Assembly (NCBI RefSeq): GCF_000024205.1 | Contig: NC_013216.1 | Coordinates: 2,666,001-2,730,000 of the forward strand | DNA: 64,000 nt | Direction of reading: 5' to 3' | Origin: Desulfofarcimen acetoxidans DSM 771 | GTDB taxonomy: Bacteria > Bacillota > Desulfotomaculia > Desulfotomaculales > Desulfofarciminaceae | Part shown: piece after piece, positions 1 to 64,000 of the stretch | How positions within the stretch are numbered: the stretch's first letter is position 1 | Layout: every line of letters begins with the position of its first letter | Made by a program: the position numbers and the translations under genes | Notes under the pieces: model-generated | Told to the model about the DNA's origin: nothing | The model's database searches: none | The model's input: the letters and a program-made list of their open reading frames with translations, nothing else

Positions 1-715
1 TACATACGGCATTAAATATACATCAGATGGTGTTTGGCGCATGCTTCTTAAGATGGATTTTCGTTATAATCGTCCCACTTATGTATTAGCCAAAGCTGAT
101 CCGGAAAAGCAAAAAGCTTTTCAAGATGAGCTGGAAGAGTTAAAAAAATCTCACTGAATGTGAAATACTCCTATATGTGGATGCATCTCACATTAGGGAC
201 TATCAAGGTTTACAACGAGCATGGTTCCCAAAAGGTGAGCAAAAAAAGATTAAGACCTATGGACACCATGCAAAAGTTACATTATACGGTGCTTTAAACT
301 ACTATACGGGTAAAGTTTTTTGTGTAAATTATGACAAAATCAATGCAGAAAAATTCAAAGATTTTCTTAAAAAATTGGTATCACATTTTTTAAAAGATGA
401 CATTTCTAAAATTTACATTGTTCTTGATAATGCAAGAGTTCATCATGCAAAATTACTTAAAGACTTTTTAGACGAGCATAAGGATCATCTGTTTTTGAAA
501 TTTCTTCCACCCTACTCACCCAATCTGAATTGCATAGAAGAGTTATGGAAATGGTTAAAAAATACAGCTATTTATAATCGCTTTCATAAAAATGCTTCAG
601 AAATTCAAAAATCTGTTGACTCGTTTTTAGAGGAAATCAAATGCTGTTCGGAAGATGTGAAAAAGAGACTTTGCGTTTAATTTATAACGATATTTATTAT
701 TTCGGTTCTATATAG
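1..715 (+). mobile_element. IS630-family element, right part, cut by the window edge
   Basis: The first 157 bases encode the end of a helix-turn-helix orfA-like product and 177-680 encodes the DDE half. The right terminus reads TTCGGTTCTATATAG (701-715). The same terminus and the same orfA sequence occur in the deleted relic at 34894-35513, which fixes the end. The orfA frame runs from base 2 and stops at 155-157, just after an A7 tract (about 142-148), and the DDE frame is +1 relative to it. Both copies keep the A7 tract, so a programmed slip is more likely than decay. Confidence 0.85.
177..680 (+). CDS. IS630-type transposase, DDE catalytic half
   Basis: This encodes the RNase H-like catalytic domain of an IS630/Tc1-type transposase, which cuts and rejoins element ends at TA targets. 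The DDE triad is visible: D in VDASH just at the start, the paired DN in IVLDNARVHH, and E in NLNCIEELWKWLK. At 167 aa it is only half a transposase. The DNA-binding half lies upstream in another frame and ends at 157. The first catalytic Asp sits at residue 2, so the true product must start further upstream as a frameshift fusion through the A7 tract. A start at this ATG is therefore doubtful. Confidence 0.8.
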   Translation: MDASHIRDYQGLQRAWFPKGEQKKIKTYGHHAKVTLYGALNYYTGKVFCVNYDKINAEKFKDFLKKLVSHFLKDDISKIYIVLDNARVHHAKLLKDFLDEHKDHLFLKFLPPYSPNLNCIEELWKWLKNTAIYNRFHKNASEIQKSVDSFLEEIKCCSEDVKKRLCV

Positions 716-768
716 ATCCAGATAATCATCCCCCCTAAAAAGAACAAAAACGGCTTCAAAAATACAAA

Positions 769-790
769 ACCGGGCATTTGCCCGGTTAAT
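769..790 (-). terminator. terminator of the conjugation operon
   Basis: CCGGGC-AAAT-GCCCGG followed by a T-rich run, read on the minus strand, lies just past the stop of the last operon gene (833). Confidence 0.75.
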
Positions 791-832
791 TCTCAGTAAA
801 TAAATTTTTTTGATACTTTCTTAGTTATTTCA

Positions 833-1558
833 TTAATTGTCCTGCTCAGAAGGAGCATTACTTATATTCATACTCCTATTTCCGGTTCCTGCTGTTGTGT
901 CTGGTACATTATTAGTTTTATGGTTTTCATCGTTGTTGTTAGGATCACTATGGTCAGAAGGAGCATGACCAACATTCATAGTCCCATTTCCGGTTTCTAC
1001 TGTTGTATCTGGCACATTATTAGTTTTAGGGTTTTCATCGTTGTTGTTGAGATTCTCCTTATCCGTATCATAATCATTAGAAGTCTTTCCGGTCAGTGAC
1101 CTAAACGGATATCCTTCCGGTGGCTGGCCTTCCCAAACTCGACTTTTAAACTCATCTTCATAATACGAAGTAAATTCTACATTATCTATATCTTTCCCGT
1201 CTGTAATCTGCAGGTTCTCATAGTTTGGATTTTCTCCTTCATATGGATTTTTCTCTTCCTCCGGATCGAAGTATTCTGGAAAACGGCCGCTATCTACATG
1301 TCTATAATCATCTGGGTGTGGTTTTATAGGCGAATAATCTTCTTTAGGTTTCCCACTTCCTCTTCCTGCCCAACGCTTATATGCCATATAAGTAAGGCCC
1401 ATGTTTCTGGCTGTTCTCAGCATTCTTGTTGGATCTACGTGTTTTTCTTTTGCTGTATTAAATGTCAGCGTGTCTGTAATCATTTCTACGACTTTTTTTC
1501 TATAGAAAAAGGCTCCGAAAAATATTACCGTTAATATTATCATTGCAAAACCTACCAT
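833..1558 (-). CDS. membrane-anchored hydrophilic protein, last gene of the tcp-like operon
   Basis: 241 aa. A single N-terminal membrane segment (about residues 3-20) is followed by a long hydrophilic, Asn/Asp/Pro-rich tail. The C-terminus holds two tandem copies of a roughly 35-residue unit (about 172-207 and 208-241), each starting NNNDEN and containing KTNNVPDTT. The two DNA copies are clearly related (about 840-920 and 950-1035), so this is a recent duplication. Its start overlaps the stop of the TcpH-like gene by one base, which implies translational coupling. It could be a variable exported or coupling accessory factor; I do not recognise the family. Confidence 0.75.
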   Translation of the reverse strand: MVGFAMIILTVIFFGAFFYRKKVVEMITDTLTFNTAKEKHVDPTRMLRTARNMGLTYMAYKRWAGRGSGKPKEDYSPIKPHPDDYRHVDSGRFPEYFDPEEEKNPYEGENPNYENLQITDGKDIDNVEFTSYYEDEFKSRVWEGQPPEGYPFRSLTGKTSNDYDTDKENLNNNDENPKTNNVPDTTVETGNGTMNVGHAPSDHSDPNNNDENHKTNNVPDTTAGTGNRSMNISNAPSEQDN

Positions 1559-3003
1559 TATTTCAACACCGCCTCAACAAAAGCTGTTCCTACACTTAAT
1601 ACTAACGATAGGTATAAGCCATAAATCATTTTTACCATAAAAGCTCCAAGCAAATATTTGAAATATTTGCTTGAAATTGCCCATCCTTGTACAGGTATCA
1701 TTAATGCAAATAAAAAAAATGGTAGAACTAAAAGCATCGCTGCCATTATTACTTGGCTTAGAATTATGTACAGTCCGATTGTTCCCGTAAATAATAACAA
1801 GCCTATTGCCGGTAAAAGTGTAAATAATGCTGTTGTAACGTGATCTGTTGGCGACGATGCAGCCATTCCAACCATTGTTCCATTATGTTTGCCATGTTTT
1901 ATTTGCTCTGTTCCTTGTAGTGTTATTATTGATTTAAAAGTCGTAACGTCCGGCCTGGCTAATACTTCAACTACATCATCATTACATTTTCCGGTTGTGG
2001 CAAGATATAATGTATCTATGCGCATTCCGGCTACTACTTTGCTTTTATCAGGAAAGTTGGATTTATCCATTAAATTACATTCCGATTCTGTAAGTTTCAA
2101 ATCGTTTTCATCACAAGTTCCGAACATGGCTATCGCCCATGGGTCGGCAACTATTACACTCCATACTGATTGGCCAAAGGCAATTAATCCTTTATCTATT
2201 GGATCTGTTGCGTTAATATCTTGATTTGCATTTGTGTATTCGCCAACGGCGCCGAGGAAAACTCCGGTTATACCGTCTGTTGCTTGTGAAAAATCTGTTA
2301 TTACTTTTTCAGCATTGGCGGTAAAGAAAAATACGCTGCCAATTGCTAATACCGCTATAATTAATGCGCTTACTACTGACATCAATTCACGTTTTAAAAT
2401 CCAGTAGACTGAGTATATCATTAAAAAAATCGAACCCCAGGATATAAGTAAGTATGTCAAATCTGTATCGGCCTGAAATATTTTTTTTACACCTTCCGAT
2501 ATCCAACCAACCATTCCGGATACAATATCAGTATGAAATGACACTACACATATGTTAATTGATATTCTGGTTATTGATTTGGTTATGAAGAATATTATAT
2601 TTGCTATTGCATCTACTGCGTTTGATGCGCCTTTTTCTGCCATTGAGGAGAAGCCCCAACCACTTTCCGGTGAAGCATGATTAAATGTCCATCGATTCAT
2701 GGGCCAGTTTTGCCATATCGAGTTCTTTGGATCAGCAATTTCTCCAAGACCTACTATGGCAGCACCGGTGCCGGCAGTTAGTATTGCAAACGGACCGCTT
2801 ACAGCCAATCCCATTGGTGCATTGGCTGTAATGCCTAATCCTATAGGTTCAAATAAATTACCCTCTCTATTTTTCTCAGAATCTATATCGCCAACCAAAT
2901 TATTATTTATCGAACTTTCATCACCAATCATGGCATATGCAGATTGCACATAGCTAAATATGATGAACAAGATGACTATGATTGAAAGGTTTTTTTTACT
3001 CAT
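1558..3003 (-). CDS. TcpH/TrbL/VirB6-like polytopic conjugation membrane protein
   Basis: 481 aa. An N-terminal signal-like segment (about residues 5-24) is followed by at least six hydrophobic segments (about 130-150, 190-225, 245-260, 385-440, 450-475). This is the layout of the inner-membrane channel scaffold of Gram-positive type IV secretion (TcpH in pCW3, Orf15 in Tn916, related to VirB6). It overlaps the VirB4 gene by 8 bases and the downstream gene by 1, so it sits in a tightly coupled operon. A CDENDLKLTESECN loop with paired Cys lies between membrane segments. The assignment rests on position, size and topology rather than a diagnostic motif. Confidence 0.75.
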   Translation of the reverse strand: MSKKNLSIIVILFIIFSYVQSAYAMIGDESSINNNLVGDIDSEKNREGNLFEPIGLGITANAPMGLAVSGPFAILTAGTGAAIVGLGEIADPKNSIWQNWPMNRWTFNHASPESGWGFSSMAEKGASNAVDAIANIIFFITKSITRISINICVVSFHTDIVSGMVGWISEGVKKIFQADTDLTYLLISWGSIFLMIYSVYWILKRELMSVVSALIIAVLAIGSVFFFTANAEKVITDFSQATDGITGVFLGAVGEYTNANQDINATDPIDKGLIAFGQSVWSVIVADPWAIAMFGTCDENDLKLTESECNLMDKSNFPDKSKVVAGMRIDTLYLATTGKCNDDVVEVLARPDVTTFKSIITLQGTEQIKHGKHNGTMVGMAASSPTDHVTTALFTLLPAIGLLLFTGTIGLYIILSQVIMAAMLLVLPFFLFALMIPVQGWAISSKYFKYLLGAFMVKMIYGLYLSLVLSVGTAFVEAVLK

Positions 3004-5374
3004 TTTGCGCTACCTTCGGAGATGTATCAAATAAATGCAGCAAGTATTTGGGTCTGGGATCAATATAGACTTGTGATATGCGGCCAAAGGCATCTCTCAT
3101 CACACACCAACCGCTTTCAAGTGCGGGAAATGCTGATGTTAGGCTGTTTTCTTCTGTGTCAGCTCCCAGAATTTCCATGTTGGCCTTAATTTCTGTTTTA
3201 TCCTCCGCTCTGAAGCAAAATTTATAATTTATATTGTTTTTAATTGATTGGAGATCCTTTATGTCTGTTGTATTCTGCGTAATCAGAATCGGAATTGTTC
3301 CAAAAGAACGGGCTGACATACGTATTAGTTCATCCAATAACCGGCGTCCTTCTGATATGTTTGCCAACATCCAACTTTCATCAAATACTTCTACTTTTAC
3401 AACATCTTTCGGTAATGAGAAAGCGACTTCTCTGGCCATTGCTGATGCTAAATAAAGCAATCCCAGTCCTTGTCGTTCATTTTCCGTAATTCGGCCTAAG
3501 TTCAAGTTTTCTGCTGTTCTGGGCAATGGTAATCCTTGCAAATTAACTACTGTAGCACGGGCTATTTCTTTTACGCCACCGATACCGAACACCAAGTGCC
3601 CGAGACTGCTGTTTTTTATGCTTTCCATTAGTAACGCACACTGGCCGGATTCCTGTTTAACCGGTTCGTGCTGCTCATTTTCCGACATTTGTTTTAATAT
3701 TTCCAACGTGGTATTTAAATTTCTTTTTTCAGGTTCCATATTTCCCGTTGTTTCTACAGCTTTACTAACAGCAACACGTCTGGTATCGTTGTCATCGCGC
3801 AGATTTAAGACTATGCTTAAATAATCCAAAACGTAGCTTTTGGCTTGTCTTTCATCTTTCGAGAGCATAAACGGGTTTATTGGTTCATTAGCACCAGGAC
3901 ATAGGTTTATTTTCTTAATTGGAAAAATTTTTTCCAGTACAGCATACTCGTTATTCTTAGGGTCAACGATAAATAAATAGGCACCGGCCAAATATGCAAG
4001 GTATATTAGTAATTTGATAGTTAAACTTTTTCCACTGCCTAACGCACCGCTGATAAACATGGCATTTGAACGGTTCAACTCTTTTGCTGCATATCCAGGT
4101 TTCCAAAAAACCGGTGCGGCATTTGACCACCCAATAAAAAAGCCTTTTTCGTCACCAACGTCCATGGATATTGTTGGACCTGATGCTGATATGAATCCAG
4201 GATCGCATTCAATTAACGGCGAAGCCCTTAGCGCACCAGGAAGAAATGAATAAAAACATTTACACTGATCGCCCATCGGTCTTACGGCTCTATAACCCGA
4301 AGATGAGTATCTTTCCATAAGTCTTTTTGCAGAAGCTCTCATATCTTTTATTTCTTTTGCAGCTACTGCCATTACTACTGACATAGACGCAAGAGGTTGT
4401 CCAGCAGATATTTTCCCTTCCAAATGTCTGCCTTCGCTTATGGCATATTCTTCATCTGTTGACGGATCTTCGTCACCTCTGGACTTTTCCTTTAATTGTC
4501 CTTTGAGATAACCTTTTCTGCTTGTTACTTTTTTTTGTGCTTTATGTGGCTTTATTATTTCAAAGTGTACTACTGCATCCACTGCCGTTCTCATTGCCTC
4601 TAAGGAGGCAAGCCACTCAGCCCCCACCTCTGGTAATAGTTTTGGCAGATCAGGAAAGGTGATGAAGGTTTGATGATGTTTTTCGTCACTGCCATTTGTT
4701 ATTGTTATATATGATGTCTGCTCATTGATCAAACAACCATCTGAAAATGCTGAAACTATTGCCGGCGTTAATCTACCGGCTTCACGTGAAGGTAAAGGTG
4801 GCGGTAATTCTCCTATTCTTTTTGTATTACGTCTAATTATGAAGTCTATATCTGAAAATCCTGCTTTACCGTCAATGCTTGATGAGATTCTTCTATAAAG
4901 TTCTTCTTCTCTTTCCATCACTTCTCTGATTTTTTGCTCATTTAGCACCCATTTTTCAGCGCTAGTAAATGCGCTTATTATTACTTCCACATATTCGCGT
5001 GTATATTCACGCCAGTTATTTGGCTCTTCTATTGCAGTACTTATTTGTAATACTAAGTATCTGCGACGGTTTCTTGCTCCACTTGCCAAGGCTGTGCGCA
5101 CCGAACCGGCATGATTAAAAGCCTCCTTTGTAAATACTGCGTCTGCATCGGTAAGATACTCTTTTTCATTCAAGCGCATTTCCTCGCATAACAACAATAT
5201 TTGGCCCTTGCCTTCCAGTCCCCATAGTAGTTGTTCAAAGTTTCTGATTACAACTTCTCTGTCCGTTATAGGTAAATTATTAAATGGTCTGCCACGAAGC
5301 TTATATATTGCATATGCTTCTCCTTTTTCGTTGAAAATTACATTATTTTTAAAGGCTATTAACGGAAACTTCAT
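2996..5374 (-). CDS. VirB4/TcpF-type conjugation ATPase
   Basis: 792 aa, the usual length for TcpF/Orf16/VirB4 ATPases that power type IV secretion at the inner membrane. Walker A is GALGSGKS (near residue 443) and Walker B is VEVFDE (near residue 665). A later ILITQNTTD stretch corresponds to the sensor region of this family. The N-terminal 400 residues form the VirB4 interaction domain. It starts directly after the TcpE stop (TAA then ATG) with GGAGGTGATTG as ribosome binding site. Frame and motifs look intact. Gene order matches the tcpC-D-E-F-H order of clostridial pCW3-type plasmids, as known from the literature. Confidence 0.93.
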   Translation of the reverse strand: MKFPLIAFKNNVIFNEKGEAYAIYKLRGRPFNNLPITDREVVIRNFEQLLWGLEGKGQILLLCEEMRLNEKEYLTDADAVFTKEAFNHAGSVRTALASGARNRRRYLVLQISTAIEEPNNWREYTREYVEVIISAFTSAEKWVLNEQKIREVMEREEELYRRISSSIDGKAGFSDIDFIIRRNTKRIGELPPPLPSREAGRLTPAIVSAFSDGCLINEQTSYITITNGSDEKHHQTFITFPDLPKLLPEVGAEWLASLEAMRTAVDAVVHFEIIKPHKAQKKVTSRKGYLKGQLKEKSRGDEDPSTDEEYAISEGRHLEGKISAGQPLASMSVVMAVAAKEIKDMRASAKRLMERYSSSGYRAVRPMGDQCKCFYSFLPGALRASPLIECDPGFISASGPTISMDVGDEKGFFIGWSNAAPVFWKPGYAAKELNRSNAMFISGALGSGKSLTIKLLIYLAYLAGAYLFIVDPKNNEYAVLEKIFPIKKINLCPGANEPINPFMLSKDERQAKSYVLDYLSIVLNLRDDNDTRRVAVSKAVETTGNMEPEKRNLNTTLEILKQMSENEQHEPVKQESGQCALLMESIKNSSLGHLVFGIGGVKEIARATVVNLQGLPLPRTAENLNLGRITENERQGLGLLYLASAMAREVAFSLPKDVVKVEVFDESWMLANISEGRRLLDELIRMSARSFGTIPILITQNTTDIKDLQSIKNNINYKFCFRAEDKTEIKANMEILGADTEENSLTSAFPALESGWCVMRDAFGRISQVYIDPRPKYLLHLFDTSPKVAQNE

Positions 5375-5752
5375 TTATTCAATCACCTCCGGCAATCTCC
5401 AATCCGCACGGTATCTTTTTAATAGTTTTATTTTTTTACCCATAAGATTAGTTGTTTTATGTCTAAAAATATATGCCAATATATCCTTAAAGAAAATCGG
5501 CATATATTTTCCCCGTAAATCAAACTGTGACAACATCCATGAGCAGATAGCGGATAATATTATTGTTGTCATAAATGGGTGTCTAGCACCAAATATGTTG
5601 GTTATAGGGTATAGCGGAATCATAATAACTACAGTCATTATTATATTTTCGAGCGGAATAGGCCTTGGCAGTGACTTGCCAAAAAAGTCATGCACTTTAA
5701 AGTTTATTTTAAACAAATCTTTGTAACTATTAAATGTCCTAATGTTACTCAT
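5375..5752 (-). CDS. TcpE-family conjugal transfer membrane protein
   Basis: 125 aa with two closely spaced membrane segments (about 32-52 and 58-76) and a basic C-terminal tail containing DWRLPEVIE. These are features of TcpE (Orf17 of Tn916), a small membrane partner of the conjugation channel. It is preceded by GGAGGTGT and abuts the VirB4 gene. Neighbouring genes are the TcpD-like gene upstream, across a terminator hairpin, and VirB4 downstream. Confidence 0.8.
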   Translation of the reverse strand: MSNIRTFNSYKDLFKINFKVHDFFGKSLPRPIPLENIIMTVVIMIPLYPITNIFGARHPFMTTIILSAICSWMLSQFDLRGKYMPIFFKDILAYIFRHKTTNLMGKKIKLLKRYRADWRLPEVIE

Positions 5753-5767
5753 ATAACACCTCCTAAA

Positions 5768-5797
5768 AACAAAAATCCGGCAATTGCCGGATTTTTG
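5768..5797. terminator. bidirectional hairpin inside the conjugation operon
   Basis: AAAAATCCGGCAATTGCCGGATTTTT is an almost perfect dyad with A and T flanks in both directions. It sits between the TcpD-like gene and TcpE, so it should stop part of the minus-strand transcription after the small TcpD-like gene. Confidence 0.75.
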
Positions 5798-5801
5798 TTA
5801 A

Positions 5802-6092
5802 TTAATCACCGAAAATAAAGTTTGTAATTGCCTCTCCCACTGATTTCATTGTACTTGCCTGGGTTATAAATATTAAAATCGCTCCGACTAAACCCACGAG
5901 TACTGCCGGTACAATCTCACGTTTAAAAAATAAAATAGTTGCCGAACCCAGTACTGCAATGGATATCATTGTTGCCATTAGATCTTTGATGTCATCGGCA
6001 CCCTGTTTAATGTCATATGCAGCAGCAATGCCTGGAGTTGCTACAATTACTATTAAAGCCAGTATTACAATCATTATCGTATTTTTTTTCAA
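5802..6092 (-). CDS. TcpD-like small membrane protein (pilin-like topology)
   Basis: 96 aa. An N-terminal signal-type segment (about residues 5-25, ending ATPGIAAA), then a short hydrophilic stretch and two membrane segments (about 38-55 and 64-82). This is the topology of TcpD and of VirB2/TrbC-type pilins. Start is TTG at 6092 after GGGGG. It lies 15 bases downstream of TcpC. A strong hairpin directly after it would give this gene more transcript than those downstream, as expected for a structural subunit. Confidence 0.7.
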   Translation of the reverse strand: MKKNTIMIVILALIVIVATPGIAAAYDIKQGADDIKDLMATMISIAVLGSATILFFKREIVPAVLVGLVGAILIFITQASTMKSVGEAITNFIFGD

Positions 6093-6107
6093 TTCTAAAT
6101 TCCCCCT

Positions 6108-7019
6108 TTATTCTGGCAAACTACCCAAATCTTCAATTAAGTAACTACCACGTACAGCTTGTACTTTTATATAGATTATTTGTGTTATCTTTTCGATTCC
6201 TGCCGTAGATACTGTAACTCGCACACAAGCTTTTGTTGGTTTTTCACTATCTGTTTTAATTTCATCAATTGAAAGCAAATTCCACCCGTTAATGGGTTGA
6301 ATATTAGAACCGGACATAATGAAATTACTTAGTGCTTGTCCGGTGAAATACATGCTCATAAACTGGTTAATGAAGGTTGCGAAATCAGGTGTTACTACTC
6401 CGTCATATTGTTTTGGTTGTGATATTTCACCTTTTTTATTATTGTTGCTAACAATGACTGGCAAACCTTTTATAACCGGTTGATTGTTTATTACTGTGAC
6501 CGGAACTTCAACAAACAATAAATAGTTTTGCCACCCTATTGCTGGCAGCTGTATATCATACTGCGAATCTTTAATTTTTACCAAATCATCTCTTGTGACA
6601 GGTATCAACGATGATGGTACATTAGTATTCCCTTCAACCGGCGATAACCTGCGTACATGCAATAATATTTTCACCCTATAATCTCTTGAATTTTTACTTT
6701 CAGATGCTAGTAAAGATGATGACATTACTTCTTGGATACCGACAGGAGCAATTATTGACGATGTCTTATTTAAGAATGTCCCTAGTCTGCTATTGTATTC
6801 GTTATTATTGCCATTGAAGGTCGCCCACTCTGTAGCGAAAGCTTTTGCGGTATCTCTTACGTTAGTAATTACTTGCTCGTTTTGTTCAGTCATTGCGTTT
6901 TTTGCAACTTGACTGACTTTATTAACAATGTTAACGCTGCGTATAGAAGTTATGACTACAATAATAATTAATAACCAAAGTAATCCGGCAGCAGTCCAAC
7001 GATATATCAATCTACGCAT
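6108..7019 (-). CDS. TcpC-family conjugation protein
   Basis: 303 aa with one N-terminal membrane anchor (about 8-28) and an extracytoplasmic domain with two NTF2-like folds typical of TcpC (Orf13 of Tn916, VirB8-like). It contributes to the conjugation channel outside the membrane. The ATG overlaps the stop codon of the upstream gene (TAATG), so translation is probably coupled. The reading frame is intact. The later part (about residues 205-300) carries the FATFINQFMSMYFTG region characteristic of the second domain. Confidence 0.8.
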   Translation of the reverse strand: MRRLIYRWTAAGLLWLLIIIVVITSIRSVNIVNKVSQVAKNAMTEQNEQVITNVRDTAKAFATEWATFNGNNNEYNSRLGTFLNKTSSIIAPVGIQEVMSSSLLASESKNSRDYRVKILLHVRRLSPVEGNTNVPSSLIPVTRDDLVKIKDSQYDIQLPAIGWQNYLLFVEVPVTVINNQPVIKGLPVIVSNNNKKGEISQPKQYDGVVTPDFATFINQFMSMYFTGQALSNFIMSGSNIQPINGWNLLSIDEIKTDSEKPTKACVRVTVSTAGIEKITQIIYIKVQAVRGSYLIEDLGSLPE

Positions 7020-7512
7020 TAAACGCCGCCCTCCCCTATTAACTCACGGGTTTGGTTAAGTGCTTGATTGAATTCTTCACGCGTTAACCAGTTGTTTACC
7101 GCAAAATACTGATCTACCAAATATTTCTTTTTTATTATCGGATTTGTTCGATATACTAAAATACGGTTACCTGAAATCCAACAAAGTTTGCCGTTAATTT
7201 TTTTTGCCGTTTGATCATCTATGCCACTTAAGCGCCATGTTTCGCTATTTATTCCAAACGGTTTTTTTAATACATTTATAAATGATGGGATACTATCATA
7301 TAACGCTCCAGAACCTGTTACTTTTAGTCTTTTGCCTTCGTCTTCGCCTTCGCCTACATATTCGCAGCTGATACTGATATATGCACACATTATTGCCTCG
7401 CCTGATTTTTCCTTTTCCGGTGCGCTTCCGCCAGCTTTTATATTATCCATAAATGTGTCAATATTTTTTCTTAGAATTGATGCGCTCTCAATATAACAAT
7501 TGTCCCATCCTA

Positions 7513-8795
7513 GTAGAGCAATTCTTAATTATCATTGAACCACAAATCGGCATGGTATATAATTTCCTATAATACATAACAGGTGGGGAGACCAAACTAT
7601 GCCATTCATAAGTCAAAGAGCAAAATTAGATTTGACAACAGAAGAAATAAATAGATTAGAAAAAATTATACATTCAAGAACAGAAAGTGTGAGTCATATT
7701 GAACGGGCTAAAATGTTTCTCTTGTATCATCAAGGAGAAACAATAGCTTCAATTGGTAGAATATTAGAGACTAACCGTGCAAAAGTAGAACGACATATAG
7801 ATAAAATTTTACAATTTGGCTTAGATATAGCACTCAATGATCTTCCTCGTTCAGGCAGGCCGGATACAATAACCAAAGAAGATAAAGCGTGGCTTGTTTC
7901 TCTTGCTTGCCAAAAACCTAAGGAATTTGGATATAGCTATGAATTATGGACAACAGATTTATTAGCCAAACATGCACGAAATCATTGTGTAGAAAATGGC
8001 CATCCAACCCTGCAAAATCTAGCAAAAGGTACAGTATCAAAAATACTTTCAGCAAACAAAGTTAAGCCACATAAAATTAAATATTACTTGGAAAAAAGGG
8101 ATCCAGAATTTGAACAAAAAATGGCTAACGTGTTATATGTCTATAAAGAAGTTGAAATGGTATCAAAAAATGATGAACAATCAATGTATGCTTATATATC
8201 ATATGATGAAAAACCCGGTATTCAAGCTATAGAAAATATTGCTCCGGATCTTTCTCCTTCTCCTGGAACGTATTCATGTCTTGCTCGTGATTATGAATAT
8301 GTTCGCCATGGTACACTTAGTCTCATGGCCGGTATTGATTTGGTAACAGGTCATATCTTAGCTCAAGTAGAAGACCGCCATCGTAGTATTGAGTTTGTAG
8401 AGTTTCTAAAAATGATAAGTGAGTACTACAAAGATATAGAGAAAATAGTAATTATATTGGACAACCACTCCGCTCATATTTCAAAAGAAACAAGGGCTTA
8501 TCTTAGTACTGTCCCAAATCGTTTTGAATTTGTTTTTACACCAAAACATGGATCCTGGTTGAACTTAATTGAATCATTTTTTGGCAAAATGGCTAAATCA
8601 ATGCTGAGGGCTATTAGGGTAAAAACTAAAGAAGAATTAAAAGATAGAATTTACAAATATATAAAAGAAATTAATGATTGTCCTACTGTTTACCGCTGGA
8701 AGTACAAAATGGATGATATTGAAATAATTTAAATTATTAGTAGAAATTATATTATTTAACTAGCTTATTGATATGTTAATTAGGAATCGTTCTAC
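7513..8795 (+). mobile_element. IS630-family element, copy A, intact
   Basis: 1283 bp flanked by TA (7511-7512 and 8796-8797). Imperfect terminal inverted repeats: GTAGAGCAATTCTTAATTA at the left and TAATTAGGAATCGTTCTAC at the right. Copy B at 24607-25889 has exactly the same length and encodes an identical protein, so one of the two moved very recently. Confidence 0.95.
7599..8732 (+). CDS. IS630-family transposase (copy A)
   Basis: 377 aa, full length. N-terminal helix-turn-helix region (about 10-75), then the DDE domain: D in ISYDEKPG (about 205), DN in VIILDNHSAH (about 289), E in GSWLNLIESFFGK (about 327). It catalyses cut-and-paste movement into TA sites. Ribosome binding site GGTGGGG precedes the ATG. 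No frameshift, so it is likely active. Identical at protein level to copy B on the other strand at 24670-25803. Confidence 0.96.
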   Translation: MPFISQRAKLDLTTEEINRLEKIIHSRTESVSHIERAKMFLLYHQGETIASIGRILETNRAKVERHIDKILQFGLDIALNDLPRSGRPDTITKEDKAWLVSLACQKPKEFGYSYELWTTDLLAKHARNHCVENGHPTLQNLAKGTVSKILSANKVKPHKIKYYLEKRDPEFEQKMANVLYVYKEVEMVSKNDEQSMYAYISYDEKPGIQAIENIAPDLSPSPGTYSCLARDYEYVRHGTLSLMAGIDLVTGHILAQVEDRHRSIEFVEFLKMISEYYKDIEKIVIILDNHSAHISKETRAYLSTVPNRFEFVFTPKHGSWLNLIESFFGKMAKSMLRAIRVKTKEELKDRIYKYIKEINDCPTVYRWKYKMDDIEII

Positions 8796-9442
8796 TAGTA
8801 ACCCCTGGTATATTTGCCATCCGCCAACTCCTTGGCGTAGTTCATCTGCTATACTATTATTTTTCGTTATGCACCATTTTGTATTCCAGTTTTTGCTAAA
8901 CTCTTTTCTGATTACCTGTAGATTCTCTGTTTTTTCTGCTTTATACACACCAAACAATATATTTACAAAATCAGTTATGTCTGTGAGATTGTATTTGTAG
9001 ATTATTCCGGTTTTGATCGTTTTACCAAATGCATACCAATTGGGTGTCTCAATTGCATATTCTTGAGGGGTTACCTCTCTGGCCTTAAATATCTCCTCAT
9101 TTTGCCCGGCCCAGCTTTCAAGACTTCCTTCACAGCTTACTGTTTTGCCCATATTACTAATCAGTATTTGTTTTATGTTTTCATACTCCGGAATTATTTC
9201 AGTAAATTTTTTTGATTTTATTAGCTGCCAGGTATAATTATTGTCTCTTACATAAATAGAACCGTATATGACGACCATATTTCTTTCGGAATCGTAGTTT
9301 ACTATTTTACCGAAAATACGTGAATGCCCATAAAACATACTGTAGTTTTCTTCAGCATAAACTGCCTTCGCTGATGGTAAAAAACTTAATATTGTAATTG
9401 CAATTAACACTAGAATAGTTTTTCTTATTGTTGATCATCTCC

Positions 9443-9841
9443 TTATGGAGTTATTGTTGTGCTTGGTGCTGTTGTTTTTTGCTCATTATTTTCGGTACTT
9501 TTTTCAGGAGGATTAATTATCTCCTGTGTCCCTACTCCTGCTTCACCTCCCACATACATCATTACACTGTGACCAAATTGTGCCAGTTTGCCCGGCTCAG
9601 AATTATACAATAGTATTCCGGCAATTATTATAACGGCAAATATATAGACAATATTTCGCTTCATGAAAAGCTCTACTATAAAAGCTATTACTACCGCTAT
9701 TACTACTAAAACTTTTGCCAAAGTAAGGATGTTAATCGCACCTTTGGCAAAATCAAAACCTCCGGCTGCAAAAGCATTCGGGACGGTGAATAATAAAATT
9801 ACTGGTATAAGGACAGGTAAAAGAAATTTTTTCAATAACAC
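9443..9841 (-). CDS. small secreted or membrane protein at the head of the visible tcp-like operon
   Basis: 132 aa. A signal peptide (about 1-25, ending NAFA), two membrane segments (about 40-60 and 66-85), then a hydrophilic Thr/Pro-rich tail. The topology resembles the TcpD-like protein at 5802-6092, so the operon has two pilin-like genes. Start is GTG at 9841, with TTG two codons later as an alternative; AGGAAGGGG precedes both. The next gene follows within about 25 bases. Confidence 0.65.
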   Translation of the reverse strand: MLLKKFLLPVLIPVILLFTVPNAFAAGGFDFAKGAINILTLAKVLVVIAVVIAFIVELFMKRNIVYIFAVIIIAGILLYNSEPGKLAQFGHSVMMYVGGEAGVGTQEIINPPEKSTENNEQKTTAPSTTITP

Positions 9842-9960
9842 AACCCCTTCCTGATCTATTTACAAAGCATTAACTATTTTCCTTGATTTTGTAACACCCC
9901 TCTCTTTTCTTTTCCACCACTATCTCCATTCTTTATCACCCAGAAATGTTACCGGAATGT

Positions 9961-11560
9961 GCCGTAAAGCCCCTGCCTTCAGGTCTTATCTTTACCCATA
10001 AGTCCTTGAGTAAGATAGAATGAATCTGCTTATGCTATACGCAGAAAATGTGTGATAAATTACCCAAATCGGTTATGATGCTTAAATATGGTAATGGACG
10101 CATTGTCAAAAATTTTCTAAAATTGTCTCATGAATAATTTACCTGTATCTCTCAAACCAACAAATCAATCAATGCTTTGGGCAACTAAAGAGTGCGGTAC
10201 GGCTAACTTTGGTGATACCCGTCTCACTCATCGACTGGTTTCACTGGCTGCAAGCCTTATTGAGCATCCAGAAAAATCTTTGCCTGAAGCACTTGGTCAG
10301 TGGAGCGATGTCAAGGCTGCCTATCGTTTCTTTGATAACGAGAAAGTAACTGTTGAAGCCATATATGATGTACACAGAAAGGCCACTATAGAAAAAATCA
10401 AGAATCAACCGGTGGTTTTGGCCATCCAAGATACCACCATTTTCAACTATACCTTACATCGAGAAACAAAAGGGTTGGGACCTATCGGTCAAGCGGGTCT
10501 TTCCGGCTTCTTTCTACATTCTTGTCTTGCTGCATCCGCTGAAGGAGTTCCATTAGGAATCTTGGCCCATCGCTTATGGGTACGTTCACTAGAACCCAAG
10601 GAGAAAACACATAAAAAGCGACCTATCGAAGACAAGGAAAGTGTTCGCTGGATTGATGTTACCCGGGAAGTAGCCGAAACGGTTTCTCCCTTTACCAAAG
10701 TAGTAATGGTGGGTGACAGAGAAAGTGATATTTTTGACCTCTTTCTCCTAGCCAGCGCTAATCAGTATGATATCTTAGTCCGTGCTGCTTGGAACCGCCG
10801 CATTGATCAGTCGCATGATTACCTATGGCCTGTTGTTGAAAGCGCCCCGGTATTGGGCCGTACGGTTATCAATATACCACGTGCCGATAAGCGCCCAGAA
10901 CGAGAGGCTGTTGTTCTTACCTTACAGGCTGCCACTGTTACCTTAAAACCACCGAAACATCGGGGAAAAGAAAAATTAGCTGCACCTACTCTTAATGCCC
11001 TACTTGTTCAGGAACAATCGCCACCCGAAGGAGAAAAGCCAATAGAGTGGATGCTGTTAACTACCCTGCCTGTTACTACCATTGATGATGCACTGCAATG
11101 CTTAACCTGGTATACCTACCGCTGGCGGATTGAGCGGTATCATTATATTTTGAAAAGCGGTTGCCAAGTAGAAAAACTTCAATTAGAAACTAAAGACCGT
11201 CTTATGCGTGCTATTGCCGTGTATAGTATGGTAGCTTCTCAATTACTTTGGCTTACTTATCAAGCCAGGCAAACTCCTGATGCACCTTGCACAATTGTTC
11301 TTAGTAACAGTGAATGGGGTGCCCTTTACGCTGCTATTCATAAGATAACTATTTTACCCGATAACCCGCCAAACTTACAAACAGCAGTACTTTGGATTGC
11401 CAAGCTTGGCGGTTTTCTCGGACGTAAAAGGGACGGTTACCCCGGCCTTAAGGTTCTCTGGCGTGGCTTCCGGCGTCTTCAAGATCTGACCACTATGTGG
11501 GATCTTTTTCATCCATCTGATACTTGTGGGTAATGGTAAGGGCTTTAGCCATGGGGAAAA
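9961..11560 (+). mobile_element. IS4-family element, IS50-like group
   Basis: The left end CCGTAAAGCCCCTGCCTTCAG (9962 on) is matched by the inverted right end of a second, truncated copy at 14796-14933. The right end of this copy is degenerate (near 11545-11560), so the outer boundary there is approximate. It lies upstream of the conjugation operon and separates it from whatever came before. Confidence 0.75.
10130..11533 (+). CDS. IS4/Tn5-type transposase
   Basis: 467 aa, close to the Tn5 transposase length. Catalytic residues: D in AIQDTTIFN (about 103), D in MVGDRESDIFD (about 197), and a Y-x2-R-x3-E-x6-K signature in the stretch TYRWRIERYHYILK (about 330-345). An N-terminal DNA-binding domain with ANFGDTRLTHR and a C-terminal dimerisation domain fit Tn5-like enzymes. 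The frame is intact. No strong ribosome binding site is visible before the ATG at 10130. Confidence 0.92.
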   Translation: MNNLPVSLKPTNQSMLWATKECGTANFGDTRLTHRLVSLAASLIEHPEKSLPEALGQWSDVKAAYRFFDNEKVTVEAIYDVHRKATIEKIKNQPVVLAIQDTTIFNYTLHRETKGLGPIGQAGLSGFFLHSCLAASAEGVPLGILAHRLWVRSLEPKEKTHKKRPIEDKESVRWIDVTREVAETVSPFTKVVMVGDRESDIFDLFLLASANQYDILVRAAWNRRIDQSHDYLWPVVESAPVLGRTVINIPRADKRPEREAVVLTLQAATVTLKPPKHRGKEKLAAPTLNALLVQEQSPPEGEKPIEWMLLTTLPVTTIDDALQCLTWYTYRWRIERYHYILKSGCQVEKLQLETKDRLMRAIAVYSMVASQLLWLTYQARQTPDAPCTIVLSNSEWGALYAAIHKITILPDNPPNLQTAVLWIAKLGGFLGRKRDGYPGLKVLWRGFRRLQDLTTMWDLFHPSDTCG

Positions 11561-11623
11561 ATTCAATACTACTATGTCCACACCCTCAAACCAGGCTGCT
11601 ACCGCCATTTCTCCCCTTATTAT

Positions 11624-11773
11624 TCAATCAGGTAACCGGGGCAGTATTGAATCCCTTTTCCCATGCCTGACAATTATTTTCGGTTCTGCTTTCAATTCCT
11701 CATCCGGTCCATCCCGACCATACCATTGAAGTAGCTTCTTCCGGTACTGCTCAACCGCATGGTCTGTCACCAT
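11624..11773 (-). pseudogene. short fragment of an unidentified gene beside the IS4 element
   Basis: A 49-codon frame beginning MVTDHAVEQYRKK lies in the otherwise gene-free stretch 11534-12040. It may be the head of a gene destroyed near the IS4 insertion. I do not recognise the family, and the rest of this stretch shows no supportable gene. Confidence 0.3.
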
Positions 11774-12040
11774 AATTTCTTTTCATGGCGCTCTTTTAAA
11801 CATTTACCACAACTCCTTCTTCATTAAAAAATAAAGGCTTTTCGGATTTTGTGGTGGAAATCACCGAAATAATTTCCAGTTAACTAGAGTCACCTTATTA
11901 TGCAAAATTATTGAAATAAGTCGTTAAATTATTAGCTTTGGTAAAGATCTTTGAGCTTCCGTCCTTGACATAAATACAGTTTTCCCGAACCTATCAAATG
12001 AAGCATCAAATCTATCATTTAACTCACCATTCCTTCCTAT

Positions 12041-14034
12041 GTCGCATAATTAACCCCAGGTTTCGCACTAAGGGATTATTAAACTGGGAATCACTGCCAA
12101 ACCTTATTTTCTTAAATTATCCTTAAACCATTTCTCAATATGATAAGAAAAATTGATTGCTGAATTAATAACCTCTATTAATTCAAGTGGATGTGGTAAG
12201 TTAAACAGGTTAACCAATACATCAATGGTATTAGGAATATTCGTCCCATTCCAATGGCTTATACCAATAGGCTGCAACCTTTGTTCTGAGATAGTTAGGT
12301 CGCCAAGTTCTTTCTGTAATTTTTGGGGAGACATCTTTTTGCCATTTTTAGCTAACAGCCAGGCTGCTAAATTAAGCACAAGCATAGCCAATACTTTTAA
12401 AAAGCAATAGGCATCTACTCTTTCAGGATTGCGAAGGAATATTTGTTGTAAATCAAGAGAACCCTTCAAAAACCTAAAACTAATTTCGATATCATTCCTA
12501 CCACGATAGCGGGTAAGCAGTTCGTTAGCATCAACCTTCTCTTTGTCGTGGTTGGTTAAAAGCACAAAGATACCATCGGTTTTCTCAAGCTCTGGAATTA
12601 TAGCTTCATCTTTTGACCAGGACATAACAATGGCATTATGTTGATTTAGTTTAATTGTTACATTAAACAGCCTACGCATATCAGGCTGCCCTTTAAAAAT
12701 ATTATCTACTACTTTTTCACAGGCTTCCTTCGTGATTAAGTTACGTTTGTTGAGCTTGCCATTGAGTTCTACTAATGCATCTTCTGTGCTGGTTATACGC
12801 TTTTGACGACGCTCTTGTTCCTTAGGTTTTTTGTTTAAATCGCAATAAATAACCGCCCTTATGGTATGGGTCGCAAATATTCGCTTACTTTTTTTGAGTT
12901 GCTTTTTGTTCTTACTACCCTCTGAGGGAGGATCAAGTTTTACCTTAAACGTATATTTTGTCTCTAATGCCTCGTAGTGTCTGGATAGATTTCTTTCTAT
13001 TTCTTTCTTAGAGCGATAGTCAATAGTAGCAAAATCATCTTTTTTAGCCTCATTTAATTGCTCTAAGACCCAATTTTTCGATAGTTCATCCTTGAGTGGG
13101 CCTATAAAAAAGGCCTTTTTGTTGCTATTAGTAAGCATCAAATGCATATTATCTTGGGTTAGGATACCACGATCAATAATCATCTCAAATTCTTGGTCAT
13201 CGGTAATCTCTTTAACCTTCTCGAATGAACGCTCAAAAGTCGTGCCACCTTGAACATTACCGGGATCAATTGATGATGTTACCGGCAAAGATGCACCAGA
13301 GGCTATAGTAAGATTGAGGATTAATTGTTTTAAACCCGGTAGACCACCGTACCCGAATTGAACTTTATCGTTATCCTCCATAACACCAGAGACTGGAACG
13401 GAAGATGTATCATTGTAAAAAGTGTTAAGTGGGATTCCAAATCTCTTGGATGCTGATAAAACAATATCCTGCAATACATTAGCCATATATTTTGCATTTG
13501 AGTTTATAGCGTCAAGGGCTCTACCCATTTTGTCATCATTAAATTTTTCGGATGGTATACCAAGTATTGTTTCGACTTGCCAGTTTTCACAAGCTTCTTC
13601 AAATTTATATAAACGGGTGAGATCTTTATTTCTGCCCAGCATGTCGCCAACCATTATTTCACATGCCAAACCAGTACTTACCCGACATTTAGAACCGTTG
13701 GCTCTGTCTTCACGTAGATGCTCATAAGTAACATATTCTTCGCCTATAAAGTTGTCAATTATTTTACCGATGCCCAGGCTTCTTGCTAAAAAGACACCGA
13801 TAAGTACTGCACCTGAGGGATCTGCCTTCGGAACTTCTACTTTTAATTCGGGCATTATCTTCATCAATATTTCGGGGGGTAATTTGGCTAGTTGTTCTAA
13901 AATAGGTTGTAAGTCCATGACGATCCCTCACTAATATTTATTCTTATTAGTGATAATTCGACACAAAAAACAGAAGTCCTTCCAGTTCATGGATCTCTTA
14001 TTTTTATGGTTGTAATTAATATTACTTATGCACC
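12041..14034 (-). mobile_element. IS1634-type element
   Basis: The ends carry related inverted termini: GTCGCATAATTAA at 12041 and, read inward from the right, GGTGCATAAGTAAT ending at about 14034. A remnant of the same right end is found at 34804-34893, which confirms the boundary. Contains one transposase gene. Confidence 0.75.
12104..13918 (-). CDS. IS1634-family transposase
   Basis: 604 aa, typical for IS1634/IS4-superfamily enzymes. The N-terminal domain resembles DUF4277 (VLIGVFLARSLGIGKIIDNF). A catalytic Asp lies in TFYNDTSSVPVSG (about residue 168) and another in MIIDRGILTQDN. The Y-x2-R-x3-E-x6-K motif is in RYRGRNDIEISFRFLK (about 465-480). The frame is complete. It is a different lineage from the IS1634-like transposase at 32022-33734. 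Confidence 0.93.
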   Translation of the reverse strand: MDLQPILEQLAKLPPEILMKIMPELKVEVPKADPSGAVLIGVFLARSLGIGKIIDNFIGEEYVTYEHLREDRANGSKCRVSTGLACEIMVGDMLGRNKDLTRLYKFEEACENWQVETILGIPSEKFNDDKMGRALDAINSNAKYMANVLQDIVLSASKRFGIPLNTFYNDTSSVPVSGVMEDNDKVQFGYGGLPGLKQLILNLTIASGASLPVTSSIDPGNVQGGTTFERSFEKVKEITDDQEFEMIIDRGILTQDNMHLMLTNSNKKAFFIGPLKDELSKNWVLEQLNEAKKDDFATIDYRSKKEIERNLSRHYEALETKYTFKVKLDPPSEGSKNKKQLKKSKRIFATHTIRAVIYCDLNKKPKEQERRQKRITSTEDALVELNGKLNKRNLITKEACEKVVDNIFKGQPDMRRLFNVTIKLNQHNAIVMSWSKDEAIIPELEKTDGIFVLLTNHDKEKVDANELLTRYRGRNDIEISFRFLKGSLDLQQIFLRNPERVDAYCFLKVLAMLVLNLAAWLLAKNGKKMSPQKLQKELGDLTISEQRLQPIGISHWNGTNIPNTIDVLVNLFNLPHPLELIEVINSAINFSYHIEKWFKDNLRK

Positions 14035-14191
14035 ACTATCTTACAGGTTTAAATTTTTATCTTGCGAAAGATAGGTTAACATTATGCTCACTTACATAAA
14101 TCTACATATCTAGGTATCCAGCATTTACCTTACACCATAAAACCCGAATACCCAAAATAAAAAACACCCTAAGTTAGGCGTAGTTTAAACT

Positions 14192-14222
14192 ACATCACAA
14201 AAGATAAAAACCGGGTCATAAA
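14192..14222 (-). terminator. rho-independent terminator
   Basis: Minus-strand CCGGGTTTATGACCCGG followed by TTTTTATC. It lies in the gene-free stretch 14035-14456, which otherwise shows only AT-rich sequence. Confidence 0.6.
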
Positions 14223-14456
14223 CCCGGATAACTATAAATTATTTTTGCCATTTGAAGGAATATAATTTTCTTTGGCGAAAATAATATATTAAGCGTACAT
14301 TCTATCCGCATACACACCCAAAATATTTTATTGTAATATTTTTAAGGTATATGTACGCATTGCTTAAAAATATTACGCGGTATTAAAACCGCCGCAGGCC
14401 TTGAAACACAAGGGATACAGGTTTTTTTGAGGATCGTTTTTTTCCTCCGTACGTTT

Positions 14457-14505
14457 GAGGGGCGTATCCGAGAGGGTGAGGGTTCAAGTCCCTCCTCCGA
14501 CACCA
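14457..14505 (+). repeat. tRNA-Leu-type 3' end remnant, copy 1 (putative attachment site)
   Basis: Contains the T arm GAGGG-TTCAAGT-CCCTC, acceptor strand CTCCGAC, discriminator A and CCA. No 5' half (expected GTCGGAG) precedes it, so this is not a functional tRNA. A73 and a long variable arm favour leucine. Direct repeats lie at 20660, 26654 and 47709. A hairpin with ACTATGG...CCATAGT and a T tract follows (14522-14552). Confidence 0.8.
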
Positions 14506-14795
14506 AAAAGGCTTTAAGTTAAGGACTATGGTATTATGCCATAGTCCTTTTTGTTTTTCTCAGCGTGTGCTATTAACACGCATAGTGTTTACTGGAATCA
14601 GCAATAAAGCGTTGTACACACGTCCTCTATTTGTTTTGTTCGGTGAATGGCCTAAGCCTCGCGAGCCAGCCATGTCGTTAACGCACCGATGGTTGGCCGC
14701 TGGTATTTCTGGGTTTTCCACCTGCGGTCATACTCAGCAAAGACGGTATCAATGGCTAACAGTTTTTCTGCTGAATCAAATAAATATAGCATGAT

Positions 14796-14933
14796 TACAG
14801 TTACCCCGGCCTTAAGGTTCTCTGGCGTGGCTTCCGGCGTCTTCAAGATCTGACCACTATGTGGAATCTTTTTCATCCATCTGGTACTTGTGGATAATGG
14901 TAAGGGCTGAAGCCAGGGACTTTACGGGCCGTC
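14796..14933 (+). mobile_element. 3' remnant of a second IS4/IS50-like element
   Basis: Nearly identical to 11430-11545, covering the last transposase codons and ending in a good inverted terminus (CTGAAGCCAGGGACTTTACGG). The left part is missing. The stop codon of the YvlD-like gene lies within this terminus. Upstream (14530-14795) is sequence I cannot assign. Confidence 0.85.
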
Positions 14934-15275
14934 CCGGTAATATAATAATGCAAACCTGGTCCTGTTAATTAAATATATAATAAATGCTGTTGCAAGTGAG
15001 TATTTAAAGGTAGGTATACTGATACCTGTAGTAAGGTAAGTCGATAACTGTATAAGCCACGCATTAATTACCAATGTAAATAAGCCCATTGTTATTAAAT
15101 TTACAGGTAGTGAAATAAGTAGTAGAACAGGTTGCAAAAATAATGTAATTATTCCGAGGAGAAAGCTTGCCCAAAGCATCGCGATTATTGAGGATAAAGA
15201 TATTGCAGGAAAAAGTATACTTGTAATATAAAACCCAAAAGCGTTCGTAAAACTTATGATAATTAAGTTTTTCAT
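14922..15275 (-). CDS. YvlD-like phage holin family IV membrane protein
   Basis: 117 aa with four hydrophobic segments (about 5-25, 28-48, 52-75, 90-108), the pattern of the PF04020 family that includes YvlD of Bacillus subtilis. These proteins sit in the cytoplasmic membrane and are linked to envelope stress. The last residues and stop come from the terminal repeat of an IS4 remnant, so the native C-terminus has been replaced by a few residues. It is the last gene of a four-gene operon with DUF2089, SHOCT-like and a small unknown protein. Confidence 0.8.
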   Translation of the reverse strand: MKNLIIISFTNAFGFYITSILFPAISLSSIIAMLWASFLLGIITLFLQPVLLLISLPVNLITMGLFTLVINAWLIQLSTYLTTGISIPTFKYSLATAFIIYLINRTRFALLYYRDGP

Positions 15276-15287
15276 ACTAGTACCCCA

Positions 15288-15563
15288 TTAATAAAATGAA
15301 ATACTGATTTGATTTTTGCAGAAAGTTATATCTGCCATTTGCCAACGACCCAGTTGACGTATTTCGTATAGTAGTTGTAAAACCATACTAATTGACATTC
15401 TCAGTAGTTTCAGGCGGGAAGTAAAACATTCTCCCAAAACTACTAGATCTAATACAGACTTAAGTAAATCATCAAATATAAATAAGGGTACGGGGAAAAT
15501 AAATTTCCAGACCCCATGACGAACTTTTACTAAGACAAAGTGGCTTTGGTACTTATTCCACAT
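15288..15563 (-). CDS. hypothetical protein in the DUF2089/YvlD operon
   Basis: 91 aa. Starts inside the end of the SHOCT-like gene (overlap 11 bases) and ends 12 bases before the YvlD-like gene, so it is probably co-transcribed. The sequence is fairly hydrophobic with no clear motif. The middle (VPLFIFDDLLKSVLDLVVLGE) looks helical and amphipathic. I do not recognise it. Confidence 0.5.
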   Translation of the reverse strand: MWNKYQSHFVLVKVRHGVWKFIFPVPLFIFDDLLKSVLDLVVLGECFTSRLKLLRMSISMVLQLLYEIRQLGRWQMADITFCKNQISISFY

Positions 15564-15969
15564 ATATTTCTACCTTCGTGCGACCTTCTTTTGGGTCATC
15601 TGTATCTACATCCACTAATTTGCCATCTACCAAGCCCTCGTCAATTAGTTGCACCAATTCTTCAAAATTGATACCTTGTAAATTAATCCCTTTTTTCTCC
15701 ATTTCCAGGCGTGCCTCTTCTGGGATAAACTTTAATCCAACATCCGCTAATTTTGTGGCTACTTTTAATAAGCTTAAGGGAACGTTAACGTTTACCTTGG
15801 TATGTTGGCCACTGGAAACACGAATTCTTATGAAACGTCCACTTATATTTGAGGGATTAACAGCCTTAATATCATTGTCCTCTATTGCCTTTAATAGTTC
15901 TAAGCCTTCAGTGGCAGTAATGGTACCATTCTGGACCATTTCCAAAATCTTAATTTTCTCATTACTCAT
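15553..15969 (-). CDS. SHOCT-like / YvlB-type N-terminal domain protein
   Basis: 138 aa. The N-terminal helix-turn-helix-like module (KILEMVQNGTITATEGLELL) is the SHOCT-like segment found at the start of YvlB/LiaX-type proteins. A beta-rich part with RFIRIRV and TKVNVNVPLSLL follows, ending in an acidic tail. A second protein with the same motif at its C-terminus is the DUF2089 protein upstream (GEITPEEAAQQL). Likely a cytoplasmic envelope-stress partner of YvlD. Confidence 0.7.
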   Translation of the reverse strand: MSNEKIKILEMVQNGTITATEGLELLKAIEDNDIKAVNPSNISGRFIRIRVSSGQHTKVNVNVPLSLLKVATKLADVGLKFIPEEARLEMEKKGINLQGINFEELVQLIDEGLVDGKLVDVDTDDPKEGRTKVEIYVE

Positions 15970-16003
15970 TACGATACACCATCCTAAAACATATTTTGGT
16001 TAT

Positions 16004-16396
16004 TTACCTTTTTACTTTCCTTAATTGCTGAGCCGCTTCTTCAGGGGTTATTTCCCCTTTCTCCAGTGCATCTAGAATATTTTGGTGGTTAGTTGATTCT
16101 AGAGGGATTTCTGCTTTACCAGTTCCATAACCAAGGGTTTGTAAAACACTATCCAGGCGGTTACGGACGGTGGGATAGGAAATACCAAGTTCCTTCTCAA
16201 CATCTTTAATACTGCCCCTGCATTTTAGAAAGACCTCAATGAATTCTATTTGTTCTTGGGGTAAGCGGCAAAATTTAGAAGGTAAAAACTCCCCTTCAAT
16301 TTTTGTACGACAGTTATTGCAAGCTAAATTAGTTATTATCATTTCATGTTCACACACAGGACAACGGTTTAAAATTTTATTGCTAATTATTCTCAC
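16004..16396 (-). CDS. DUF2089-family zinc-ribbon/HTH protein
   Basis: 130 aa. N-terminal zinc ribbon CPVCEHE...CNNC (about 12-32), a helix-turn-helix region ISYPTVRNRLDSVL (about 72-87) and a C-terminal SHOCT-like helix pair. This is the DUF2089 architecture, thought to be a DNA-binding regulator. First gene of the operon running down to YvlD. An AT-rich promoter region lies at 16400-16500. Confidence 0.8.
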   Translation of the reverse strand: MRIISNKILNRCPVCEHEMIITNLACNNCRTKIEGEFLPSKFCRLPQEQIEFIEVFLKCRGSIKDVEKELGISYPTVRNRLDSVLQTLGYGTGKAEIPLESTNHQNILDALEKGEITPEEAAQQLRKVKR

Positions 16397-16572
16397 CTCG
16401 ATTATTAATATATCAGGTCCATCGCTTTAAGTCAACTATTGAATTAATAATATTAATTATTTTTGTTAATTAAATTAACTTTATTAAGTGTGATTTTAAT
16501 TTTAATATAATAATAGGGCTGCATTTCTTATACAGCATCCCTATAATTTTGAATATTCATAAATGGCGTATT

Positions 16573-17595
16573 CTAAACAATTTCTATATCCAGCTTCGGC
16601 CTGTTATACTCACCAATTTCATCTGTTTCCTTAATAACTATCTTATCAATCAGCAAGCTAATATTTGTATTCGTAAGGGCTTTCTTCTGAATAATTTCTT
16701 TCAATACATCTATGCTTTTAATAATATTTTCCTTTTCATATTCGTTCGACTCCTCAAGCTTCTCCAATTCGGAGAGCTGTTCTTCAAGTTTGGTCAGTTC
16801 CCTGTTTGCGTCCCCCGATAGCTCCAGGAACGGTTTCTCATTGATGAACCCCTGGGCCAGCTGCCTGGAGTATCCGTTAATCCCTTCTTCCTTTTTATGT
16901 ATCTGAATTCTCACTTTTTCTGTCTGATTAACGTAGTCCCTTTTTTATTCAGCCTATCTTCAATAGTTTTATCAACTTCACTAAGCCTTAACCCGGCAGT
17001 GTAAAGAAGCACTTTCAAATTAGCCATAATAATTTCGTCCAGATCTTCCTCCATAATCCTATGGCTACCGCAGTAATTCGAGCCATATTTATGGAAGGTC
17101 GAACATACATAAGTAATGTTATTCCCTGATTTTGTTTTGCCGTTTCTGGCGACAAAGCCCTTTTTACAACTATCACATTTTAATATCCCGGCATATTTAT
17201 GAATTTTTTGATTCCCGGCCATTACCTTTTCATTAAACCTTTTTTCGAATATTTGTTGGGTCATGTTGAAGTCGTCTACATTAATAATAGCGGGCATAAA
17301 ATTAGGGTGAACAAATTGATCTTCCTTGTCCACCCTGACTTTCTTACCTTTCATTTTGCTCACCTTTGTAACACTGCAACGGAGAGTACCAATATAGGCA
17401 TCATTTCTCAATACTCTCTTTACACTTGTCGCATACCACAAATCCTTCTGAGTCCAATTCGGCTTCCACCCAAATCCGAACTTTTTCATTTCATGAACTG
17501 ATGGGGTTTCATATCCATTTTTATTTAGATACTGTGATATTTTATTGCAGCCGTAGCCGTCCAGGTACATTTTAAATATGAGCCTATTGCATAAG
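16573..17595 (-). pseudogene. large serine recombinase, C-terminal part, frameshifted
   Basis: Two overlapping frames (16911-17570 and 16573-16914) together give the recombinase domain, a zinc beta-ribbon (CDSCKKGF...C) and the coiled-coil tail of a phage-type large serine integrase. The catalytic resolvase domain with the nucleophilic Ser is absent: sequence homologous to the recombinase begins abruptly ([11 protein letters not shown]) right at the break in threonine dehydratase. The two frames meet near 16925, downstream of an A6GGG run. Non-functional. A second C-terminal relic lies at 23186-23569. Confidence 0.9.
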
Positions 17596-18145
17596 CCACA
17601 CCTGAAATTAGTCCACCGCCACCGATTGGCACAATGACAGCATCAACCCCTGGAAGTTGTTCTAAAAGCTCTAAGCCAATAGTTCCCTGTCCTGCGATAA
17701 CATTCTCATCGTCGAAAGGATGAATGAAGGTGTAGTCCTTTTCTTCCTTTAATTGCAATGCTTTTTGACAAGCATCATCATAAACACCTTCAACTAAACA
17801 AACCTCTGCACCGTAGTGTTTGGTTGCCTCCACCTTGGAAATCGGAGCACCGTCTGGTAGACAGATTAAAGATTTAATGCCGTTTTTGGTTGCTGCCAAA
17901 ACAACGCCCTGTGCATGGTTTCCAGCAGAACAAGCAATAACACCCTTTACTTTTTCCTCCTCGCTTAATTGGAAGATTTTATAGCATGCACCGCGTACCT
18001 TAAAGGAGCCGGTCACCTGTAAATTTTCAGTTTTTAAATAAATTTAACTTTCCGGATTAACATTTGGCCCATAAATTAAATCAGTCTGTCGGACAACATT
18101 TTTCAGAACGTATAAAGCATGATAAATTCTGTCTAAAGTTAACAT
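17590..18145 (-). pseudogene. threonine dehydratase (ilvA/tdcB type), nonsense-mutated and truncated
   Basis: This would encode PLP-dependent threonine ammonia-lyase, the first step to isoleucine. Start ATG at 18145 after GAGGAAATT. The PLP lysine motif TGSFKVRGA, the SAGNHAQG loop and the [10 protein letters not shown] phosphate-binding loop are all present. Codon 33 is TAA where the frame NPES(K)xYLKTEN expects Lys, a point nonsense mutation. After GVAYAI the gene is replaced by the serine recombinase relic, so the C-terminal half is lost. Its T-box leader is still present upstream. Confidence 0.9.
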
Positions 18146-18236
18146 TTTAATTTCCTCTTTTTCTTTCCAATCAATTATAGTTTTCTTTTTGTGCAGAGAA
18201 GAGATGAACTTGTGCCGCCCTGTTTAAAATTAAAAA

Positions 18237-18500
18237 GCCCTCACCTCTAAATTCATAGAGACGAAGGCTGTTAAAAGCTTCCGTGGTACCACTCTAAATT
18301 GCCGTGTAAAACGACCACTTAATGTACATCTAACAATGTACTCTCATTTAACGGTGAGAAACCGTACACGCTTAATCCCCATATTATCAAGTTTCAGCCT
18401 GTCTACTCAAGGATGATTTGGTTTCAGTATATCCTACTGTCTTCCAGCAGCTGACAGCTCTCTGTAAGGAAATCTTCTGCACCATGTCCCTATCATAGTA
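18237..18500 (-). ncRNA. T-box leader, probably isoleucine-specific
   Basis: Read on the minus strand, the region has a stem I with an AGAGAGCTG start, the T-box core GGTACCAC with GGAA after it (18280-18293), and a terminator stem (AGCCTTCGTCTCT paired with AGAGGTGAGGGCT, then TTTTT; 18237-18268). The likely specifier is ATC followed by A (near 18413-18416), matching isoleucine and the downstream threonine dehydratase. T-boxes read uncharged tRNA through this codon and the NCCA end. The leader looks intact although its gene is dead. Confidence 0.85.
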
Positions 18501-18683
18501 TTTATCACTGGTAATATACTGTTTTTTAAAAAAATTGTCAAGCACTATTTATGTAAAGGAAAGGTAAAATCCTAAGGGTTTGTTATTTTATCATCAGCAC
18601 ATGACTGACCAATCATCCGAGGCGAGTGAATATTATGGTGCTGTATACTGTGCGTTTGCTGGCACTTATAATCATCTTTCTCA

Positions 18684-19016
18684 TCACCTATTGCACAATC
18701 CGGCGCTATCAGTTTTTCTATATTCATTAGGCGTTATACCAGTATACTTTTTAAAACATTCATAAAAAGTGGATAAGCTCCCGAATCCACACAAAAGAGC
18801 AATGTTCAGTACATTCATATGTGCATCAGAAAGAAGTTGGGTTGCCTTTTTTATTCGCAATTTATTGATATACTCAATAGGAGTTATGTTGAATTGCTGT
18901 TTGAACAGGCGAATCAAATGATTTTGACTAACGTGTAACTGTTTAATTTCTAATGTGAGCTTATTGCTATTATCAAAACAGTTATCATAGATGTTTAATG
19001 TTTTAACTTAATAAAT
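18684..19016 (-). pseudogene. AraC-family regulator, C-terminal DNA-binding domain only
   Basis: The frame gives both AraC helix-turn-helix units: LHVSQNHLIRLFKQQF and VLNIALLCGFGSLSTFYECF. The visible start in the track region (18917) lies inside the first helix, and homology continues upstream to about 19010, but no effector domain is present. It sits just downstream of alkA on the same strand and may be the remains of the regulator of the ogt-alkA repair operon. Confidence 0.75.
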
Positions 19017-19036
19017 AACGAAATTTACTCCGTATA

Positions 19037-19642
19037 TTAGCGGCCAGCAGCTATTTCCCAAAGATAGAGTGATGCTATTGTACAGTACGGTGAATATCTC
19101 CTTTTATATTTCTCGAATTTTGCTTTATCCAATTTTCTGTGGTGATATAACATCATTATTCCTCGCCTAATTGCAAGATCACCCCAGCTCATTACATTGG
19201 GTCTCTGCATGGAAAATGTCATCAGCATTTCAGCAGTCCAAACGCCTATACCATTCAAAGCAGACAAGCGTTTGCATACCTCCTCGTCAGGTAGTTCTGA
19301 TAATTCATCAATATTGAATTCACCTTGCATCACAGCATCGGCGATACTTTTTATGTAGATAGCTTTTTTCATCGTAATACCACATTGTTGTATTTCTTCA
19401 GCAGTAGTGTATGCAATTTTTTGTGACGTAATCTCATCAAAACGCTCCAAAAACCTGTTCCAGACGGTAGCAGCTGCCTTACTAGAGATTTGCTGACTAA
19501 TAATGCTATGCACAAGGGCAGCAAACAAATCGGGGATGATCTCACGTTCTATTATCCCGATTCTTTCGATGGCTTCTGCCAGCTTCTTATCCTTCTTCTT
19601 TAAATAATCTATTTCAACTTGACCATAATTAAAAATTTCCAT
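19037..19642 (-). CDS. alkA: DNA-3-methyladenine glycosylase II (AlkA type)
   Basis: 201 aa. Helix-hairpin-helix GPD glycosylase that removes alkylated bases. The LSALNGIGVWTAEMLM hairpin (about 125-140) is followed by catalytic Asp in SWGDLAIRRG (about 155). SIISQQISSKAA is the family's N-terminal signature. It lacks the N-terminal extension of E. coli AlkA, as in many Gram-positive enzymes. It overlaps ogt by 14 bases, so both are co-translated in a direct-repair/base-excision pair. Confidence 0.92.
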   Translation of the reverse strand: MEIFNYGQVEIDYLKKKDKKLAEAIERIGIIEREIIPDLFAALVHSIISQQISSKAAATVWNRFLERFDEITSQKIAYTTAEEIQQCGITMKKAIYIKSIADAVMQGEFNIDELSELPDEEVCKRLSALNGIGVWTAEMLMTFSMQRPNVMSWGDLAIRRGIMMLYHHRKLDKAKFEKYKRRYSPYCTIASLYLWEIAAGR

Positions 19643-20102
19643 ATAACCTCTCTAACTCCAAAAGATACTCTTTGATTTGAAGTCCCCCAAGATAGCCGAC
19701 CAACTTTCCGTTTGCGCCGATAACCCGATGGCAGGGTATAAAAATTGGAATCGGATTTTTGTTGTTTGCAAGTCCTACCGCTCTTGATGCTTTTGGTTTA
19801 CCAACGCTCTGCGCAATCTCTCCGTAGCTCCGTGTTTCACCATAGGGAATAGTGCGTAAAGCTTCCCAAACGCTAAGCATGAACTCTGTACTGTTAGGGG
19901 CAATGGGTAGCGCAAATTTCTTACGTTTTCCTGCAAGGTAGCTCCGCAGCTGTTCAGCTGCCTCTTTGAGAAGATTTGTTTCTTGTACGACAAAGTCTTC
20001 GGCAATGTTTTCCTCTTGAAAATATAGATTCGTAATGGCGGTTCCGTTTTCTGCTATTCTTATTTCCCCAATATCTGTTTGATAGAAAAATATACTTCTC
20101 AT
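19629..20102 (-). CDS. ogt: methylated-DNA--protein-cysteine methyltransferase
   Basis: 157 aa, the normal length. The active site IPCHRVIG (Cys about 125) accepts the methyl group from O6-methylguanine in a suicide reaction. The upstream helix-turn-helix with SVGKPKASRAVGLANNKNP contains the arginine-finger region. Start ATG at 20102. First gene of the ogt-alkA pair. An AraC fragment lies downstream, consistent with an adaptive-response unit. Confidence 0.95.
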   Translation of the reverse strand: MRSIFFYQTDIGEIRIAENGTAITNLYFQEENIAEDFVVQETNLLKEAAEQLRSYLAGKRKKFALPIAPNSTEFMLSVWEALRTIPYGETRSYGEIAQSVGKPKASRAVGLANNKNPIPIFIPCHRVIGANGKLVGYLGGLQIKEYLLELERLYGNF

Positions 20103-20164
20103 GGTTTAACGCCTCCATACTACAAACGACATTATCTCCTATCTTTATTTTAATTATAGCAAGA

Positions 20165-20420
20165 ATTGTTCATATCTGTCTTCCGGTATTTCACCATGTA
20201 ATTCCGGCAAGGGTATCCTCCAAGCGCAATGTCTTCGGCAACAAACTGATCGAGAGAAATTATCTCCGGAGCACGCCGCCTGAGGTTGTTCAAACAGGCA
20301 TTTACTATAACCTAACGCAGCTAGTGCTTAAAGGGCCGGCTAAGTTGAAATTTATCCAGCCTAGTCAACACTTTCACGAGTACTTCCTGGGTAAGATCCA
20401 TGGCATCTTCATGTAAACTG
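20165..20420 (-). pseudogene. ECF sigma factor fragment with two in-frame TAG codons
   Basis: Minus-strand translation reads EDAMDLTQEVLVKVLTRL, then DKFQLSRPFKH, a TAG, LR, a TAG, then VIVNACLNNLRRR. This is sigma region 2 of an ECF factor (normally DLTQEVFVKV...W..I..N...). The two TAG codons stand where Trp and Arg are usual. There is no region 4. It is a decayed fragment. The neighbouring 20420-20650 stretch contains a short plus-strand frame I cannot place. Confidence 0.7.
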
Positions 20421-20659
20421 GCAGGAAACCAATATTGACCGCTTTGACAAAGCAAAGAAATACACTATACAGGAATTAAAAGAAAAGGGCTATACATTGA
20501 CCTTTGCGGCTTCTCCCACGAGGAAAAAAAGTTTTTAAGCCAAAAGAGTTGATAGAAAACATATTCACAGTCTGGCACTTCCTTTAAAATTATATCCTCT
20601 GCCACAACGGTTCAATTACCTCATAAAGCTTTATTTTCTTTTGACTCCAGAAAAGAAAA

Positions 20660-20731
20660 CTACCACGAAGTAACGCGACCATGATGGGCGTATCCGAGAG
20701 GGTGAGGGTTCAAGTCCCTCCTCCGACACCA
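20660..20731 (+). repeat. tRNA-Leu-type 3' end remnant, copy 2
   Basis: Same T arm, acceptor strand and CCA as copy 1, but the repeat also includes the preceding 27 bases (CTACCACGAAGTAACGCGAC). That extension is shared with copy 3 and, less exactly, copy 4. One base differs in the variable-arm region (ATGATGGG rather than ATGAGGGG). Confidence 0.85.
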
Positions 20732-20741
20732 AAATAAAAAC

Positions 20742-20778
20742 GAAGCCGAATGCTGATAAAACGTTCGGATTTTTTAAT
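20742..20778 (+). terminator. repeat-associated terminator, type A
   Basis: CCGAA...TTCGG stem followed by TTTTTT. Almost the same sequence follows copy 3 (26736-26771) and occurs alone at 49290-49322. Confidence 0.75.
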
Positions 20779-20925
20779 TTTGAACACTTTTTATACACAA
20801 TTTCCCTACCATAGTCCGATTTAACAAATCTAAACGTATTGCTACTTTTTTAGTCAGTTAGCAAATAAGATACGGTCTAGGCCTTCAAAGCTGTTAGCTG
20901 TGCCCGGATCAAGTAATATATACCA

Positions 20926-22071
20926 CTAGTAAGATGGAGCTTCTACAAATATAATCGTTGTATTTTTTGTTTCTTTCGCTCTATATAGGGCCTTGTCTGC
21001 AACATGTACCAATTCATCTAGATTTGTTGTAAGGTTTGTTGAACTTAAACCTATGCTAATCGTAATTTGACACATAAATTCAATTGCTTCAACAGATTTG
21101 CGAATTCTCTCTACTACTTCATAAGCAGTCTCAATGTCTGCATTGGAAAAAACAATTGCAAATTCCTCTCCGCCCCAACGAACCACCGTATCAATGCGTC
21201 GAACATTTTGTCTTAAAGTGTTTGCTATCTTTTTCAACGCTACATCACCTGCAAGATGTCCGAATGTGTCATTGATTTTTTTAAAGTTGTCCACATCTAT
21301 AATAGCTAAGGATGTAGGGTTACCCGTTCTATTTGTTCGTTCAAGCTCCTCTTGTAAGTTCACATGAAAGAATTGCCTATTCCACAGACCTGTTAGAGTA
21401 TCAATTCCCACTCCTTTTCTTAACTTATCAATTAAATAAAAGAATAGGATACTGCATATCAGCAACAGTGAGACTATAATCGCATTGTATAAAACCACGG
21501 TTTTCAAATTTAAACTGGGATTAAGTAGCCCGACAAAGTTAAAGAAAACTGCAGTTAGTAACATTAGTAAGATGAACAATGCCGGGTTGTTAGTTGATGG
21601 CGAGGCCAAATCCTTTTTGTACTTATACGTTCTTATTAAAAGTATAATTGAAATATTAATTGTGTTTTGGATTAACACTCCAAACAGTAATAGTAATATA
21701 TGTTGATGAAAATAGGTTACCGTATATCCAAAAACCTCCACAGAAATCAATGCAACTACGGTTTCCCCTAAAGCATCAATTATCGAAAATATGGCAACAG
21801 AAAAGAATGCCTCTTTCAGCTTGAAGTTGCAAATTACCTTTAATAAGAACAGCGTAACCAAAATGTAAAATAATGATTTATAAGCATAGTTTAACCCACC
21901 TGGAACATTTAATATTACACCATTAGCTAAGGTTCCAGAGATTAAAAATAAGTGGTTTTGTTTAAGACTTGTTCTTGCACCAAACAATGTAAGTGTTAAG
22001 TATAATACTGCAACGACATTTAGCCCCATAGCAAAAAAATTATATGCAATTATAGACGGGGGTAACAACAA
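20926..22071 (-). CDS. membrane-bound diguanylate cyclase
   Basis: 381 aa. Six to seven hydrophobic segments occupy residues 5-210, followed by a GGDEF domain (about 220-378). The signature is GGEEF (RWGGEEFAIVF), which is catalytically competent; the preceding DVDNFKKINDTFGH metal-binding motif is complete. It makes cyclic di-GMP from two GTP in response to a membrane signal. There is no RxxD inhibitory site in the usual place. It lies between the type A terminator and the related hairpin module at 22175, so it appears to have been inserted into a repeat unit. Confidence 0.92.
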   Translation of the reverse strand: MLLPPSIIAYNFFAMGLNVVAVLYLTLTLFGARTSLKQNHLFLISGTLANGVILNVPGGLNYAYKSLFYILVTLFLLKVICNFKLKEAFFSVAIFSIIDALGETVVALISVEVFGYTVTYFHQHILLLLFGVLIQNTINISIILLIRTYKYKKDLASPSTNNPALFILLMLLTAVFFNFVGLLNPSLNLKTVVLYNAIIVSLLLICSILFFYLIDKLRKGVGIDTLTGLWNRQFFHVNLQEELERTNRTGNPTSLAIIDVDNFKKINDTFGHLAGDVALKKIANTLRQNVRRIDTVVRWGGEEFAIVFSNADIETAYEVVERIRKSVEAIEFMCQITISIGLSSTNLTTNLDELVHVADKALYRAKETKNTTIIFVEAPSY

Positions 22072-22174
22072 ACCAAATCATCTCCTTAAAAATATCTTTT
22101 CTCCATATTTTCGGAAATTCCTTTAATTTTTTAGAGTCATCGGTACCGACTGCCACTTTTTTGTATCATTAGAC

Positions 22175-22290
22175 CACCTGGTCAATAAATAATTTTGCAA
22201 GGCGCCTCCCCTTCTTGTTGCTTAGTAAGTTTTCGAAATAAAAAAAAGAACTCACCAATGTTAGCTAGTGAGTCCTGATTGTTTAAAGTT
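22175..22290. repeat. dispersed hairpin module, copy 1
   Basis: Sequence with GCAAGGCGCCTCCCCTTC, AGTAAGTTTTCGA and the stem AACTCAC...GTGAGT. Recurs at 26815-26910 and 49365-49462, each time downstream of a tRNA-remnant or type A terminator. Confidence 0.75.
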
Positions 22291-22327
22291 TGATGTATAT
22301 TTTCCTTTTTATGCGACATATAACTTC

Positions 22328-22355
22328 TTGCGTATATTAGAAAACATGGTATAAT
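22328..22355 (+). promoter_or_regulatory. sigma-A-type promoter of the acetyltransferase leader
   Basis: TTGCGT (22328), 16-base spacer, TATAAT (22350). Transcription would start about 30 bases before the leader ORF. Confidence 0.6.
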
Positions 22356-22385
22356 TTACTAGAAATTCATAAAGGAGTTGATTAG

Positions 22386-22436
22386 ATGACGGTATTGTTA
22401 ATAGCACTAATAAGGGGTTACGGAAGTCCTTCCTAG
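22386..22436 (+). CDS. possible 16-residue leader peptide
   Basis: MTVLLIALIRGYGSPS, preceded by a strong site AAAGGAG at the right distance. The end of the frame enters the left arm of a hairpin (TTACGGAAGTCCTT, 22418-22431) that pairs with AAGGATTCTTCTGTAA (22462-22477). The layout of leader peptide, hairpin, then an independent AGGAGG for the acetyltransferase resembles attenuators of antibiotic-resistance genes. Function is inferred. Confidence 0.45.
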   Translation: MTVLLIALIRGYGSPS

Positions 22437-22506
22437 TTTCTTACGCATGTTCTAACCATGAAAGGATTCTTCTGTAACAATAATATTTTTAGGAGGAATC
22501 CCCAAA

Positions 22507-23019
22507 ATGGTTGTAATCAGACCTGAATCTCTAATAGAATATCCCGCAGTTTATAATGTTAATTTAAAGGCATTTAACCAAGACTGTGAACCAAATCTGG
22601 TCGAAGCTATCAGAAAATCAGACAACTATATTCCCGAATTATCTTTAGTGGCAGTAATCAATAACACAGTTGTGGGACATATAATGTTTAGTATCATTGC
22701 TATAGAAACGGATAATGAACATATACCGGTTCTTTCACTTGCACCACTAGCGGTTCTTCCGGATTACCAGAACCGTAGTATTGGTTCCAAGCTTATTAAA
22801 CACGGCTTGAATGAATGTAGAAAATTGGGATATACAATAGTGATTGTAGTTGGTCACCCAAATTATTATCCACGTTTCGGTTTTATACCAGCTAGGTCTC
22901 AATATCTGGAAGCAACATTCGAAGTGCCGGATGAAGCATTTATGGTTCTTGAACTTAGTTCCGGAGCATTGATGAATATAAAAGGAACTGTTAAATATCC
23001 ACCTAAGTTTGGCATTTAA
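22507..23019 (+). CDS. GNAT-family N-acetyltransferase
   Basis: 170 aa. Acetyl-CoA binding motif A is LAVLPDYQNRSIGSKLIKHGL (about 79-99), and the VVVGHPNYYPRFGFIPA segment (about 115-131) is typical of the YhbS-like branch. AGGAGG lies 10 bases before the ATG. The long leader with a small ORF suggests inducible expression. The substrate cannot be read from the sequence; an antibiotic or a protein amino group are both possible. Confidence 0.88.
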   Translation: MVVIRPESLIEYPAVYNVNLKAFNQDCEPNLVEAIRKSDNYIPELSLVAVINNTVVGHIMFSIIAIETDNEHIPVLSLAPLAVLPDYQNRSIGSKLIKHGLNECRKLGYTIVIVVGHPNYYPRFGFIPARSQYLEATFEVPDEAFMVLELSSGALMNIKGTVKYPPKFGI

Positions 23020-23044
23020 CTTAAAATTTTGATATTTAGTAAAA

Positions 23045-23163
23045 AAGAAGGTTTCTATTCCGGAGCCTTCTTTTTATTTGGACATTACCAACAAGTTATT
23101 CGAAAGAGTAATCCTTTCTACCTAAAATAAAAGGCCCGTTAGCCAAAGCCAGTGAGCCTTTTA
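23045..23163 (+). terminator. two successive terminator hairpins
   Basis: GAAGG...CCTTCTTTTTATTT (23047-23078) directly after the acetyltransferase, then AAAAGGC...GCCTTTTATTTT (23130-23163). Confidence 0.75.
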
Positions 23164-23185
23164 TTTTCTCCCTGTATAAACTGCT

Positions 23186-23569
23186 TCAAACAGCCTCTCT
23201 GTAATAACTTTCCGATAAATTCATACACGGCATATTCCAAAAAATCTCTATATCCAGCTTCGGCCTGTTATACTCGCCGATTTCATCTGTTTCCTTTATA
23301 ATTATCTTGTCAATCAACAGGCTAATATTAGTATTTGTAAGGGCTTTCTTATGAATAATTTCTTTCAGTATATCTATACTCTTAACAATATTTTCCTTAT
23401 CATATTCGTTAGATTCCTCAAGCTTTGCCAATTCAATAAGCTGTTCTTCAAATTTGGCCAGTTCCCTATTTGCATCGCCTGATAGCTCCAGGAACAATTT
23501 CTCATTGATAAAGCCCTGGGCCAACTGCCCTGAGTATCCCTTAATTTCTTCTTCCTTTGCCAGAGCCAA
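23186..23569 (-). pseudogene. large serine recombinase, C-terminal relic
   Basis: About 75% identical by eye to the coiled-coil tail of the recombinase relic at 16573-16914 (shared QLAQGFINEK, LELSGDANREL, ALTNTNISLLIDKI). Only this tail remains and the sequence changes abruptly at 23570. The gap 23570-24005 contains a plus-strand stretch (around 23650-23760) that may be further gene debris, but I cannot identify it. Confidence 0.85.
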
Positions 23570-24606
23570 CGCATCACGGAAGCTCCCTATACATTACTCA
23601 CCAGGAAATCCATGCTTGCCACGGGCAACGTCGCGGATTCACGAGGGGTATTAGTAATCGGCTTTCCTATTTAATTGCTGAAAGCAGAAATGTCTCCCAT
23701 TTTTATCATGTCAAGGTCGTTATTATCGATAAGCCGTTGTATCGGCATCGTAAAGTTTTGCAAAAATCGCGAAAATCCATAACATCCCGATAACCAACAC
23801 TACATAAACTTTATGGCAGTAAATATCTTAATGAAATTTAGAAAGGGGATTATCTTCCATAGGGCGAATATATAAATGGAATATTTGCTCTGTTTCTGAA
23901 ATACTCCGAGATTGAAGATATTCTTTACGACTATTACTCAAGTCTCATTAATAAGAAATTTATGAACAGGCTTCTTACCTGCCCCGTTTATTTATAGAGT
24001 GCAATATGATCCAGAATTTAAAAAATGCTAACACTGGAGGAATTATAATAGCAAAAATATTTATCCAGATAGAGAAAGCTGAAGATGTTGTTACTTCATT
24101 TAAAATAGTTGGTAAGCTAAAAGCACTTTACTATTTTGGCGTAAATTATTCCAATTATGTCACAGAAACAGAAAAATTTCTTTTTGACTTCCTAGTATAT
24201 CAAAATAGGTTTCCAATTTTCTTTTACTTTGAAGCAGACAATGATTTTAAAAATATTGTAGGAAATTTTAATGCAAATCAAATAGATTACACCTTAGACC
24301 GCTTAGCCGATAAGTCTTGGGTATTCTCTATAAAAGAAGGGTTACAGAAGTATAATATCCCTTTATTTCGAGTTCGGGTAGAAAATACTGCCTCTTTGAA
24401 AGTTGTGTTAAATGAAGCATTTTGTTTAGCTTCGTCAAACCAAAGATTGTTTATTTCATTCGGGGATAACTTAACTTACTACACCAAAAAAGTTAAGAAC
24501 TGGCAAAAGAGGATCCTTGACAGATCTATTCTGAATCTTTCTTTAGAATTTCCAACTACATTTATAAAAGTATGCCACGATGGACAGGGCTTTCACTTAT
24601 ATACTA

Positions 24607-25889
24607 GTAGAACGATTCCTAATTAACATATCAATAAGCTAGTTAAATAATATAATTTCTACTAATAATTTAAATTATTTCAATATCATCCATTTTGTAC
24701 TTCCAGCGGTAAACAGTAGGACAATCATTAATTTCTTTTATATATTTGTAAATTCTATCTTTTAATTCTTCTTTAGTTTTTACCCTAATAGCCCTCAGCA
24801 TTGATTTAGCCATTTTGCCAAAAAATGATTCAATTAAGTTCAACCAGGATCCATGTTTTGGTGTAAAAACAAATTCAAAACGATTTGGGACAGTACTAAG
24901 ATAAGCCCTTGTTTCTTTTGAAATATGAGCGGAGTGGTTGTCCAATATAATTACTATTTTCTCTATATCTTTGTAGTACTCACTTATCATTTTTAGAAAC
25001 TCTACAAACTCAATACTACGATGGCGGTCTTCTACTTGAGCTAAGATATGACCTGTTACCAAATCAATACCGGCCATGAGACTAAGTGTACCATGGCGAA
25101 CATATTCATAATCACGAGCAAGACATGAATACGTTCCAGGAGAAGGAGAAAGATCCGGAGCAATATTTTCTATAGCTTGAATACCGGGTTTTTCATCATA
25201 TGATATATAAGCATACATTGATTGTTCATCATTTTTTGATACCATTTCAACTTCTTTATAGACATATAACACGTTAGCCATTTTTTGTTCAAATTCTGGA
25301 TCCCTTTTTTCCAAGTAATATTTAATTTTATGTGGCTTAACTTTGTTTGCTGAAAGTATTTTTGATACTGTACCTTTTGCTAGATTTTGCAGGGTTGGAT
25401 GGCCATTTTCTACACAATGATTTCGTGCATGTTTGGCTAATAAATCTGTTGTCCATAATTCATAGCTATATCCAAATTCCTTAGGTTTTTGGCAAGCAAG
25501 AGAAACAAGCCACGCTTTATCTTCTTTGGTTATTGTATCCGGCCTGCCTGAACGAGGAAGATCATTGAGTGCTATATCTAAGCCAAATTGTAAAATTTTA
25601 TCTATATGTCGTTCTACTTTTGCACGGTTAGTCTCTAATATTCTACCAATTGAAGCTATTGTTTCTCCTTGATGATACAAGAGAAACATTTTAGCCCGTT
25701 CAATATGACTCACACTTTCTGTTCTTGAATGTATAATTTTTTCTAATCTATTTATTTCTTCTGTTGTCAAATCTAATTTTGCTCTTTGACTTATGAATGG
25801 CATAGTTTGGTCTCCCCACCTGTTATGTATTATAGGAAATTATATACCATGCCGATTTGTGGTTCAATGATAATTAAGAATTGCTCTAC
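24607..25889 (-). mobile_element. IS630-family element, copy B, intact
   Basis: 1283 bp in the opposite orientation to copy A, with the same terminal repeats and TA on both sides (24605-24606 and 25890-25891). The encoded protein is identical to that of copy A. Confidence 0.95.
24670..25803 (-). CDS. IS630-family transposase (copy B)
   Basis: 377 aa, the same sequence as copy A at 7599-8732: helix-turn-helix region, then the DDE domain (YDEKPG, LDNHSAH, NLIESFFGK). Full length with GGTGGGG before the ATG. Two identical intact copies in 17 kb, both in TA sites inside genes, point to recent activity. Confidence 0.96.
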   Translation of the reverse strand: MPFISQRAKLDLTTEEINRLEKIIHSRTESVSHIERAKMFLLYHQGETIASIGRILETNRAKVERHIDKILQFGLDIALNDLPRSGRPDTITKEDKAWLVSLACQKPKEFGYSYELWTTDLLAKHARNHCVENGHPTLQNLAKGTVSKILSANKVKPHKIKYYLEKRDPEFEQKMANVLYVYKEVEMVSKNDEQSMYAYISYDEKPGIQAIENIAPDLSPSPGTYSCLARDYEYVRHGTLSLMAGIDLVTGHILAQVEDRHRSIEFVEFLKMISEYYKDIEKIVIILDNHSAHISKETRAYLSTVPNRFEFVFTPKHGSWLNLIESFFGKMAKSMLRAIRVKTKEELKDRIYKYIKEINDCPTVYRWKYKMDDIEII

Positions 25890-25980
25890 TAGTGAGGAGA
25901 AGCTATCTTCAATTGAGTTGCTTAAAAAACAATTGCCTAGTTGTTATGAATATGAGAACTTAGTTAATGGAAAAGAATAA

Positions 25981-26653
25981 TGTATTTATTGAGTTTTTAG
26001 TTTGTGTTGCCTTGGGTATATAAAAAGTCAGTTACATTAATCCAAATTTGGTACGTGTTTGAGGTTGTTTTTTCTAGATCTTGTTTCAAAATTCCTTGTT
26101 TCAGACGTTGAATCCCAATATATAGCTCTTATTTTAAAATCAACTACTGTATATTGATGCCATAAATTGAAAAATACATTTTTGAAACAGTCTCCTTGCA
26201 CTGGTGCTGCACCCGCCAACTATAAATTTTCAGCCCACCTTGCTACTTACACATAATTATCAGGTTTATTACCACCGGGTTGATTTTTCTGGCTGTTACG
26301 CTGTATATGTTGAAGGGGTTGGGATCTGTTTTGAGCCTTGCCCAACTCAACTTCCAGTGCGGCCTTTTCTTCCCTGGCCAGAACCAACGCTTATCGCAGT
26401 CTACCCAGATATCTATCGCCTCAAGCTGCAGCATCAAAGCCCCAAAACCCCGCAACCCACGTAAATATCCATGGTAATAATTGTACTGACACATCTATAA
26501 ATATTTTTCTCTGCCCTCATCCTACTTTTTAATAGAAAATGTGTTGGCGAGAGAATTTCTACCTTCTCAACCAACGCATTAAATATTTCTCTACAAGCAA
26601 GTCCTGCCAACCATTCAGTACTTCAATAACTACTTTAAGACTTAATAAACATC
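25981..26653. other. gene-free stretch with possible gene debris
   Basis: No supportable gene. A minus-strand piece near 26330-26400 translates to a coiled-coil-like LAREEKAALEVELGKAQ but is surrounded by stops. It may be a fragment of a recombinase or regulator. Confidence 0.4.
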
Positions 26654-26725
26654 CTACCACGAAGTAACGCGACCATGAGGGGCGTATCCGAGAGGGTGAG
26701 GGTTCAAGTCCCTCCTCTGACACCA
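26654..26725 (+). repeat. tRNA-Leu-type 3' end remnant, copy 3
   Basis: Matches copy 2 over the full 72 bases apart from two positions (ATGAGGGG, and TCTGACACCA instead of TCCGACACCA, which weakens the acceptor strand). Followed by the type A terminator (CCGAA...TTCGG, T6) at 26736-26771. Confidence 0.85.
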
Positions 26726-26814
26726 AAATAAAAACGAAGCCGAATGTTGATAAAACGTTCGGTTTTTTATTTGTGCACTTTTTTTATACAGAATTCCCCT
26801 ATTGTAAGCAGCCG

Positions 26815-26910
26815 GATAATTTCGTAAGGTGCCCCCCTTTGTTTGACTTCGTAAGTTTTCGAGATAAAAAAAGAACTCACCAATGTTAGCTAGTGAGTCC
26901 TGCTTGTTTA
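26815..26910. repeat. dispersed hairpin module, copy 2
   Basis: Same elements as at 22175-22290. Here tRNA remnant, type A terminator and this module are contiguous, which shows the original order of the unit (about 26654-26920). Confidence 0.75.
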
Positions 26911-26968
26911 TAGCATGATGTAAATTTTCATTTTAAGTATAACAGTAAATTTAAACTTATACAGCCGG

Positions 26969-27295
26969 TTACCTTGGCATCCAGATTATGATTATCGCAC
27001 CTATCAGTGCAATCATTGCACCAATCCAATCATAACGGTCAGGCCTCTTTTTGTCTATTCCCCATCCCCATAATAGGGATAAGACAATAAAAATACCTCC
27101 ATATGCCACGTATACTCTTCCGAAATTAGGATAGACCTGAAGCGTAGGGATGACACCGTATAGAATTAAAACGATTCCCCCTAATATTCCCCACATAATA
27201 CTCGCGTCATATCGTAACCAAATCCATACAAAGTATCCCCCGGCTATTTCAGCTAGACCCGCTAAAAAGAAAAGTACCGCTGATCTAAATATCAT
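26969..27295 (-). CDS. YnfA-family (UPF0060) small multidrug-resistance-like membrane protein
   Basis: 108 aa, four membrane helices (about 5-25, 32-50, 60-78, 88-105). LAGLAEIAGGYFVWIWLR and the YDWIGAMIALIGA end are diagnostic of YnfA. The family belongs to the SMR fold and may export toxic cations, though the substrate is unproven. It overlaps the MerR gene by 11 bases, so MerR and YnfA form one operon. Two further YnfA genes with a MerR remnant lie at 39214-40085. Confidence 0.92.
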   Translation of the reverse strand: MIFRSAVLFFLAGLAEIAGGYFVWIWLRYDASIMWGILGGIVLILYGVIPTLQVYPNFGRVYVAYGGIFIVLSLLWGWGIDKKRPDRYDWIGAMIALIGAIIIIWMPR

Positions 27296-27695
27296 TTTTC
27301 ACCTCCATGCTCAACTGTATATTTTTGAAACATTCATCCCAAGACAAACAGTTACAATTCAAACTGTTTTCTAACACGTTTTGCATCGTTCTAATTTGAA
27401 GAATCTTCTCCTCCAACTCCATCCGTTTATTAACTGCCATTGCTTTCCATCTATCTGAGGGGGGGACATCTGAATCAAATCCATTCAGTAAGAATTGGAT
27501 TTCCGAAATGCGAAAGCCTGCTCTTTGGGCAATCTTAATTAATTCAATCCTGCCAATTACGTTGGATTCATATCTTCTTTGACCGCCAATTCGCAGTGGC
27601 TTCGGAATCAAGCTCATTTTCTCATAAAACCTTAATGTAGATGGATTCAAGTCAACTTTCTCAGCAACATCACCAATGCTTAATATGGACAACAC
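27285..27695 (-). CDS. MerR-family transcriptional regulator
   Basis: 136 aa. N-terminal winged helix (IGDVAEKVDLNPSTLRFYEKMSLI), then a dimerisation coiled coil and a C-terminal Cys-rich end with CNCLSWDEC (about 113-121). The Cys cluster suggests metal or thiol-reactive ligands. Its operator, a perfect dyad in an over-long spacer, lies just upstream at 27714-27733. MerR proteins activate by untwisting such promoters. It likely controls itself, YnfA and the divergent gene at 27806. Confidence 0.9.
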   Translation of the reverse strand: MLSILSIGDVAEKVDLNPSTLRFYEKMSLIPKPLRIGGQRRYESNVIGRIELIKIAQRAGFRISEIQFLLNGFDSDVPPSDRWKAMAVNKRMELEEKILQIRTMQNVLENSLNCNCLSWDECFKNIQLSMEVKNDI

Positions 27696-27710
27696 CTCAT
27701 TTTTTCCCTA

Positions 27711-27741
27711 TTGACTTAAAGTTAACTTTAAGTTTTATACT
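27711..27741 (+). promoter_or_regulatory. MerR-type promoter and operator
   Basis: TTGACT, 19-base spacer, TATACT. The spacer holds the perfect 20-base dyad ACTTAAAGTTAACTTTAAGT, i.e. CTTAAAG-N4-CTTTAAG, a pattern I recall for AdhR-type MerR regulators. It reads toward 27806; a minus-strand promoter for merR-ynfA probably overlaps. Confidence 0.85.
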
Positions 27742-27805
27742 CAAGTAAGTATAACGGAAAAGACAAGAATTGACAAGTTTACTACTTACACGAGGAGGAT
27801 TATCC

Positions 27806-28123
27806 ATGAATCAAAACTGTAGTATTGCATGCTGTAAATTTACGTTTAGCGAGGAGGAGAAAAATCACTACACTCAACTAAGAAATAAAATATTCAACGA
27901 TCTGATTCGAACAGAGGAACTAGCCGATGGATATTCTTTTATCTTTTCTGTGTCAGAAAGAGACTTTCTTCACGACCTTGCGGACTGGATTCCTCTCGAA
28001 AAAAAATGTTGCCCTTTCCTTCAATTTTCGGTATTAATAAACCAAGACGAATATGTTAGACTTCAGTTAACTGGGCCAAGTGAAGTTAAAAACTTCCTCC
28101 TGAACGAACTAGAACTTAATTAG
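27806..28123 (+). CDS. small CCPF-motif protein divergent from MerR
   Basis: 105 aa from the ATG at 27806, preferred over 27770 because GAGGAGG lies 8 bases upstream. N-terminal CSIACC and the central LEKKCCPFLQFSV resemble small cytosolic proteins found beside MerR-type mercury and organic-stress regulators. The paired Cys (about residues 8-9 and 67-68) could bind a thiophilic metal. Driven by the MerR-type promoter at 27711. The role is inferred from motif and context. Confidence 0.75.
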   Translation: MNQNCSIACCKFTFSEEEKNHYTQLRNKIFNDLIRTEELADGYSFIFSVSERDFLHDLADWIPLEKKCCPFLQFSVLINQDEYVRLQLTGPSEVKNFLLNELELN

Positions 28124-28155
28124 AATTGCACTATCTAATTGTCTAATAGTACAGT

Positions 28156-28389
28156 TTAAAATAAAAATAAGCTCGCCAGCCCCAGTAGCCAGCGAGCCTT
28201 TTCACAATAGGCGTTGAATATGGGAATTTTAATTTCAAAAACATGATCTATACACAATCTCCGGTACCAGTGGCTATTCCAGTATGGCCGGTGAGACGGA
28301 TCATTAAGGCAAACCGGTTTGTCAGGTAAAAAATCTTTATAATTTTTCAGATAACACTGAACATCTGGGCAAGGAATTGGTATTCTCAT
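28156..28389 (-). pseudogene. fragment with a short Cys-containing N-terminal region
   Basis: 77-codon frame beginning MRIPIPCPDVQCYLKNYK and containing NDPSHRPYWNSHWYRRLC. It resembles the N-terminus of transposase-associated zinc-ribbon proteins, but it runs through a terminator stem and then into unrelated sequence. Probably a broken insertion-related gene. Confidence 0.35.
28171..28203 (+). terminator. terminator after the CCPF-motif gene
   Basis: GCTCGC...GCGAGC followed by CTTTTC. The stretch 28124-28654 otherwise contains a minus-strand fragment (28156-28389) and another hairpin with a T run near 28488-28520 (AGCCATC...GATGGCT). Confidence 0.65.
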
Positions 28390-28654
28390 CTTGTAGTGGG
28401 ACTTCGGTCACCATCTGAGAAGCATGGGGAGAGGGTCAGCAAACTCGTGACTCCTATGCTTCTAATGATGAAAGAAGCCATCTCCTTGTTTTTATTCCAA
28501 GGGATGGCTTTTCTGCTTTTACCGCTAAGATTCCTGCCTTATTGGCAAAAAATTGCTGCCTTTATATTTAAAACTCTTTTATAAATTTATTATCAAACGT
28601 TAGGGTCAATCAAAAGTTTAAAAATGTAGTTTCTTACCGCCAACTCAACAAGAC

Positions 28655-29660
28655 TTATATCCTTAGAGAGGTAACTGCCGGAGGAATATCAAGGATAAAC
28701 CTACTTTTAGCCAAAGACATGAACTTTTCATAGCTTTGGAATTGTTGATAAAGAAACTTCTCAAATAAAGCAAATAAGTCATCGCTTACTACTGTCGTAA
28801 GGGATCTCGAATCTATGATTACGTTAGCTTGCAGGGTTAATCCTAGTGCTCCCAGTGTTTCATCATCACTGGATCTTATTTTATTTACCTGTCCCGAACT
28901 ATATTGTTCCGTACGTACAGGAGGTCTAGGAGGAATGGTAAATCCTTCGTTTTTAAGAACATTTTCTATCTTCTCCATCTGCGGCATTATTACATCATTA
29001 CGTAAAGTTTTCATAGCACTTAATAAATTGTTATCCTTAATGCTAGCCATATATGTCTCTACTTTTACCTGGTTCAAGTGCCTGGATGTCAGAGCGTCCC
29101 ATAATACACCGATTTCACTCATATTTAGCGAGTTCTGCTTTGCAGTGGCAGGGGGTGTGGGATCAAAGATATTCCTCTTTTTACCAAGAGCAAAAAAAGT
29201 TTTGTATGCTATTAGGTGATCGCCCATGAGATCTCTAAATGTCCTTCGTACTGATTCCCGGTTCGAAGCTATTACTGCACGGGCATTATACATAATGTAT
29301 ATTTGCCCAAACGCTACCATATTTTTTATTACCTCTTTATCAGTAAGTTTAACATTCTGGCCTGCTCCGGCTGAACCTTGTATTAACTTAGACTCTGGAC
29401 GGGGTGGTACAGTAAACCCTTCCTTCTTTAATTCATCTTCCAATTTTTTTATTTTTAAAAAATATACACCTGTCGTTAATGCTTTTAAATATATCTGTAA
29501 CTCAGGATCTTCGGTATTCATAAGATACATTTCTGCCACTTCTATTAGTTTATAGCCAGAAGTAAGTCCTTCCCAAAGATGATATATCTCCCCTGCATGC
29601 ATCGGTTTTTCTTCTTCGGTTTTTTTGGTAGGGTAAGAGCTTCTTAAATACTTCTAACAT
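28655..29660 (-). CDS. DUF3231 protein, paralogue 1, with an N-terminal A7 frameshift
   Basis: The main frame (28655-29602) gives 315 aa with two repeated helical DUF3231 units (about 1-150 and 160-315). Each starts with a MHAGEIYHLWEGLTSGYKL-like helix and has a PPRP segment. These proteins are typical of spore-formers; function is not established. The first 19 or so residues (ATG at 29660, MLEVFKKLLPYQK) are in another frame, separated at an A7 tract (29622-29628). Paralogue 2 reads straight through the same place. Either a +1 error, decay, or slippage control; no good ribosome binding site precedes the ATG at 29602. Confidence 0.8.
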
Positions 29661-29715
29661 ATTGACATCCTCACAAAATTTTTTATGATAAGTTAAGTAT
29701 AAATAGTTTAAGAAA

Positions 29716-30720
29716 TCACATTCTAATGGAACTTACCTTAGGCGGATTATCTAGGACAAATCTACTTTTAGCGAGGGACATAAGCTTTTCATAACCTTCA
29801 AATTCCTTATAAAGAAAGCTTTTAAAAAGACTAAATATGTCATCCCTAAGTATTGTCATTAAAGCTCTTGAATGCATAATTATGGCAGACTGAAAAGCTA
29901 AAGTAAGAACTCCTAGAGTTTCATCATCACTAGCTCTTATTTTATTTATTTGTCCTGGGCTATATTGTTCTGTGCGTATAGGAGGTCTGGGAGGAATACT
30001 AAACCCTTCGCTTTTAAGAATGTTTTCTAACTTCTCCATCTGTGGAAAAACAATCCCATTGAGTCCCCATTTGATAAGTTTAATTAAATCATTATCTTGT
30101 ATACTTGCTAGATATGTTTCTAAGTTAACTTGACTTAGGTGTCTGGCTGTTAATTCATCCCATATTACACCAACCTCAGCCATATTAAGTGCATTCTGTC
30201 TTACTGTTGCCGCTGGGGGAATGTCAAAAACATTTCTTTGTTTACCAAGCTTAATAAAGGCCTTATATGCTATAATATGCTCACCCATCAGATTTTTAAA
30301 TATCTTGCGAATCGATTCCCTACTGGATGCCATCACTGCACGTGCATTAAACATAATATATATCTGACCTTGAGATACCATAATCTTTACTACCTCTTTA
30401 TCGGTAAGCTTGACTTCTTGACCTGTTCCAGGAGCACCCTGTTTTAACTTAGAAACAGGCCGTGGTGGTACAGTAAAACCTTCGTTTTTTAACACATCTT
30501 CTATTTTTCTGATTTCTACCAGAAAAATGCCTGTTGTTAGTGCTTTCAGCAGTAACTGAAGTTCAGGATCTTCAGTGTTCATTAGATACATTTCTGCTTC
30601 TTCTATCAGCTTATAACCGCCGGTAAGTCCTTCCCATAGATGGTATACCTCACCTGCATGCATGGGTTTTTCTTCTTCAGTATGCTGGAAGGGTATCAAC
30701 TTTTTAAATAACTCTAACAT
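29716..30720 (-). CDS. DUF3231 protein, paralogue 2
   Basis: 334 aa from the ATG at 30720, chosen because AAAGGGTG lies 7 bases upstream (a GTG three codons earlier is possible). Two DUF3231 halves, all helical, ending LAKSRFVLDNPPKVSS. Roughly 65-70% identical to paralogue 1 by eye, so this is a tandem duplication. A third, more distant DUF3231 gene broken by an IS lies at 31476-34603. The cluster suggests a spore-coat or sporulation-related role, inferred only. Confidence 0.85.
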   Translation of the reverse strand: MLELFKKLIPFQHTEEEKPMHAGEVYHLWEGLTGGYKLIEEAEMYLMNTEDPELQLLLKALTTGIFLVEIRKIEDVLKNEGFTVPPRPVSKLKQGAPGTGQEVKLTDKEVVKIMVSQGQIYIMFNARAVMASSRESIRKIFKNLMGEHIIAYKAFIKLGKQRNVFDIPPAATVRQNALNMAEVGVIWDELTARHLSQVNLETYLASIQDNDLIKLIKWGLNGIVFPQMEKLENILKSEGFSIPPRPPIRTEQYSPGQINKIRASDDETLGVLTLAFQSAIIMHSRALMTILRDDIFSLFKSFLYKEFEGYEKLMSLAKSRFVLDNPPKVSSIRM

Positions 30721-30851
30721 AATTATCACCCTTTAGAATCTATATGCTTACACACCAGATGGGCTTGCTCAAACAAAATAAGATGTTTTTGTAATAGCTC
30801 TAACAATTCCAATAAAATCAAGGCTTTAGTAGATTTAAAGTTTTAATATGC

Positions 30852-30992
30852 CTAATAATCTTTGTCCTGTGTTTTCCCAGAATTATATGCAATAATATAT
30901 GAACCAAAAACTAGTGAGCAAACCCCAACCAAAGTCCGAAAACCAGTCTCCTCTATATGTTTTTTAAACTGTGGTAGCAGAGATTCATCCAT
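30852..30992 (-). CDS. small membrane protein, 46 aa
   Basis: MDESLLPQFKKHIEETGF is followed by a hydrophobic segment (about 22-37: VGVCSLVFGSYIIAY) and a charged tail. AGAGGTGG precedes the ATG. It lies upstream of the DUF3231 pair on the same strand. No family recognised. Confidence 0.55.
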   Translation of the reverse strand: MDESLLPQFKKHIEETGFRTLVGVCSLVFGSYIIAYNSGKTQDKDY

Positions 30993-31741
30993 TACAACCA
31001 CCTCTCTACTATATTATCAGATCCTTTATGATAGTTTTTCTTAAGGTATCGATTCTATGTCTGGTAAGTACCGTTTGACATGCAATATAAAATAGTATTT
31101 CATTTTCATTACATTTTAGTCCATTAATTTTTAGTTCTGGGGTAATAATATATAAGAAAAAATCTAAAACAGTATCGATGCCGGAGTGTTATAATGGAAA
31201 ATGCTTTTTTGAAAAACAGGAAACTTTTAAAAGGATTACAAACAGTAGGTAATAGAAGGATGAAACATGGAAATAAAAAATCCTGTTGAACAATCCCCTG
31301 AGAAAGATTTTGATTCAGTGATGAATAATAAACAGAACAAAATATAAGATTGACTTTGTGGTACTTGCAAACCTTTGGGGCGTCTACATGAACAGCGGTG
31401 TCAAAATTTTCTTTGAAAATGTAAATGATAATAGTAAATATATTCTAAAAAAATATATTGATGGGGGAACAAAAAATGGAAATACGTCAAAGCAATACCG
31501 AGCCTTCACCACTTAACGATGTAAAAACAGTTAATAAGGCCATTGAAGCCGAACGAAACGTAAGAATTACTTCATCAGAACTTGCTAATCTTTGGGCTTC
31601 TTGGATGGAAAGTAGTATTAAGGAACGTATTATTAGTTACTTTTTAAGAACAGTTGAAGATAAAGATGTGAAACAAATCTTAGAATATACACTGGGTATC
31701 GCAAAAAAACACCTTAACATAATTTCACAAATTTATTCTAG

Positions 31742-33809
31742 CGGGAGTTTACGAATTAGCATGTCGTTATGAACAAATGAACAGAAATTATCATCTAAAA
31801 AACTAGTGGAGGCCTTGATTTTAAAGGACTTTTTTGCAATTAAAAAGTGGTATTGATGAAGAAAAAGTGTATTACCCTACCGCATAACTCATATTTAACA
31901 TTTTAGACATGTTTTTTGGTTATGAAATGCTTAATTTCAAAGACTTTATTGATGTATGCAGGAATTTTATGCATAAGTGTCGAAGTTATGTATTACCCTA
32001 CCATAATAAAGGGAGGTTTCCATGGCTTCGATCATTAAAAAGAAGAAAAAAAATCAATTTTATTACTATCTGGTAGAGTCTGCCCGAGTTAACGGTAAGC
32101 CAAGAATTGTCCGGCAAAAATATCTTGGACGTGCCGAGGATATTGCCAAGGCTGTTGAAGGCAAATCTGATTTGGAAAATCCCAAGTACAGTATTGTTTT
32201 AGAGTTTGGCACCGTGTGTGCTTTGTATGATATTGCCAAGCAGCTCGGTGTTATTGAAATAATTGATAAGTATGCTCCCAAACGCGAACAAGGGTTAAGT
32301 GTCGGAGAATATATGCTGCTGGCTGCTATAAACAGGGTCGTTAAACCTGTTAGCAAGTTCCAAATTGGTGAATGGTATGATAAAACAATGCTTTATAGAA
32401 TGCTGCCTGCTCCAAAACAATCATTAACAAGTCAAAGATTCTGGGATAATATGAGTTTATTATCTGACTCAGCTATTGAGAGTTTTGAAAATGAATTTAC
32501 GCAACTTATCGTTGATAAATATAATCTTTCTACCGATTTGCTTATTTACGATGCAACCAACTTTTTTACATATATTGATACGTTATCAGCCGATAAGTTA
32601 CCACAACGGGGCCACAGCAAGGAAAAGAGGTCTGATTTGAAGATTGTCGGTTTAGCAATGATGGTTACTCCCGATTTCAATGTCCCTCTTTTTTATGATG
32701 TTTATCCGGGCAATGACAACGACTCTGTTGAGTTTAAGGCAGTTATTGAGAAACTTAAGAACCGCTATATTAATATTTGCGGTAAACCGGGAAATGCAAC
32801 CCTTGTTTTTGATAAGGGAAACAATTCTCTAAATAATATGGATCTTGTTATGAGCGGTGAATTTGCTTTTAATGTTGTAGGTTCTCTTAGGCTTTCTCAA
32901 AATAAATCCTTGCTTGATATTCCAATTCAAGAATACGAGTCGGTTAACAGTGATAATTTTAGAAATGTTAAGGCATACCGGACTACGCTTTCCGTTTATA
33001 ACCGGGAAATGACAGTTTTAGTGGTTTGCAATCCTGAGTTATTTGCCGGACAGATGCAGAGCATTGCAATTAATATTGAAAAATGTACTCTTAAGTTACG
33101 AGTACTGCAGAAATCATTACTTGATCGTGTTGCCGGTGTAACTACAAAAGGGCGTAAGCCCACGGTTACATCTGTACAAAAAAATGTTGCCACTATTCTT
33201 CACGGCGAGTTTATGAGTGATATTTTCGATGTTCAGATATATGAACAAGATGGTCTTGCTCATCTTGATTTTTCTATTAATATCAAACAATTTAACTATG
33301 TTAAAGAACATTTTCTTGGCAAGACAGTCTTATTTACGGATAATCATGATTGGCCAAATGATAAGATAATCTCCACATACAGATCACAATATCATATAGA
33401 AGACGATTTTAGGCAAATGAAAGACACTACATTTTTAGGTTTTCGTCCAATACATCATTGGACTGATCAAAAAATTAAAGTTCATGCTTTCTATTGCGTA
33501 CTGGCCTTAAGACTTTGTTGTTTGTTAAACCGCGTTCTGCATGAAAATGGCCTTAAAATGAGTATAAACAAAATGCTGTCAAGATTATCTGATATTAAAC
33601 AGGTTATTACCGTTTATCCAAAGAAGGGTAATTCAAAAAAGGACAGGGAGTGTTTTTCATTAACGAAAATATCTGCTGAAGAAAAGAGATTATTAGAGGT
33701 TTTAGATATAGGGAAGTATACACTTGGTGGGTAATACACTTTTATCCCTCCGATGCCTTGTGATTGCTGGCATAGAAGGGATCTGTTTCTAATAATTCGT
33801 AAACTCCCG
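31742..33809 (+). mobile_element. IS1634-type element, intact, 2068 bp
   Basis: Perfect 17-base terminal inverted repeats CGGGAGTTTACGAATTA, flanked by CTAG on both sides (31738-31741 and 33810-33813), a possible 4-base target duplication. Confidence 0.9.
32022..33734 (+). CDS. IS1634-family transposase
   Basis: 570 aa. The N-terminus (VESARVNGKPRIVRQKYLG) is typical of the IS1634 group. Catalytic Asp in LLIYDATNFFTY (about 185) and LVFDKGNNS (about 265), and a Y-x2-Q-x3-E-x6-K signature in TYRSQYHIEDDFRQMK (about 450-465). AGGGAGG precedes the ATG and the frame is complete. Its lineage differs from the enzyme at 12104-13918. Confidence 0.93.
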   Translation: MASIIKKKKKNQFYYYLVESARVNGKPRIVRQKYLGRAEDIAKAVEGKSDLENPKYSIVLEFGTVCALYDIAKQLGVIEIIDKYAPKREQGLSVGEYMLLAAINRVVKPVSKFQIGEWYDKTMLYRMLPAPKQSLTSQRFWDNMSLLSDSAIESFENEFTQLIVDKYNLSTDLLIYDATNFFTYIDTLSADKLPQRGHSKEKRSDLKIVGLAMMVTPDFNVPLFYDVYPGNDNDSVEFKAVIEKLKNRYINICGKPGNATLVFDKGNNSLNNMDLVMSGEFAFNVVGSLRLSQNKSLLDIPIQEYESVNSDNFRNVKAYRTTLSVYNREMTVLVVCNPELFAGQMQSIAINIEKCTLKLRVLQKSLLDRVAGVTTKGRKPTVTSVQKNVATILHGEFMSDIFDVQIYEQDGLAHLDFSINIKQFNYVKEHFLGKTVLFTDNHDWPNDKIISTYRSQYHIEDDFRQMKDTTFLGFRPIHHWTDQKIKVHAFYCVLALRLCCLLNRVLHENGLKMSINKMLSRLSDIKQVITVYPKKGNSKKDRECFSLTKISAEEKRLLEVLDIGKYTLGG

Positions 33810-34803
33810 CTAGGGAAAACCACCCCACTCCTATTGGCTTTACGGATGAAGATGTAAATCTTAAAGCTCCCCGTCTTTTTTCCGATTCTGCAATTTTATT
33901 TTTTATAGAAGAATTGACTAGAAGTAGACTTGAAGGGTATAGTACTGCTATATATATGTGTACCCGTACGGATATTCGTAAATATTTTACAGAATGTGTT
34001 GCAGATCCGGCAGAAATTTATAACAGAGTCATAAGTGCTATGTTGTCTAAAGGGTTATATATAAGACCACCGTATATTCCTGTTCCTGAGAACATAGATT
34101 TTGCAAAAAAACAAAGTTATCTGTCCGGTTTTCTAGGTAAACAAAGACCCCTTAATTCTATAGAAATTTCTCATCTATTTTCAGAGCTTCAAAGAAATTT
34201 ACAAAGAAATGCTATGTGTATTGGTTTTAGTCAGGTAGCCAGATCGGAACAAGTACAACGTTATATGGAAAAGGGAAAAGAAATTGCATCTATACATGTT
34301 AAAACCTTCAGTTCATTGTTAATGAATAATAATTTACCTGTGTCAATGACCTGGGATTCTGGTGTTACAGAATCAAAAATTTCACCATTCTCAGATAAGC
34401 TTATGATGCAACAAATAAGGTCATCTAATGTTGTATTAAGTGCATCCTATGGTAGAGCTTTGTCCGTTGTAAGGCACGATTTAATGGTAGTCTTCTTACA
34501 GCTACAGGCAGAAATCTTAAAATTTTTAGAGGACGGGTTAAAAATTATAATTGAAAATGGTTGGTTTGAAAAGCCGCCACAGGCTAAAGAACATTTACAT
34601 TAAGTTTTCCAACTAAACCTGACTTCGTCACATCTCAAGGAAAATGCACAACAAGTAAACTAATTAGAAATTATTTTAACTGAGTTAAACGCAATAATCC
34701 TACTAGTCAATTTCATGAGTTATGCAGTTACAGGTAAATGGTCCCAATCAAATAACAATAAAACCCAACTTCCGAATTATAAAATTTAAATTTTCCATAT
34801 AAT

Positions 34804-34893
34804 GGTGCATAATTAATATTAATTACAACCATAAAAATAAGTAATCCATTAAATGGAAGGATATCGCCCTTTTGTGTCGAATCATCACTACTA
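34804..34893 (-). mobile_element. remnant of the upstream end of the 12041-14034 IS1634-type element
   Basis: About 85% similar to the reverse complement of 13945-14034, beginning GGTGCATAATTAATATTAAT and ending GTGTCGAATCATCACTA. Only this end remains. The IS630 relic abuts it. The stretch 34604-34803 shows no gene. Confidence 0.8.
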
Positions 34894-35513
34894 TATAGAA
34901 CCGAAATAACATGGAGTAGTATTTCACATTCAGTGAGATTTTTTTAACTCTTCCAGCTCATCTTTGGCTAATACATAAGTGGGACGATTATAATGAAAAT
35001 CCATCTTAAGAAGCATGCGCCAAACACCATCTGATGTATATTTAACGCCGTATGTATCATGAATGTAAGAAGCGAGGGTTTTACAATTCCAAGTAGTATG
35101 GGTACTAAAACCAACCTCTGATGGTGATTGTTTCAGTACCTCTTTGACCTCTTCTTTTTGTTCATTGGTTAGCCTTGGCGGTCTTCCCGGTTTTTTTGAT
35201 ACATGAAGCAGTTTTTCAACTCCACCTTCATTAAAGTAAGCAACGTATTTTCTTATGGTTTGTTCACTTATATCAAGATATTCGGCAATCTGCTTTGCTT
35301 GTCTCCCTTTCATGACAAGAATAACAGCTTGAACTCTGCATCTTAGTTTATATGGTGTTTCTCTTTTTATCTTATTCAAATCCTCAATGGTTAAATTTTG
35401 TGGATTGTTTAAATGCAATTTCCTCATGGTAATAATACCCCTCCCCACACTTGATTCTATTTTACAGGATAGGAGTAGAAATTACCATTACTTTATTAGT
35501 CGTTTCTATATAG
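34894..35513 (-). mobile_element. internally deleted IS630 element
   Basis: Both termini survive (CTATATAGAACCG on one side, CGTTTCTATATAG on the other), but the DDE half is gone. The orfA-like part (34930-35448, 172 aa: helix-turn-helix with LDISEQTIRKYVAYF and a GRPPRLT linker) is kept, minus the roughly 10 residues ADPEKQKAFQ found in the copy at 1-157. It keeps the A7 tract before the stop. It could be mobilised in trans by a full element. It lies in the CooC gene. Confidence 0.85.
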
Positions 35514-35946
35514 TAAAACGGCTAAAATGCTCCATTCCCGCTTCTGTATCAACTGCTACAAAATCATAGTTTTCGCCCAAGTTTTCTATATACATACGCA
35601 AAAGGTTATTCGCAACACAATAACACCCCGGCCCCTGGGGATTTCCCATAACTAATAAGTCTAGATCCTGACCCTTAATAAGAGCTTGTTGAAATTTATC
35701 TTTAGTGTTTAAGGTACATCGCATTTCATCCGGAATAGTCTTCAGATTTTTTATCTCCTCCAAATAATCAGAAATAGTAGTGGTGACAGTTAATCCTAAA
35801 GCTTCATTTAAATTAGCATTAGGATCGGCATCTACAGCTAAAATCGAAATTCCTGTTTTCTTACGTACCATTTGTCTTAACATCAAGGTCATAAAGGTAG
35901 TTTTACCAACTCCGCCTTTTCCGGCAACAGCAACATATTTGGTCAC
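35506..35946 (-). pseudogene. cooC: CooC-type nickel-insertion ATPase, truncated by IS630
   Basis: The first ~143 residues of a ParA/MinD-type ATPase that matures carbon monoxide dehydrogenase. Deviant Walker A GKGGVGKTT (about 10-18), VDADPNANL, and the MGNPQGPGCYC motif with the paired CxC typical of CooC (about 109-119). It ends at DTEAGMEHFSR, where the IS630 relic begins. The remaining ~100 residues are not in the window, so it is inactive. Start ATG after GGAGGGA. Confidence 0.88.
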
Positions 35947-36063
35947 ATTAATTCCTCCCTAATTGCTTGAGATTATATGTATATAATATTAATTCTCAGG
36001 ACTAAAAGCAAGCTTGGATGCGCAGAAAATTATAATATATTACCATTAACTACTATGTGGAGC

Positions 36064-36338
36064 TTAAATCATCTGCCGGAAAGAATAAACAAACCTGCGA
36101 ACAGAAGCAGGATGATAACTGGCATGATTTTCTATTTGCACATTTTCTCGTGTTTTAAATAGGAGCACACAGCTCATCACAATGGCGCAGATTATGGTAA
36201 TAGCAACAGCCGTCTGATAACTAAACACATAAGGAAGAAAAAGCATCATAAAAATACCGATTCCGAATTCCGTAAGTCCCTGAACAAATGCGGACAAGCT
36301 ACTATTAAAATCAAAAATAAAAAAACTCCCATTTCCAT
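36064..36338 (-). pseudogene. TauE/SafE permease fragment with internal deletion and frameshift
   Basis: A degraded copy of the intact gene at 40933-41679. It keeps the start MEMG, the first helices (SAFVQGLTEFGIG) and FKTREN, then jumps to a later part (the AGLFIV region), losing the middle. A base is missing near 36298 between the start and SAFVQG. DNA similarity to the intact copy is high, so it is a recent duplicate. Confidence 0.85.
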
Positions 36339-36506
36339 ATCTTTATACCTCCCTAACTTTGTTGTATTTGTTAATAAAATTGCCTGATTAGTGGTTCCAT
36401 AACGTCATCATTATTTACAGTTTGATATTTATAATAATGAGCTATGAGATTCTTAATAGATTTGATTTTGCATCAACTAATGCATTTGAGAATATAATCC
36501 CACCCG

Positions 36507-38378
36507 TTATTGATCAAAATTTCTATCGTAAAGAAGAGATGCATTCAAAACTACCAACACTGATCCGGCATTATGCACCAAAGCACCTGTAATGGGGTTC
36601 AGTAGACCCAAAACCGAAAGAACAATGGCTACGGCATTGATACCCATGGATGCGGTTATGTTGACTTTGATTGTACGGAGAGTGGAGTTTGACAATCGTT
36701 TAAGATACGGTATTTTATCTATGTTGTCACTCATTAAGGCAATGTCGGCGGCTTCTATGGCAATATCGCTTCCCATAGTGCCCATTGCAACACTGACATT
36801 CGCCATTTTTAGAGCAGGGGCATCATTCACACCGTCACCGATCATGCAAACGTTTTTATTTTTCTTTTGTAAGTCCTCAATGCTTGAGACCTTTTGTGCC
36901 GGAAGGAGATCTGCACGGATATTCTTGATACCAACCTGTTCTGCCATATATTTTGCTGTCAGATAATTGTCACCTGTAAGGAGAACAACATCGGTATCCG
37001 TAGCAGCAAGTTTTGCAACAACATTTTTTGCAGTTGGGCGAATGGTATCAGAAAGAGCTATGATGCCGATTGCTTTACCATTTTCAGCCACGATTATAAA
37101 TGCCTTGCCTTGATTTTTTAAATTGGCTAAGATATTCTGCATTTTATCGGTTTCGGCAATCGAGTTTTCCTTTATATAAAGATGGTTGCCACAAATTACT
37201 GTTTTGCTGGATAGTGTTGCCGTTACACCTTTTCCAGGTATCATCTGGAAATCCTCAATTTCGGAAATAACGAATCCATTATCTTCGGCATACTTGACGA
37301 TTGTTTTTCCAAGAGGGTGTTCAGAGCGTTTTTCAACGGATGCAGCCTTTGAGAGTAATTCAACATTACTAATAGTTACATCCAGAGGAATAATATCCGA
37401 TACTTTCAGATTTCCATAGGTAAGAGTACCTGTTTTATCAAAGGCAATGCAGTCTACATTTCCCATACGTTCTAAGGCTTCACCGGACTTAATCAGTACG
37501 CCATGTTTTGTAGCCTGACCGATGGCTGCCATAATTGAGGTTGGTGTTGCAAGAGCTAATGCGCAAGGGCAAAACACGACCAATACAGTAACTGCTCTGA
37601 CAACATCATTTGTGATGATATAAGCAACTATTGCAATCAAAAGAGCAATAGGTACAAGCCATGTTGCCCATTTATCAACGATTTTCTGCATAGGCGCTCT
37701 CTTGTTTTCTGCTCCCTTAACCATATCAATTATCTTTTGCAGAGACGAATCCTCACCTACTTGGGTAGCTCGGATGTCAATCGATCCATAGCAATTCATT
37801 GTTCCGCAGAAAACGCTGTCGTTTTCTTTTTTATCTACGGGCAGAGATTCACCAGTCATAATTGATTGATCAACAGAGGTATTACCATAGATAATGATGC
37901 CATCAACAGGAATCGTTTCACCTGGAAGAACACGAAGCATATCATCTTTTGATATCTGTTCAATGGGGATAACCTCTTCACGAACACCGTCAGCAGTCTG
38001 AATCAATTTTCTGCCTTGCTGTGGTACAAGTGAAATCAATTTACTGATACCTTTTTTGGCACGAGCCACGGTCATGTCTTCTAGAATAGCACCAAGTGCC
38101 ATAATAAAAGCGACTTCGCCTGCTGCAAAGAGTTCACCAATTCCAATTGAAGCAACCATAGCAATAGAAATTAGCAAGGCGGATGAAATCCATTTCTGAA
38201 AAACCAATCTTGTAATTGCAAGGTATAAAAGGGGTAAGCCGGAAATTACAACCGTAATCCAAGCTGGGTCAACAGGCGGTTCCGTTCCGGTTAGCATTAA
38301 AATTAAACTGGCGGCTAAGAAAACACCTGAAACTATTGTCATCGTTAATCCGGCCAGAAAGTCCATAGATTTCTTCAT
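36507..38378 (-). CDS. P1B-type heavy-metal transporting ATPase
   Basis: 623 aa from the ATG at 38378 (GAGGAGGAATGG lies just upstream, better than 38423). No N-terminal metal-binding HMA domain. Membrane CPCALALATPTS (about 275-286), phosphorylation site DKTGTLT (about 315), SEHPLGK, and hinge GDGVNDAP (about 530). The last helix has HNAGSVLVVLNA rather than the Asp-Gly of CadA/ZntA, so the metal is uncertain. It pumps metal across the cytoplasmic membrane. Divergent from a TetR gene with a shared dyad, so probably TetR-controlled, which is unusual for this class. Confidence 0.92.
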   Translation of the reverse strand: MKKSMDFLAGLTMTIVSGVFLAASLILMLTGTEPPVDPAWITVVISGLPLLYLAITRLVFQKWISSALLISIAMVASIGIGELFAAGEVAFIMALGAILEDMTVARAKKGISKLISLVPQQGRKLIQTADGVREEVIPIEQISKDDMLRVLPGETIPVDGIIIYGNTSVDQSIMTGESLPVDKKENDSVFCGTMNCYGSIDIRATQVGEDSSLQKIIDMVKGAENKRAPMQKIVDKWATWLVPIALLIAIVAYIITNDVVRAVTVLVVFCPCALALATPTSIMAAIGQATKHGVLIKSGEALERMGNVDCIAFDKTGTLTYGNLKVSDIIPLDVTISNVELLSKAASVEKRSEHPLGKTIVKYAEDNGFVISEIEDFQMIPGKGVTATLSSKTVICGNHLYIKENSIAETDKMQNILANLKNQGKAFIIVAENGKAIGIIALSDTIRPTAKNVVAKLAATDTDVVLLTGDNYLTAKYMAEQVGIKNIRADLLPAQKVSSIEDLQKKNKNVCMIGDGVNDAPALKMANVSVAMGTMGSDIAIEAADIALMSDNIDKIPYLKRLSNSTLRTIKVNITASMGINAVAIVLSVLGLLNPITGALVHNAGSVLVVLNASLLYDRNFDQ

Positions 38379-38431
38379 AGTCCATTCCTCCTCATTTGAT
38401 TTTTTACAAAAAATAAAGTACAATTTATAAT

Positions 38432-38454
38432 ATATTGAACATGTTGTTCGATAT
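38432..38454. promoter_or_regulatory. TetR-type operator between the ATPase and tetR
   Basis: Dyad ATATTGAAC-ATGTT-GTTCGATAT with one mismatch between the 9-base arms. It lies in the divergent intergenic region, so one regulator could control both genes. Confidence 0.75.
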
Positions 38455-38553
38455 CTATTATACTGTTTTTATATCAAGCAACAATAATCAAAAGAGACCA
38501 AATATAAGATACCGAACAAAATATTATCATTGTACGGAAATGAGGTTTTGGAT

Positions 38554-39138
38554 ATGGATAGAAGAATACAAAAAACGAGGGAATCAATCTTTAGTGCTTT
38601 CAGTTCACTTTTGGCACATAAGCGATATTCTAAAATTACAGTGCAGGATATCATTGATGAAGCCAATATTGGCCGAAGCACCTTTTATTCTCACTTTGAA
38701 ACCAAAGACGATTTATTGAAGGCATTATGCAGTGATATATTTGACCACATCTTCTCCGAAGACCTGATTTCTGAGAGCACTCATGATTTTTCCTATACCA
38801 GTAACGACCTGAAGTCTAAAATCACGCACATTTTATATCACTTAAAAGATAGCAAAAGGGATATTAAAGGAATTCTCTCGTGTGAAAGTAGAGAATTGTT
38901 TTTAAGCGTAATCAAAACGTATTTGGAACAGTTGTTTAATGGATATATCACAAACGATAGCTTAAATGAAATCCCTAAAGAGTATGTTGTTAATCATATG
39001 GCTGGTAGTTTTGTTGAAACCATAAAATGGTGGATGCATAATGATATGGCACAGTCACCAGAAGAATTATCCAGGTACTTTTTCGCTGTTATTTCACCCC
39101 CCCTATCACACAAATCAAATATTTCAATCCATATTTGA
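38554..39138 (+). CDS. TetR-family transcriptional regulator
   Basis: 194 aa from the ATG at 38554, preferred over 38530 because AGG sits 9 bases before it and the family normally starts near RRIQKTRESI. The N-terminal helix-turn-helix is TVQDIIDEANIGRSTFYSHFETKDDLL (about 28-54). The C-terminal ligand domain resembles the DUF/TetR_C_33 group. It likely represses the divergent P1B ATPase through the dyad at 38432. No Cys-rich metal site is visible. Confidence 0.88.
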   Translation: MDRRIQKTRESIFSAFSSLLAHKRYSKITVQDIIDEANIGRSTFYSHFETKDDLLKALCSDIFDHIFSEDLISESTHDFSYTSNDLKSKITHILYHLKDSKRDIKGILSCESRELFLSVIKTYLEQLFNGYITNDSLNEIPKEYVVNHMAGSFVETIKWWMHNDMAQSPEELSRYFFAVISPPLSHKSNISIHI

Positions 39139-39213
39139 CAACATTCTGATATAATCTCATCATCACTCATACCTTTGATGTAATAATCTGTCTTTTTAAA
39201 CTCATAAGGCCGG

Positions 39214-39540
39214 TTACCTTGGCATCCAAATTATAATTATCGCACCTATCAGTGCAATAATTGCACCAATCCAATCATAACGGTCAGGCCTCTTTTTGTC
39301 TATTCCCCATCCCCATAATAGGGATAAGACAATAAAAATACCCCCATAAGCCGCGTATATTCTTCCGAAATTAGGATAGACCTGAAGCGTGGGGATGACA
39401 CCGTACAACATAAGGACGATACCGCCAATTATGCCAACAACAAAATGTTTCTTTTCACGAAGCCACAGCCAGACCAAATATCCTCCAGCTATTTCTGCTA
39501 AACCTGCTAAAATAAAGAGAATTGCTGATTTTATAATCAT
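39214..39540 (-). CDS. YnfA-family membrane protein, second of a tandem pair
   Basis: 108 aa from the ATG at 39540 (ORF could be extended upstream, but this ATG overlaps the previous stop as ATGA, a normal coupled start). Four membrane helices; LAGLAEIAGGYLVWLWLR. Its C-terminal half is nearly identical in DNA to the YnfA gene at 26969, while its N-terminal half differs (REKKHFVVGIIGG). The two-gene overlap suggests a heteromeric pair as in EbrAB-type SMR pumps, which is inference. Confidence 0.88.
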   Translation of the reverse strand: MIIKSAILFILAGLAEIAGGYLVWLWLREKKHFVVGIIGGIVLMLYGVIPTLQVYPNFGRIYAAYGGIFIVLSLLWGWGIDKKRPDRYDWIGAIIALIGAIIIIWMPR

Positions 39541-39893
39541 GGTTGCTCGACCTCTTTTTCTTCTTCTTTTCGGGGAAACCACAGAATTACTGCTGTTCCA
39601 ATTAACGCAACGATAGTTCCGATCCAATCATAAAAATCGGGGGTAATATTATCTATCCACCAACCCCATAAAATTGACATGACAATAAAAATACCCCCGT
39701 ATGCCGCGTAAATACGCCCAAAGCTTGGGAACTGCTGAAATGTTGGAATGACCCCGTATAGAATCAAAACAATTCCCCCTAATATTCCCCACATAATACT
39801 CGCGTCATATCGCAACCAAATCCATACAAAGTACCCTCCGGCTATTTCTGCTAGACCCGCTAAAAAGAAAAGTATTGCTGATCTAAATATCAT
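39537..39893 (-). CDS. YnfA-family membrane protein, first of a tandem pair
   Basis: 118 aa. The N-terminal half is almost identical to the gene at 26969 (RSAILFFLAGLAEIAGG, WIWLRYDASIMWGIL), while the C-terminal half diverges and ends in a charged PRKEEEKEVEQP tail. So between the two tandem genes the N- and C-terminal halves of the single gene are each matched, a mosaic pattern. Followed by the overlapping YnfA gene. A MerR remnant lies upstream where the single locus has an intact merR. Confidence 0.88.
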   Translation of the reverse strand: MIFRSAILFFLAGLAEIAGGYFVWIWLRYDASIMWGILGGIVLILYGVIPTFQQFPSFGRIYAAYGGIFIVMSILWGWWIDNITPDFYDWIGTIVALIGTAVILWFPRKEEEKEVEQP

Positions 39894-39899
39894 TTTTTT

Positions 39900-40085
39900 C
39901 CTCCATGCTCAACTGTATATTTTTGAAACATTCATCCCAAGGCAAACAGTTACAATGTAAACTGTTCTCTAACAAGTTTTGCGGCGTTCTAATTTGAAGA
40001 ATCTTCTACTTTAACTCCATCCGTTTATTAACTGTATTGATCTCCATCTATCTGAGGGGGGAACATCTGAATCAAATCCATTATA
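39900..40085 (-). pseudogene. merR remnant upstream of the tandem YnfA pair
   Basis: DNA closely matches 27300-27490, the 3' half of the intact merR gene, but the winged-helix half is missing and unrelated AT-rich sequence follows to 40279. The tandem pair has thus lost its own regulator. Confidence 0.85.
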
Positions 40086-40279
40086 TTACCATTAATAAAT
40101 AATCAGTATAATAAAGTAATTACATTATTAAGGCATAGGGATGGTAAACATAGTTATCAAATATTATAGTCGCTTTCTGTTCCATTACTACAGAGACCAC
40201 TAATCCCATTTTAAAAAAATTATAAAAAGACAAATAAGGAACCTTCTTGCAACTGGACAAAGATATGCTGCACCTTTCG

Positions 40280-40933
40280 CTATACACTTTTATACATTAA
40301 TTCATATTGCTTAATTAAAAAATATGAAACCATAATTCCGGCTTCATTAATGGCTTCTGTATCTAGATAATGATTAGCACTTTTATCAAATAGGATATTA
40401 GCAGAGCCTTCAATTTCATCATCACTTAGCCACAGCTTAATTGTTAAGGGAAATCTGGGGAAAAGGTGTATTTTAGCACAGACGTCTGCATTTTCTTCAA
40501 TGGAAGCATCTAGTATAAGACATGCCGCTCTTATTTGCTCTACGGGCTCCTGTGAGAAATATTTTGCTAAGGGATCAATGCTTTTACGCAAAAAAGCAGT
40601 ATAATTAACATATCCGTTTTCTAACTCGCGGTATGAGATTAATTTATTTGTAATAGGAGTATTATCTGCTTGGGAAAGATATTGGAGAATAAGCCATCTC
40701 CAATTCCAGGCGGGCATATACTTTGAGCCGTTGAAAACTACATCACCCTCTGGATACTTTATATCAAGCACTTGCCCAAGACTTTTTATCTGTAAAATAG
40801 ATTGTTTTGGATCAAAGCTTGCTCCACTGTTTTCTGATATCTTAAGTGGATCTTTTGCTGCAAAGTATTTAAAAATATATTCGAACGATGTTTTGTAAGC
40901 TCCTTTATCCTCACTTATCATGTAAGGAAACAC
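40280..40933 (-). CDS. DUF3786 protein
   Basis: 217 aa starting with GTG at 40933, one base into the TauE/SafE stop, after GGGGGAGGAAAATA. Soluble protein with the DUF3786 pattern (DIKYPEGDVVFNG, WNWRWLILQYLSQAD, FPRFPLTIKLWLSDDE). Such proteins occur in anaerobes beside corrinoid and metal genes; no activity is established. Coupled to the permease, so a joint role is likely. Confidence 0.8.
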   Translation of the reverse strand: MFPYMISEDKGAYKTSFEYIFKYFAAKDPLKISENSGASFDPKQSILQIKSLGQVLDIKYPEGDVVFNGSKYMPAWNWRWLILQYLSQADNTPITNKLISYRELENGYVNYTAFLRKSIDPLAKYFSQEPVEQIRAACLILDASIEENADVCAKIHLFPRFPLTIKLWLSDDEIEGSANILFDKSANHYLDTEAINEAGIMVSYFLIKQYELMYKSV

Positions 40934-41679
40934 TATTTTCCTCCCCCTAACAAGTAAAATTCAACAAGCTTTATGATGGCCATCACAATCAGAAATACAA
41001 TGATGATTTTCGTCAGCTTGCTTCTATCCAACTTTTTGAATACTTTCATAGCCGGCAACAGGACTATCACGCAGACTACACTGGCAATAGCAGAGTACTC
41101 AAAAGTTTCCAGTGTTATATTGCCTTCGATGATATGCTGAATCAAAAGTGTTGCGCATGAGATAAGCAAAGTTGCCTGCAGATTGGCAAGGTAGTGAATA
41201 TTTTCTTCAAAAATACTGTGATAGTAATATCCCAATGGAGGTCCGCCTATGCCGAGCATGTTGCATACGCCGGTTGCGCAGCCAGCCAAGATACTGTTGG
41301 GAACAGAAGCTTTTATCTGCCACCCTCTGTCGGAAACGATGAACAAACCTGCGAACAGAAGCAGGATGATAACTAGTGCGATTGTTAGAAAATCATCGCT
41401 CAGTACAAACAAAAAATAAGTGCTGATAATTTGCATAATTACAACGGGGATGGTAACTGGCAAGATTTTCTTTATTTCCACATTTTCTCGTGTTTTAAAT
41501 AGAAGCACACAGCTTATCACAATGGCGCAGATCACGGTAACAGCAACAGACGTCTGATAACTAAACACAAAAGGAAGAAAAAGCATCATAGGAATACCGA
41601 TGCCGAATCCTGTAAGTCCCTGAACAAATGCAGACAAACCTACTATCAAAATCAAAAATAATAAAGCTTCCATTTCCAT
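40933..41679 (-). CDS. TauE/SafE-family sulfite/anion permease
   Basis: 248 aa from the ATG at 41679 (GGGAGGTATAACG upstream; the longer frame to 41754 has no site). About eight membrane helices in two repeats; SAFVQGLTGFGIGIPMM and GCATGVCNMLGIGGPPLGYYYH are family signatures. Exports sulfur- or carboxyl-containing anions; the substrate is undefined. Operon with DUF3786. A degraded copy lies at 36064-36338. Confidence 0.88.
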   Translation of the reverse strand: MEMEALLFLILIVGLSAFVQGLTGFGIGIPMMLFLPFVFSYQTSVAVTVICAIVISCVLLFKTRENVEIKKILPVTIPVVIMQIISTYFLFVLSDDFLTIALVIILLLFAGLFIVSDRGWQIKASVPNSILAGCATGVCNMLGIGGPPLGYYYHSIFEENIHYLANLQATLLISCATLLIQHIIEGNITLETFEYSAIASVVCVIVLLPAMKVFKKLDRSKLTKIIIVFLIVMAIIKLVEFYLLGGGK

Positions 41680-42007
41680 ATCGTTATACCTCCCTAACTT
41701 TGTTAATAAATATCTTTGCGGAACTGTAACAAAGCGACCAGCGCCCGTTACCACGATCTCAAAGAAGTTCAGAAAGGCAATATTAGCGGCTATTATTCAG
41801 GCACTACCATCAGACAGATGGGAGCGATAATATCCAACGAGATCATGACAAGCGTATAGGGAAGATCCACTCTTTCCAGTGTCTTTTCATTGCTCTGCTC
41901 TTACCAGATACCCATGACTTACACCATACTTATCCAGCACCAATGTGGATTTTTACAATTGACTAAATGACTAAAGACGGGTTGCAATTTAGAGAACCCC
42001 AACTGAA
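41680..42007. other. intergenic stretch without a supportable gene
   Basis: 328 bases. A short plus-strand frame near 41760-41860 (KGNISGYYSGTTIRQMG) may be debris of a lost gene, not identified. Confidence 0.4.
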
Positions 42008-42466
42008 TTAATCTTTATCATTTTTCTCCTTAGCCGATGTCTTATTATACAAGCGGTTAATGTCGTTGAGAAAACATAAAATAATGGATTGCTCGTATTC
42101 GCTATAGGTATTTATCAAAGATAATTTCTCCTGTCTGGCTTGACTATGCAACTTTTGGTGTTCGTTATAAACATGTTGCCCGCCCTCAGTCAGTCGATAA
42201 TAAATTTCCTTGTTATTATCTGGTCGTTGGTAACTCTCGACCAATCTCTTACTTAGTAGTTTTTTGCATATTTTACTAATAGCCCCTCTTGTCATCTCCA
42301 TCTCGTTTGCTATTTTTGTGACATTTGCATATTCAATTGTGCCAATCCGATCAATACAGTGAACTTCTGCCAGGTTAACGTCATCAAACGTAACCTCCCA
42401 TCCATGAGGGAATATATTTTCTTGAATTTTTATGATTGAATTCACGATTTGCATGGCTATGTTCAT
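42008..42466 (-). CDS. MarR-family transcriptional regulator
   Basis: 152 aa from the ATG at 42466, chosen for GGAGGTG at 8 bases (the longer frame to 42493 lies inside the operator). Winged helix: YANVTKIANEMEMTRGAISKICKKLLSKRLV with the wing RPDNNKEIYYRLT. Flanking dimerisation helices. The promoter carries two operator copies, so it very likely represses itself. No obvious target gene is adjacent: arsR and arsM lie on the far side of debris. Confidence 0.9.
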   Translation of the reverse strand: MNIAMQIVNSIIKIQENIFPHGWEVTFDDVNLAEVHCIDRIGTIEYANVTKIANEMEMTRGAISKICKKLLSKRLVESYQRPDNNKEIYYRLTEGGQHVYNEHQKLHSQARQEKLSLINTYSEYEQSIILCFLNDINRLYNKTSAKEKNDKD

Positions 42467-42481
42467 ACAACAGCACCTCCA

Positions 42482-42539
42482 TTTTGTTGACATGGAAACA
42501 AAAATAATATATCATTTTTTTGTTTCCATGTCAACAAAA
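42482..42539 (-). promoter_or_regulatory. marR promoter with duplicated operator
   Basis: On the minus strand TTGACA, 17 bases, TATATT. The -35 lies in one arm and the start region in the other arm of a long inverted repeat (about 23 bases each, TTTTGTTGACATGGAAACA). Each arm holds GTTTCCATGTCAAC, itself a partial dyad, a good MarR site. Confidence 0.8.
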
Positions 42540-42541
42540 AA

Positions 42542-42831
42542 GCACGGTATATTTCGCCAGATGTTGCTAAACTCCGCTTTCAAAGCCGCTGGTTAAGGTG
42601 AAATATGAAGAAATAGGCGAGGTCTTTAAAAATGCTCGGAAACTGCTGAAGCGTGTAAAAACGAAACTATATTCCTGACAGTGCCCGAAAGCAATATGCC
42701 CGGGTACTGCTGGAGGAGTATAGAAGAGAATTTCAACCGGAAGAAAACAGAGTCGGTGCAGCGGCAGAATTAATTGATACTCCGGGAACCGGCTGAGAAA
42801 ATGCAATGGAAAACCTGGTTGAAAGGAAAGT
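42542..42831. other. gene debris between marR and arsR
   Basis: Plus-strand pieces (YEEIGEVFKNARKLLKRVK near 42600-42665; QYARVLLEEYRREFQPEENR near 42690-42750) are broken by stops. Not identified. Confidence 0.4.
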
Positions 42832-43143
42832 TTATAGCCGGGAAATTAGCATTTTATAGTGTTCAATAATCCCGTCACGGAGACAATAGCACACTTTGGG
42901 TCCGTCTATTTCACCAATAATCCAACCAGACTCCTTAAGAATTTTTAAATGCTGTGAAACAGTGGATTGAGCAATCGGAAGCACTTCTACTATATCCTTA
43001 CACATGCATTTATCCTTTTGATCGCGTTGCGATAAAAATTTAATTATAGATACCCGGTGTGGGTGTCCAAGAGCCTTCGTGAGAATTGCCAATTCCTCTT
43101 TCCAGTTACCTTCTGAATATTGATTTTCTGTAAGATAGTCCAT
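42832..43143 (-). CDS. arsR: ArsR-family metalloregulator
   Basis: 103 aa. Winged helix with CMCKDIVEVLPIAQSTVSQHLKIL; the CxC pair (about 48-50) in the alpha-3 region is the classical arsenite site together with a nearby Cys. Acts as a repressor released by As(III). It is downstream of arsM with a 21-base gap, so co-transcribed. Start ATG after AGGGAGAG. Confidence 0.92.
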   Translation of the reverse strand: MDYLTENQYSEGNWKEELAILTKALGHPHRVSIIKFLSQRDQKDKCMCKDIVEVLPIAQSTVSQHLKILKESGWIIGEIDGPKVCYCLRDGIIEHYKMLISRL

Positions 43144-43164
43144 AAAACTCTCCCTTAAAATATT

Positions 43165-43956
43165 TCAGATCGGTTTAATAGCTCGAATATCTGCTGAAAC
43201 TACCACTTTTTCGATGTTCTGTCCAAAATTCCAACTATTAATAATTTCTTCACTATTAGCTTTATTTTTTACTAAGATATTTTTAAATCCGGCTTTGTTT
43301 AATATGCTAACCAGTTCGTTTTGTAGTATAGCCCCTGAGATACAGCCGCAGTATGCTTCATTATTATTTCTAATTTCTTCAGGAAGCTCATCCACCCTAA
43401 CGACATCCGAGATAACAATTTTTCCCCCAGGCTTTAAGACACGAAAAGCCTCATTAAAAACAGCCTGTTTGTCGGGGGAGAGGTTAATCACGCAGTTGGA
43501 AATAATAACATCCACGGAAGAATCGGCTACCGGTAAATGTTCAATCTCTCCCAATCTGAATTCCACATTGCTAAAACCCATGCTTGCTGCGTTATGCCTA
43601 GCTTTAGATATCATTTCAGGAGTCATGTCTACACCAATAACATTCCCACTTGGTCCCACCTTGCGGGCAGCCAAAAAAACATCAAAACCGGCCCCACTGC
43701 CCAAATCAAGCACTACCTCTCCGTTTTTTAGTTCTTCAATAGCCAGTGGGTTGCCACAGCCTAAGCCGAGATTGGCTTCACCCAATCCAAGTTTTAACTG
43801 TTCGTCTGAGTAACCCAGCTTTTTACTAATGTTTAAAACATCGTTGATATTATTACCAGGTATACAACAATTACTACCAGAACAACAACCGCTTGGACTT
43901 TTTACTACTTGAGAATACTTATTTCTTACCATGTCTTTAATATCATTTTTATTCAA
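43165..43956 (-). CDS. arsM: arsenite S-adenosylmethyltransferase
   Basis: 263 aa. The N-terminal Cys-rich SGCCSGSNCC (about 22-31), the SAM-binding LDLGSGAGFDVF (about 83-94), and the conserved Cys in ISNCVINLSPDK (about 157) and AYCGCISGA (about 205) match ArsM. It methylates arsenite to volatile or less retained species. Start TTG at 43956 after GGGGG. It forms an arsM-arsR operon on the minus strand. Confidence 0.93.
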   Translation of the reverse strand: MNKNDIKDMVRNKYSQVVKSPSGCCSGSNCCIPGNNINDVLNISKKLGYSDEQLKLGLGEANLGLGCGNPLAIEELKNGEVVLDLGSGAGFDVFLAARKVGPSGNVIGVDMTPEMISKARHNAASMGFSNVEFRLGEIEHLPVADSSVDVIISNCVINLSPDKQAVFNEAFRVLKPGGKIVISDVVRVDELPEEIRNNNEAYCGCISGAILQNELVSILNKAGFKNILVKNKANSEEIINSWNFGQNIEKVVVSADIRAIKPI

Positions 43957-44113
43957 ATGATTACCCCCTTATTTTTCATCGACGATTAACGATAAAAGGT
44001 TTTCAATATTATATAACAGTTTGTGTTTCGTTAAAAGTGTTAAAGTCAAAGTTGGTTTCCAAAATTATTATTTACTGAATATATTCATTATTATATTAAA
44101 TGTTTAGCTTACT

Positions 44114-44134
44114 ACTACATTAGAATAATGTAGT
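44114..44134. promoter_or_regulatory. perfect dyad upstream of arsM and the 44267 gene
   Basis: ACTACATTA-GAA-TAATGTAGT, perfect 9-base arms, in the divergent region 43957-44266. The size and AT-rich form fit an ArsR-type operator; the binding protein is inferred. Confidence 0.6.
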
Positions 44135-44266
44135 ATAGTAGTCAAATAGGTGTACATTTGGATAAGTAATCCTTGCCTCAAAATAATTTATATCAATCTG
44201 ATACCTTGTCTTATCTACTTAGTTTTTTAGATTAACTAAATAGCATAGCAAAAGGTGATGGTTATT

Positions 44267-44356
44267 ATGGAAGTTGTCATTTTGGATAGCTGTTGCGGAC
44301 ATGGTGAGACTTTACTCCAAATGGTGGAAAAATTAATGCAGGAAAGGAGTCTGTAA
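44267..44356 (+). CDS. 29-aa protein with a CCGH motif, possibly truncated
   Basis: MEVVILDSCCGHGETLLQMV and a short charged helix. AAAGGTGATGG precedes the ATG at a good distance. It follows the dyad at 44114 and is divergent from arsM. The paired Cys may bind arsenite. It may be the head of a longer thioredoxin-like gene lost to deletion. Confidence 0.45.
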   Translation: MEVVILDSCCGHGETLLQMVEKLMQERSL

Positions 44357-44411
44357 AATAGAATTTCAGTTAAAATAACTAAAGCCACTCTTAAGATTAT
44401 GAGTTGCTGTT

Positions 44412-44597
44412 ATGGATAACTATGATGATGCTATTGGCAATTATAAACTAATCTGCGGTTGCGATTATAAGGATGAAAAATTTCTGCAACTAGCAGTGCA
44501 ATCTATCCTTTACACCTCCAGGGAGACCACCGAAGAAAATAAATCATGGCTCAGGCAATTGCCGGATAGGATTTCCTTTGGTAATATACAATTATAG
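44412..44597 (+). pseudogene. unidentified short frame
   Basis: 61 codons (CGCDYKDEKFLQLAVQSILY). No ribosome binding site, no recognised family. It sits in a run of fragments (44400-45018), so probably debris. Confidence 0.3.
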
Positions 44598-44635
44598 AAT
44601 ATTAAAGTCTGATCATATGTCTGGTGGGGAAGTTT

Positions 44636-44851
44636 ATGAATTACATTGAAATAGTCAATGACGTCATACAATATATTGAGTCAAATTTGCACCCGAAGCT
44701 ATGCTTGAAGGAACTGGCATCCCGGTATTACTTTTCCCCCACCCATTTCCATCACATCTTCCGAGCAGTTACTAATCAGACAGTAAAATCATATATACTA
44801 GGGCGAAAGCTGTCCGAAGCTGCTATTGCTTTGAAGGTGAATCTCTTATGA
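44636..44851 (+). pseudogene. AraC-family regulator, first helix-turn-helix only
   Basis: 71 codons: VIQYIESNLHPKLCLKELA then RYYFSPTHFHHIFRAVTN. This is the first of the two helix-turn-helix units of AraC proteins; the second unit and the rest are replaced by LKVNLL and a stop. GGTGGGGAAG precedes the ATG. Confidence 0.75.
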
Positions 44852-45018
44852 ATACTGGATTTGATCCATTAACATTAGATGAAGATCTCACCCATCTAGG
44901 CTTACGTGTTCATGAGGATTTAAGCCCATTGGATATTGAAGAACGCTACTTTAAGGGACGTACGGATTATTACCGTGCGACGGAGCATGCTTACATTGCA
45001 TATGCAGTAGTGGAATAA
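44848..45018 (+). pseudogene. C-terminal end of a class I SAM methyltransferase (TIGR00027-like)
   Basis: 56 codons with DEDLTHLGLRVHEDLSPLDI and ERYFKGRTDYYRATEH, the typical end of leucine carboxyl methyltransferase-like enzymes. The SAM-binding part is absent. It directly follows the AraC fragment, so a deletion joined two genes. Confidence 0.7.
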
Positions 45019-45367
45019 ATTTCAAGTTAAAGTCTTTGTCCCCTTTCTCTTTTGATTTAAGTGCCGAGATAGTATTTACTTTATTTATCACATTCTTGAT
45101 GTAATACACAGCAAAAAACCGAAGTTAAATCATATCATTTTAGGACTGTCAATACTATTCTAAGAACTTATCAGGTTCTTCTCACATGCTGATCGCGAGA
45201 AAGCAACATAAAGTATCTCCTGGTCAGCCTACATCGTAAAATTTCAATACAAAATATAGAGCATAATATGTTAAGTCAAATATTCCATGATTGTTTTAAA
45301 ACTTTAAAAAGTATATACTGGTTATAGACAAAATTAATTATCCATAACGTAAGCGTTCACGTTAGCC

Positions 45368-45407
45368 AACGCACTATCTAACCTACTGGGTCGGAGAGTG
45401 CGTTTTT
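45368..45407 (+). terminator. terminator or attenuator before the SDR gene
   Basis: AACGCACT...AGTGCGTT followed by TTTTTTG, 50 bases upstream of 45456. The preceding 45019-45367 stretch has no gene. Because no gene ends just before it, it may attenuate the SDR transcript. Confidence 0.6.
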
Positions 45408-45455
45408 TTGTCTCTCCATCTGGTATGAATTAATACTTTAAGGAGATGACAAAAT

Positions 45456-45842
45456 ATGAAGAAGAAAATAGCTTTAGTATCTGGCGGGAGCCGTGGATTG
45501 GGCAAAAACATGGCAATTAAACTTGCCCTAAAAGGTTTGGATGTAATTATCACCTACCAAAGTAAAAAAGAAGAAGCTTCACTGGTAGTAGAAGAAATCA
45601 AAAAAGCCGGTGGCAAGGCAACCGCTTTGCAATTAAATATAGGCGATGTACGGTCTTTCGGCCCTTTCTTTGAGCAGATTGCCGAGGTATTAAAAGTAAC
45701 CTTTAACACTAACTGTTTTGATTATTTGATTAACAACGCAGGCATTGGCATGAATGTTCCTTTTGCAGACACCACCGAAGAACAGTTTGACCAAATGATG
45801 AATGTCCAACGAATTGAAGTATCCGGTGGAATGAACATATAG
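45456..45842 (+). pseudogene. short-chain dehydrogenase/reductase with a large internal deletion
   Basis: Residues 1-117 give the cofactor fold (VSGGSRGLGKNMA, NNAG), up to EEQFDQMMNV. The next residues QRIEVSGGMNI are the normal extreme C-terminus of such enzymes. So about 120 residues, including the catalytic Ser-Tyr-Lys, have been lost in frame. Good AAGGAGATG before the ATG. The product cannot be a reductase. Confidence 0.85.
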
Positions 45843-45924
45843 AATCAAAAATTGTATATGAGACCGTATAATAAAGGTCAAGATCAAAGAGGGTGCCCCT
45901 GTAAGGAGGCACCTTCCCTTCTCA

Positions 45925-47034
45925 CTATAGGAGAATTAGTTCATAGTCACGGCTGCCCAATCCGATTTCTTCTCCGTAAGATAATTGGATTGTTCCGTCT
46001 ATATGCGATCTCAAACAATGAAATTTGTCAGCACCGGCCTCGCAGTCAGACAAAAGCAAAGACGTGGATAAACTAATCTGTTTATTCACAAGATCATAAC
46101 TGGCCTGGTCAATAGCAACCGGGTCTGTTGATGCCAGAAAACCTATATCGGGAACAATGGGAGCATCACTCCATGACGCGCAATCACAATCAGGGGTAAT
46201 ATTTATAAGAAAATTGATGTAGCCGATATGTTTATCATGAGTCTTTGCCACCCCATACGCGTATTCAGTCATTCTTTCCAGAAGTGCTGGAATTTCGGTT
46301 TCCCAATCCATTTCAATAGCTTTTTCAGGGCATGTGGTTAAACACTCACCACAACCGATGCAACTATCCGGTGAAATTTCCGCCTTATTATTATCGTTAA
46401 GAGTGCTGGCCTTTTCAGGACAAACTGTAGAACACTGCGCGCAGCCAATACATTTGTCTTGATTAACTATCATCTTGGAGGCATGCTGTTCCTTTTTTCC
46501 AGCTGCCGGTGCCCCACCCATGGCAAGATTCTTTATCGCGCCACCAAAACCAGCCATTTCATGCCCTTTAAAATGCGATAACACAATAACACTATTAGCG
46601 CTAACGATATCTCTGGCCAGTTTTACTTTGCTAAAATGTTTTTTACTAATCTCAATTTCAATGAAATTTTCACTACGTAATCCGTCTGCAATTATCAGTG
46701 GAGCACCTGTAACAGTATAATCAAAACCATGCTCCATCGCTGTTAGCAGATGATCCACCGCATTATGGCGGCTTCCTGAATAGAGGGTATTGGTATCTGT
46801 CAGGAAAGGCCTGGCACCATTGCTTTTGACTTTATCCACCACCTGCCGCACAAATACAGGGTTTATAAAACTATCGTTGCCGCGTTCACCAAAATGAAGT
46901 TTAATAGCTGTAAGATCATCTTTTTGAACAAGATTGTTTAAACCAGCGCGATCAAATAAGTTTCTAATCTTACTAATTTTATTTTCCTGATATGTTCTGG
47001 ATCGCAAATTGACGAAATAAACTTGACTTGGCAT
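45925..47034 (-). CDS. DUF362 protein with two 4Fe-4S ferredoxin clusters
   Basis: 369 aa from the ATG at 47034 (GAAAGG lies 9 bases upstream; the ATG at 47043 is too close). The DUF362 domain (about 1-180 and 260-360: TAIKLHFGERGN, VLSHFKGHEMAGFGGAIKN) encloses CIGCAQCSTVCP and CIGCGECLTTCP (about 197-240). An iron-sulfur protein of anaerobes, probably cytoplasmic; the electron partner is unknown. Downstream neighbour is MerR on the same strand. Confidence 0.92.
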   Translation of the reverse strand: MPSQVYFVNLRSRTYQENKISKIRNLFDRAGLNNLVQKDDLTAIKLHFGERGNDSFINPVFVRQVVDKVKSNGARPFLTDTNTLYSGSRHNAVDHLLTAMEHGFDYTVTGAPLIIADGLRSENFIEIEISKKHFSKVKLARDIVSANSVIVLSHFKGHEMAGFGGAIKNLAMGGAPAAGKKEQHASKMIVNQDKCIGCAQCSTVCPEKASTLNDNNKAEISPDSCIGCGECLTTCPEKAIEMDWETEIPALLERMTEYAYGVAKTHDKHIGYINFLINITPDCDCASWSDAPIVPDIGFLASTDPVAIDQASYDLVNKQISLSTSLLLSDCEAGADKFHCLRSHIDGTIQLSYGEEIGLGSRDYELILL

Positions 47035-47185
47035 GAACCTCATCCTTTCAAAAATAAGTTTTGGGCATCAGGCATGTTTCATTTCGGGTTTTCTCTGTTA
47101 TCTTTGGCATTGCAAACACCGGTGAATTCGGAATTTCCACCTTTACTCGGGTTGGTAGACAACACCATACTTTTTAGCCATAAAA

Positions 47186-47572
47186 CTAAATCTCCGATCT
47201 TTTTAGCTCTCTTTCTTTTTTTACTACTACCTGTTCATATACTTTAATTTTATAATCCAGGCGTTCCAGCGTTTTCTTCATATCTTCCATCTTAGCAATT
47301 AACCGCTTACGCTGTTCGATTAAAATTTCTTTTCTTGCCTCAATGGTTGCATCACCTTGCTGAAACAACCCAACATACTCAATCAGTACTTCAATCGGAA
47401 GACCTGCACCCCGCATACACTTTATAAATCCTACCCAACTACAGTCTTCTTCCGTATAATTCCTGATTCCATTTTTATTTCTATTCACATGGGGTATCAA
47501 TCCGATGCGTTCATAATAGCGGAGTGTATCCTGTGGAATATCAAATTTTTCGCTTACTTCTGAAATCGTCAT
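47186..47572 (-). CDS. MerR-family regulator, aldehyde/reductase-type
   Basis: 128 aa. Winged helix VSEKFDIPQDTLRYYERIGLI, IRNYTEEDCSWVGFIKCMRGAGL with the single Cys and MRGAGLPIE of the AdhR/YraB group, then a coiled coil. It probably activates stress or reductase genes. Its own promoter at 47598-47628 has the long spacer and dyad. The SDR gene ruined at 45456 would have been a typical target. Confidence 0.9.
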   Translation of the reverse strand: MTISEVSEKFDIPQDTLRYYERIGLIPHVNRNKNGIRNYTEEDCSWVGFIKCMRGAGLPIEVLIEYVGLFQQGDATIEARKEILIEQRKRLIAKMEDMKKTLERLDYKIKVYEQVVVKKERELKRSEI

Positions 47573-47597
47573 GCAGTTTCACCTCCCGATATCCGAT

Positions 47598-47628
47598 ATT
47601 ATAATACTTGGAGTAAGCTACAAGTCAA
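47598..47628 (-). promoter_or_regulatory. MerR-type promoter of the 47572 regulator
   Basis: Minus strand TTGACT, 19 bases, TATAAT. The spacer holds ACTTGTAGCTTACTCCAAGT, an imperfect dyad of the MerR type. Confidence 0.85.
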
Positions 47629-47708
47629 GCGTTTTTAATGGGAATTCAACAAAATTTAACTGCACTCCTATTAGAAAAAATTATATGTTATTATAGAATT
47701 ACTTAACC

Positions 47709-47780
47709 TGACCGCGAATTAACGCGATCATGAGGGGCGTATCCGAGAGGGTGAGGGTTCAAGTCCCTCCTCCGACACCA
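47709..47780 (+). repeat. tRNA-Leu-type 3' end remnant, copy 4
   Basis: Matches copies 2 and 3 over 72 bases, with more changes upstream (CTGACCGCGAATTAACGCGATC). T arm, acceptor strand and CCA are exact. Confidence 0.85.
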
Positions 47781-47781
47781 A

Positions 47782-47826
47782 AAAAGACATAGTTTTCCGC
47801 CAAGGGGAAGCTATGTCTTTTTTCAT
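47782..47826 (+). terminator. repeat-associated terminator, type B
   Basis: GACATAG...CTATGTC with TTTTTT. A close relative stands alone at 49135-49172. Confidence 0.75.
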
Positions 47827-47922
47827 TTAGATGCACATGGTATAATGTGTTGGAAGTTATTGTATCATGCAGATAAACAGAAATTTGCCAGTGAGATTAT
47901 TATATAATAGGGAGAGCGGCTT

Positions 47923-48387
47923 ATGAGTCGATTGATAAGAAATTCTGCAAAAGCTTTGATAATTAAAGACGGTAAGATGCTTGCAATAAAATTGCAGGAG
48001 AATTGTGAAGTTTGGTATATCATGCCTGGCGGAGGGCAGGAAACAGAGGAACTACTTCCTGATGCCGCTTGTCGCGAGGTTTCCGAAGAATTGGGAATCA
48101 ATGTTACTCCGAAAGAACTGGTTTTTGCTGTTGAAGGCGTTCATGGTGAGAAGTTTCATCGGGTGGACTTAGTTTTCTTGTGTGAATATATCGCCAAGCT
48201 TCCCAACATAGCCTTACACGGTGACACAAATCAAATTGGCTATGATTGGTTAGATATAAAAACGCTCAATACTCAGCCTTTGTATCCTTCAAAGCTACGT
48301 AGGCAGATTATGAACCTTTATGAGGGAAAACCGCACAAAGTATATTTGGGAAATGAAGAAGCAGGGGATCCGAAATGCTTAGAATAG
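47923..48387 (+). CDS. NUDIX hydrolase
   Basis: 154 aa. Nudix box GGGQETEELLPDAACREV followed by SEELG (about 43-65) is complete. Hydrolyses a nucleoside diphosphate derivative; the substrate is not predictable. AGGGAG precedes the ATG. Overlaps the nucleotidyltransferase gene by 13 bases, an arrangement that suggests paired action on a nucleotide or drug. Confidence 0.92.
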   Translation: MSRLIRNSAKALIIKDGKMLAIKLQENCEVWYIMPGGGQETEELLPDAACREVSEELGINVTPKELVFAVEGVHGEKFHRVDLVFLCEYIAKLPNIALHGDTNQIGYDWLDIKTLNTQPLYPSKLRRQIMNLYEGKPHKVYLGNEEAGDPKCLE

Positions 48388-49040
48388 ATACTTATTTAAA
48401 ACAACTGATAGACTTATTTAAGCAAAATTACAGTTCAAGGTTATTATATGTCGGGCTGCAGGGAAGTTATTTTAGAGAAGAGGCTGACGAAAACAGTGAT
48501 ATTGACGTAATGGTTATTCTTGATAGATTATCAATTAATGATATGGAGACTTATCGAGAAATAATTGCCGAATGTGGAAACAGCGATAAATCGTGCGGTT
48601 TCATATGCGGAGAATCGGATATCAAAAATTGGAACCCATGTGAAATATGCCATCTTATTTATACCACAAAGGATTATTATGGGAGATTGTCAGAGTTTGT
48701 TCCCACATTTACGGCAGAAGATGAAAGAATCTATATAAAAATGAGTCTTAATAATATGTATCACGAATTATGTCACCGATATATTCATGATTCAAGAGAA
48801 AAAAATATAACGAAGCTTCCCAGTACATATAAATCCGTCTTTTTTATTTTGCAGAACATTCACTATCAGAATACAGGAAATTTCATACTGACAAAACGAG
48901 AGCTGCTTTCTCAATTACCAGAGGAAGATAAAAAAGTTCTGCTTAAAGCTATGGAATTGAAAAATCAAAAGGAGTATAATTTTGACGAGTATTTTAGTGC
49001 ATTATTTGAATGGTGCCAAAATTCAATATTCAAATCTTAA
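48375..49040 (+). CDS. nucleotidyltransferase-fold protein (MNT/aminoglycoside-type)
   Basis: 221 aa. The motif GSYFREEADENSDIDVMVI (about 30-48) is the GSx10DxD signature of pol-beta-type nucleotidyltransferases. A helical C-terminal domain follows, with YHELCHRYIHD. It may adenylylate a small molecule such as an aminoglycoside, or be another NTase. Overlaps the NUDIX gene. Confidence 0.82.
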   Translation: MLRIDTYLKQLIDLFKQNYSSRLLYVGLQGSYFREEADENSDIDVMVILDRLSINDMETYREIIAECGNSDKSCGFICGESDIKNWNPCEICHLIYTTKDYYGRLSEFVPTFTAEDERIYIKMSLNNMYHELCHRYIHDSREKNITKLPSTYKSVFFILQNIHYQNTGNFILTKRELLSQLPEEDKKVLLKAMELKNQKEYNFDEYFSALFEWCQNSIFKS

Positions 49041-49130
49041 AAAACAAGCATACTCTGCGTGTTGCTAAATTTCAATTTTATAGATATAACTATACCCCCT
49101 GCCACGTAAATCTTTTTTGCACTATTATTC

Positions 49131-49465
49131 CAAAAAGGACATAGCTTTCACTCAAATGGAGACTATGTCTTTCATTATATACAAAAACATGGTAGGATAA
49201 ATACCGCTAAAGCTGTACAAGACTTTTTATGGCTCGTATATTTGCACTAAACGATTTAAAATTTTAATTACACTATTACTAAAAAATACGAAGCCGAATA
49301 TTGATAAAACGTTCGGTTTTTTTATTTCTTTTATACAGAATTCCCCTGCCTCTGACCAACCGGTCAGGGAGATAATTTTGCAAGACATCTTCCCTTCGTA
49401 TAACTTAGTAAGTTTTCTAGCAAAAAAGAACTCACAATGTTAGCTAATGAGTTCTTTTTCTGTGT
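49131..49465. repeat. type B and type A terminators and hairpin module without a tRNA half
   Basis: Type B (GACATAG...CTATGTC, 49135-49172), type A (CCGAA...TTCGG, T7, 49290-49322) and hairpin module copy 3 (49365-49462, AACTCAC...ATGAGTTCTTTTTC). The type A and hairpin parts align with those after copy 3, but the tRNA-like half is missing. The remainder of 49041-49855 shows no gene. Confidence 0.75.
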
Positions 49466-49855
49466 AATTAGGACTGGTACCCTACCGGCCATTTGGTATG
49501 GGTATTCAGCATACCCGCAATATAACTGAAAGAGAGCGCATTGCTTGGATTTATTCATTATAAGAATAATGTGTCATTGTCTGTCGTCTTAAATTGCTTA
49601 AAGTTTTCGTAAAAATGCGTGCGTTTTATTGTATGGATAAATATGGTGGTATTTTTGCTCATCTATAACTATATCATCGTTTTAGAGATAGAAGAGACCA
49701 AACTGTTAAACATTTAAAGTGACTCTTTAATTAAAAACATATTCAGGCAACAACTTTCACAATAATATTTTTAAAAACTTTACTGTAACCTCTTGCCAAG
49801 TAGCGTGTCCCCCACCACCATATTGGGCGGGCTAGGCATATTGGATAGTTTCCAG

Positions 49856-50188
49856 TTAATGTGTCCATTCAATTATTTTAATATCTATTCCAACCTTTTT
49901 AATCACTGCTTCTTTTATACTTGAATAGTGTGGGCAAGAAAAGCCGATTGGGTTCCCCTTTGTAATACACGAAGCAAAAGCAATTGCTTCTGCTCCCCTT
50001 TCCACCATCAGTTTTGCTCTTGTTACTGCTTTTTTTCCAGAACACCCTCCACAAGAGACAAACCCCACAATTTCTACGGGACCCATCTCCTCAAAGGCAA
50101 ATTTTCCTTCTTTTGCAACCTTAAAATCAGTGTTTCCAGGACACATGTCCTCAGTTTGCTGACAACGAATAATTCCTACTTTTAACAT
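49856..50188 (-). CDS. CGGC-domain putative metal-binding protein
   Basis: 110 aa. IRCQQTEDMCPGNTDF, VSCGGCSGKK and FASCITKGNP...CPHY place it in the CGGC family (PF08821-like), found in anaerobes beside metal and CO-dehydrogenase-related genes. Six conserved Cys could hold a metal. GGAGAAATT precedes the ATG. Confidence 0.85.
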   Translation of the reverse strand: MLKVGIIRCQQTEDMCPGNTDFKVAKEGKFAFEEMGPVEIVGFVSCGGCSGKKAVTRAKLMVERGAEAIAFASCITKGNPIGFSCPHYSSIKEAVIKKVGIDIKIIEWTH

Positions 50189-51374
50189 TAGAATTTCTCC
50201 TTTTATAATTATTTGGCTTCAACCGCTAAGTAGTCCTGGTAAGCTTGCATTTTACGAGATCCGGTTGGCCATTGTGCTCACAAAGTATAAACCTTTGTTT
50301 CATCCAAATCATTTGTATAAATGTTCAGTCCATTTTTTACAAATTATTAAATTTAATCATTAAGCTTAATCAATTAACCTTTACTGTGACTAATTTATTT
50401 TTCTTTTCCACCTGATTAAATTTAATTTTCTATAAAATAAGTTACTGCGATGCCATATTTGGGAAAATAGAAAGTTATTGAATGGTTTCTATGATAGAAA
50501 GGGGCAGTCTTTGATTAGGGAAGCATATTATGCTTAAAGCTATAACCGATTTTCCGACCATTGCATAAATATCACTAACTGCGTTGGCAACGGCATCGTT
50601 ATGGCCTACCAGGATGTTCAGGTTTTTGACTGGCGGCAGACAACGCAGTATTTGAGTGAGATTCCTCCGGATCTATTTTACAGGCTCACCCGGATCCGGA
50701 AGAATAGGAAGTTAAATTTACTTTTGATATGCTCATCTTTTATATTTACATACTAGCATGATTAGATATATAATGCCAATGCATATTTTGCATTGCAGCT
50801 ATGCACCAGTGTAATAGATGGTGATTTTCTTGTTGAAATTAATTCTTTGCCATCTGAGAGTTTTTCACTCGGTGGGACTTTAGCAGAGTGGTTCGATGTA
50901 GAGGAATGGTTTATGATGTTTTGAATGGATTTTTACAGGAGAATAATGCTACATAGAGGTGTTTTACATTGTGCGGTCATTGGCTGTCTTGTAAAGTTCT
51001 TCGTATTTGCCTTGTTCCTCTTTTTCTCGGCTAACAGCGATTCAAGTTCAGCCTGTATGTCTTATCATACCCTATATAAAATCGGATAAGTGGGTTAAAT
51101 ATTCCTCATTGCATCTTAACATCTCTAATTGTCCACATTCATTGAAATAGCTAATCCGCGTATTCTTGTTGTTTACCGGACAAAGGCACAAGAGGCGTAC
51201 ATAAAAATCTTGTTCTTTCCAATTGGTCCATATACAAGCTTCAAAATCAAATCCGCAAACTATGCACAGGCTTCCATGATTAGTGATGCAAATGCTTCTT
51301 GCATGCTACTCCTCTCATAACGATTTACTAACACCTGGTTTAATTTATCCTGATTCCACGTTTGTGATGATTTC
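50189..51374. other. long gene-poor stretch with small frame fragments
   Basis: No supportable gene in 1.2 kb. Plus-strand pieces near 50560-50700 (NGIVMAYQDVQVFDWRQT) and 50800-50920 (DGDFLVEINSLP; GGTLAEWFDVEEWF), and a minus-strand piece near 51150-51310 (QEAFASLIMEAC, VYGPIGKNKIFMYASC), look like eroded genes. Confidence 0.5.
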
Positions 51375-52559
51375 CTACCGCATGACTTCTGATAATTTTA
51401 GAAAGCCCCTTAAAATGTCTATTGATGCATCAATAACTTTATTAACATTGGACAAGGAACCATCTAAAGCGAGCGCATTAGCAGCCTCATGAAATCGCCT
51501 GTGTGGTTCATCAATTGCCACGTATTCAACAATATTATTATATTTATCAAACTCCTTTTTATACCATTTGCCAAAGGTACATTCTTGGTGACTTGCCAAA
51601 ACAGCACCTTTACCTGCAACCTCCATTGTTTCTCTTAAAAATGCAGCATGTTCTTTTAGCCTAGCACCCAGGACACTGAGATTATGCTCCTTTTCTGTTC
51701 CTCGAACATAGGGTTTTATAACTTCTATTAAATTGTCTGTATCTCTTTTAAGCATCTCCCCAAAATCAGTGGCTTGCGCTAGATTATTGGTAATTCTAGC
51801 CTGTGTTTCCATGGCAACAGCTTGCTGTTGAGCTGCCTGAGCAATATTCTCAGATGCTTCAGCAGTCTCCTCAACCTTTCTTACATTTGACCGCATCATT
51901 TCCGATACGATCTCTGTCTCAGATATATATTTATCAAATGCACTTTTTACACCAGATACATTTTCATCAGTATGCTGTGCTTTATTATTCATTTGGTTGG
52001 ATATGGTTTTAACTTCCTTAACCGCAGTCTTTGTTTGATCAGATAGTTTTCGTACTTCTTCTGCCACTACTGAAAAACCTCTGCCATGCTCCCCGGCACG
52101 TGCAGCCTCAATAGCTGCATTTAAAGATAAAAGATTAGTCTGATCAGCTATCTCCGATACATTCTGGCTAATATTATCAACGTCTTTAATCTGCAATAGC
52201 AGTTCTGTGGCATTACTAACCATTCCATCCAACATCACCACAACTTCCTTTGACATTTCATTAAGTTCCGCAACCCTATTAAAGTTATCCATTTCCTTGG
52301 ATTTTAAGAACTGCATGCTCGCACTTATTTCCTCTACAGTTGCCGATGTTTCTTCCGCTGTAGCTGAAATTTGTTGAGTTGCTGCAGCCAAGTCGGCAGC
52401 CATTTGAGAAAATTCCTGTACTTTAAGAGATACGCTAAAGGCTATGAGTTCACAATGTGCAAGAGTAAATTCCTGTATGGCATAGCTAAAATCCATCCTA
52501 GCTTCCAGTTCATTGATAGATATAGAGGTCTTTGATCCACCATTAAAAAATGAAAACAA
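51375..52559 (-). CDS. soluble methyl-accepting chemotaxis protein with CZB domain
   Basis: 394 aa without membrane segments. The MCP signalling hairpin is clear: [20 protein letters not shown] (about 141-160). The C-terminal zinc-binding CZB domain shows [28 protein letters not shown] and [10 protein letters not shown]. It likely senses zinc or oxidants and signals to CheA in the cytoplasm. No che genes are nearby. Confidence 0.93.
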
Positions 52560-53000
52560 TTTACTCCTCCTCCCTATGTTACATTTATTACAGCTGAATT
52601 AAACCAAAGTCCATGTGGAAAATATAACCGTTTATTATTTAGTTTATTATAACAAGTTCAGCTTAAAAAACCTTGAGAAAAGTCTGAGAAACTGCTGAGA
52701 TTTGTTATCCAATAATTAATCAGTAAATCAGGAATCTAACGGAAACTCTCGTACAGCAAATCCCAGGCCTGCTGTGATGTTAATTCTATTACAACTTTGG
52801 ACAATCCAACCGCATTTCTTTAGGGCTGAAGATCTTTGAGAGAAAGACATCAATCCTCCCATTATTTAATTTATGCAGTATTGTTAGATAAAATTGTGCA
52901 CCGGACACATAAAAGACATGACATAAAATATGGGACTATACATACAATAGGTCAATTTAGGACATTATTCTACATATAACACTAAATCGAAGGAAAAATT

Positions 53001-54074
53001 ATGAGCCAGCAGTCAATCTCAAATAAGGATTTAATGTTTCTTATAATAAGTTTTTTAATTGGTACGGCAATAATGCAAATAACGCCTGCCTTGGTAAAAG
53101 AAGCTAGACAAGATGCATGGCTGTCTTTATTGATAAGCATGATTTTATCAATCGTACTTGCCAAACTATTAATATCTCTACAAAGATTATTTCCCAACCA
53201 ATCCTTAATCCAATATAGCGTCAATATACTTGGTTACCCAATTGGAAAAGCGATTAGTGGCATTTTTCTTTGGTTTGCTTTTTTTCTATCTGCTCTTATT
53301 TTGCGAAATATAGGAGATTTTGTTCAGGCACTTATTTTACCACATACGCCTCTTGTGATAATACATACAATTATAATGATTATTATCGCCTATGCTATAA
53401 GAAGTGGACTCGAAGTATTTACAAGAGTTATAATCATTATACTTCCGTTATCTATACTATTTTTCTTGATAATTTCTACTTTAAATTTGCCTCAATTAGA
53501 AATCAATCGTATTGTACCTTTTATGGAAAACGGTTACAAACCCTTAATTCGTGGTGCAATAGTAGGGGTATCTTTTCCTTTCGGGGAGATACTTATCTTT
53601 TCTATGATATTATTCCAGACAAATCATTCCAAACAATATGATAAATTTATTATATATGGTATAATATTTGCCTATATATTTCTAGTTTTAAGTATTTTGC
53701 GTACTATCAGTGCTTTGGGTGTAGAATCAACTATACGCTATATTTATCCTATTATTGAAACAGTGCAAGAATCATCAAGTATATTAACGATTTTGGTAAC
53801 ATTAAATTGGTTTGCATTTGCATTTAGCAAGTTATCTATATGTTTTTATGCTTTAACTTCGGGGTTGGCACAATGGTTTAATATAAAATACTATCAAGCC
53901 ATAGTTACACCAATGGGTGTAATAATTATAGCATTTTCTACATTTATGTATTCTAATTACACTGAAGAAGTATACTATGCCTATAAGATTAATCCCTATT
54001 TCAAAATACCTATCGAATTTGGAATACCTTTTCTCCTTTGGTTAGTTGCAAAAATACGTTTTAAAAAATTATAA
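53001..54074 (+). CDS. GerAB-family spore germination permease
   Basis: 357 aa, about ten membrane helices, PF03845 pattern (FLIGTAIMQITPALVKEARQDAWL, VSFPFGEILIFSM). GerAB-type proteins bind the germinant in the spore inner membrane with GerAA and GerAC partners; none lies nearby, so this is an orphan. AAGGAAAAATT precedes the ATG. It shows that the host forms spores. Confidence 0.92.
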   Translation: MSQQSISNKDLMFLIISFLIGTAIMQITPALVKEARQDAWLSLLISMILSIVLAKLLISLQRLFPNQSLIQYSVNILGYPIGKAISGIFLWFAFFLSALILRNIGDFVQALILPHTPLVIIHTIIMIIIAYAIRSGLEVFTRVIIIILPLSILFFLIISTLNLPQLEINRIVPFMENGYKPLIRGAIVGVSFPFGEILIFSMILFQTNHSKQYDKFIIYGIIFAYIFLVLSILRTISALGVESTIRYIYPIIETVQESSSILTILVTLNWFAFAFSKLSICFYALTSGLAQWFNIKYYQAIVTPMGVIIIAFSTFMYSNYTEEVYYAYKINPYFKIPIEFGIPFLLWLVAKIRFKKL

Positions 54075-54086
54075 AAGTATTTTCAT

Positions 54087-54287
54087 TTACTGCATCCATT
54101 GCTGCAGCTTGGCCAATTTTTTTTCCAATCCTTCGTAATATTGCAATTCTATTGGGTCAAGACATTCCAGTTCTTCTTCTAAGCTTATTTTGTTAAACTC
54201 TGCCACTTTTTCCATCTCATTTAGAAAATCATCAAGTTCCTTTTGATACCTGTCCAGCATCTTGCGATAATCTATAACTCTACTCAT
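54087..54287 (-). CDS. small coiled-coil protein
   Basis: 66 aa from the ATG at 54287 (GGGAGGTAAATCTG just upstream; the longer frame to 54320 has no site). Two charged helices, likely a coiled coil. No recognised function. Convergent with gerAB. Confidence 0.6.
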   Translation of the reverse strand: MSRVIDYRKMLDRYQKELDDFLNEMEKVAEFNKISLEEELECLDPIELQYYEGLEKKLAKLQQWMQ

Positions 54288-54590
54288 CAGATTTACCTCC
54301 CTAAAAACTTGTCCAATCAAATTCTTTTGCCTTAAGTTCGCAACATAATTTCCCAGCCCACGGTAGAAAATAAATGGGTATCTTTACTTGCTTAATACGT
54401 TCAATGTCTATTTTTTTGATAACAATAAAAACCGTATTATCAGTTTCATACACCATTACCCCAGAAAACTATAGATCCTTTCTCTAAATAAATATTTAAA
54501 TAGTCAACCTTAAATTGAAATTACTTGATTCGTAAAAAATTTTATATATAATATGATTACGTTAATCATTAATATCTATAGAGGAATATC

Positions 54591-54796
54591 ATGGCTTTTA
54601 AATTTACTGTAAGATTAAAACAAATTTTATTCGAAAGAGGTATAACACAAAAAAACTGGCGCAGTTAACGGGACTTAGACCTGTTGCCATTAGTGAATTT
54701 GCTGATAACAGGAGGTCAGTTATTAATACGGAGCATTTGTTGAGAGTTGCGGAAGCTTTAAGTATTAGGGACATTAAAGAATCGATCTGTTTTTAA
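54591..54796 (+). pseudogene. XRE/Cro-type regulator with a frameshift at an A7 tract
   Basis: MAFKFTVRLKQILFERGI, then at A7 (54650-54656) the frame shifts. With one more A the rest reads LAQLTGLRPVAISEFADNRR up to a stop at 54796, a complete 68-residue Cro-like helix-turn-helix. As written the product stops at 22 codons or so. GAGGAATATC precedes the ATG. Confidence 0.8.
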
Positions 54797-54889
54797 GAAG
54801 TGAAACAATAACGCCCACGTGTTACTGTGAAGCGTTATTGTTGATTCATTAATAATTTAGTATATTTCTCAATAAGGAGAGTGTTTGCC

Positions 54890-55399
54890 ATGTTAATCAG
54901 GAAGGCCACTATTAGTGATGTATCTGCTATAGCAAAAGTTACTGTTGATACTTGGAAAACAACTTATCGTGGGATTATACCTGATGACTACTTAGATAGT
55001 TTAACCTATGAAGAACGAGAAAAGGGTTGGATGGAATTTCCATTTCATCATTTTATTATCTACATAGCTGAAGACGAAAACCATAATATAGTCGGTTTTG
55101 CGGCTGCAGGTCTTGAAAGAACATCAAATCCCATTTATAAGGGGGAGATTTATGCCATATATGTTTTAGAAAGTTATCAAAATAAGGGTATTGGAAGTTC
55201 CCTCATCAAAGCAATTATGAATAATTTTAAGCAATTAGATATTTATTCAGTTATAGTTTGGGTGTTATCTGACAATAACTATCGGAGGTTTTATGAATTA
55301 CACCAAGGACAGAAAGTAGATTGTAAGCAATTTGATTTCAATTATTTTGAAGCTGAAATAACCTCCTATGGTTGGACTGATATCAGAGAAATATTTTAA
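54890..55399 (+). CDS. GNAT-family N-acetyltransferase
   Basis: 169 aa from the ATG at 54890, preceded by AAGGAG (54881 is a TTG codon with no better site). Motif A: IYVLESYQNKGIGSSLIKAI (about 88-107), VIVWVLSDNNYRRFYELH (about 122-139). The RKATISDVSAIAKV start is typical. Substrate unknown. Confidence 0.9.
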   Translation: MLIRKATISDVSAIAKVTVDTWKTTYRGIIPDDYLDSLTYEEREKGWMEFPFHHFIIYIAEDENHNIVGFAAAGLERTSNPIYKGEIYAIYVLESYQNKGIGSSLIKAIMNNFKQLDIYSVIVWVLSDNNYRRFYELHQGQKVDCKQFDFNYFEAEITSYGWTDIREIF

Positions 55400-55404
55400 G
55401 CTAC

Positions 55405-55636
55405 TTTGCATCTTGTATTCAGCCACATCAGTCAATAAGGGATTAACGGCCCACATAAAAAGAACACAATCCTTGGCGACCAGGTCTTTAAAGAATAAAG
55501 ACTTAATCCAATCCAGTGATTGCGTTTCATAGTGAGTAGCGGCTCCAGCATTGTAGCCGTTCATTCTGTCGTTGTAACTCCGAGGAGGATCGGCGTAGAT
55601 TACTTGATATTTTACGTTGGGAAATGCAATCACCAT
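55405..55636 (-). pseudogene. MT-A70 adenine methyltransferase, N-terminal fragment
   Basis: The first ~76 residues (VKYQVIYADPPRSYNDR, CVLFMWAVNPLLTDVAEY) of an N6-adenine methyltransferase. The catalytic DPPW is changed to DPPR (TGG to CGG). The frame then runs into the acetyltransferase gene. Probably the remains of a prophage gene. Confidence 0.8.
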
Positions 55637-55716
55637 TATTCCCCTCTCACATAAGTGTTGAACAACAAAAAGGGTTACACGATAAATGTACCCCTCATGT
55701 TAGCGTTGTTATATAA

Positions 55717-57600
55717 CTAATTAATTTTAAACCTAACAAAAAAAGTAGTTCCCTCAGAATTAGTTTCTATGTTTATCTTAGCATTATGCCGAGTTGCAAT
55801 GCTATAGCATGTTGCTAAACCTAAACCTGTCCCAGTATCTTTGGTAGTGAAAAAGGGAGTACCTATTTTGTCTAATATTTCAGGATTAATTCCTTTACCC
55901 TCATCATGAACCGCTAAAACCACTTCATTACCGTCCCGACACAATCTAATCGTTAAGATTTTCCTGGCAGTCATCGCCTGCAATCCATTATGAACAATAT
56001 TAAGTAATAATTGGCGAATTTCTTTTTCGTCCATCAGCAAATCGGGAACATCCTGCAGTTCCATATAAATATTTTTGTCATTCATCATTGCATCAGCCTG
56101 GATTAAAGGAAATACTGTTTCTATTACTGGTTTTAGATTACTAATTTTCAACTCTAATGCCTTATTCTTAGCCAGCGAAAGGTATTCAGAAATTATTGAG
56201 TTAGCTCTATCTAGTTCTTCAATCATTAGATTAAAGTACTCTTGGTAACGCTCCTGCCCATTTTTACCGCCAAGCATTTGTAAAAAGCCACGTACTGTAG
56301 TCATCGGGTTTCTAATTTCATGGGCTATCCCAGCGGCCATTTCACCAATCAGGTTTAGTTGACTAAGTCGGGCCATTTCCTTTTCAGCAAGTTTTCTCTC
56401 GGTAATTTCCTGAACCTGAACTAAATATCCTTGATAAATATCGCCTTCTTTCCCAAACGGAGAGATAAGAACATCAATATAAATGAAGCCTGATTTTGTC
56501 GTCTCATAAATTTTTTTTTCTCTAACAATATCAAAATTAAATCTAACCTCATACCTGGTTTGTTCACCGTTAATAATTTTCTTCTTTGCTTCTTCAGGGA
56601 GGTTGGGATCTTCAAAGAGATTGAATCCTTTTAAATCATCAACATTCGATACACCAAACATGTCTAGACAAGATTTGTTTGTATCAATCAATAAACCATT
56701 TTTATCATATAATTCAATTCCAATTGGTGACAATAAGAAGATTTTTCTAAATTTCTTTTCTTTTAACTTTAGTCTAAATTCCACCTGCTTGCGTTCAGCA
56801 ACTTCTCTTTTCAATTCCGCGTTATGCTCTTTTATTTTTATTAGCAAGGGTTTAAGCTCCGGAAGAATATTTTCCGATAAGCTATAATTATCCTCTACTA
56901 CAGCATCAGCAAAATTTTTTATATTTTTCTTGAATTGCGTAAAGAACAACCATGATAAAGATATAATTGCCCCTATCATTATTAATGCAGTTATAAGTAT
57001 TTTCCTGGACATACTACGTGCCTCTGCATGCACATCTTCCATTTCAAAGTTAGCCCAGGCATGTCCAATAATTTTATCTTTATAATAAATTGGATAAGTT
57101 CGGCTAAGAGCAGGTTTACCCTTATAATCAATAATGGTATCAATGGTATCGAGATGATTTAATTCCGGTTGTCCCGATTTATACACATTAAAGACAGGTG
57201 ATTTATGTGATACTGGTTTCAACATCGAAGGCTCAAAATTTGGAGCTATAGCCAAAACACAATCAAGTTCAATAGAATAATACCCAATACCCATATCGGG
57301 GTGAATGGAAGCAATATCATTCACAATAGGCTGCAAAACAGTATTTAGTACCTTAACCTGTTTCTCTACAGGTTTGTTTAAAGCGCCTTGCTTTTCTAAT
57401 ATTTCAATAAAAGAACCCGGCAATCGCCGTTGTAACTCAATTGCAACTGCATACAATTCCTTATCCCGTCTGCTCTCTCTATCTTTCAAAAACTGAACAT
57501 GAGTAGTTATTGTCAAGATAACCATGGGAATGATAATTAACGTTAACATACACATATAAAAACGTTTGGTAATTTGTAAAGGAAAGATTTTCGGGTACAA
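55717..57600 (-). CDS. PAS-domain sensor histidine kinase
   Basis: 627 aa. Two membrane helices (about 14-34 and 195-220) flank an extracytoplasmic sensor domain. Then PAS (about 285-400), the phospho-acceptor H in GIAHEIRNPMTTVRG (about 435), and the ATP-binding NIVHNGLQA, DEGKGINPE, GTGLGLATC. Resembles KinB/sporulation-type kinases, and no response regulator is adjacent, which fits a sporulation phosphorelay. Inferred. Confidence 0.93.
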   Translation of the reverse strand: MYPKIFPLQITKRFYMCMLTLIIIPMVILTITTHVQFLKDRESRRDKELYAVAIELQRRLPGSFIEILEKQGALNKPVEKQVKVLNTVLQPIVNDIASIHPDMGIGYYSIELDCVLAIAPNFEPSMLKPVSHKSPVFNVYKSGQPELNHLDTIDTIIDYKGKPALSRTYPIYYKDKIIGHAWANFEMEDVHAEARSMSRKILITALIMIGAIISLSWLFFTQFKKNIKNFADAVVEDNYSLSENILPELKPLLIKIKEHNAELKREVAERKQVEFRLKLKEKKFRKIFLLSPIGIELYDKNGLLIDTNKSCLDMFGVSNVDDLKGFNLFEDPNLPEEAKKKIINGEQTRYEVRFNFDIVREKKIYETTKSGFIYIDVLISPFGKEGDIYQGYLVQVQEITERKLAEKEMARLSQLNLIGEMAAGIAHEIRNPMTTVRGFLQMLGGKNGQERYQEYFNLMIEELDRANSIISEYLSLAKNKALELKISNLKPVIETVFPLIQADAMMNDKNIYMELQDVPDLLMDEKEIRQLLLNIVHNGLQAMTARKILTIRLCRDGNEVVLAVHDEGKGINPEILDKIGTPFFTTKDTGTGLGLATCYSIATRHNAKINIETNSEGTTFFVRFKIN

Positions 57601-57915
57601 TTTCTATTCCTCCATAGTCATTGTAAAAAACAGTCATACGTCAATGTTGTACCTTGAAAACTACTGTTTATATAGTCTTGCGAATAATAATAATATTCAA
57701 CAAATATTCAGACAAAACCTTTTAAGAAAAATAGACTTCTTCATAAATAAACCTAAAATCATTCACATCCAAGCAACAATTCTTAGAAAAAGGTGCTCGT
57801 CGGAAATTATGCAATACTAACATTGATTATGCAATATACATTTGTACCGCATTATACAATGGCTTATCCACAGATCCATAACAGTCATAATTTTACAGAG
57901 TACAAAAGTACAAAA

Positions 57916-57941
57916 AAGAAGCCTTACGGCTTCTTCGTTTC
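57916..57941. terminator. bidirectional terminator
   Basis: AAGAAGCC-TTAC-GGCTTCTT with A and T flanks between DUF1697 and the kinase promoter region. Confidence 0.75.
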
Positions 57942-57954
57942 TTAGCATATATGC

Positions 57955-58509
57955 TTAAATATCTTTTGCTAACATGCCGAGCTTATTTATTGTTTTCCAG
58001 TTGCGCACAGTGGCCGGAACACCCAGTTTAGCAAGATTATCAGCAAGTCTGGAGTTCCGAATACCATGACGAAATAAAAGATAAACATTTCTTCCTTCAA
58101 TTCGATACTCATCACTTTCAGTTGTATATGTATCTAAAAGTTCTATCTTTTCTTGTGAAGGGGCATGGATCAATAGTACAACATATAGACTCTCTCCTTC
58201 TGAAGACAAATCTGCTTCAGCTACTACTTCTTTCGTGTAGGGGCAATCCTGGATTATCCATTCTAACTCTTCTGCGGTTCTTAATACAACTGAGACCTCA
58301 ATTCCAAAAGCCGTTTCAAACCCAAGCTCAATTTTCTTGCGCAATGGTTCTTCATCTTCATTTGATTTGAATAGGACATTACCACTTTGTATATATGTTT
58401 GCACCTCACCAAATCCCATATTTACAAATAATTGTTTCAGATCAACCATCTTAATCCTATTCTTTTTACCCACATTAATTCCACGTAATAGAGCAATATA
58501 GCCAGCCAT
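57955..58509 (-). CDS. DUF1697 protein
   Basis: 184 aa from the ATG at 58509 (GAGGTGATG lies 8 bases upstream; the 58521 start has none). ALLRGINVGKKNRIKMVDL and YIQSGNVLF are diagnostic of DUF1697 (PF08002). Cytosolic, function unknown. Confidence 0.9.
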   Translation of the reverse strand: MAGYIALLRGINVGKKNRIKMVDLKQLFVNMGFGEVQTYIQSGNVLFKSNEDEEPLRKKIELGFETAFGIEVSVVLRTAEELEWIIQDCPYTKEVVAEADLSSEGESLYVVLLIHAPSQEKIELLDTYTTESDEYRIEGRNVYLLFRHGIRNSRLADNLAKLGVPATVRNWKTINKLGMLAKDI

Positions 58510-58667
58510 TATAAACATCACCTCTTAATGAAACTTACTAAACGTAGGTTTTAATTCAAAATAACATATTATATCTAAATTATTATTCCACAACATTTAG
58601 CTTAGCTAACCCTCGCACTAATGACACGGAAAGCAATACCTGGTAAGGTTTGTACAGTAAATATCAA

Positions 58668-58699
58668 AAGGGAAGAGTATTTAGCCCTTCCCTTCTAAC
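58668..58699 (-). terminator. terminator of the deacetylase gene
   Basis: AAGGGAAG...CTTCCCTTTT read on the minus strand, directly after 58719. Confidence 0.75.
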
Positions 58700-58718
58700 G
58701 TTAAGCTATTGATTATTT

Positions 58719-59426
58719 CTAAAAATTATCAAACTTCTGTAAATCATTTACTGTTACAAATTTATAACCTTCTTTAGATAAATACTCTAATATCCCTTCA
58801 GTTACTTTAAGTTCGTTTTCAGTATCATCATACATTGCATGCAACAAAATGATAGAGCCAGGTCTTACATTTTTCTTTACATAATCCACTTTGTCAGAGA
58901 CAGAGGTATAATAGGTATCTGGTTCAAGATCCCATGTAATAGTTTGCATATTATGTGTTTTTAAATAGTAAGGTAATCCAATGAGTTTTTTGCTGTTTGG
59001 TGGTCGAAAATCAATTTCTCCATTAAAACCTGTTTTACGAATTAACCGGTTAGTTTTTTCTATTTCCTGCTTTATGAAAGAAGGGCTTTTAAAAATCATT
59101 CGCTTATGGGAATAAGTGTGATTACCTATTTGATGACCTGCTTCCGCTATTTTTTGTCCTTGCTCAAAGTTTTTCTCCAACTCATTACCAATTAAAAAGA
59201 ATGTAGCCTTTGCTTTATATTTATCTAAAAGAGGTAGTATCTTCTCTACATTTTTTGATGGACCATCGTCAAATGTTAATGACACTACTTTTTTATTCGT
59301 TTCCACATGACTGGTTAATCCTCCAAATAACTGATATGTTCTCGAATTCATTAACTTATATGTGCTAAATAATACAAGTGAAAGTACCACTAACACTATG
59401 CAATATATAAATATTCTTTTTTTCAT
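58719..59426 (-). CDS. NodB-type polysaccharide deacetylase, possibly peptidoglycan-specific
   Basis: 235 aa. An N-terminal membrane anchor (about 5-25), then the NodB domain: TFDDGP (about 51-56), metal-site NHTYSH (about 102-107), RPP (about 142) and LLHAM (about 201). Removes acetyl groups from N-acetylglucosamine outside the cell, as in PdaV/PgdA lysozyme-resistance enzymes. It is opposite to and 0.8 kb from SigV-RsiV, whose regulon contains such an enzyme in Clostridioides difficile. The promoter looks sigma-A-like. Confidence 0.88.
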   Translation of the reverse strand: MKKRIFIYCIVLVVLSLVLFSTYKLMNSRTYQLFGGLTSHVETNKKVVSLTFDDGPSKNVEKILPLLDKYKAKATFFLIGNELEKNFEQGQKIAEAGHQIGNHTYSHKRMIFKSPSFIKQEIEKTNRLIRKTGFNGEIDFRPPNSKKLIGLPYYLKTHNMQTITWDLEPDTYYTSVSDKVDYVKKNVRPGSIILLHAMYDDTENELKVTEGILEYLSKEGYKFVTVNDLQKFDNF

Positions 59427-59627
59427 TCATTTACTCCACAATTTTTTTAAATAAATCCATATTCTAAGACAGTCAAACTTGCTCAATAATAAAAAGCAAC
59501 TCAAACTTATAGTTGATTGCTAATATTTTATATAAAACGAGCTATAGCAATAGATTTGCCTTAAAAAAACGTAATAATGGTCAAGAAGTGTTTTTTTGCA
59601 TTTCAAAAAAATCTTTTCTTAGAACAA

Positions 59628-60020
59628 TTATTGATTCTCTTTTAGTCGTTCAATTATTTTTTTGTAACCATTTTTCTTATTATTTACTTCACTAAGTTGT
59701 TTTTCTAGTTGAAGTTGTTTTTCTAAAATATTTTTTAGCCTTTCTTTATATAAAATTATTTCATCTTTAAAAATCTCTCCTTCCCATTTTAATAATTCTA
59801 TTTTTTCAAATATATATTTAATTATAATATTAAGATCATCCACTTTCTTTTGGTACTTTTTCTCTAATGAGTCCAGACTAATACACAATTCATTAAACTC
59901 ATGATAAGATGACACTTTATAATCATTTATATTACGGATTTTTTCAATTTCTTTGTCTGAATAATTAGTTTTAACCCATTTATCAATCTGTTCTATCATA
60001 AAGGCAACATTCTCCATCAT
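59628..60020 (-). CDS. coiled-coil hypothetical protein
   Basis: 130 aa, almost wholly helical with heptad-like Leu/Ile spacing (LKNILEKQLQLEKQLSEV). No membrane segment or known motif. Sits between the deacetylase and the sigV operon. The ATG at 60020 has only a weak ribosome binding site. Confidence 0.55.
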   Translation of the reverse strand: MMENVAFMIEQIDKWVKTNYSDKEIEKIRNINDYKVSSYHEFNELCISLDSLEKKYQKKVDDLNIIIKYIFEKIELLKWEGEIFKDEIILYKERLKNILEKQLQLEKQLSEVNNKKNGYKKIIERLKENQ

Positions 60021-60227
60021 CTAATATATTTAATAAATTCTCACTTTTGATATAATATTACCATACTAGATGGAAAAAGTATATATTTTCGACAATTACT
60101 AATATTTTAAATAAATATAACTAAACCATTAACGGTTAAAAACCAATATGCTTACTCAAAAAGCTCTAAACAGGTTAAAACTTTTTTTATCTCTTGAGGG
60201 TCTAATTAAGTGAAAGGAGGTAATTAG

Positions 60228-60713
60228 GTGCAAAAAAACAAACAGCTGTTTGAAAAGTTTATTACCCAAAATATTGATAGTGCATATCGTTTTGCATATT
60301 CTTATGTAAAAAATCAACAGTATGCGGAAGATGTTGTCAGCCAAAGTGTTATTAAAGCATTATCCGCATTGGATAGGCTGAAAAACCCTGAATTTATGAA
60401 AAGTTGGTTTTACAGGATTATAATCAACACATCAATCACATATTTAAATCAGAACAAGAAAAACGTTTATATGGAAATTGATGATTTGAATGGTTTTGAC
60501 AATACAGTTGATACATATGAGGATATTGATTTAAAAGAAACCATAGAAAGGCTGCCTTTAAAATACCGGAGTATTATCATACTTCGTTATTTTGAGGAGT
60601 TTTCCCTGAATGAAATTGCAACGATGCTTGATGAAAATCTAAACACTGTCAAAACCAGGCTGTACAAAGCCCTTAAAATTCTCAAATTGGAAATGGATGA
60701 GGTGGATTTATGA
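60228..60713 (+). CDS. sigV: ECF sigma factor, SigV-like
   Basis: 161 aa starting with GTG at 60228 (AAAGGAGG at the ideal distance). Region 2: IDSAYRFAYSYVKNQQYAEDVVSQSVIKAL; region 4: LPLKYRSIIILRYFEEFSLNEIATML. An extracytoplasmic-function factor released from its anti-sigma partner by envelope stress. It overlaps rsiV by 4 bases (ATGAG) and likely drives its own operon; a possible AAAAC...GGTCTA promoter lies at about 60177-60207. Confidence 0.9.
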   Translation: MQKNKQLFEKFITQNIDSAYRFAYSYVKNQQYAEDVVSQSVIKALSALDRLKNPEFMKSWFYRIIINTSITYLNQNKKNVYMEIDDLNGFDNTVDTYEDIDLKETIERLPLKYRSIIILRYFEEFSLNEIATMLDENLNTVKTRLYKALKILKLEMDEVDL

Positions 60714-61567
60714 GTATTCGTCAGTTAGAGGAATTAAAAACAGAATATGAAAATGTAAAGGCGCGAGAACAATTAAAAGAAAGGGTTTATAGAATTATGA
60801 AAAGAAGAAGTATTATGAAAAAAATCGTGAATGTCGCAGCTACAGCAGCAGTTATTTTTAGTATATTTGTCGGAGCGCTTAACGGTGTCCCCGCTTTTGC
60901 GCAAGACATAGCCAATATCAGCGGAATGGAGTCTATGGTTAAAATATTAACGTTTGGAAGGTATCAGGTCAATGATGGACATTTTTCGGCTAATATTGTT
61001 ACACCGAAAATAGAGGGCTTGCTGGACAAAGAGCTGCAGGACAAGATAAACCGCGACTTTAAGGAAAGCGCGAACCTTGTTATTTCAGCCTTTGAAAAGG
61101 ATTATAAAGAAATAAAAGAACAGGCGCCCGAGGCGCATATGGGCGTTGAATACAACTATCAGGTTTTAACCGATAACGATGACACCCTGGCGATTGATGT
61201 GTATCTGCTTAATATCGTCGGCTCATCATCGACAACACATAAATTCTATACGATCAACAAAAAAACAGGAGAGCTTATAACCCTGCCCTCATTATTCAAA
61301 GAAAATGCCGATTATGTAAATGTCCTGAGCGAATATATCCTTTCTGAAATGAAAAGGCAGAATGCGGCGGGAGAGAATATGTTCTGGGTAGAAAAGGGCG
61401 ATTATGTGGAACCGTTTTTAAAAATTAAGCCTGACCAAAACTTCTACTTAAATAATGAGGGCGATTTGGTTATTTGCTTCGATAAGTATGAGGTCGCACC
61501 GGGTGCATCAGGCTCTCCCCAATTTGTTATCCCAAAGAATATCATAAAAAATATAAAGATGGAATAA
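60710..61567 (+). CDS. rsiV: RsiV-like anti-sigma factor with DUF4163/DUF3298
   Basis: 285 aa. A short cytoplasmic sigma-binding part (about 1-35), a membrane helix (about 38-65), then an extracellular domain with DUF4163 (about 100-170) and DUF3298 (about 185-280: TLPSLFKENADYVNVLSEY). This is the RsiV layout; in B. subtilis lysozyme binding triggers its cleavage and frees SigV. Coupled to sigV by an ATGAG overlap. Confidence 0.92.
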   Translation: MSIRQLEELKTEYENVKAREQLKERVYRIMKRRSIMKKIVNVAATAAVIFSIFVGALNGVPAFAQDIANISGMESMVKILTFGRYQVNDGHFSANIVTPKIEGLLDKELQDKINRDFKESANLVISAFEKDYKEIKEQAPEAHMGVEYNYQVLTDNDDTLAIDVYLLNIVGSSSTTHKFYTINKKTGELITLPSLFKENADYVNVLSEYILSEMKRQNAAGENMFWVEKGDYVEPFLKIKPDQNFYLNNEGDLVICFDKYEVAPGASGSPQFVIPKNIIKNIKME

Positions 61568-61696
61568 GGCCAGTCATCTTCCTTGACCAAAATTTACAAA
61601 GAAAATAAATGAAAGATTAATGGAACTTTTCTTTGTTATTTACCGACAAATATATAGAAGAGAAACTAGCTGAAAGGAGTTTAAGAAGAAAACATC

Positions 61697-62617
61697 ATGA
61701 AAAAAACAGTTTTGATTGTATTTATCTTATTATTGAGCATTTCATTGTTTGGTTGCACAAATAAAATAAATGATGCTCAGCTTAAAAAAGAAGGTCAACA
61801 CCAGGAGGAACAACAACTAACCGATGGAAGTGACAAGACGGCAATTGCAAGTCTGGTTGAGGATTTTGGCGGGAAACTTCAAACCGTTTCGCTTCAAGCT
61901 CCCCCCAATATAGTGAGTAAGAGCATACAAGAGAATTACGGAGATTTTATTTCCCCTACGCTTCTTGCAGAATGGCTAAGCAAACCCGAGAATGCCCCGG
62001 GGAGAGTGCTTTCAAGTCCATGGCCGGATCGCATAGAAATTCTAAACATTATGAAATTATCGGAACAGACTTACAAAGTTATAGGTAACATCATTGATAT
62101 AACCAGCGTGGAGAAAGTAAACGGCGGTACTGCCGCAAAGCAGCCAATTACTCTAGTAGTAGAAAAAATCGAAAATCGTTGGGTTATTAATGCTGTAACC
62201 CTCGGTACCTACGAGCAAACAAATTCAATTGTGTATAAAAATACACAATATGGCTTTAACTTTTCATTGCCCGTTAGTTGGAATGGTTATTCGATTGTAA
62301 CCAACAAATGGGAGGGTCTTGCTATAGGAAATGGTGAGACTGTTGAAACTGGTCCGATGATCTCCATCAGACACCCTCAATGGACTTCTGAAAACCGGCG
62401 ACAAGATATCCCCATCATGATATTTTCACTCAATCAATGGGACTCACTTCAGCAGGAAAAATTTCATATTGGTGCGGCACCTATTGGGCCAAAAGAACTT
62501 GGTCGTAACACCAGATATGTTTTCGCTCTTCCTGCACGTTATAACTTCGCATTTCCGCCAGGATATGAAGAAGTGGAAAAAATCTTAGAAAGTAATCCTC
62601 TTCAAGCGAACGAATAA
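61697..62617 (+). CDS. lipoprotein of unknown function next to sigV-rsiV
   Basis: 306 aa. Signal with lipobox SLFGCTNK (Cys about 20), so anchored outside the membrane. The middle region has an NTF2-like feel; GFNFSLPVSWNGYSIVTNKWEG is seen in other clostridial lipoproteins. A possible ECF promoter (TGGAAC, 17 bases, CGACAAAT; about 61620-61650) precedes it, so it may belong to the SigV regulon. Ribosome binding site AAAGGAG. Confidence 0.8.
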   Translation: MKKTVLIVFILLLSISLFGCTNKINDAQLKKEGQHQEEQQLTDGSDKTAIASLVEDFGGKLQTVSLQAPPNIVSKSIQENYGDFISPTLLAEWLSKPENAPGRVLSSPWPDRIEILNIMKLSEQTYKVIGNIIDITSVEKVNGGTAAKQPITLVVEKIENRWVINAVTLGTYEQTNSIVYKNTQYGFNFSLPVSWNGYSIVTNKWEGLAIGNGETVETGPMISIRHPQWTSENRRQDIPIMIFSLNQWDSLQQEKFHIGAAPIGPKELGRNTRYVFALPARYNFAFPPGYEEVEKILESNPLQANE

Positions 62618-62689
62618 CAAAGAAATATCCTAAAAAACAGTTATTCAATTTAACAACTTAAGGTTTTATTAGTAAACATTTTTAGCATA

Positions 62690-62735
62690 ATGCTTAACAC
62701 ATACTATTTTAAAATATGTGTTAGGCATCTTTTAT
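62690..62735. terminator. bidirectional hairpin after the lipoprotein gene
   Basis: GCTTAACACATA...TATGTGTTAGGC followed by TTTTATTT on the plus strand. Confidence 0.7.
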
Positions 62736-62879
62736 TTGTATTATGAAATATTTTTCCATTCTGCCTGGGTTCTCGGTACGTCTTATACTCTGGTATTTCT
62801 CCGTTTATAGAAATAGCCGGTCCCTCGCAACTACCGCCCCATGAATTGATTTTACCGGATTATATTCACCCTCAAAGTG

Positions 62880-63002
62880 TTAATTATGTTTCTCCTTAAT
62901 AATTTCTTTCCTTTCGTGCTTCCATTGTTCAGCTACTATTGCAGCAGACATATATATTAAATATTTTTTTTGAAAGTTAGATAATTCACCTATAACAGAC
63001 AA
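62880..63002 (-). CDS. 40-aa protein divergent from the serine recombinase
   Basis: TTG start at 63002 chosen because AAGGTGG lies 8 bases upstream (a GTG 9 bases earlier is too close). Sequence LSVIGELSNFQKKY then SAAIVAEQWKHERKEIIKEK. Small, charged, no known family. Its place beside an integrase suggests a regulatory or excision role, inferred only. Confidence 0.5.
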   Translation of the reverse strand: MSVIGELSNFQKKYLIYMSAAIVAEQWKHERKEIIKEKHN

Positions 63003-63085
63003 TCTTTTCACCACCTTATTGAATATTTCCCTGAAATATACTAAAATATTTATTAAGTTTAGATAAAGGAGGGAGAACGATTATA

Positions 63086-64000
63086 TTGTCAAGCCCCCAA
63101 CAACCTAGTGTTCCACTCAGTGATGATTATTTAATAGCTATTTATCTTCGTGTTTCTTCTGATGAACAGGCTAAAAGTCAACAGGGCTTGCAAGGTCAGC
63201 TATATTCTTGTGAAGATTTTATCAGAAATAAATTTCCCAACTCAAAAATAATTGAAGTTTATTCTGATGAAGGTATTTCGGCGGATAAGACTGAAATACA
63301 TGAACGATACGAATTAGCACGTATGTTGGTAAATGCTCGAAAAGGATTATTCAATACGATAGTAGTATTTAAACAGGATAGAATAGCTCGTAATAATTTA
63401 CAATGTGAATTTATTTGCAATCAATTAGATTTAATTTCCGTACCGATATGGGAAGCTGATAATAGTAAAAAATTGAATCAGGCCTCACCCCAGGATAAAT
63501 TTTTTCGTCAACTATTGGCTTCATTTGCTGAACTGGAAGTTGAAAACACCAGAACTCGTATTAAAGCAACAAAAAAGGGGCAAAAGGCTGCCGGACAATT
63601 TTCCGGAGGTGATTTACCATACGGTTTTAGATGGGATAAAGATAACAAAAAAATCATTGAGGTTGATGATGAAATAAGGATATGGCTTCAGATTATTTAT
63701 AAATATCTTGTTGAAAACAAAGGCTCTGTAGTTATTTCAAATGAACTAAATAAGGCAGGAATACAATTTAGGACCGGTCACAAAACAAGAAATGGCTCTG
63801 AGTTTTCCAAATGGGATAAAAACAATGTTCTAAGCTTGCTTAGAAATCCAATACTAACTGGGCACCTGCCCAATAATGTATTAAACCGATATGTAGATGC
63901 GGACGGAAAACGTCGAGTATCAAAAGTTAAGCCAAGAAATATTGTACTGCAAAAAACACCTTTGTTAAGGGAAATAATTCCCTTGGACTTATGGTACCGA
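63086..64000 (+). CDS. large serine recombinase, runs off the window
   Basis: 305 codons visible with no stop, starting at TTG 63086 after GGAGGGAGAACG. The resolvase domain has AIYLRVSSDEQAKSQQG with catalytic Ser near residue 25, and DRIARN (about 122-127). The recombinase domain follows (GGDLPYGFRWD, ISNELNKAGI, VLSLLRNPILTG). Such enzymes integrate phages and conjugative elements at specific att sites. It is intact so far, unlike the two relics at 16.6 and 23.2 kb, so it probably belongs to a live element beyond 64 kb. Confidence 0.92.
   Translation, partial: MSSPQQPSVPLSDDYLIAIYLRVSSDEQAKSQQGLQGQLYSCEDFIRNKFPNSKIIEVYSDEGISADKTEIHERYELARMLVNARKGLFNTIVVFKQDRIARNNLQCEFICNQLDLISVPIWEADNSKKLNQASPQDKFFRQLLASFAELEVENTRTRIKATKKGQKAAGQFSGGDLPYGFRWDKDNKKIIEVDDEIRIWLQIIYKYLVENKGSVVISNELNKAGIQFRTGHKTRNGSEFSKWDKNNVLSLLRNPILTGHLPNNVLNRYVDADGKRRVSKVKPRNIVLQKTPLLREIIPLDLWYR

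Follow-up and report, generated by a model that had tools for sequence, protein, structure and literature searches.

Within the 64-kb window analysed from the chromosome of Desulfofarcimen acetoxidans DSM 771, a minus-strand operon was identified in the order of a 132-aa membrane protein gene (9443-9841), a gene split into two halves (8799-9410 and 7019-7510), tcpC (6108-7019), a 96-aa small membrane protein gene (5802-6092), tcpE (5375-5752), a tcpF/VirB4-type ATPase gene (2996-5374) and a gene for a 481-aa polytopic membrane protein in the VirB6/TcpH position (1558-3003). The VirB6-like gene was followed by genes for a 241-aa protein, an SLT/M23 peptidoglycan hydrolase and a ParA-like protein, and this order was kept in relatives. 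The two halves of the split gene were separated by an intact insertion sequence (IS) of the IS630 family, 1283 bp in length, on the plus strand at 7513-8795.

Gene content of the tcp-type operon

The product of tcpC matched PF12642 (E 1e-43) and that of tcpE matched PF12648 (E 4e-27); within the MPF_FA class, TcpC resembles VirB8 and TcpE is most likely the VirB3 component (PMC12857230). The ATPase gene matched PF12846 (E 8e-46), was present in a single copy in the genome (one match) and had ATPase_TcpF as its closest NCBIfam model, with a score below the cut-off of that model. The genes for TcpC, TcpE and VirB4/TcpF thus lay next to each other on one strand, as in tcp-type MPF_FA systems. The 481-aa protein was 48-53% identical to syntenic proteins, the 96-aa protein had syntenic homologues at loci L040, L041 and L042, and the 132-aa protein gene immediately upstream of the split gene was syntenic with L040 10972-11409. 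A conjugative role of the operon is suggested by these sequence matches and is put no more strongly because the relaxase search, which covered PF02486 and PF03432, gave no match in the genome to the MobT-type relaxase PF02486 and only a sub-threshold match to PF03432, 1.1 Mb from the operon.

In comparison to the tcp locus of pCW3 from Clostridium perfringens, also of MPF_FA type, both have genes for TcpC (VirB8), a small membrane protein, TcpE (VirB3) and TcpF (VirB4), with VirB6-like and peptidoglycan hydrolase genes in the same operon. However, the present operon is chromosomal with a gene order of the Desulfotomaculum/Moorella type, its genome has VirD4-family coupling proteins rather than TcpA, an additional secreted protein of about 370 aa is encoded before TcpC (the gene interrupted here) and a ParA-like ATPase, which is fused to GGDEF in relatives, is found at the end of the operon. 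The gene after the hydrolase in the tcp operons of relatives (L041 17500-19326 and L043 17568-19526) encodes a ParA/BcsQ-like ATPase fused to GGDEF, while the D. acetoxidans gene (L023 8609-10543) encodes a double ParA-like protein without GGDEF. From its domain composition, the fusion might possibly link the transfer system to c-di-GMP. A second, orphan tcpC (49% identical) was located 1.24 Mb from the operon (L022 9187-14858; G000:C1:1433186-1438857) together with genes for a lipoprotein and a VirD4-like coupling protein. This locus was considered as a possible location of an uninterrupted paralogue and rejected, as no relative of the split gene was present there.

IS630-family element and its genomic copies

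The termini of the IS630 element were GTAGAGCAATTCTTAATTA and, inverted, GTAGAACGATTCCTAATTA, with 16 of the first 20 positions matching; the terminal inverted repeats were imperfect further in. A TA dinucleotide flanked the element on both sides, at 7511-7512 (CTA|IS) and 8796-8797 (IS|TAG). The transposase gene (7599-8732, plus strand) encodes 377 aa with a match to PF13358 (DDE_3, E 2e-23) and a score of 222 bits against the NCBIfam IS630 model NF033545, for which the cut-off is 100. These matches and the motif positions identify an IS630-type DDE transposase, and its catalytic residues, judged from the sequence, are likely D247, D288 and E325.

A total of 12 full-length copies of the 1283-bp element were found in the 4.55-Mb genome, the interrupting copy and eleven elsewhere. 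Since the eleven further copies have the same ends, the boundaries at 7513-8795 are secure, and the original prediction had placed the element exactly to the base. Seven of the 12 copies were identical in sequence and the remaining ones differed by 1 to 8 bases; in the copy at L010, the transposase gene is interrupted by a stop. The near-identity of the copies suggests that the element has moved recently. All 12 copies lay in CTAG (CTA|IS|TAG), a context shared by only 80 of the 5675 TA dinucleotides in the window (1.4%), and CTAG is the IS630 target named in the title of a 1991 paper by Tenzen and Ohtsubo that PMC2170065 cites. An IS630-model DDE transposase, TA duplication and CTAG preference are common to IS630 of Shigella, IS630/Tc1/mariner elements including ISY100 and the present element, which is nevertheless distinct with its 1283 bp and 377-aa transposase, and it was at best 79% identical to DNA in the nearest relative searched.

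Several copies break other genes or open frames of the same genome. A second identical copy in the window (24607-25889, minus strand) interrupts the end of ORF 24006-24626, which would span about 245 codons across the empty site and has no Pfam family. Another copy (L005; G000:C1:1965099-1969381) interrupts a frame of some 754 codons which resembles a phage tail or tip protein. At L066 10956-13256 (G000:C1:2636956-2639256) a copy lies between the C-terminal part of topoisomerase III and an unrelated P-loop gene fragment; the two sides do not join, which suggests either a rearrangement between IS copies or a topB gene that was already truncated.

Interrupted gene and intact homologues

The 5′ half of the split gene (8799-9410) comprises 204 codons from a GTG at 9410, and the 3′ half (7019-7510) comprises 163 codons and a stop that overlaps the start of tcpC. 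Once one TA is counted the halves are in register, giving 204 + 1 + 163 = 368 residues. The same joined length, with a signal peptide, had been predicted originally; a signal peptide was recognised here by inspection. The figure of 368 residues depends on the start codon because the frame is open for 8 codons upstream of the GTG and the homologues point to initiation 6 codons further upstream. The homologue of Desulfotomaculum copahuensis starts with MRK, which aligned here with ATA AGA AAA (9428 downwards), 10 bases after AAGGAG. From this alignment, the gene probably did not originally begin with the GTG at 9410, and the homologous start is likely the ATA at 9428-9426. It is possible that the rare AUA is used, that the start codon was changed by mutation or that the GTG serves.

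In separate searches, the 5′ half (best E approximately 1e-60) and the 3′ half (approximately 1e-53) matched consecutive parts of one ORF in other genomes, so a chance match to a single gene can be set aside. Both halves matched the same single ORF in G033 (367 aa), G034 (363 aa), G016 (398 aa), G052 (413 aa) and G069. These uninterrupted homologues are single proteins of 363-413 aa from several genomes of the same order, encoded directly before tcpC, and in four genomes the gene order with tcpC directly downstream was the same. Pairwise alignments with four intact proteins showed exactly one homologue residue between the two half-matches in three of them; the fourth, from D. copahuensis, had three residues, as the ends were trimmed in the local alignment. 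At the junction, G034 has GVGGWQIYEGLVGLDNCYI where the split gene has GVGGWQIYQGL-(L)-GWDNCYI. A scan of contigs with an alignment of the intact homologues named D. copahuensis, Desulfoscipio geothermicus and Moorella mulderi as carriers, while the scan with the 5′ half alone, the search of a plasmid collection with both halves and the search of G001, the only genome of the same family among those covered, gave no match. The closest intact homologues were only 44-59% identical to the split protein.

No family matching the split protein was present in Pfam or NCBIfam, and a PDB profile search gave nothing significant. The structure predicted for the intact D. copahuensis homologue from a three-sequence alignment was poor (mean pLDDT 43, pTM 0.32), and the two five-stranded segments in the model may serve as a lead only.

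Origin and consequences of the interruption

Overall, it is almost certain that an autonomous IS630-family element split one gene of a tcp-type (MPF_FA) operon at CTAG with duplication of TA. The boundaries of the element, the duplicated TA, the CTAG preference, the collinearity with intact homologues and the operon synteny were all observed directly. The element would have transposed into a CTAG within this type IV secretion operon. The TA would thereby have been duplicated and the gene cut in two, which codes for an envelope protein that is secreted, has about 370 residues and is made just before TcpC. The element would also have multiplied to the 12 nearly identical copies of the genome. 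Both halves would still be open because the insertion is recent.

That two genuine genes flank the IS, with the two-gene annotation correct, is extremely improbable. Both halves contain a codon that could serve as a start (GTG at 9410 and ATG at 7450), but no clear ribosome-binding sequence was seen upstream of the ATG, and each homologue is one ORF at the equivalent place in the operon and matches across the junction. A naturally two-gene form was sought among the homologues examined and was not found; the sole short one, from G005 (225 aa; L028 1396-2073), is truncated by unrelated DNA and is another broken copy, read from its sequence as a case in which the same gene was lost independently. 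The uninterrupted homologues which the original prediction had proposed to look for therefore exist, and its claims that the IS splits a secreted tcp-operon gene and that annotation as two genes would be wrong hold, given the signal peptide, the position directly before tcpC and the collinear single ORFs. Hardly any weight can be given either to a reversible switch, in which precise excision of the IS would restore the gene and toggle transfer. The frame is indeed open across the empty site, as had been predicted, but this is unremarkable because any clean insertion with a duplicated TA gives the same result, and other copies of the IS also have frames open across their empty sites (754, 526, 245 and 194 codons). 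With ISY100, the transposase cleaves two bases inward from the 5′ ends, and after religation the donor is left with TATATA, 4 bp more than the empty site (PMC2170065). If the present IS behaves like ISY100 at excision, as the analogy would suggest, this scar would shift the frame, so the exact in-frame removal of the original prediction stands for the joined frame and is not expected as an event. In addition, the site was found only once in the genome, with neither an empty nor a scarred version elsewhere.

An IS-split gene is also compatible with the insertion being a small defect in a transfer module whose decay had already begun, with polarity irrelevant; this concerns the consequence only and is a real possibility, to which we give somewhat less than an even chance. 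The operon has a second IS630-type element close to its 3′ end (L023 11610-12681, approximately window -391 to 680), IS transposases are found at its upstream end (10130-11533 and 12104-13918), topB is reduced to its C-terminal part adjoining another copy of the same IS and the genome lacks a PF02486 match. Because of these other insertions and the truncated topB, the insertion at 7513-8795 may not decide the fate of the element. However, the genes for VirB4, TcpC, TcpE, the VirB6-like protein and the hydrolase are full length, VirD4-type coupling-protein genes are present elsewhere in the genome and relaxase families beyond PF02486 were covered in part only (PF03432). Disturbed transcription of all downstream conjugation genes, likewise part of the original prediction, would be a possible effect of the insertion. 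A search of 6900-10200 for terminator-like sites gave none on the operon strand, and sites resembling promoters, one of which (7693 to 7665) would read out of the left end of the IS, were as frequent as expected by chance.

With the gene split by the IS, the secreted protein would no longer be made whole and the transfer system would be impaired or dead in this strain; the 3′ half has the ATG at 7450, which is usable in principle. The constant place before tcpC suggests that the intact protein forms part of the transfer channel, outside the cell or on the side of the wall. Whether the interrupted gene represents an undescribed conserved family of secreted proteins, regularly encoded immediately ahead of tcpC in Desulfotomaculum/Moorella-type tcp operons and perhaps acting together with TcpC in crossing the cell wall, we consider evenly balanced. 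The interruption itself is an ordinary event that was correctly observed. For annotation, the two fragments become one pseudogene interrupted by an IS630 element. The locus also draws attention to an unnamed family of secreted proteins that accompanies tcpC in the transfer operons of Gram-positive bacteria, and to an IS630 element that has expanded recently and whose preference for CTAG is strict.

Other features in the window

The Tn5/IS4-type transposase gene at 10130-11533 has its end repeated near-identically 3.4 kb away (window 11440-11545 and 14799-14910), and the repeat at 14799-14910 is, by its sequence, the remnant of a second transposase copy. Finally, a large serine recombinase was found in two adjoining frames (16573-16914 and 16911-17570) which overlap a pyridoxal-phosphate enzyme fragment (17525-18016); both are probably decayed genes (window 16573-18016).

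What the first reader, a model, noticed from the sequence alone, without database searches (positions are those of the whole stretch)
14457..47780. Four direct tRNA-Leu 3'-end remnants divide the region into stacked islands
Copies at 14457, 20660, 26654 and 47709 share the full T arm, acceptor strand and CCA in the same orientation without any 5' half. Integrative elements often use tRNA 3' ends as attachment sites and recreate them at each insertion, so a series of direct copies suggests repeated integration at one tRNA gene. Copies 2-4 also share about 27 bases upstream, so the repeated unit is larger than an att core.
Basis: partly seen in the sequence, partly recalled or inferred. Interest (0 to 1): 0.75.

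Follow-up and report, generated by a model that had tools for sequence, protein, structure and literature searches.

The report
Stacked mobile islands behind tRNA-Leu gene
Four broken copies of the tail of one leucine tRNA gene mark where mobile DNA elements plugged in one after another; this is a known way for bacterial genomes to grow, here with a conjugative-type element that carries two facing integrases at the head of the stack.

Summary
The window is part of the chromosome of Desulfotomaculum (Desulfofarcimen) acetoxidans 5575T (identified by exact genome length). All four copies lie downstream of it in the same orientation, start in the anticodon arm and end at CCA. They look like attR junctions: an arm shared with islands in other genera meets a tRNA 3' half that, for copies 1-4, is the host's own allele. 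Copy 1 closes an 82-kb ICE-like element that starts at the tRNA with two facing tyrosine recombinases. Copies 2-4 share another arm (B-type, 22 nt), found in 4 more of 113 order genomes. The three islands they close (6.2, 5.9, 21 kb) hold cargo and no detected tyrosine recombinase. 3'-partial copies of this tRNA occur in 18 of 113 genomes. A same-family relative has about 18 kb where this genome has 380 kb between the tRNA and the next conserved block, but no clean empty site was found. Best reading: serial integration, older islands decayed to CIME-like remains, as in Dehalococcoides ssrA islands. A new member of a known kind; the facing integrase pair and integrase-free B-type islands are the less ordinary parts.

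The parts
1..14447 (.). Right part of the 82-kb ICE-like element that begins at the tRNA (C1:2598366) outside the window; VirB4-like 2996-5374(-), TcpE 5375-5752(-), TcpC 6108-7019(-), transposases 7599-8732(+), 10130-11533(+), 12104-13918(-)
   Evidence: Pfam; integrases at its left end
14372..14447 (+). A-type right arm of the element's attachment site (approximate left limit)
   Evidence: aligned with arms of G098, G066, G065, G030
14448..14505 (+). Copy 1: tRNA-Leu(GAG) positions 26-83, attR of the ICE-like element
14506..20681 (.). Island E2 (6.2 kb): DUF2089, serine-recombinase fragment in a PALP gene, T-box, HhH-GPD and MGMT genes; no tyrosine recombinase detected
20660..20681 (+). B-type right arm of copy 2
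20682..20731 (+). Copy 2: tRNA positions 34-83, 1 substitution
20732..26675 (.). Island E3 (5.9 kb): GGDEF, GNAT, IS630-type transposase; no tyrosine recombinase detected
20732..20808 (+). B-type left end of E3 (first 77 nt; a further piece like the inner part lies at 22189-22309)
26654..26675 (+). B-type right arm of copy 3
26676..26725 (+). Copy 3: tRNA positions 34-83, 1 substitution
26726..26934 (+). B-type left end of E4
26726..47730 (.). Island E4 (21 kb): YnfA/MerR (twice), DUF3231 x3, P-type ATPase, TauE, ArsR, methyltransferase, DUF362, MerR; no tyrosine recombinase detected
47709..47730 (+). B-type right arm of copy 4 (17/22)
47731..47780 (+). Copy 4: tRNA positions 34-83, exact
49281..49455 (+). 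B-type left end without a tRNA piece: probable further, more decayed boundary
61697..62617 (+). Gene whose relative (70% over 261 aa) lies about 2 kb beyond the remnant in G001: possible outer limit of the array

Best explanation
A tRNA-Leu(GAG) gene has served repeatedly as attachment site for integrative elements. Each element's integrase crosses over in the anticodon loop, at or next to TTGAGGGG. The element brings its own copy of the tRNA 3' half, so the tRNA is restored, and the displaced host 3' half stays at the far end of the insert as a remnant. Repetition stacks elements in one direction. Copy 1 is the far end of an ICE-like element with two facing tyrosine recombinases next to the tRNA; copies 2-4 are the far ends of older B-type islands that share one arm and keep cargo but no integrase (decayed, CIME-like). 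Shown: positions, orientation, arms, alleles, integrases, recurrence in relatives. Inferred: the recombination chemistry, newest-nearest order, loss of integrase by decay, present activity.
For: Intact tRNA and five remnants, all +. Two integrases start 0.1-2 kb behind the tRNA, coupling protein, VirB4-like, TcpC and TcpE in the same element. A-type arm of copy 1 aligned in four other genomes; B-type arm in 5 of 113 genomes, reversed-pattern control 0. Copies 1-4: own tRNA allele is the unique best of 10. 27 copies of positions 26-36 to 83 in 18 of 113 genomes against 2 copies of positions 1-40 only. Ten-kb G+C 33.6-39.3% from 2600 to 2730 kb against 41.6% for the genome (PMC3035247). G001 has about 18 kb where G000 has 380 kb.
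Against: No clean empty site; the 380 kb are not explained by the array alone (about 115-130 kb), the rest was not analysed. 5 of 14 remnants tested are not uniquely closest to their own genome's tRNA, among them the G000 remnant at 3590 kb, which also lies far from the tRNA. The G022 arm is not followed by a tRNA body. No integrase is known for the B-type arm. Low G+C also occurs in other 10-kb blocks further downstream.
Confidence: 0.88

Rival explanations
1. The B-type islands are not decayed autonomous elements but non-autonomous units: cargo between two attachment ends, moved in trans or in cis by an integrase encoded elsewhere.
For: No PF00589 match in 3 of 3 closed islands; no hit of a home-made integrase HMM in five B-type contexts of four other genomes; arms kept across families; partly similar cargo beside B-type arms in G098 and G100.
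Against: Several of those contexts end at contig ends; the HMM was checked only against its own members; islands carry IS insertions and substituted cores, which fits decay; related cargo may be coincidence. No circle or trans movement shown.
Confidence: 0.2
2. Copies 2-4 arose by duplication of one attachment region inside a single large island, not by separate integrations.
For: Copies 2 and 3 share 22 nt upstream and 77 nt downstream.
Against: Similarity stops at those limits, as expected for att arms; the neighbouring genes differ apart from a few small repeats; the same arm meets tRNA 3' halves in other genomes.
Confidence: 0.07
3. The core is part of an ordinary dispersed repeat or transposon that happens to carry a tRNA 3' end.
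For: One copy lies at 3590 kb, and one B-type arm in G022 has no tRNA body.
Against: The other four G000 remnants lie within 116 kb downstream of the intact tRNA in one orientation; breakpoints fall in the anticodon arm (positions 26-36) in 18 genomes; two unrelated arms precede the same core.
Confidence: 0.02

Closest known systems
Dehalococcoides ssrA-specific genomic islands (PMC3146451; passages read)
   Same: Tandem islands within about 100 kb behind one RNA gene, bounded by direct repeats of its 3' end, with a short conserved motif upstream of the repeats; 15 islands there lack an integration module.
   Different: Target is ssrA with a 20-bp repeat and a serine recombinase (DsiB, Ccr-like); here tRNA-Leu(GAG), 50-58-nt remnants and tyrosine recombinases, with conjugation genes in the element next to the tRNA.
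CIMEs and accretion with ICEs/IMEs, mainly streptococci (PMC5704250; passages read)
   Same: Elements that lost integration and transfer genes but kept attL and attR, stacked with an integrase-bearing element.
   Different: Whether att sites still work and whether anything is mobilised here is untested; other host phylum branch and other target.
ICEMh1 / ICEPmu1 in tRNA-Leu(UUG) (PMC6861422; passages read)
   Same: ICE in a tRNA-Leu gene, repeat in the anticodon loop, one intact and one broken tRNA copy.
   Different: Other tRNA-Leu, Pasteurellaceae, 11-bp repeat; stacked islands not described in the passages read.

Membership tests
Tandem array of tRNA-targeted integrative elements | Remnants derive from a tRNA gene at the head of the array, same orientation | tested here: met
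   four of five remnants, one lies at 3590 kb
Tandem array of tRNA-targeted integrative elements | Site-specific integrase next to the intact tRNA | tested here: met
Tandem array of tRNA-targeted integrative elements | Empty or partly filled site in a relative | tested here: inconclusive
   G001 has a different, shorter filling; 1 of 17 relatives looked at shares a convincing right-flank gene
ICE (tRNA to copy 1) | Integrase and flanking att repeats | tested here: met
ICE (tRNA to copy 1) | Conjugation machinery: coupling protein and VirB4-type ATPase | tested here: met
   T4SS-DNA_transf; AAA_10/TraG; TcpC, TcpE
ICE (tRNA to copy 1) | Relaxase | tested here: inconclusive
   PF03432 has no match there; other relaxase families and part of the ORFs not searched
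ICE (tRNA to copy 1) | Excision and transfer | not testable with these tools
   needs bench work
CIME (islands E2-E4) | att sites on both sides | tested here: met
   each island lies between two remnants; function of the sites unknown
CIME (islands E2-E4) | No integrase | tested here: met
   0 of 32 PF00589 matches in the window; none of 51 window ORFs scanned with Pfam, of 88 listed
CIME (islands E2-E4) | No conjugation genes | tested here: inconclusive
   none among the island ORFs scanned; small ORFs not scanned
CIME (islands E2-E4) | Mobilised in cis by a neighbouring element | not testable with these tools
   needs excision or transfer assays

The most novel reading that the evidence does not exclude
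tRNA-Leu(GAG) in this order is a shared dock for at least two kinds of element: ICE-like elements that use two facing tyrosine recombinases as one module, and integrase-free B-type cargo units (metal, stress and DNA-repair genes between fixed arms) that spread between families in trans rather than being decayed autonomous elements.
Probability: 0.18. Interest if true: 0.6.

Novelty: new member of a known kind. Interest (0 to 1): 0.35.

Why it matters
It shows one tRNA gene enlarging a sulfate reducer's chromosome and gives readable end sequences (A- and B-type) for finding integrative elements across the order. The facing integrase pair next to tRNA-Leu(GAG), and in one genome next to tRNA-Leu(CAG), raises a testable question: why two recombinases. 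Integrase-free islands with a shared arm would bear on how cargo without its own integrase spreads.

Tried and rejected
Named relatives: the gene at window 48375-49040 found nothing in genome contigs; the CoaE gene beside the tRNA gave 14 loci, best identity 49%, so relatives are reported by G handles only. B-type arm in viral contigs: 0 stretches with an exact match; this does not exclude diverged phage copies. B-type left end as an ordinary dispersed repeat: 7 matches at 6 places genome-wide, four of them in the window, rejected. Array ending exactly at copy 4: rejected, because a B-type left end lies at 49281 and the relative of the G001 flank gene at 61697. One ancient split of all facing pairs into int1 and int2: not supported (int1 label needs 3 changes, int2 3); only the A-type group behaves so. 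Serine-recombinase fragment in E2 as the B-type integrase: not favoured, it lies against a truncated PALP gene away from the island ends. Closest plasmid and phage matches of int1 are under 60% identity (best rows 37% and 31%). Papers on facing integrase pairs: searches found none; the listings (1, 3 and 7 papers) and passages of two papers showed no such pair; this does not prove absence from print. D. acetoxidans with integrative/integrase terms: 0 papers.
Full report
Where it is. The window is bases 2666001-2730000 of a single 4,545,624-bp contig. That length equals the published genome of Desulfotomaculum acetoxidans 5575T, 41.6% G+C (PMC3035247, passages read). The identification rests on the length, which I first recalled and then checked in that paper; the newer name Desulfofarcimen is recalled. 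Other genomes are known only by handles.

The observation. The four copies are the 3' part of one tRNA. A 28-nt core with up to 3 mismatches hits the genome six times, all on +: the intact tRNA-Leu(GAG) at 2598366-2598448 (ARAGORN), the four window copies, and a remnant at 3590 kb (3590072-3590121). Copy 1 matches tRNA positions 26-83 and copies 2-4 positions 34-83. ARAGORN finds no tRNA in the window.

What the repeats are. Upstream of copies 2 and 3 lie the same 22 nt; copy 4 has 17 of 22. A 27-nt pattern of this arm plus the start of the core, up to 3 mismatches, occurs in 5 of 113 genomes: G000 three times, G098 twice, G059, G100 and G022 once each; the reversed-pattern control has none. 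In G059, G098 and G100 the arm runs into a tRNA-Leu 3' end of that group's type; in G022 only TGAGGGG follows. The arm shares 7-8 of 22 positions with the tRNA part it replaces. On the core side the own tRNA is the unique best of 10 alleles for copies 1-4 (0-1 mismatches, next best 3-4). Of all 14 remnants tested, 9 are uniquely closest to their own genome's tRNA and 5 are not (the 3590-kb remnant, G059, G098 C197 and C57, and G100 by a tie); G098 is listed with 8% contamination. This pattern fits attR junctions: element arm, crossover in the anticodon loop, host tRNA 3' half. Copy 1 has another arm (A-type), which aligns with arms in G098, G066, G065 and G030.

The element behind copy 1. From the tRNA to copy 1 is 82 kb. 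Its first genes are two tyrosine recombinases of 335 and 336 aa that face each other and overlap at their 3' ends, then ParB and, further on, ParA. Other genes are ArdC, a T4SS coupling protein, T2SSE and an SLT/M23 protein, two T2SSF, and in the window VirB4-like and TcpC and TcpE. PF03432 relaxase has no match there. I call it ICE-like. G098 contig C57 looks like a small relative: tRNA-Leu 3' end at base 1, integrases at 73% and 62-63% identity, A-type remnant at 16898 of 16972 bases.

The facing pair. In one search (int1 against 113 genomes, E up to 1e-30) facing neighbours occur in G000, G098, G028, G030, G057 and G002. One search adds G066 (second gene cut by the contig end) and G079 (second gene in two frames), so 8 of 113. 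An intact tRNA-Leu(GAG) lies directly upstream in G000, G066, G079, G030 and G028; G098's contig starts inside its 3' end; G002 has tRNA-Leu(CAG). G057's contig starts with another tRNA-like 3' end, read by eye; ARAGORN reports no gene there. Int1 of G000, G098, G066, G079 and G030 form one clade (100/99) and int2 of G000 and G098 another (100/99, joined by G030 at 93/97). Over all pairs, int1 and int2 are not two clades. By eye both G000 proteins keep the R-K-HxxR-H-Y residues (motif recalled; alignment). The five single integrases at this tRNA form their own clade. A Cohnella plasmid has three recombinases in the order + + - with a facing pair.

The islands in the window. E2 (14506-20681), E3 (20732-26675) and E4 (26726-47730) contain none of the genome's 32 PF00589 matches, and none of 51 window ORFs scanned with Pfam, of 88 listed, is an integrase of that family. 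One search is not exhaustive: a weak match in the ICE-like element appeared only. Cargo by Pfam: DNA repair, GGDEF, acetyltransferase, P-type ATPase, ArsR/MerR/MarR regulators, TauE, methyltransferase, DUF3231 and transposases. Downstream of copies 2 and 3 lies a shared left end: 77 nt at copy 2, about 200 nt at copy 3. It recurs at 49281 without a tRNA piece, in part at 22189 and 2924250, and its first 43 nt behind the 3590-kb remnant. A home-made HMM of 19 integrases finds none in the window, in five B-type contexts of four other genomes, or around 3590 kb; its only hits are its own members, and several contexts end at contig ends. Relatives of E4 genes lie on the same contigs as B-type arms in G098 (DUF3231, 42%; methyltransferase, 44-48%) and G100 (P-type ATPase, 39%), which may be coincidence.

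Recurrence. With the G001 tRNA as query 98 of 113 genomes match at E up to 1e-8. Copies that start at 26-36 and end at 83 number 27, in 18 genomes, most in G000 (five) and G098 (four). Copies of positions 1-40 only number two. I did not check each for a nearby intact tRNA; the G032 copy (85%) may be something else.

Empty site. In G001 (same family) the genes left of the tRNA are collinear with G000. Behind its tRNA come an integrase, a 12-kb element, a remnant, a short stretch like G000's sequence behind the intact tRNA with an integrase fragment (28 aa), then a relative of window gene 61697-62617 (70% over 261 aa). Further genes have collinear counterparts at 2978-2990 kb in G000. So about 18 kb there stands against 380 kb here. 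The array accounts for about 115-130 kb; the rest (2730-2978 kb) was not analysed and may be rearranged chromosome. Of 17 relatives (20 stretches), only G001 shares a convincing right-flank gene. G+C per 10 kb is 33.6-39.3% from 2600 to 2730 kb, then 41-46% for the next 40 kb; low blocks occur further on too.

Mechanism and verdict. Serial site-specific integration at tRNA-Leu(GAG), with older islands reduced to cargo between att ends, explains the main facts. The nearest precedents are Dehalococcoides ssrA islands (PMC3146451) and CIME accretion (PMC5704250), both read in passages. Newest-nearest order, decay of B-type integrases and present activity are inferred.

Noticed in passing
window 16911-18505: A T-box leader (18254-18505, -) stands before a PALP-family gene that is cut short where a serine-recombinase fragment (16911-17570) begins.
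   Followed up: no
genome C1:3590072-3590166 (L006): A fifth remnant with a B-type left end, 0.9 Mb from the array; its core is one mismatch nearer to G030's tRNA than to this genome's own.
   Followed up: partly
G022 C17:40389-40415 (L191): A B-type arm followed by TGAGGGG but no tRNA body: perhaps a secondary integration site or a rearrangement.
   Followed up: partly
window 26969-27695 and 39214-40082; 36072-36363 and 41326-41704: Inside E4 the YnfA/MerR genes and a stretch around TauE are duplicated, with no remnant between: E4 may itself be composite.
   Followed up: no
genome C1:1487469-1489916, 2412606-2415053, 3865311-3869046: Runs of three or four tyrosine recombinases on one strand, like 'recombinase in trio' elements (name recalled, also seen in the term search).
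   Followed up: no
L166:6878-6945 (G098 C197): A decayed tRNA-Leu copy that keeps its 5' half lies 0.3 kb behind a B-type remnant.
   Followed up: no
G104 C16:828-885 and 1639-1721: Intact tRNA-Leu(GAG) and a 26-83 remnant only about 0.75 kb apart: a very short island or a deletion.
   Followed up: no
L208:2054-5072 (Cohnella herbarum plasmid NZ_CP051681.1): Three tyrosine recombinases in the order + + -, the last two facing each other, 72 bp apart.
   Followed up: no
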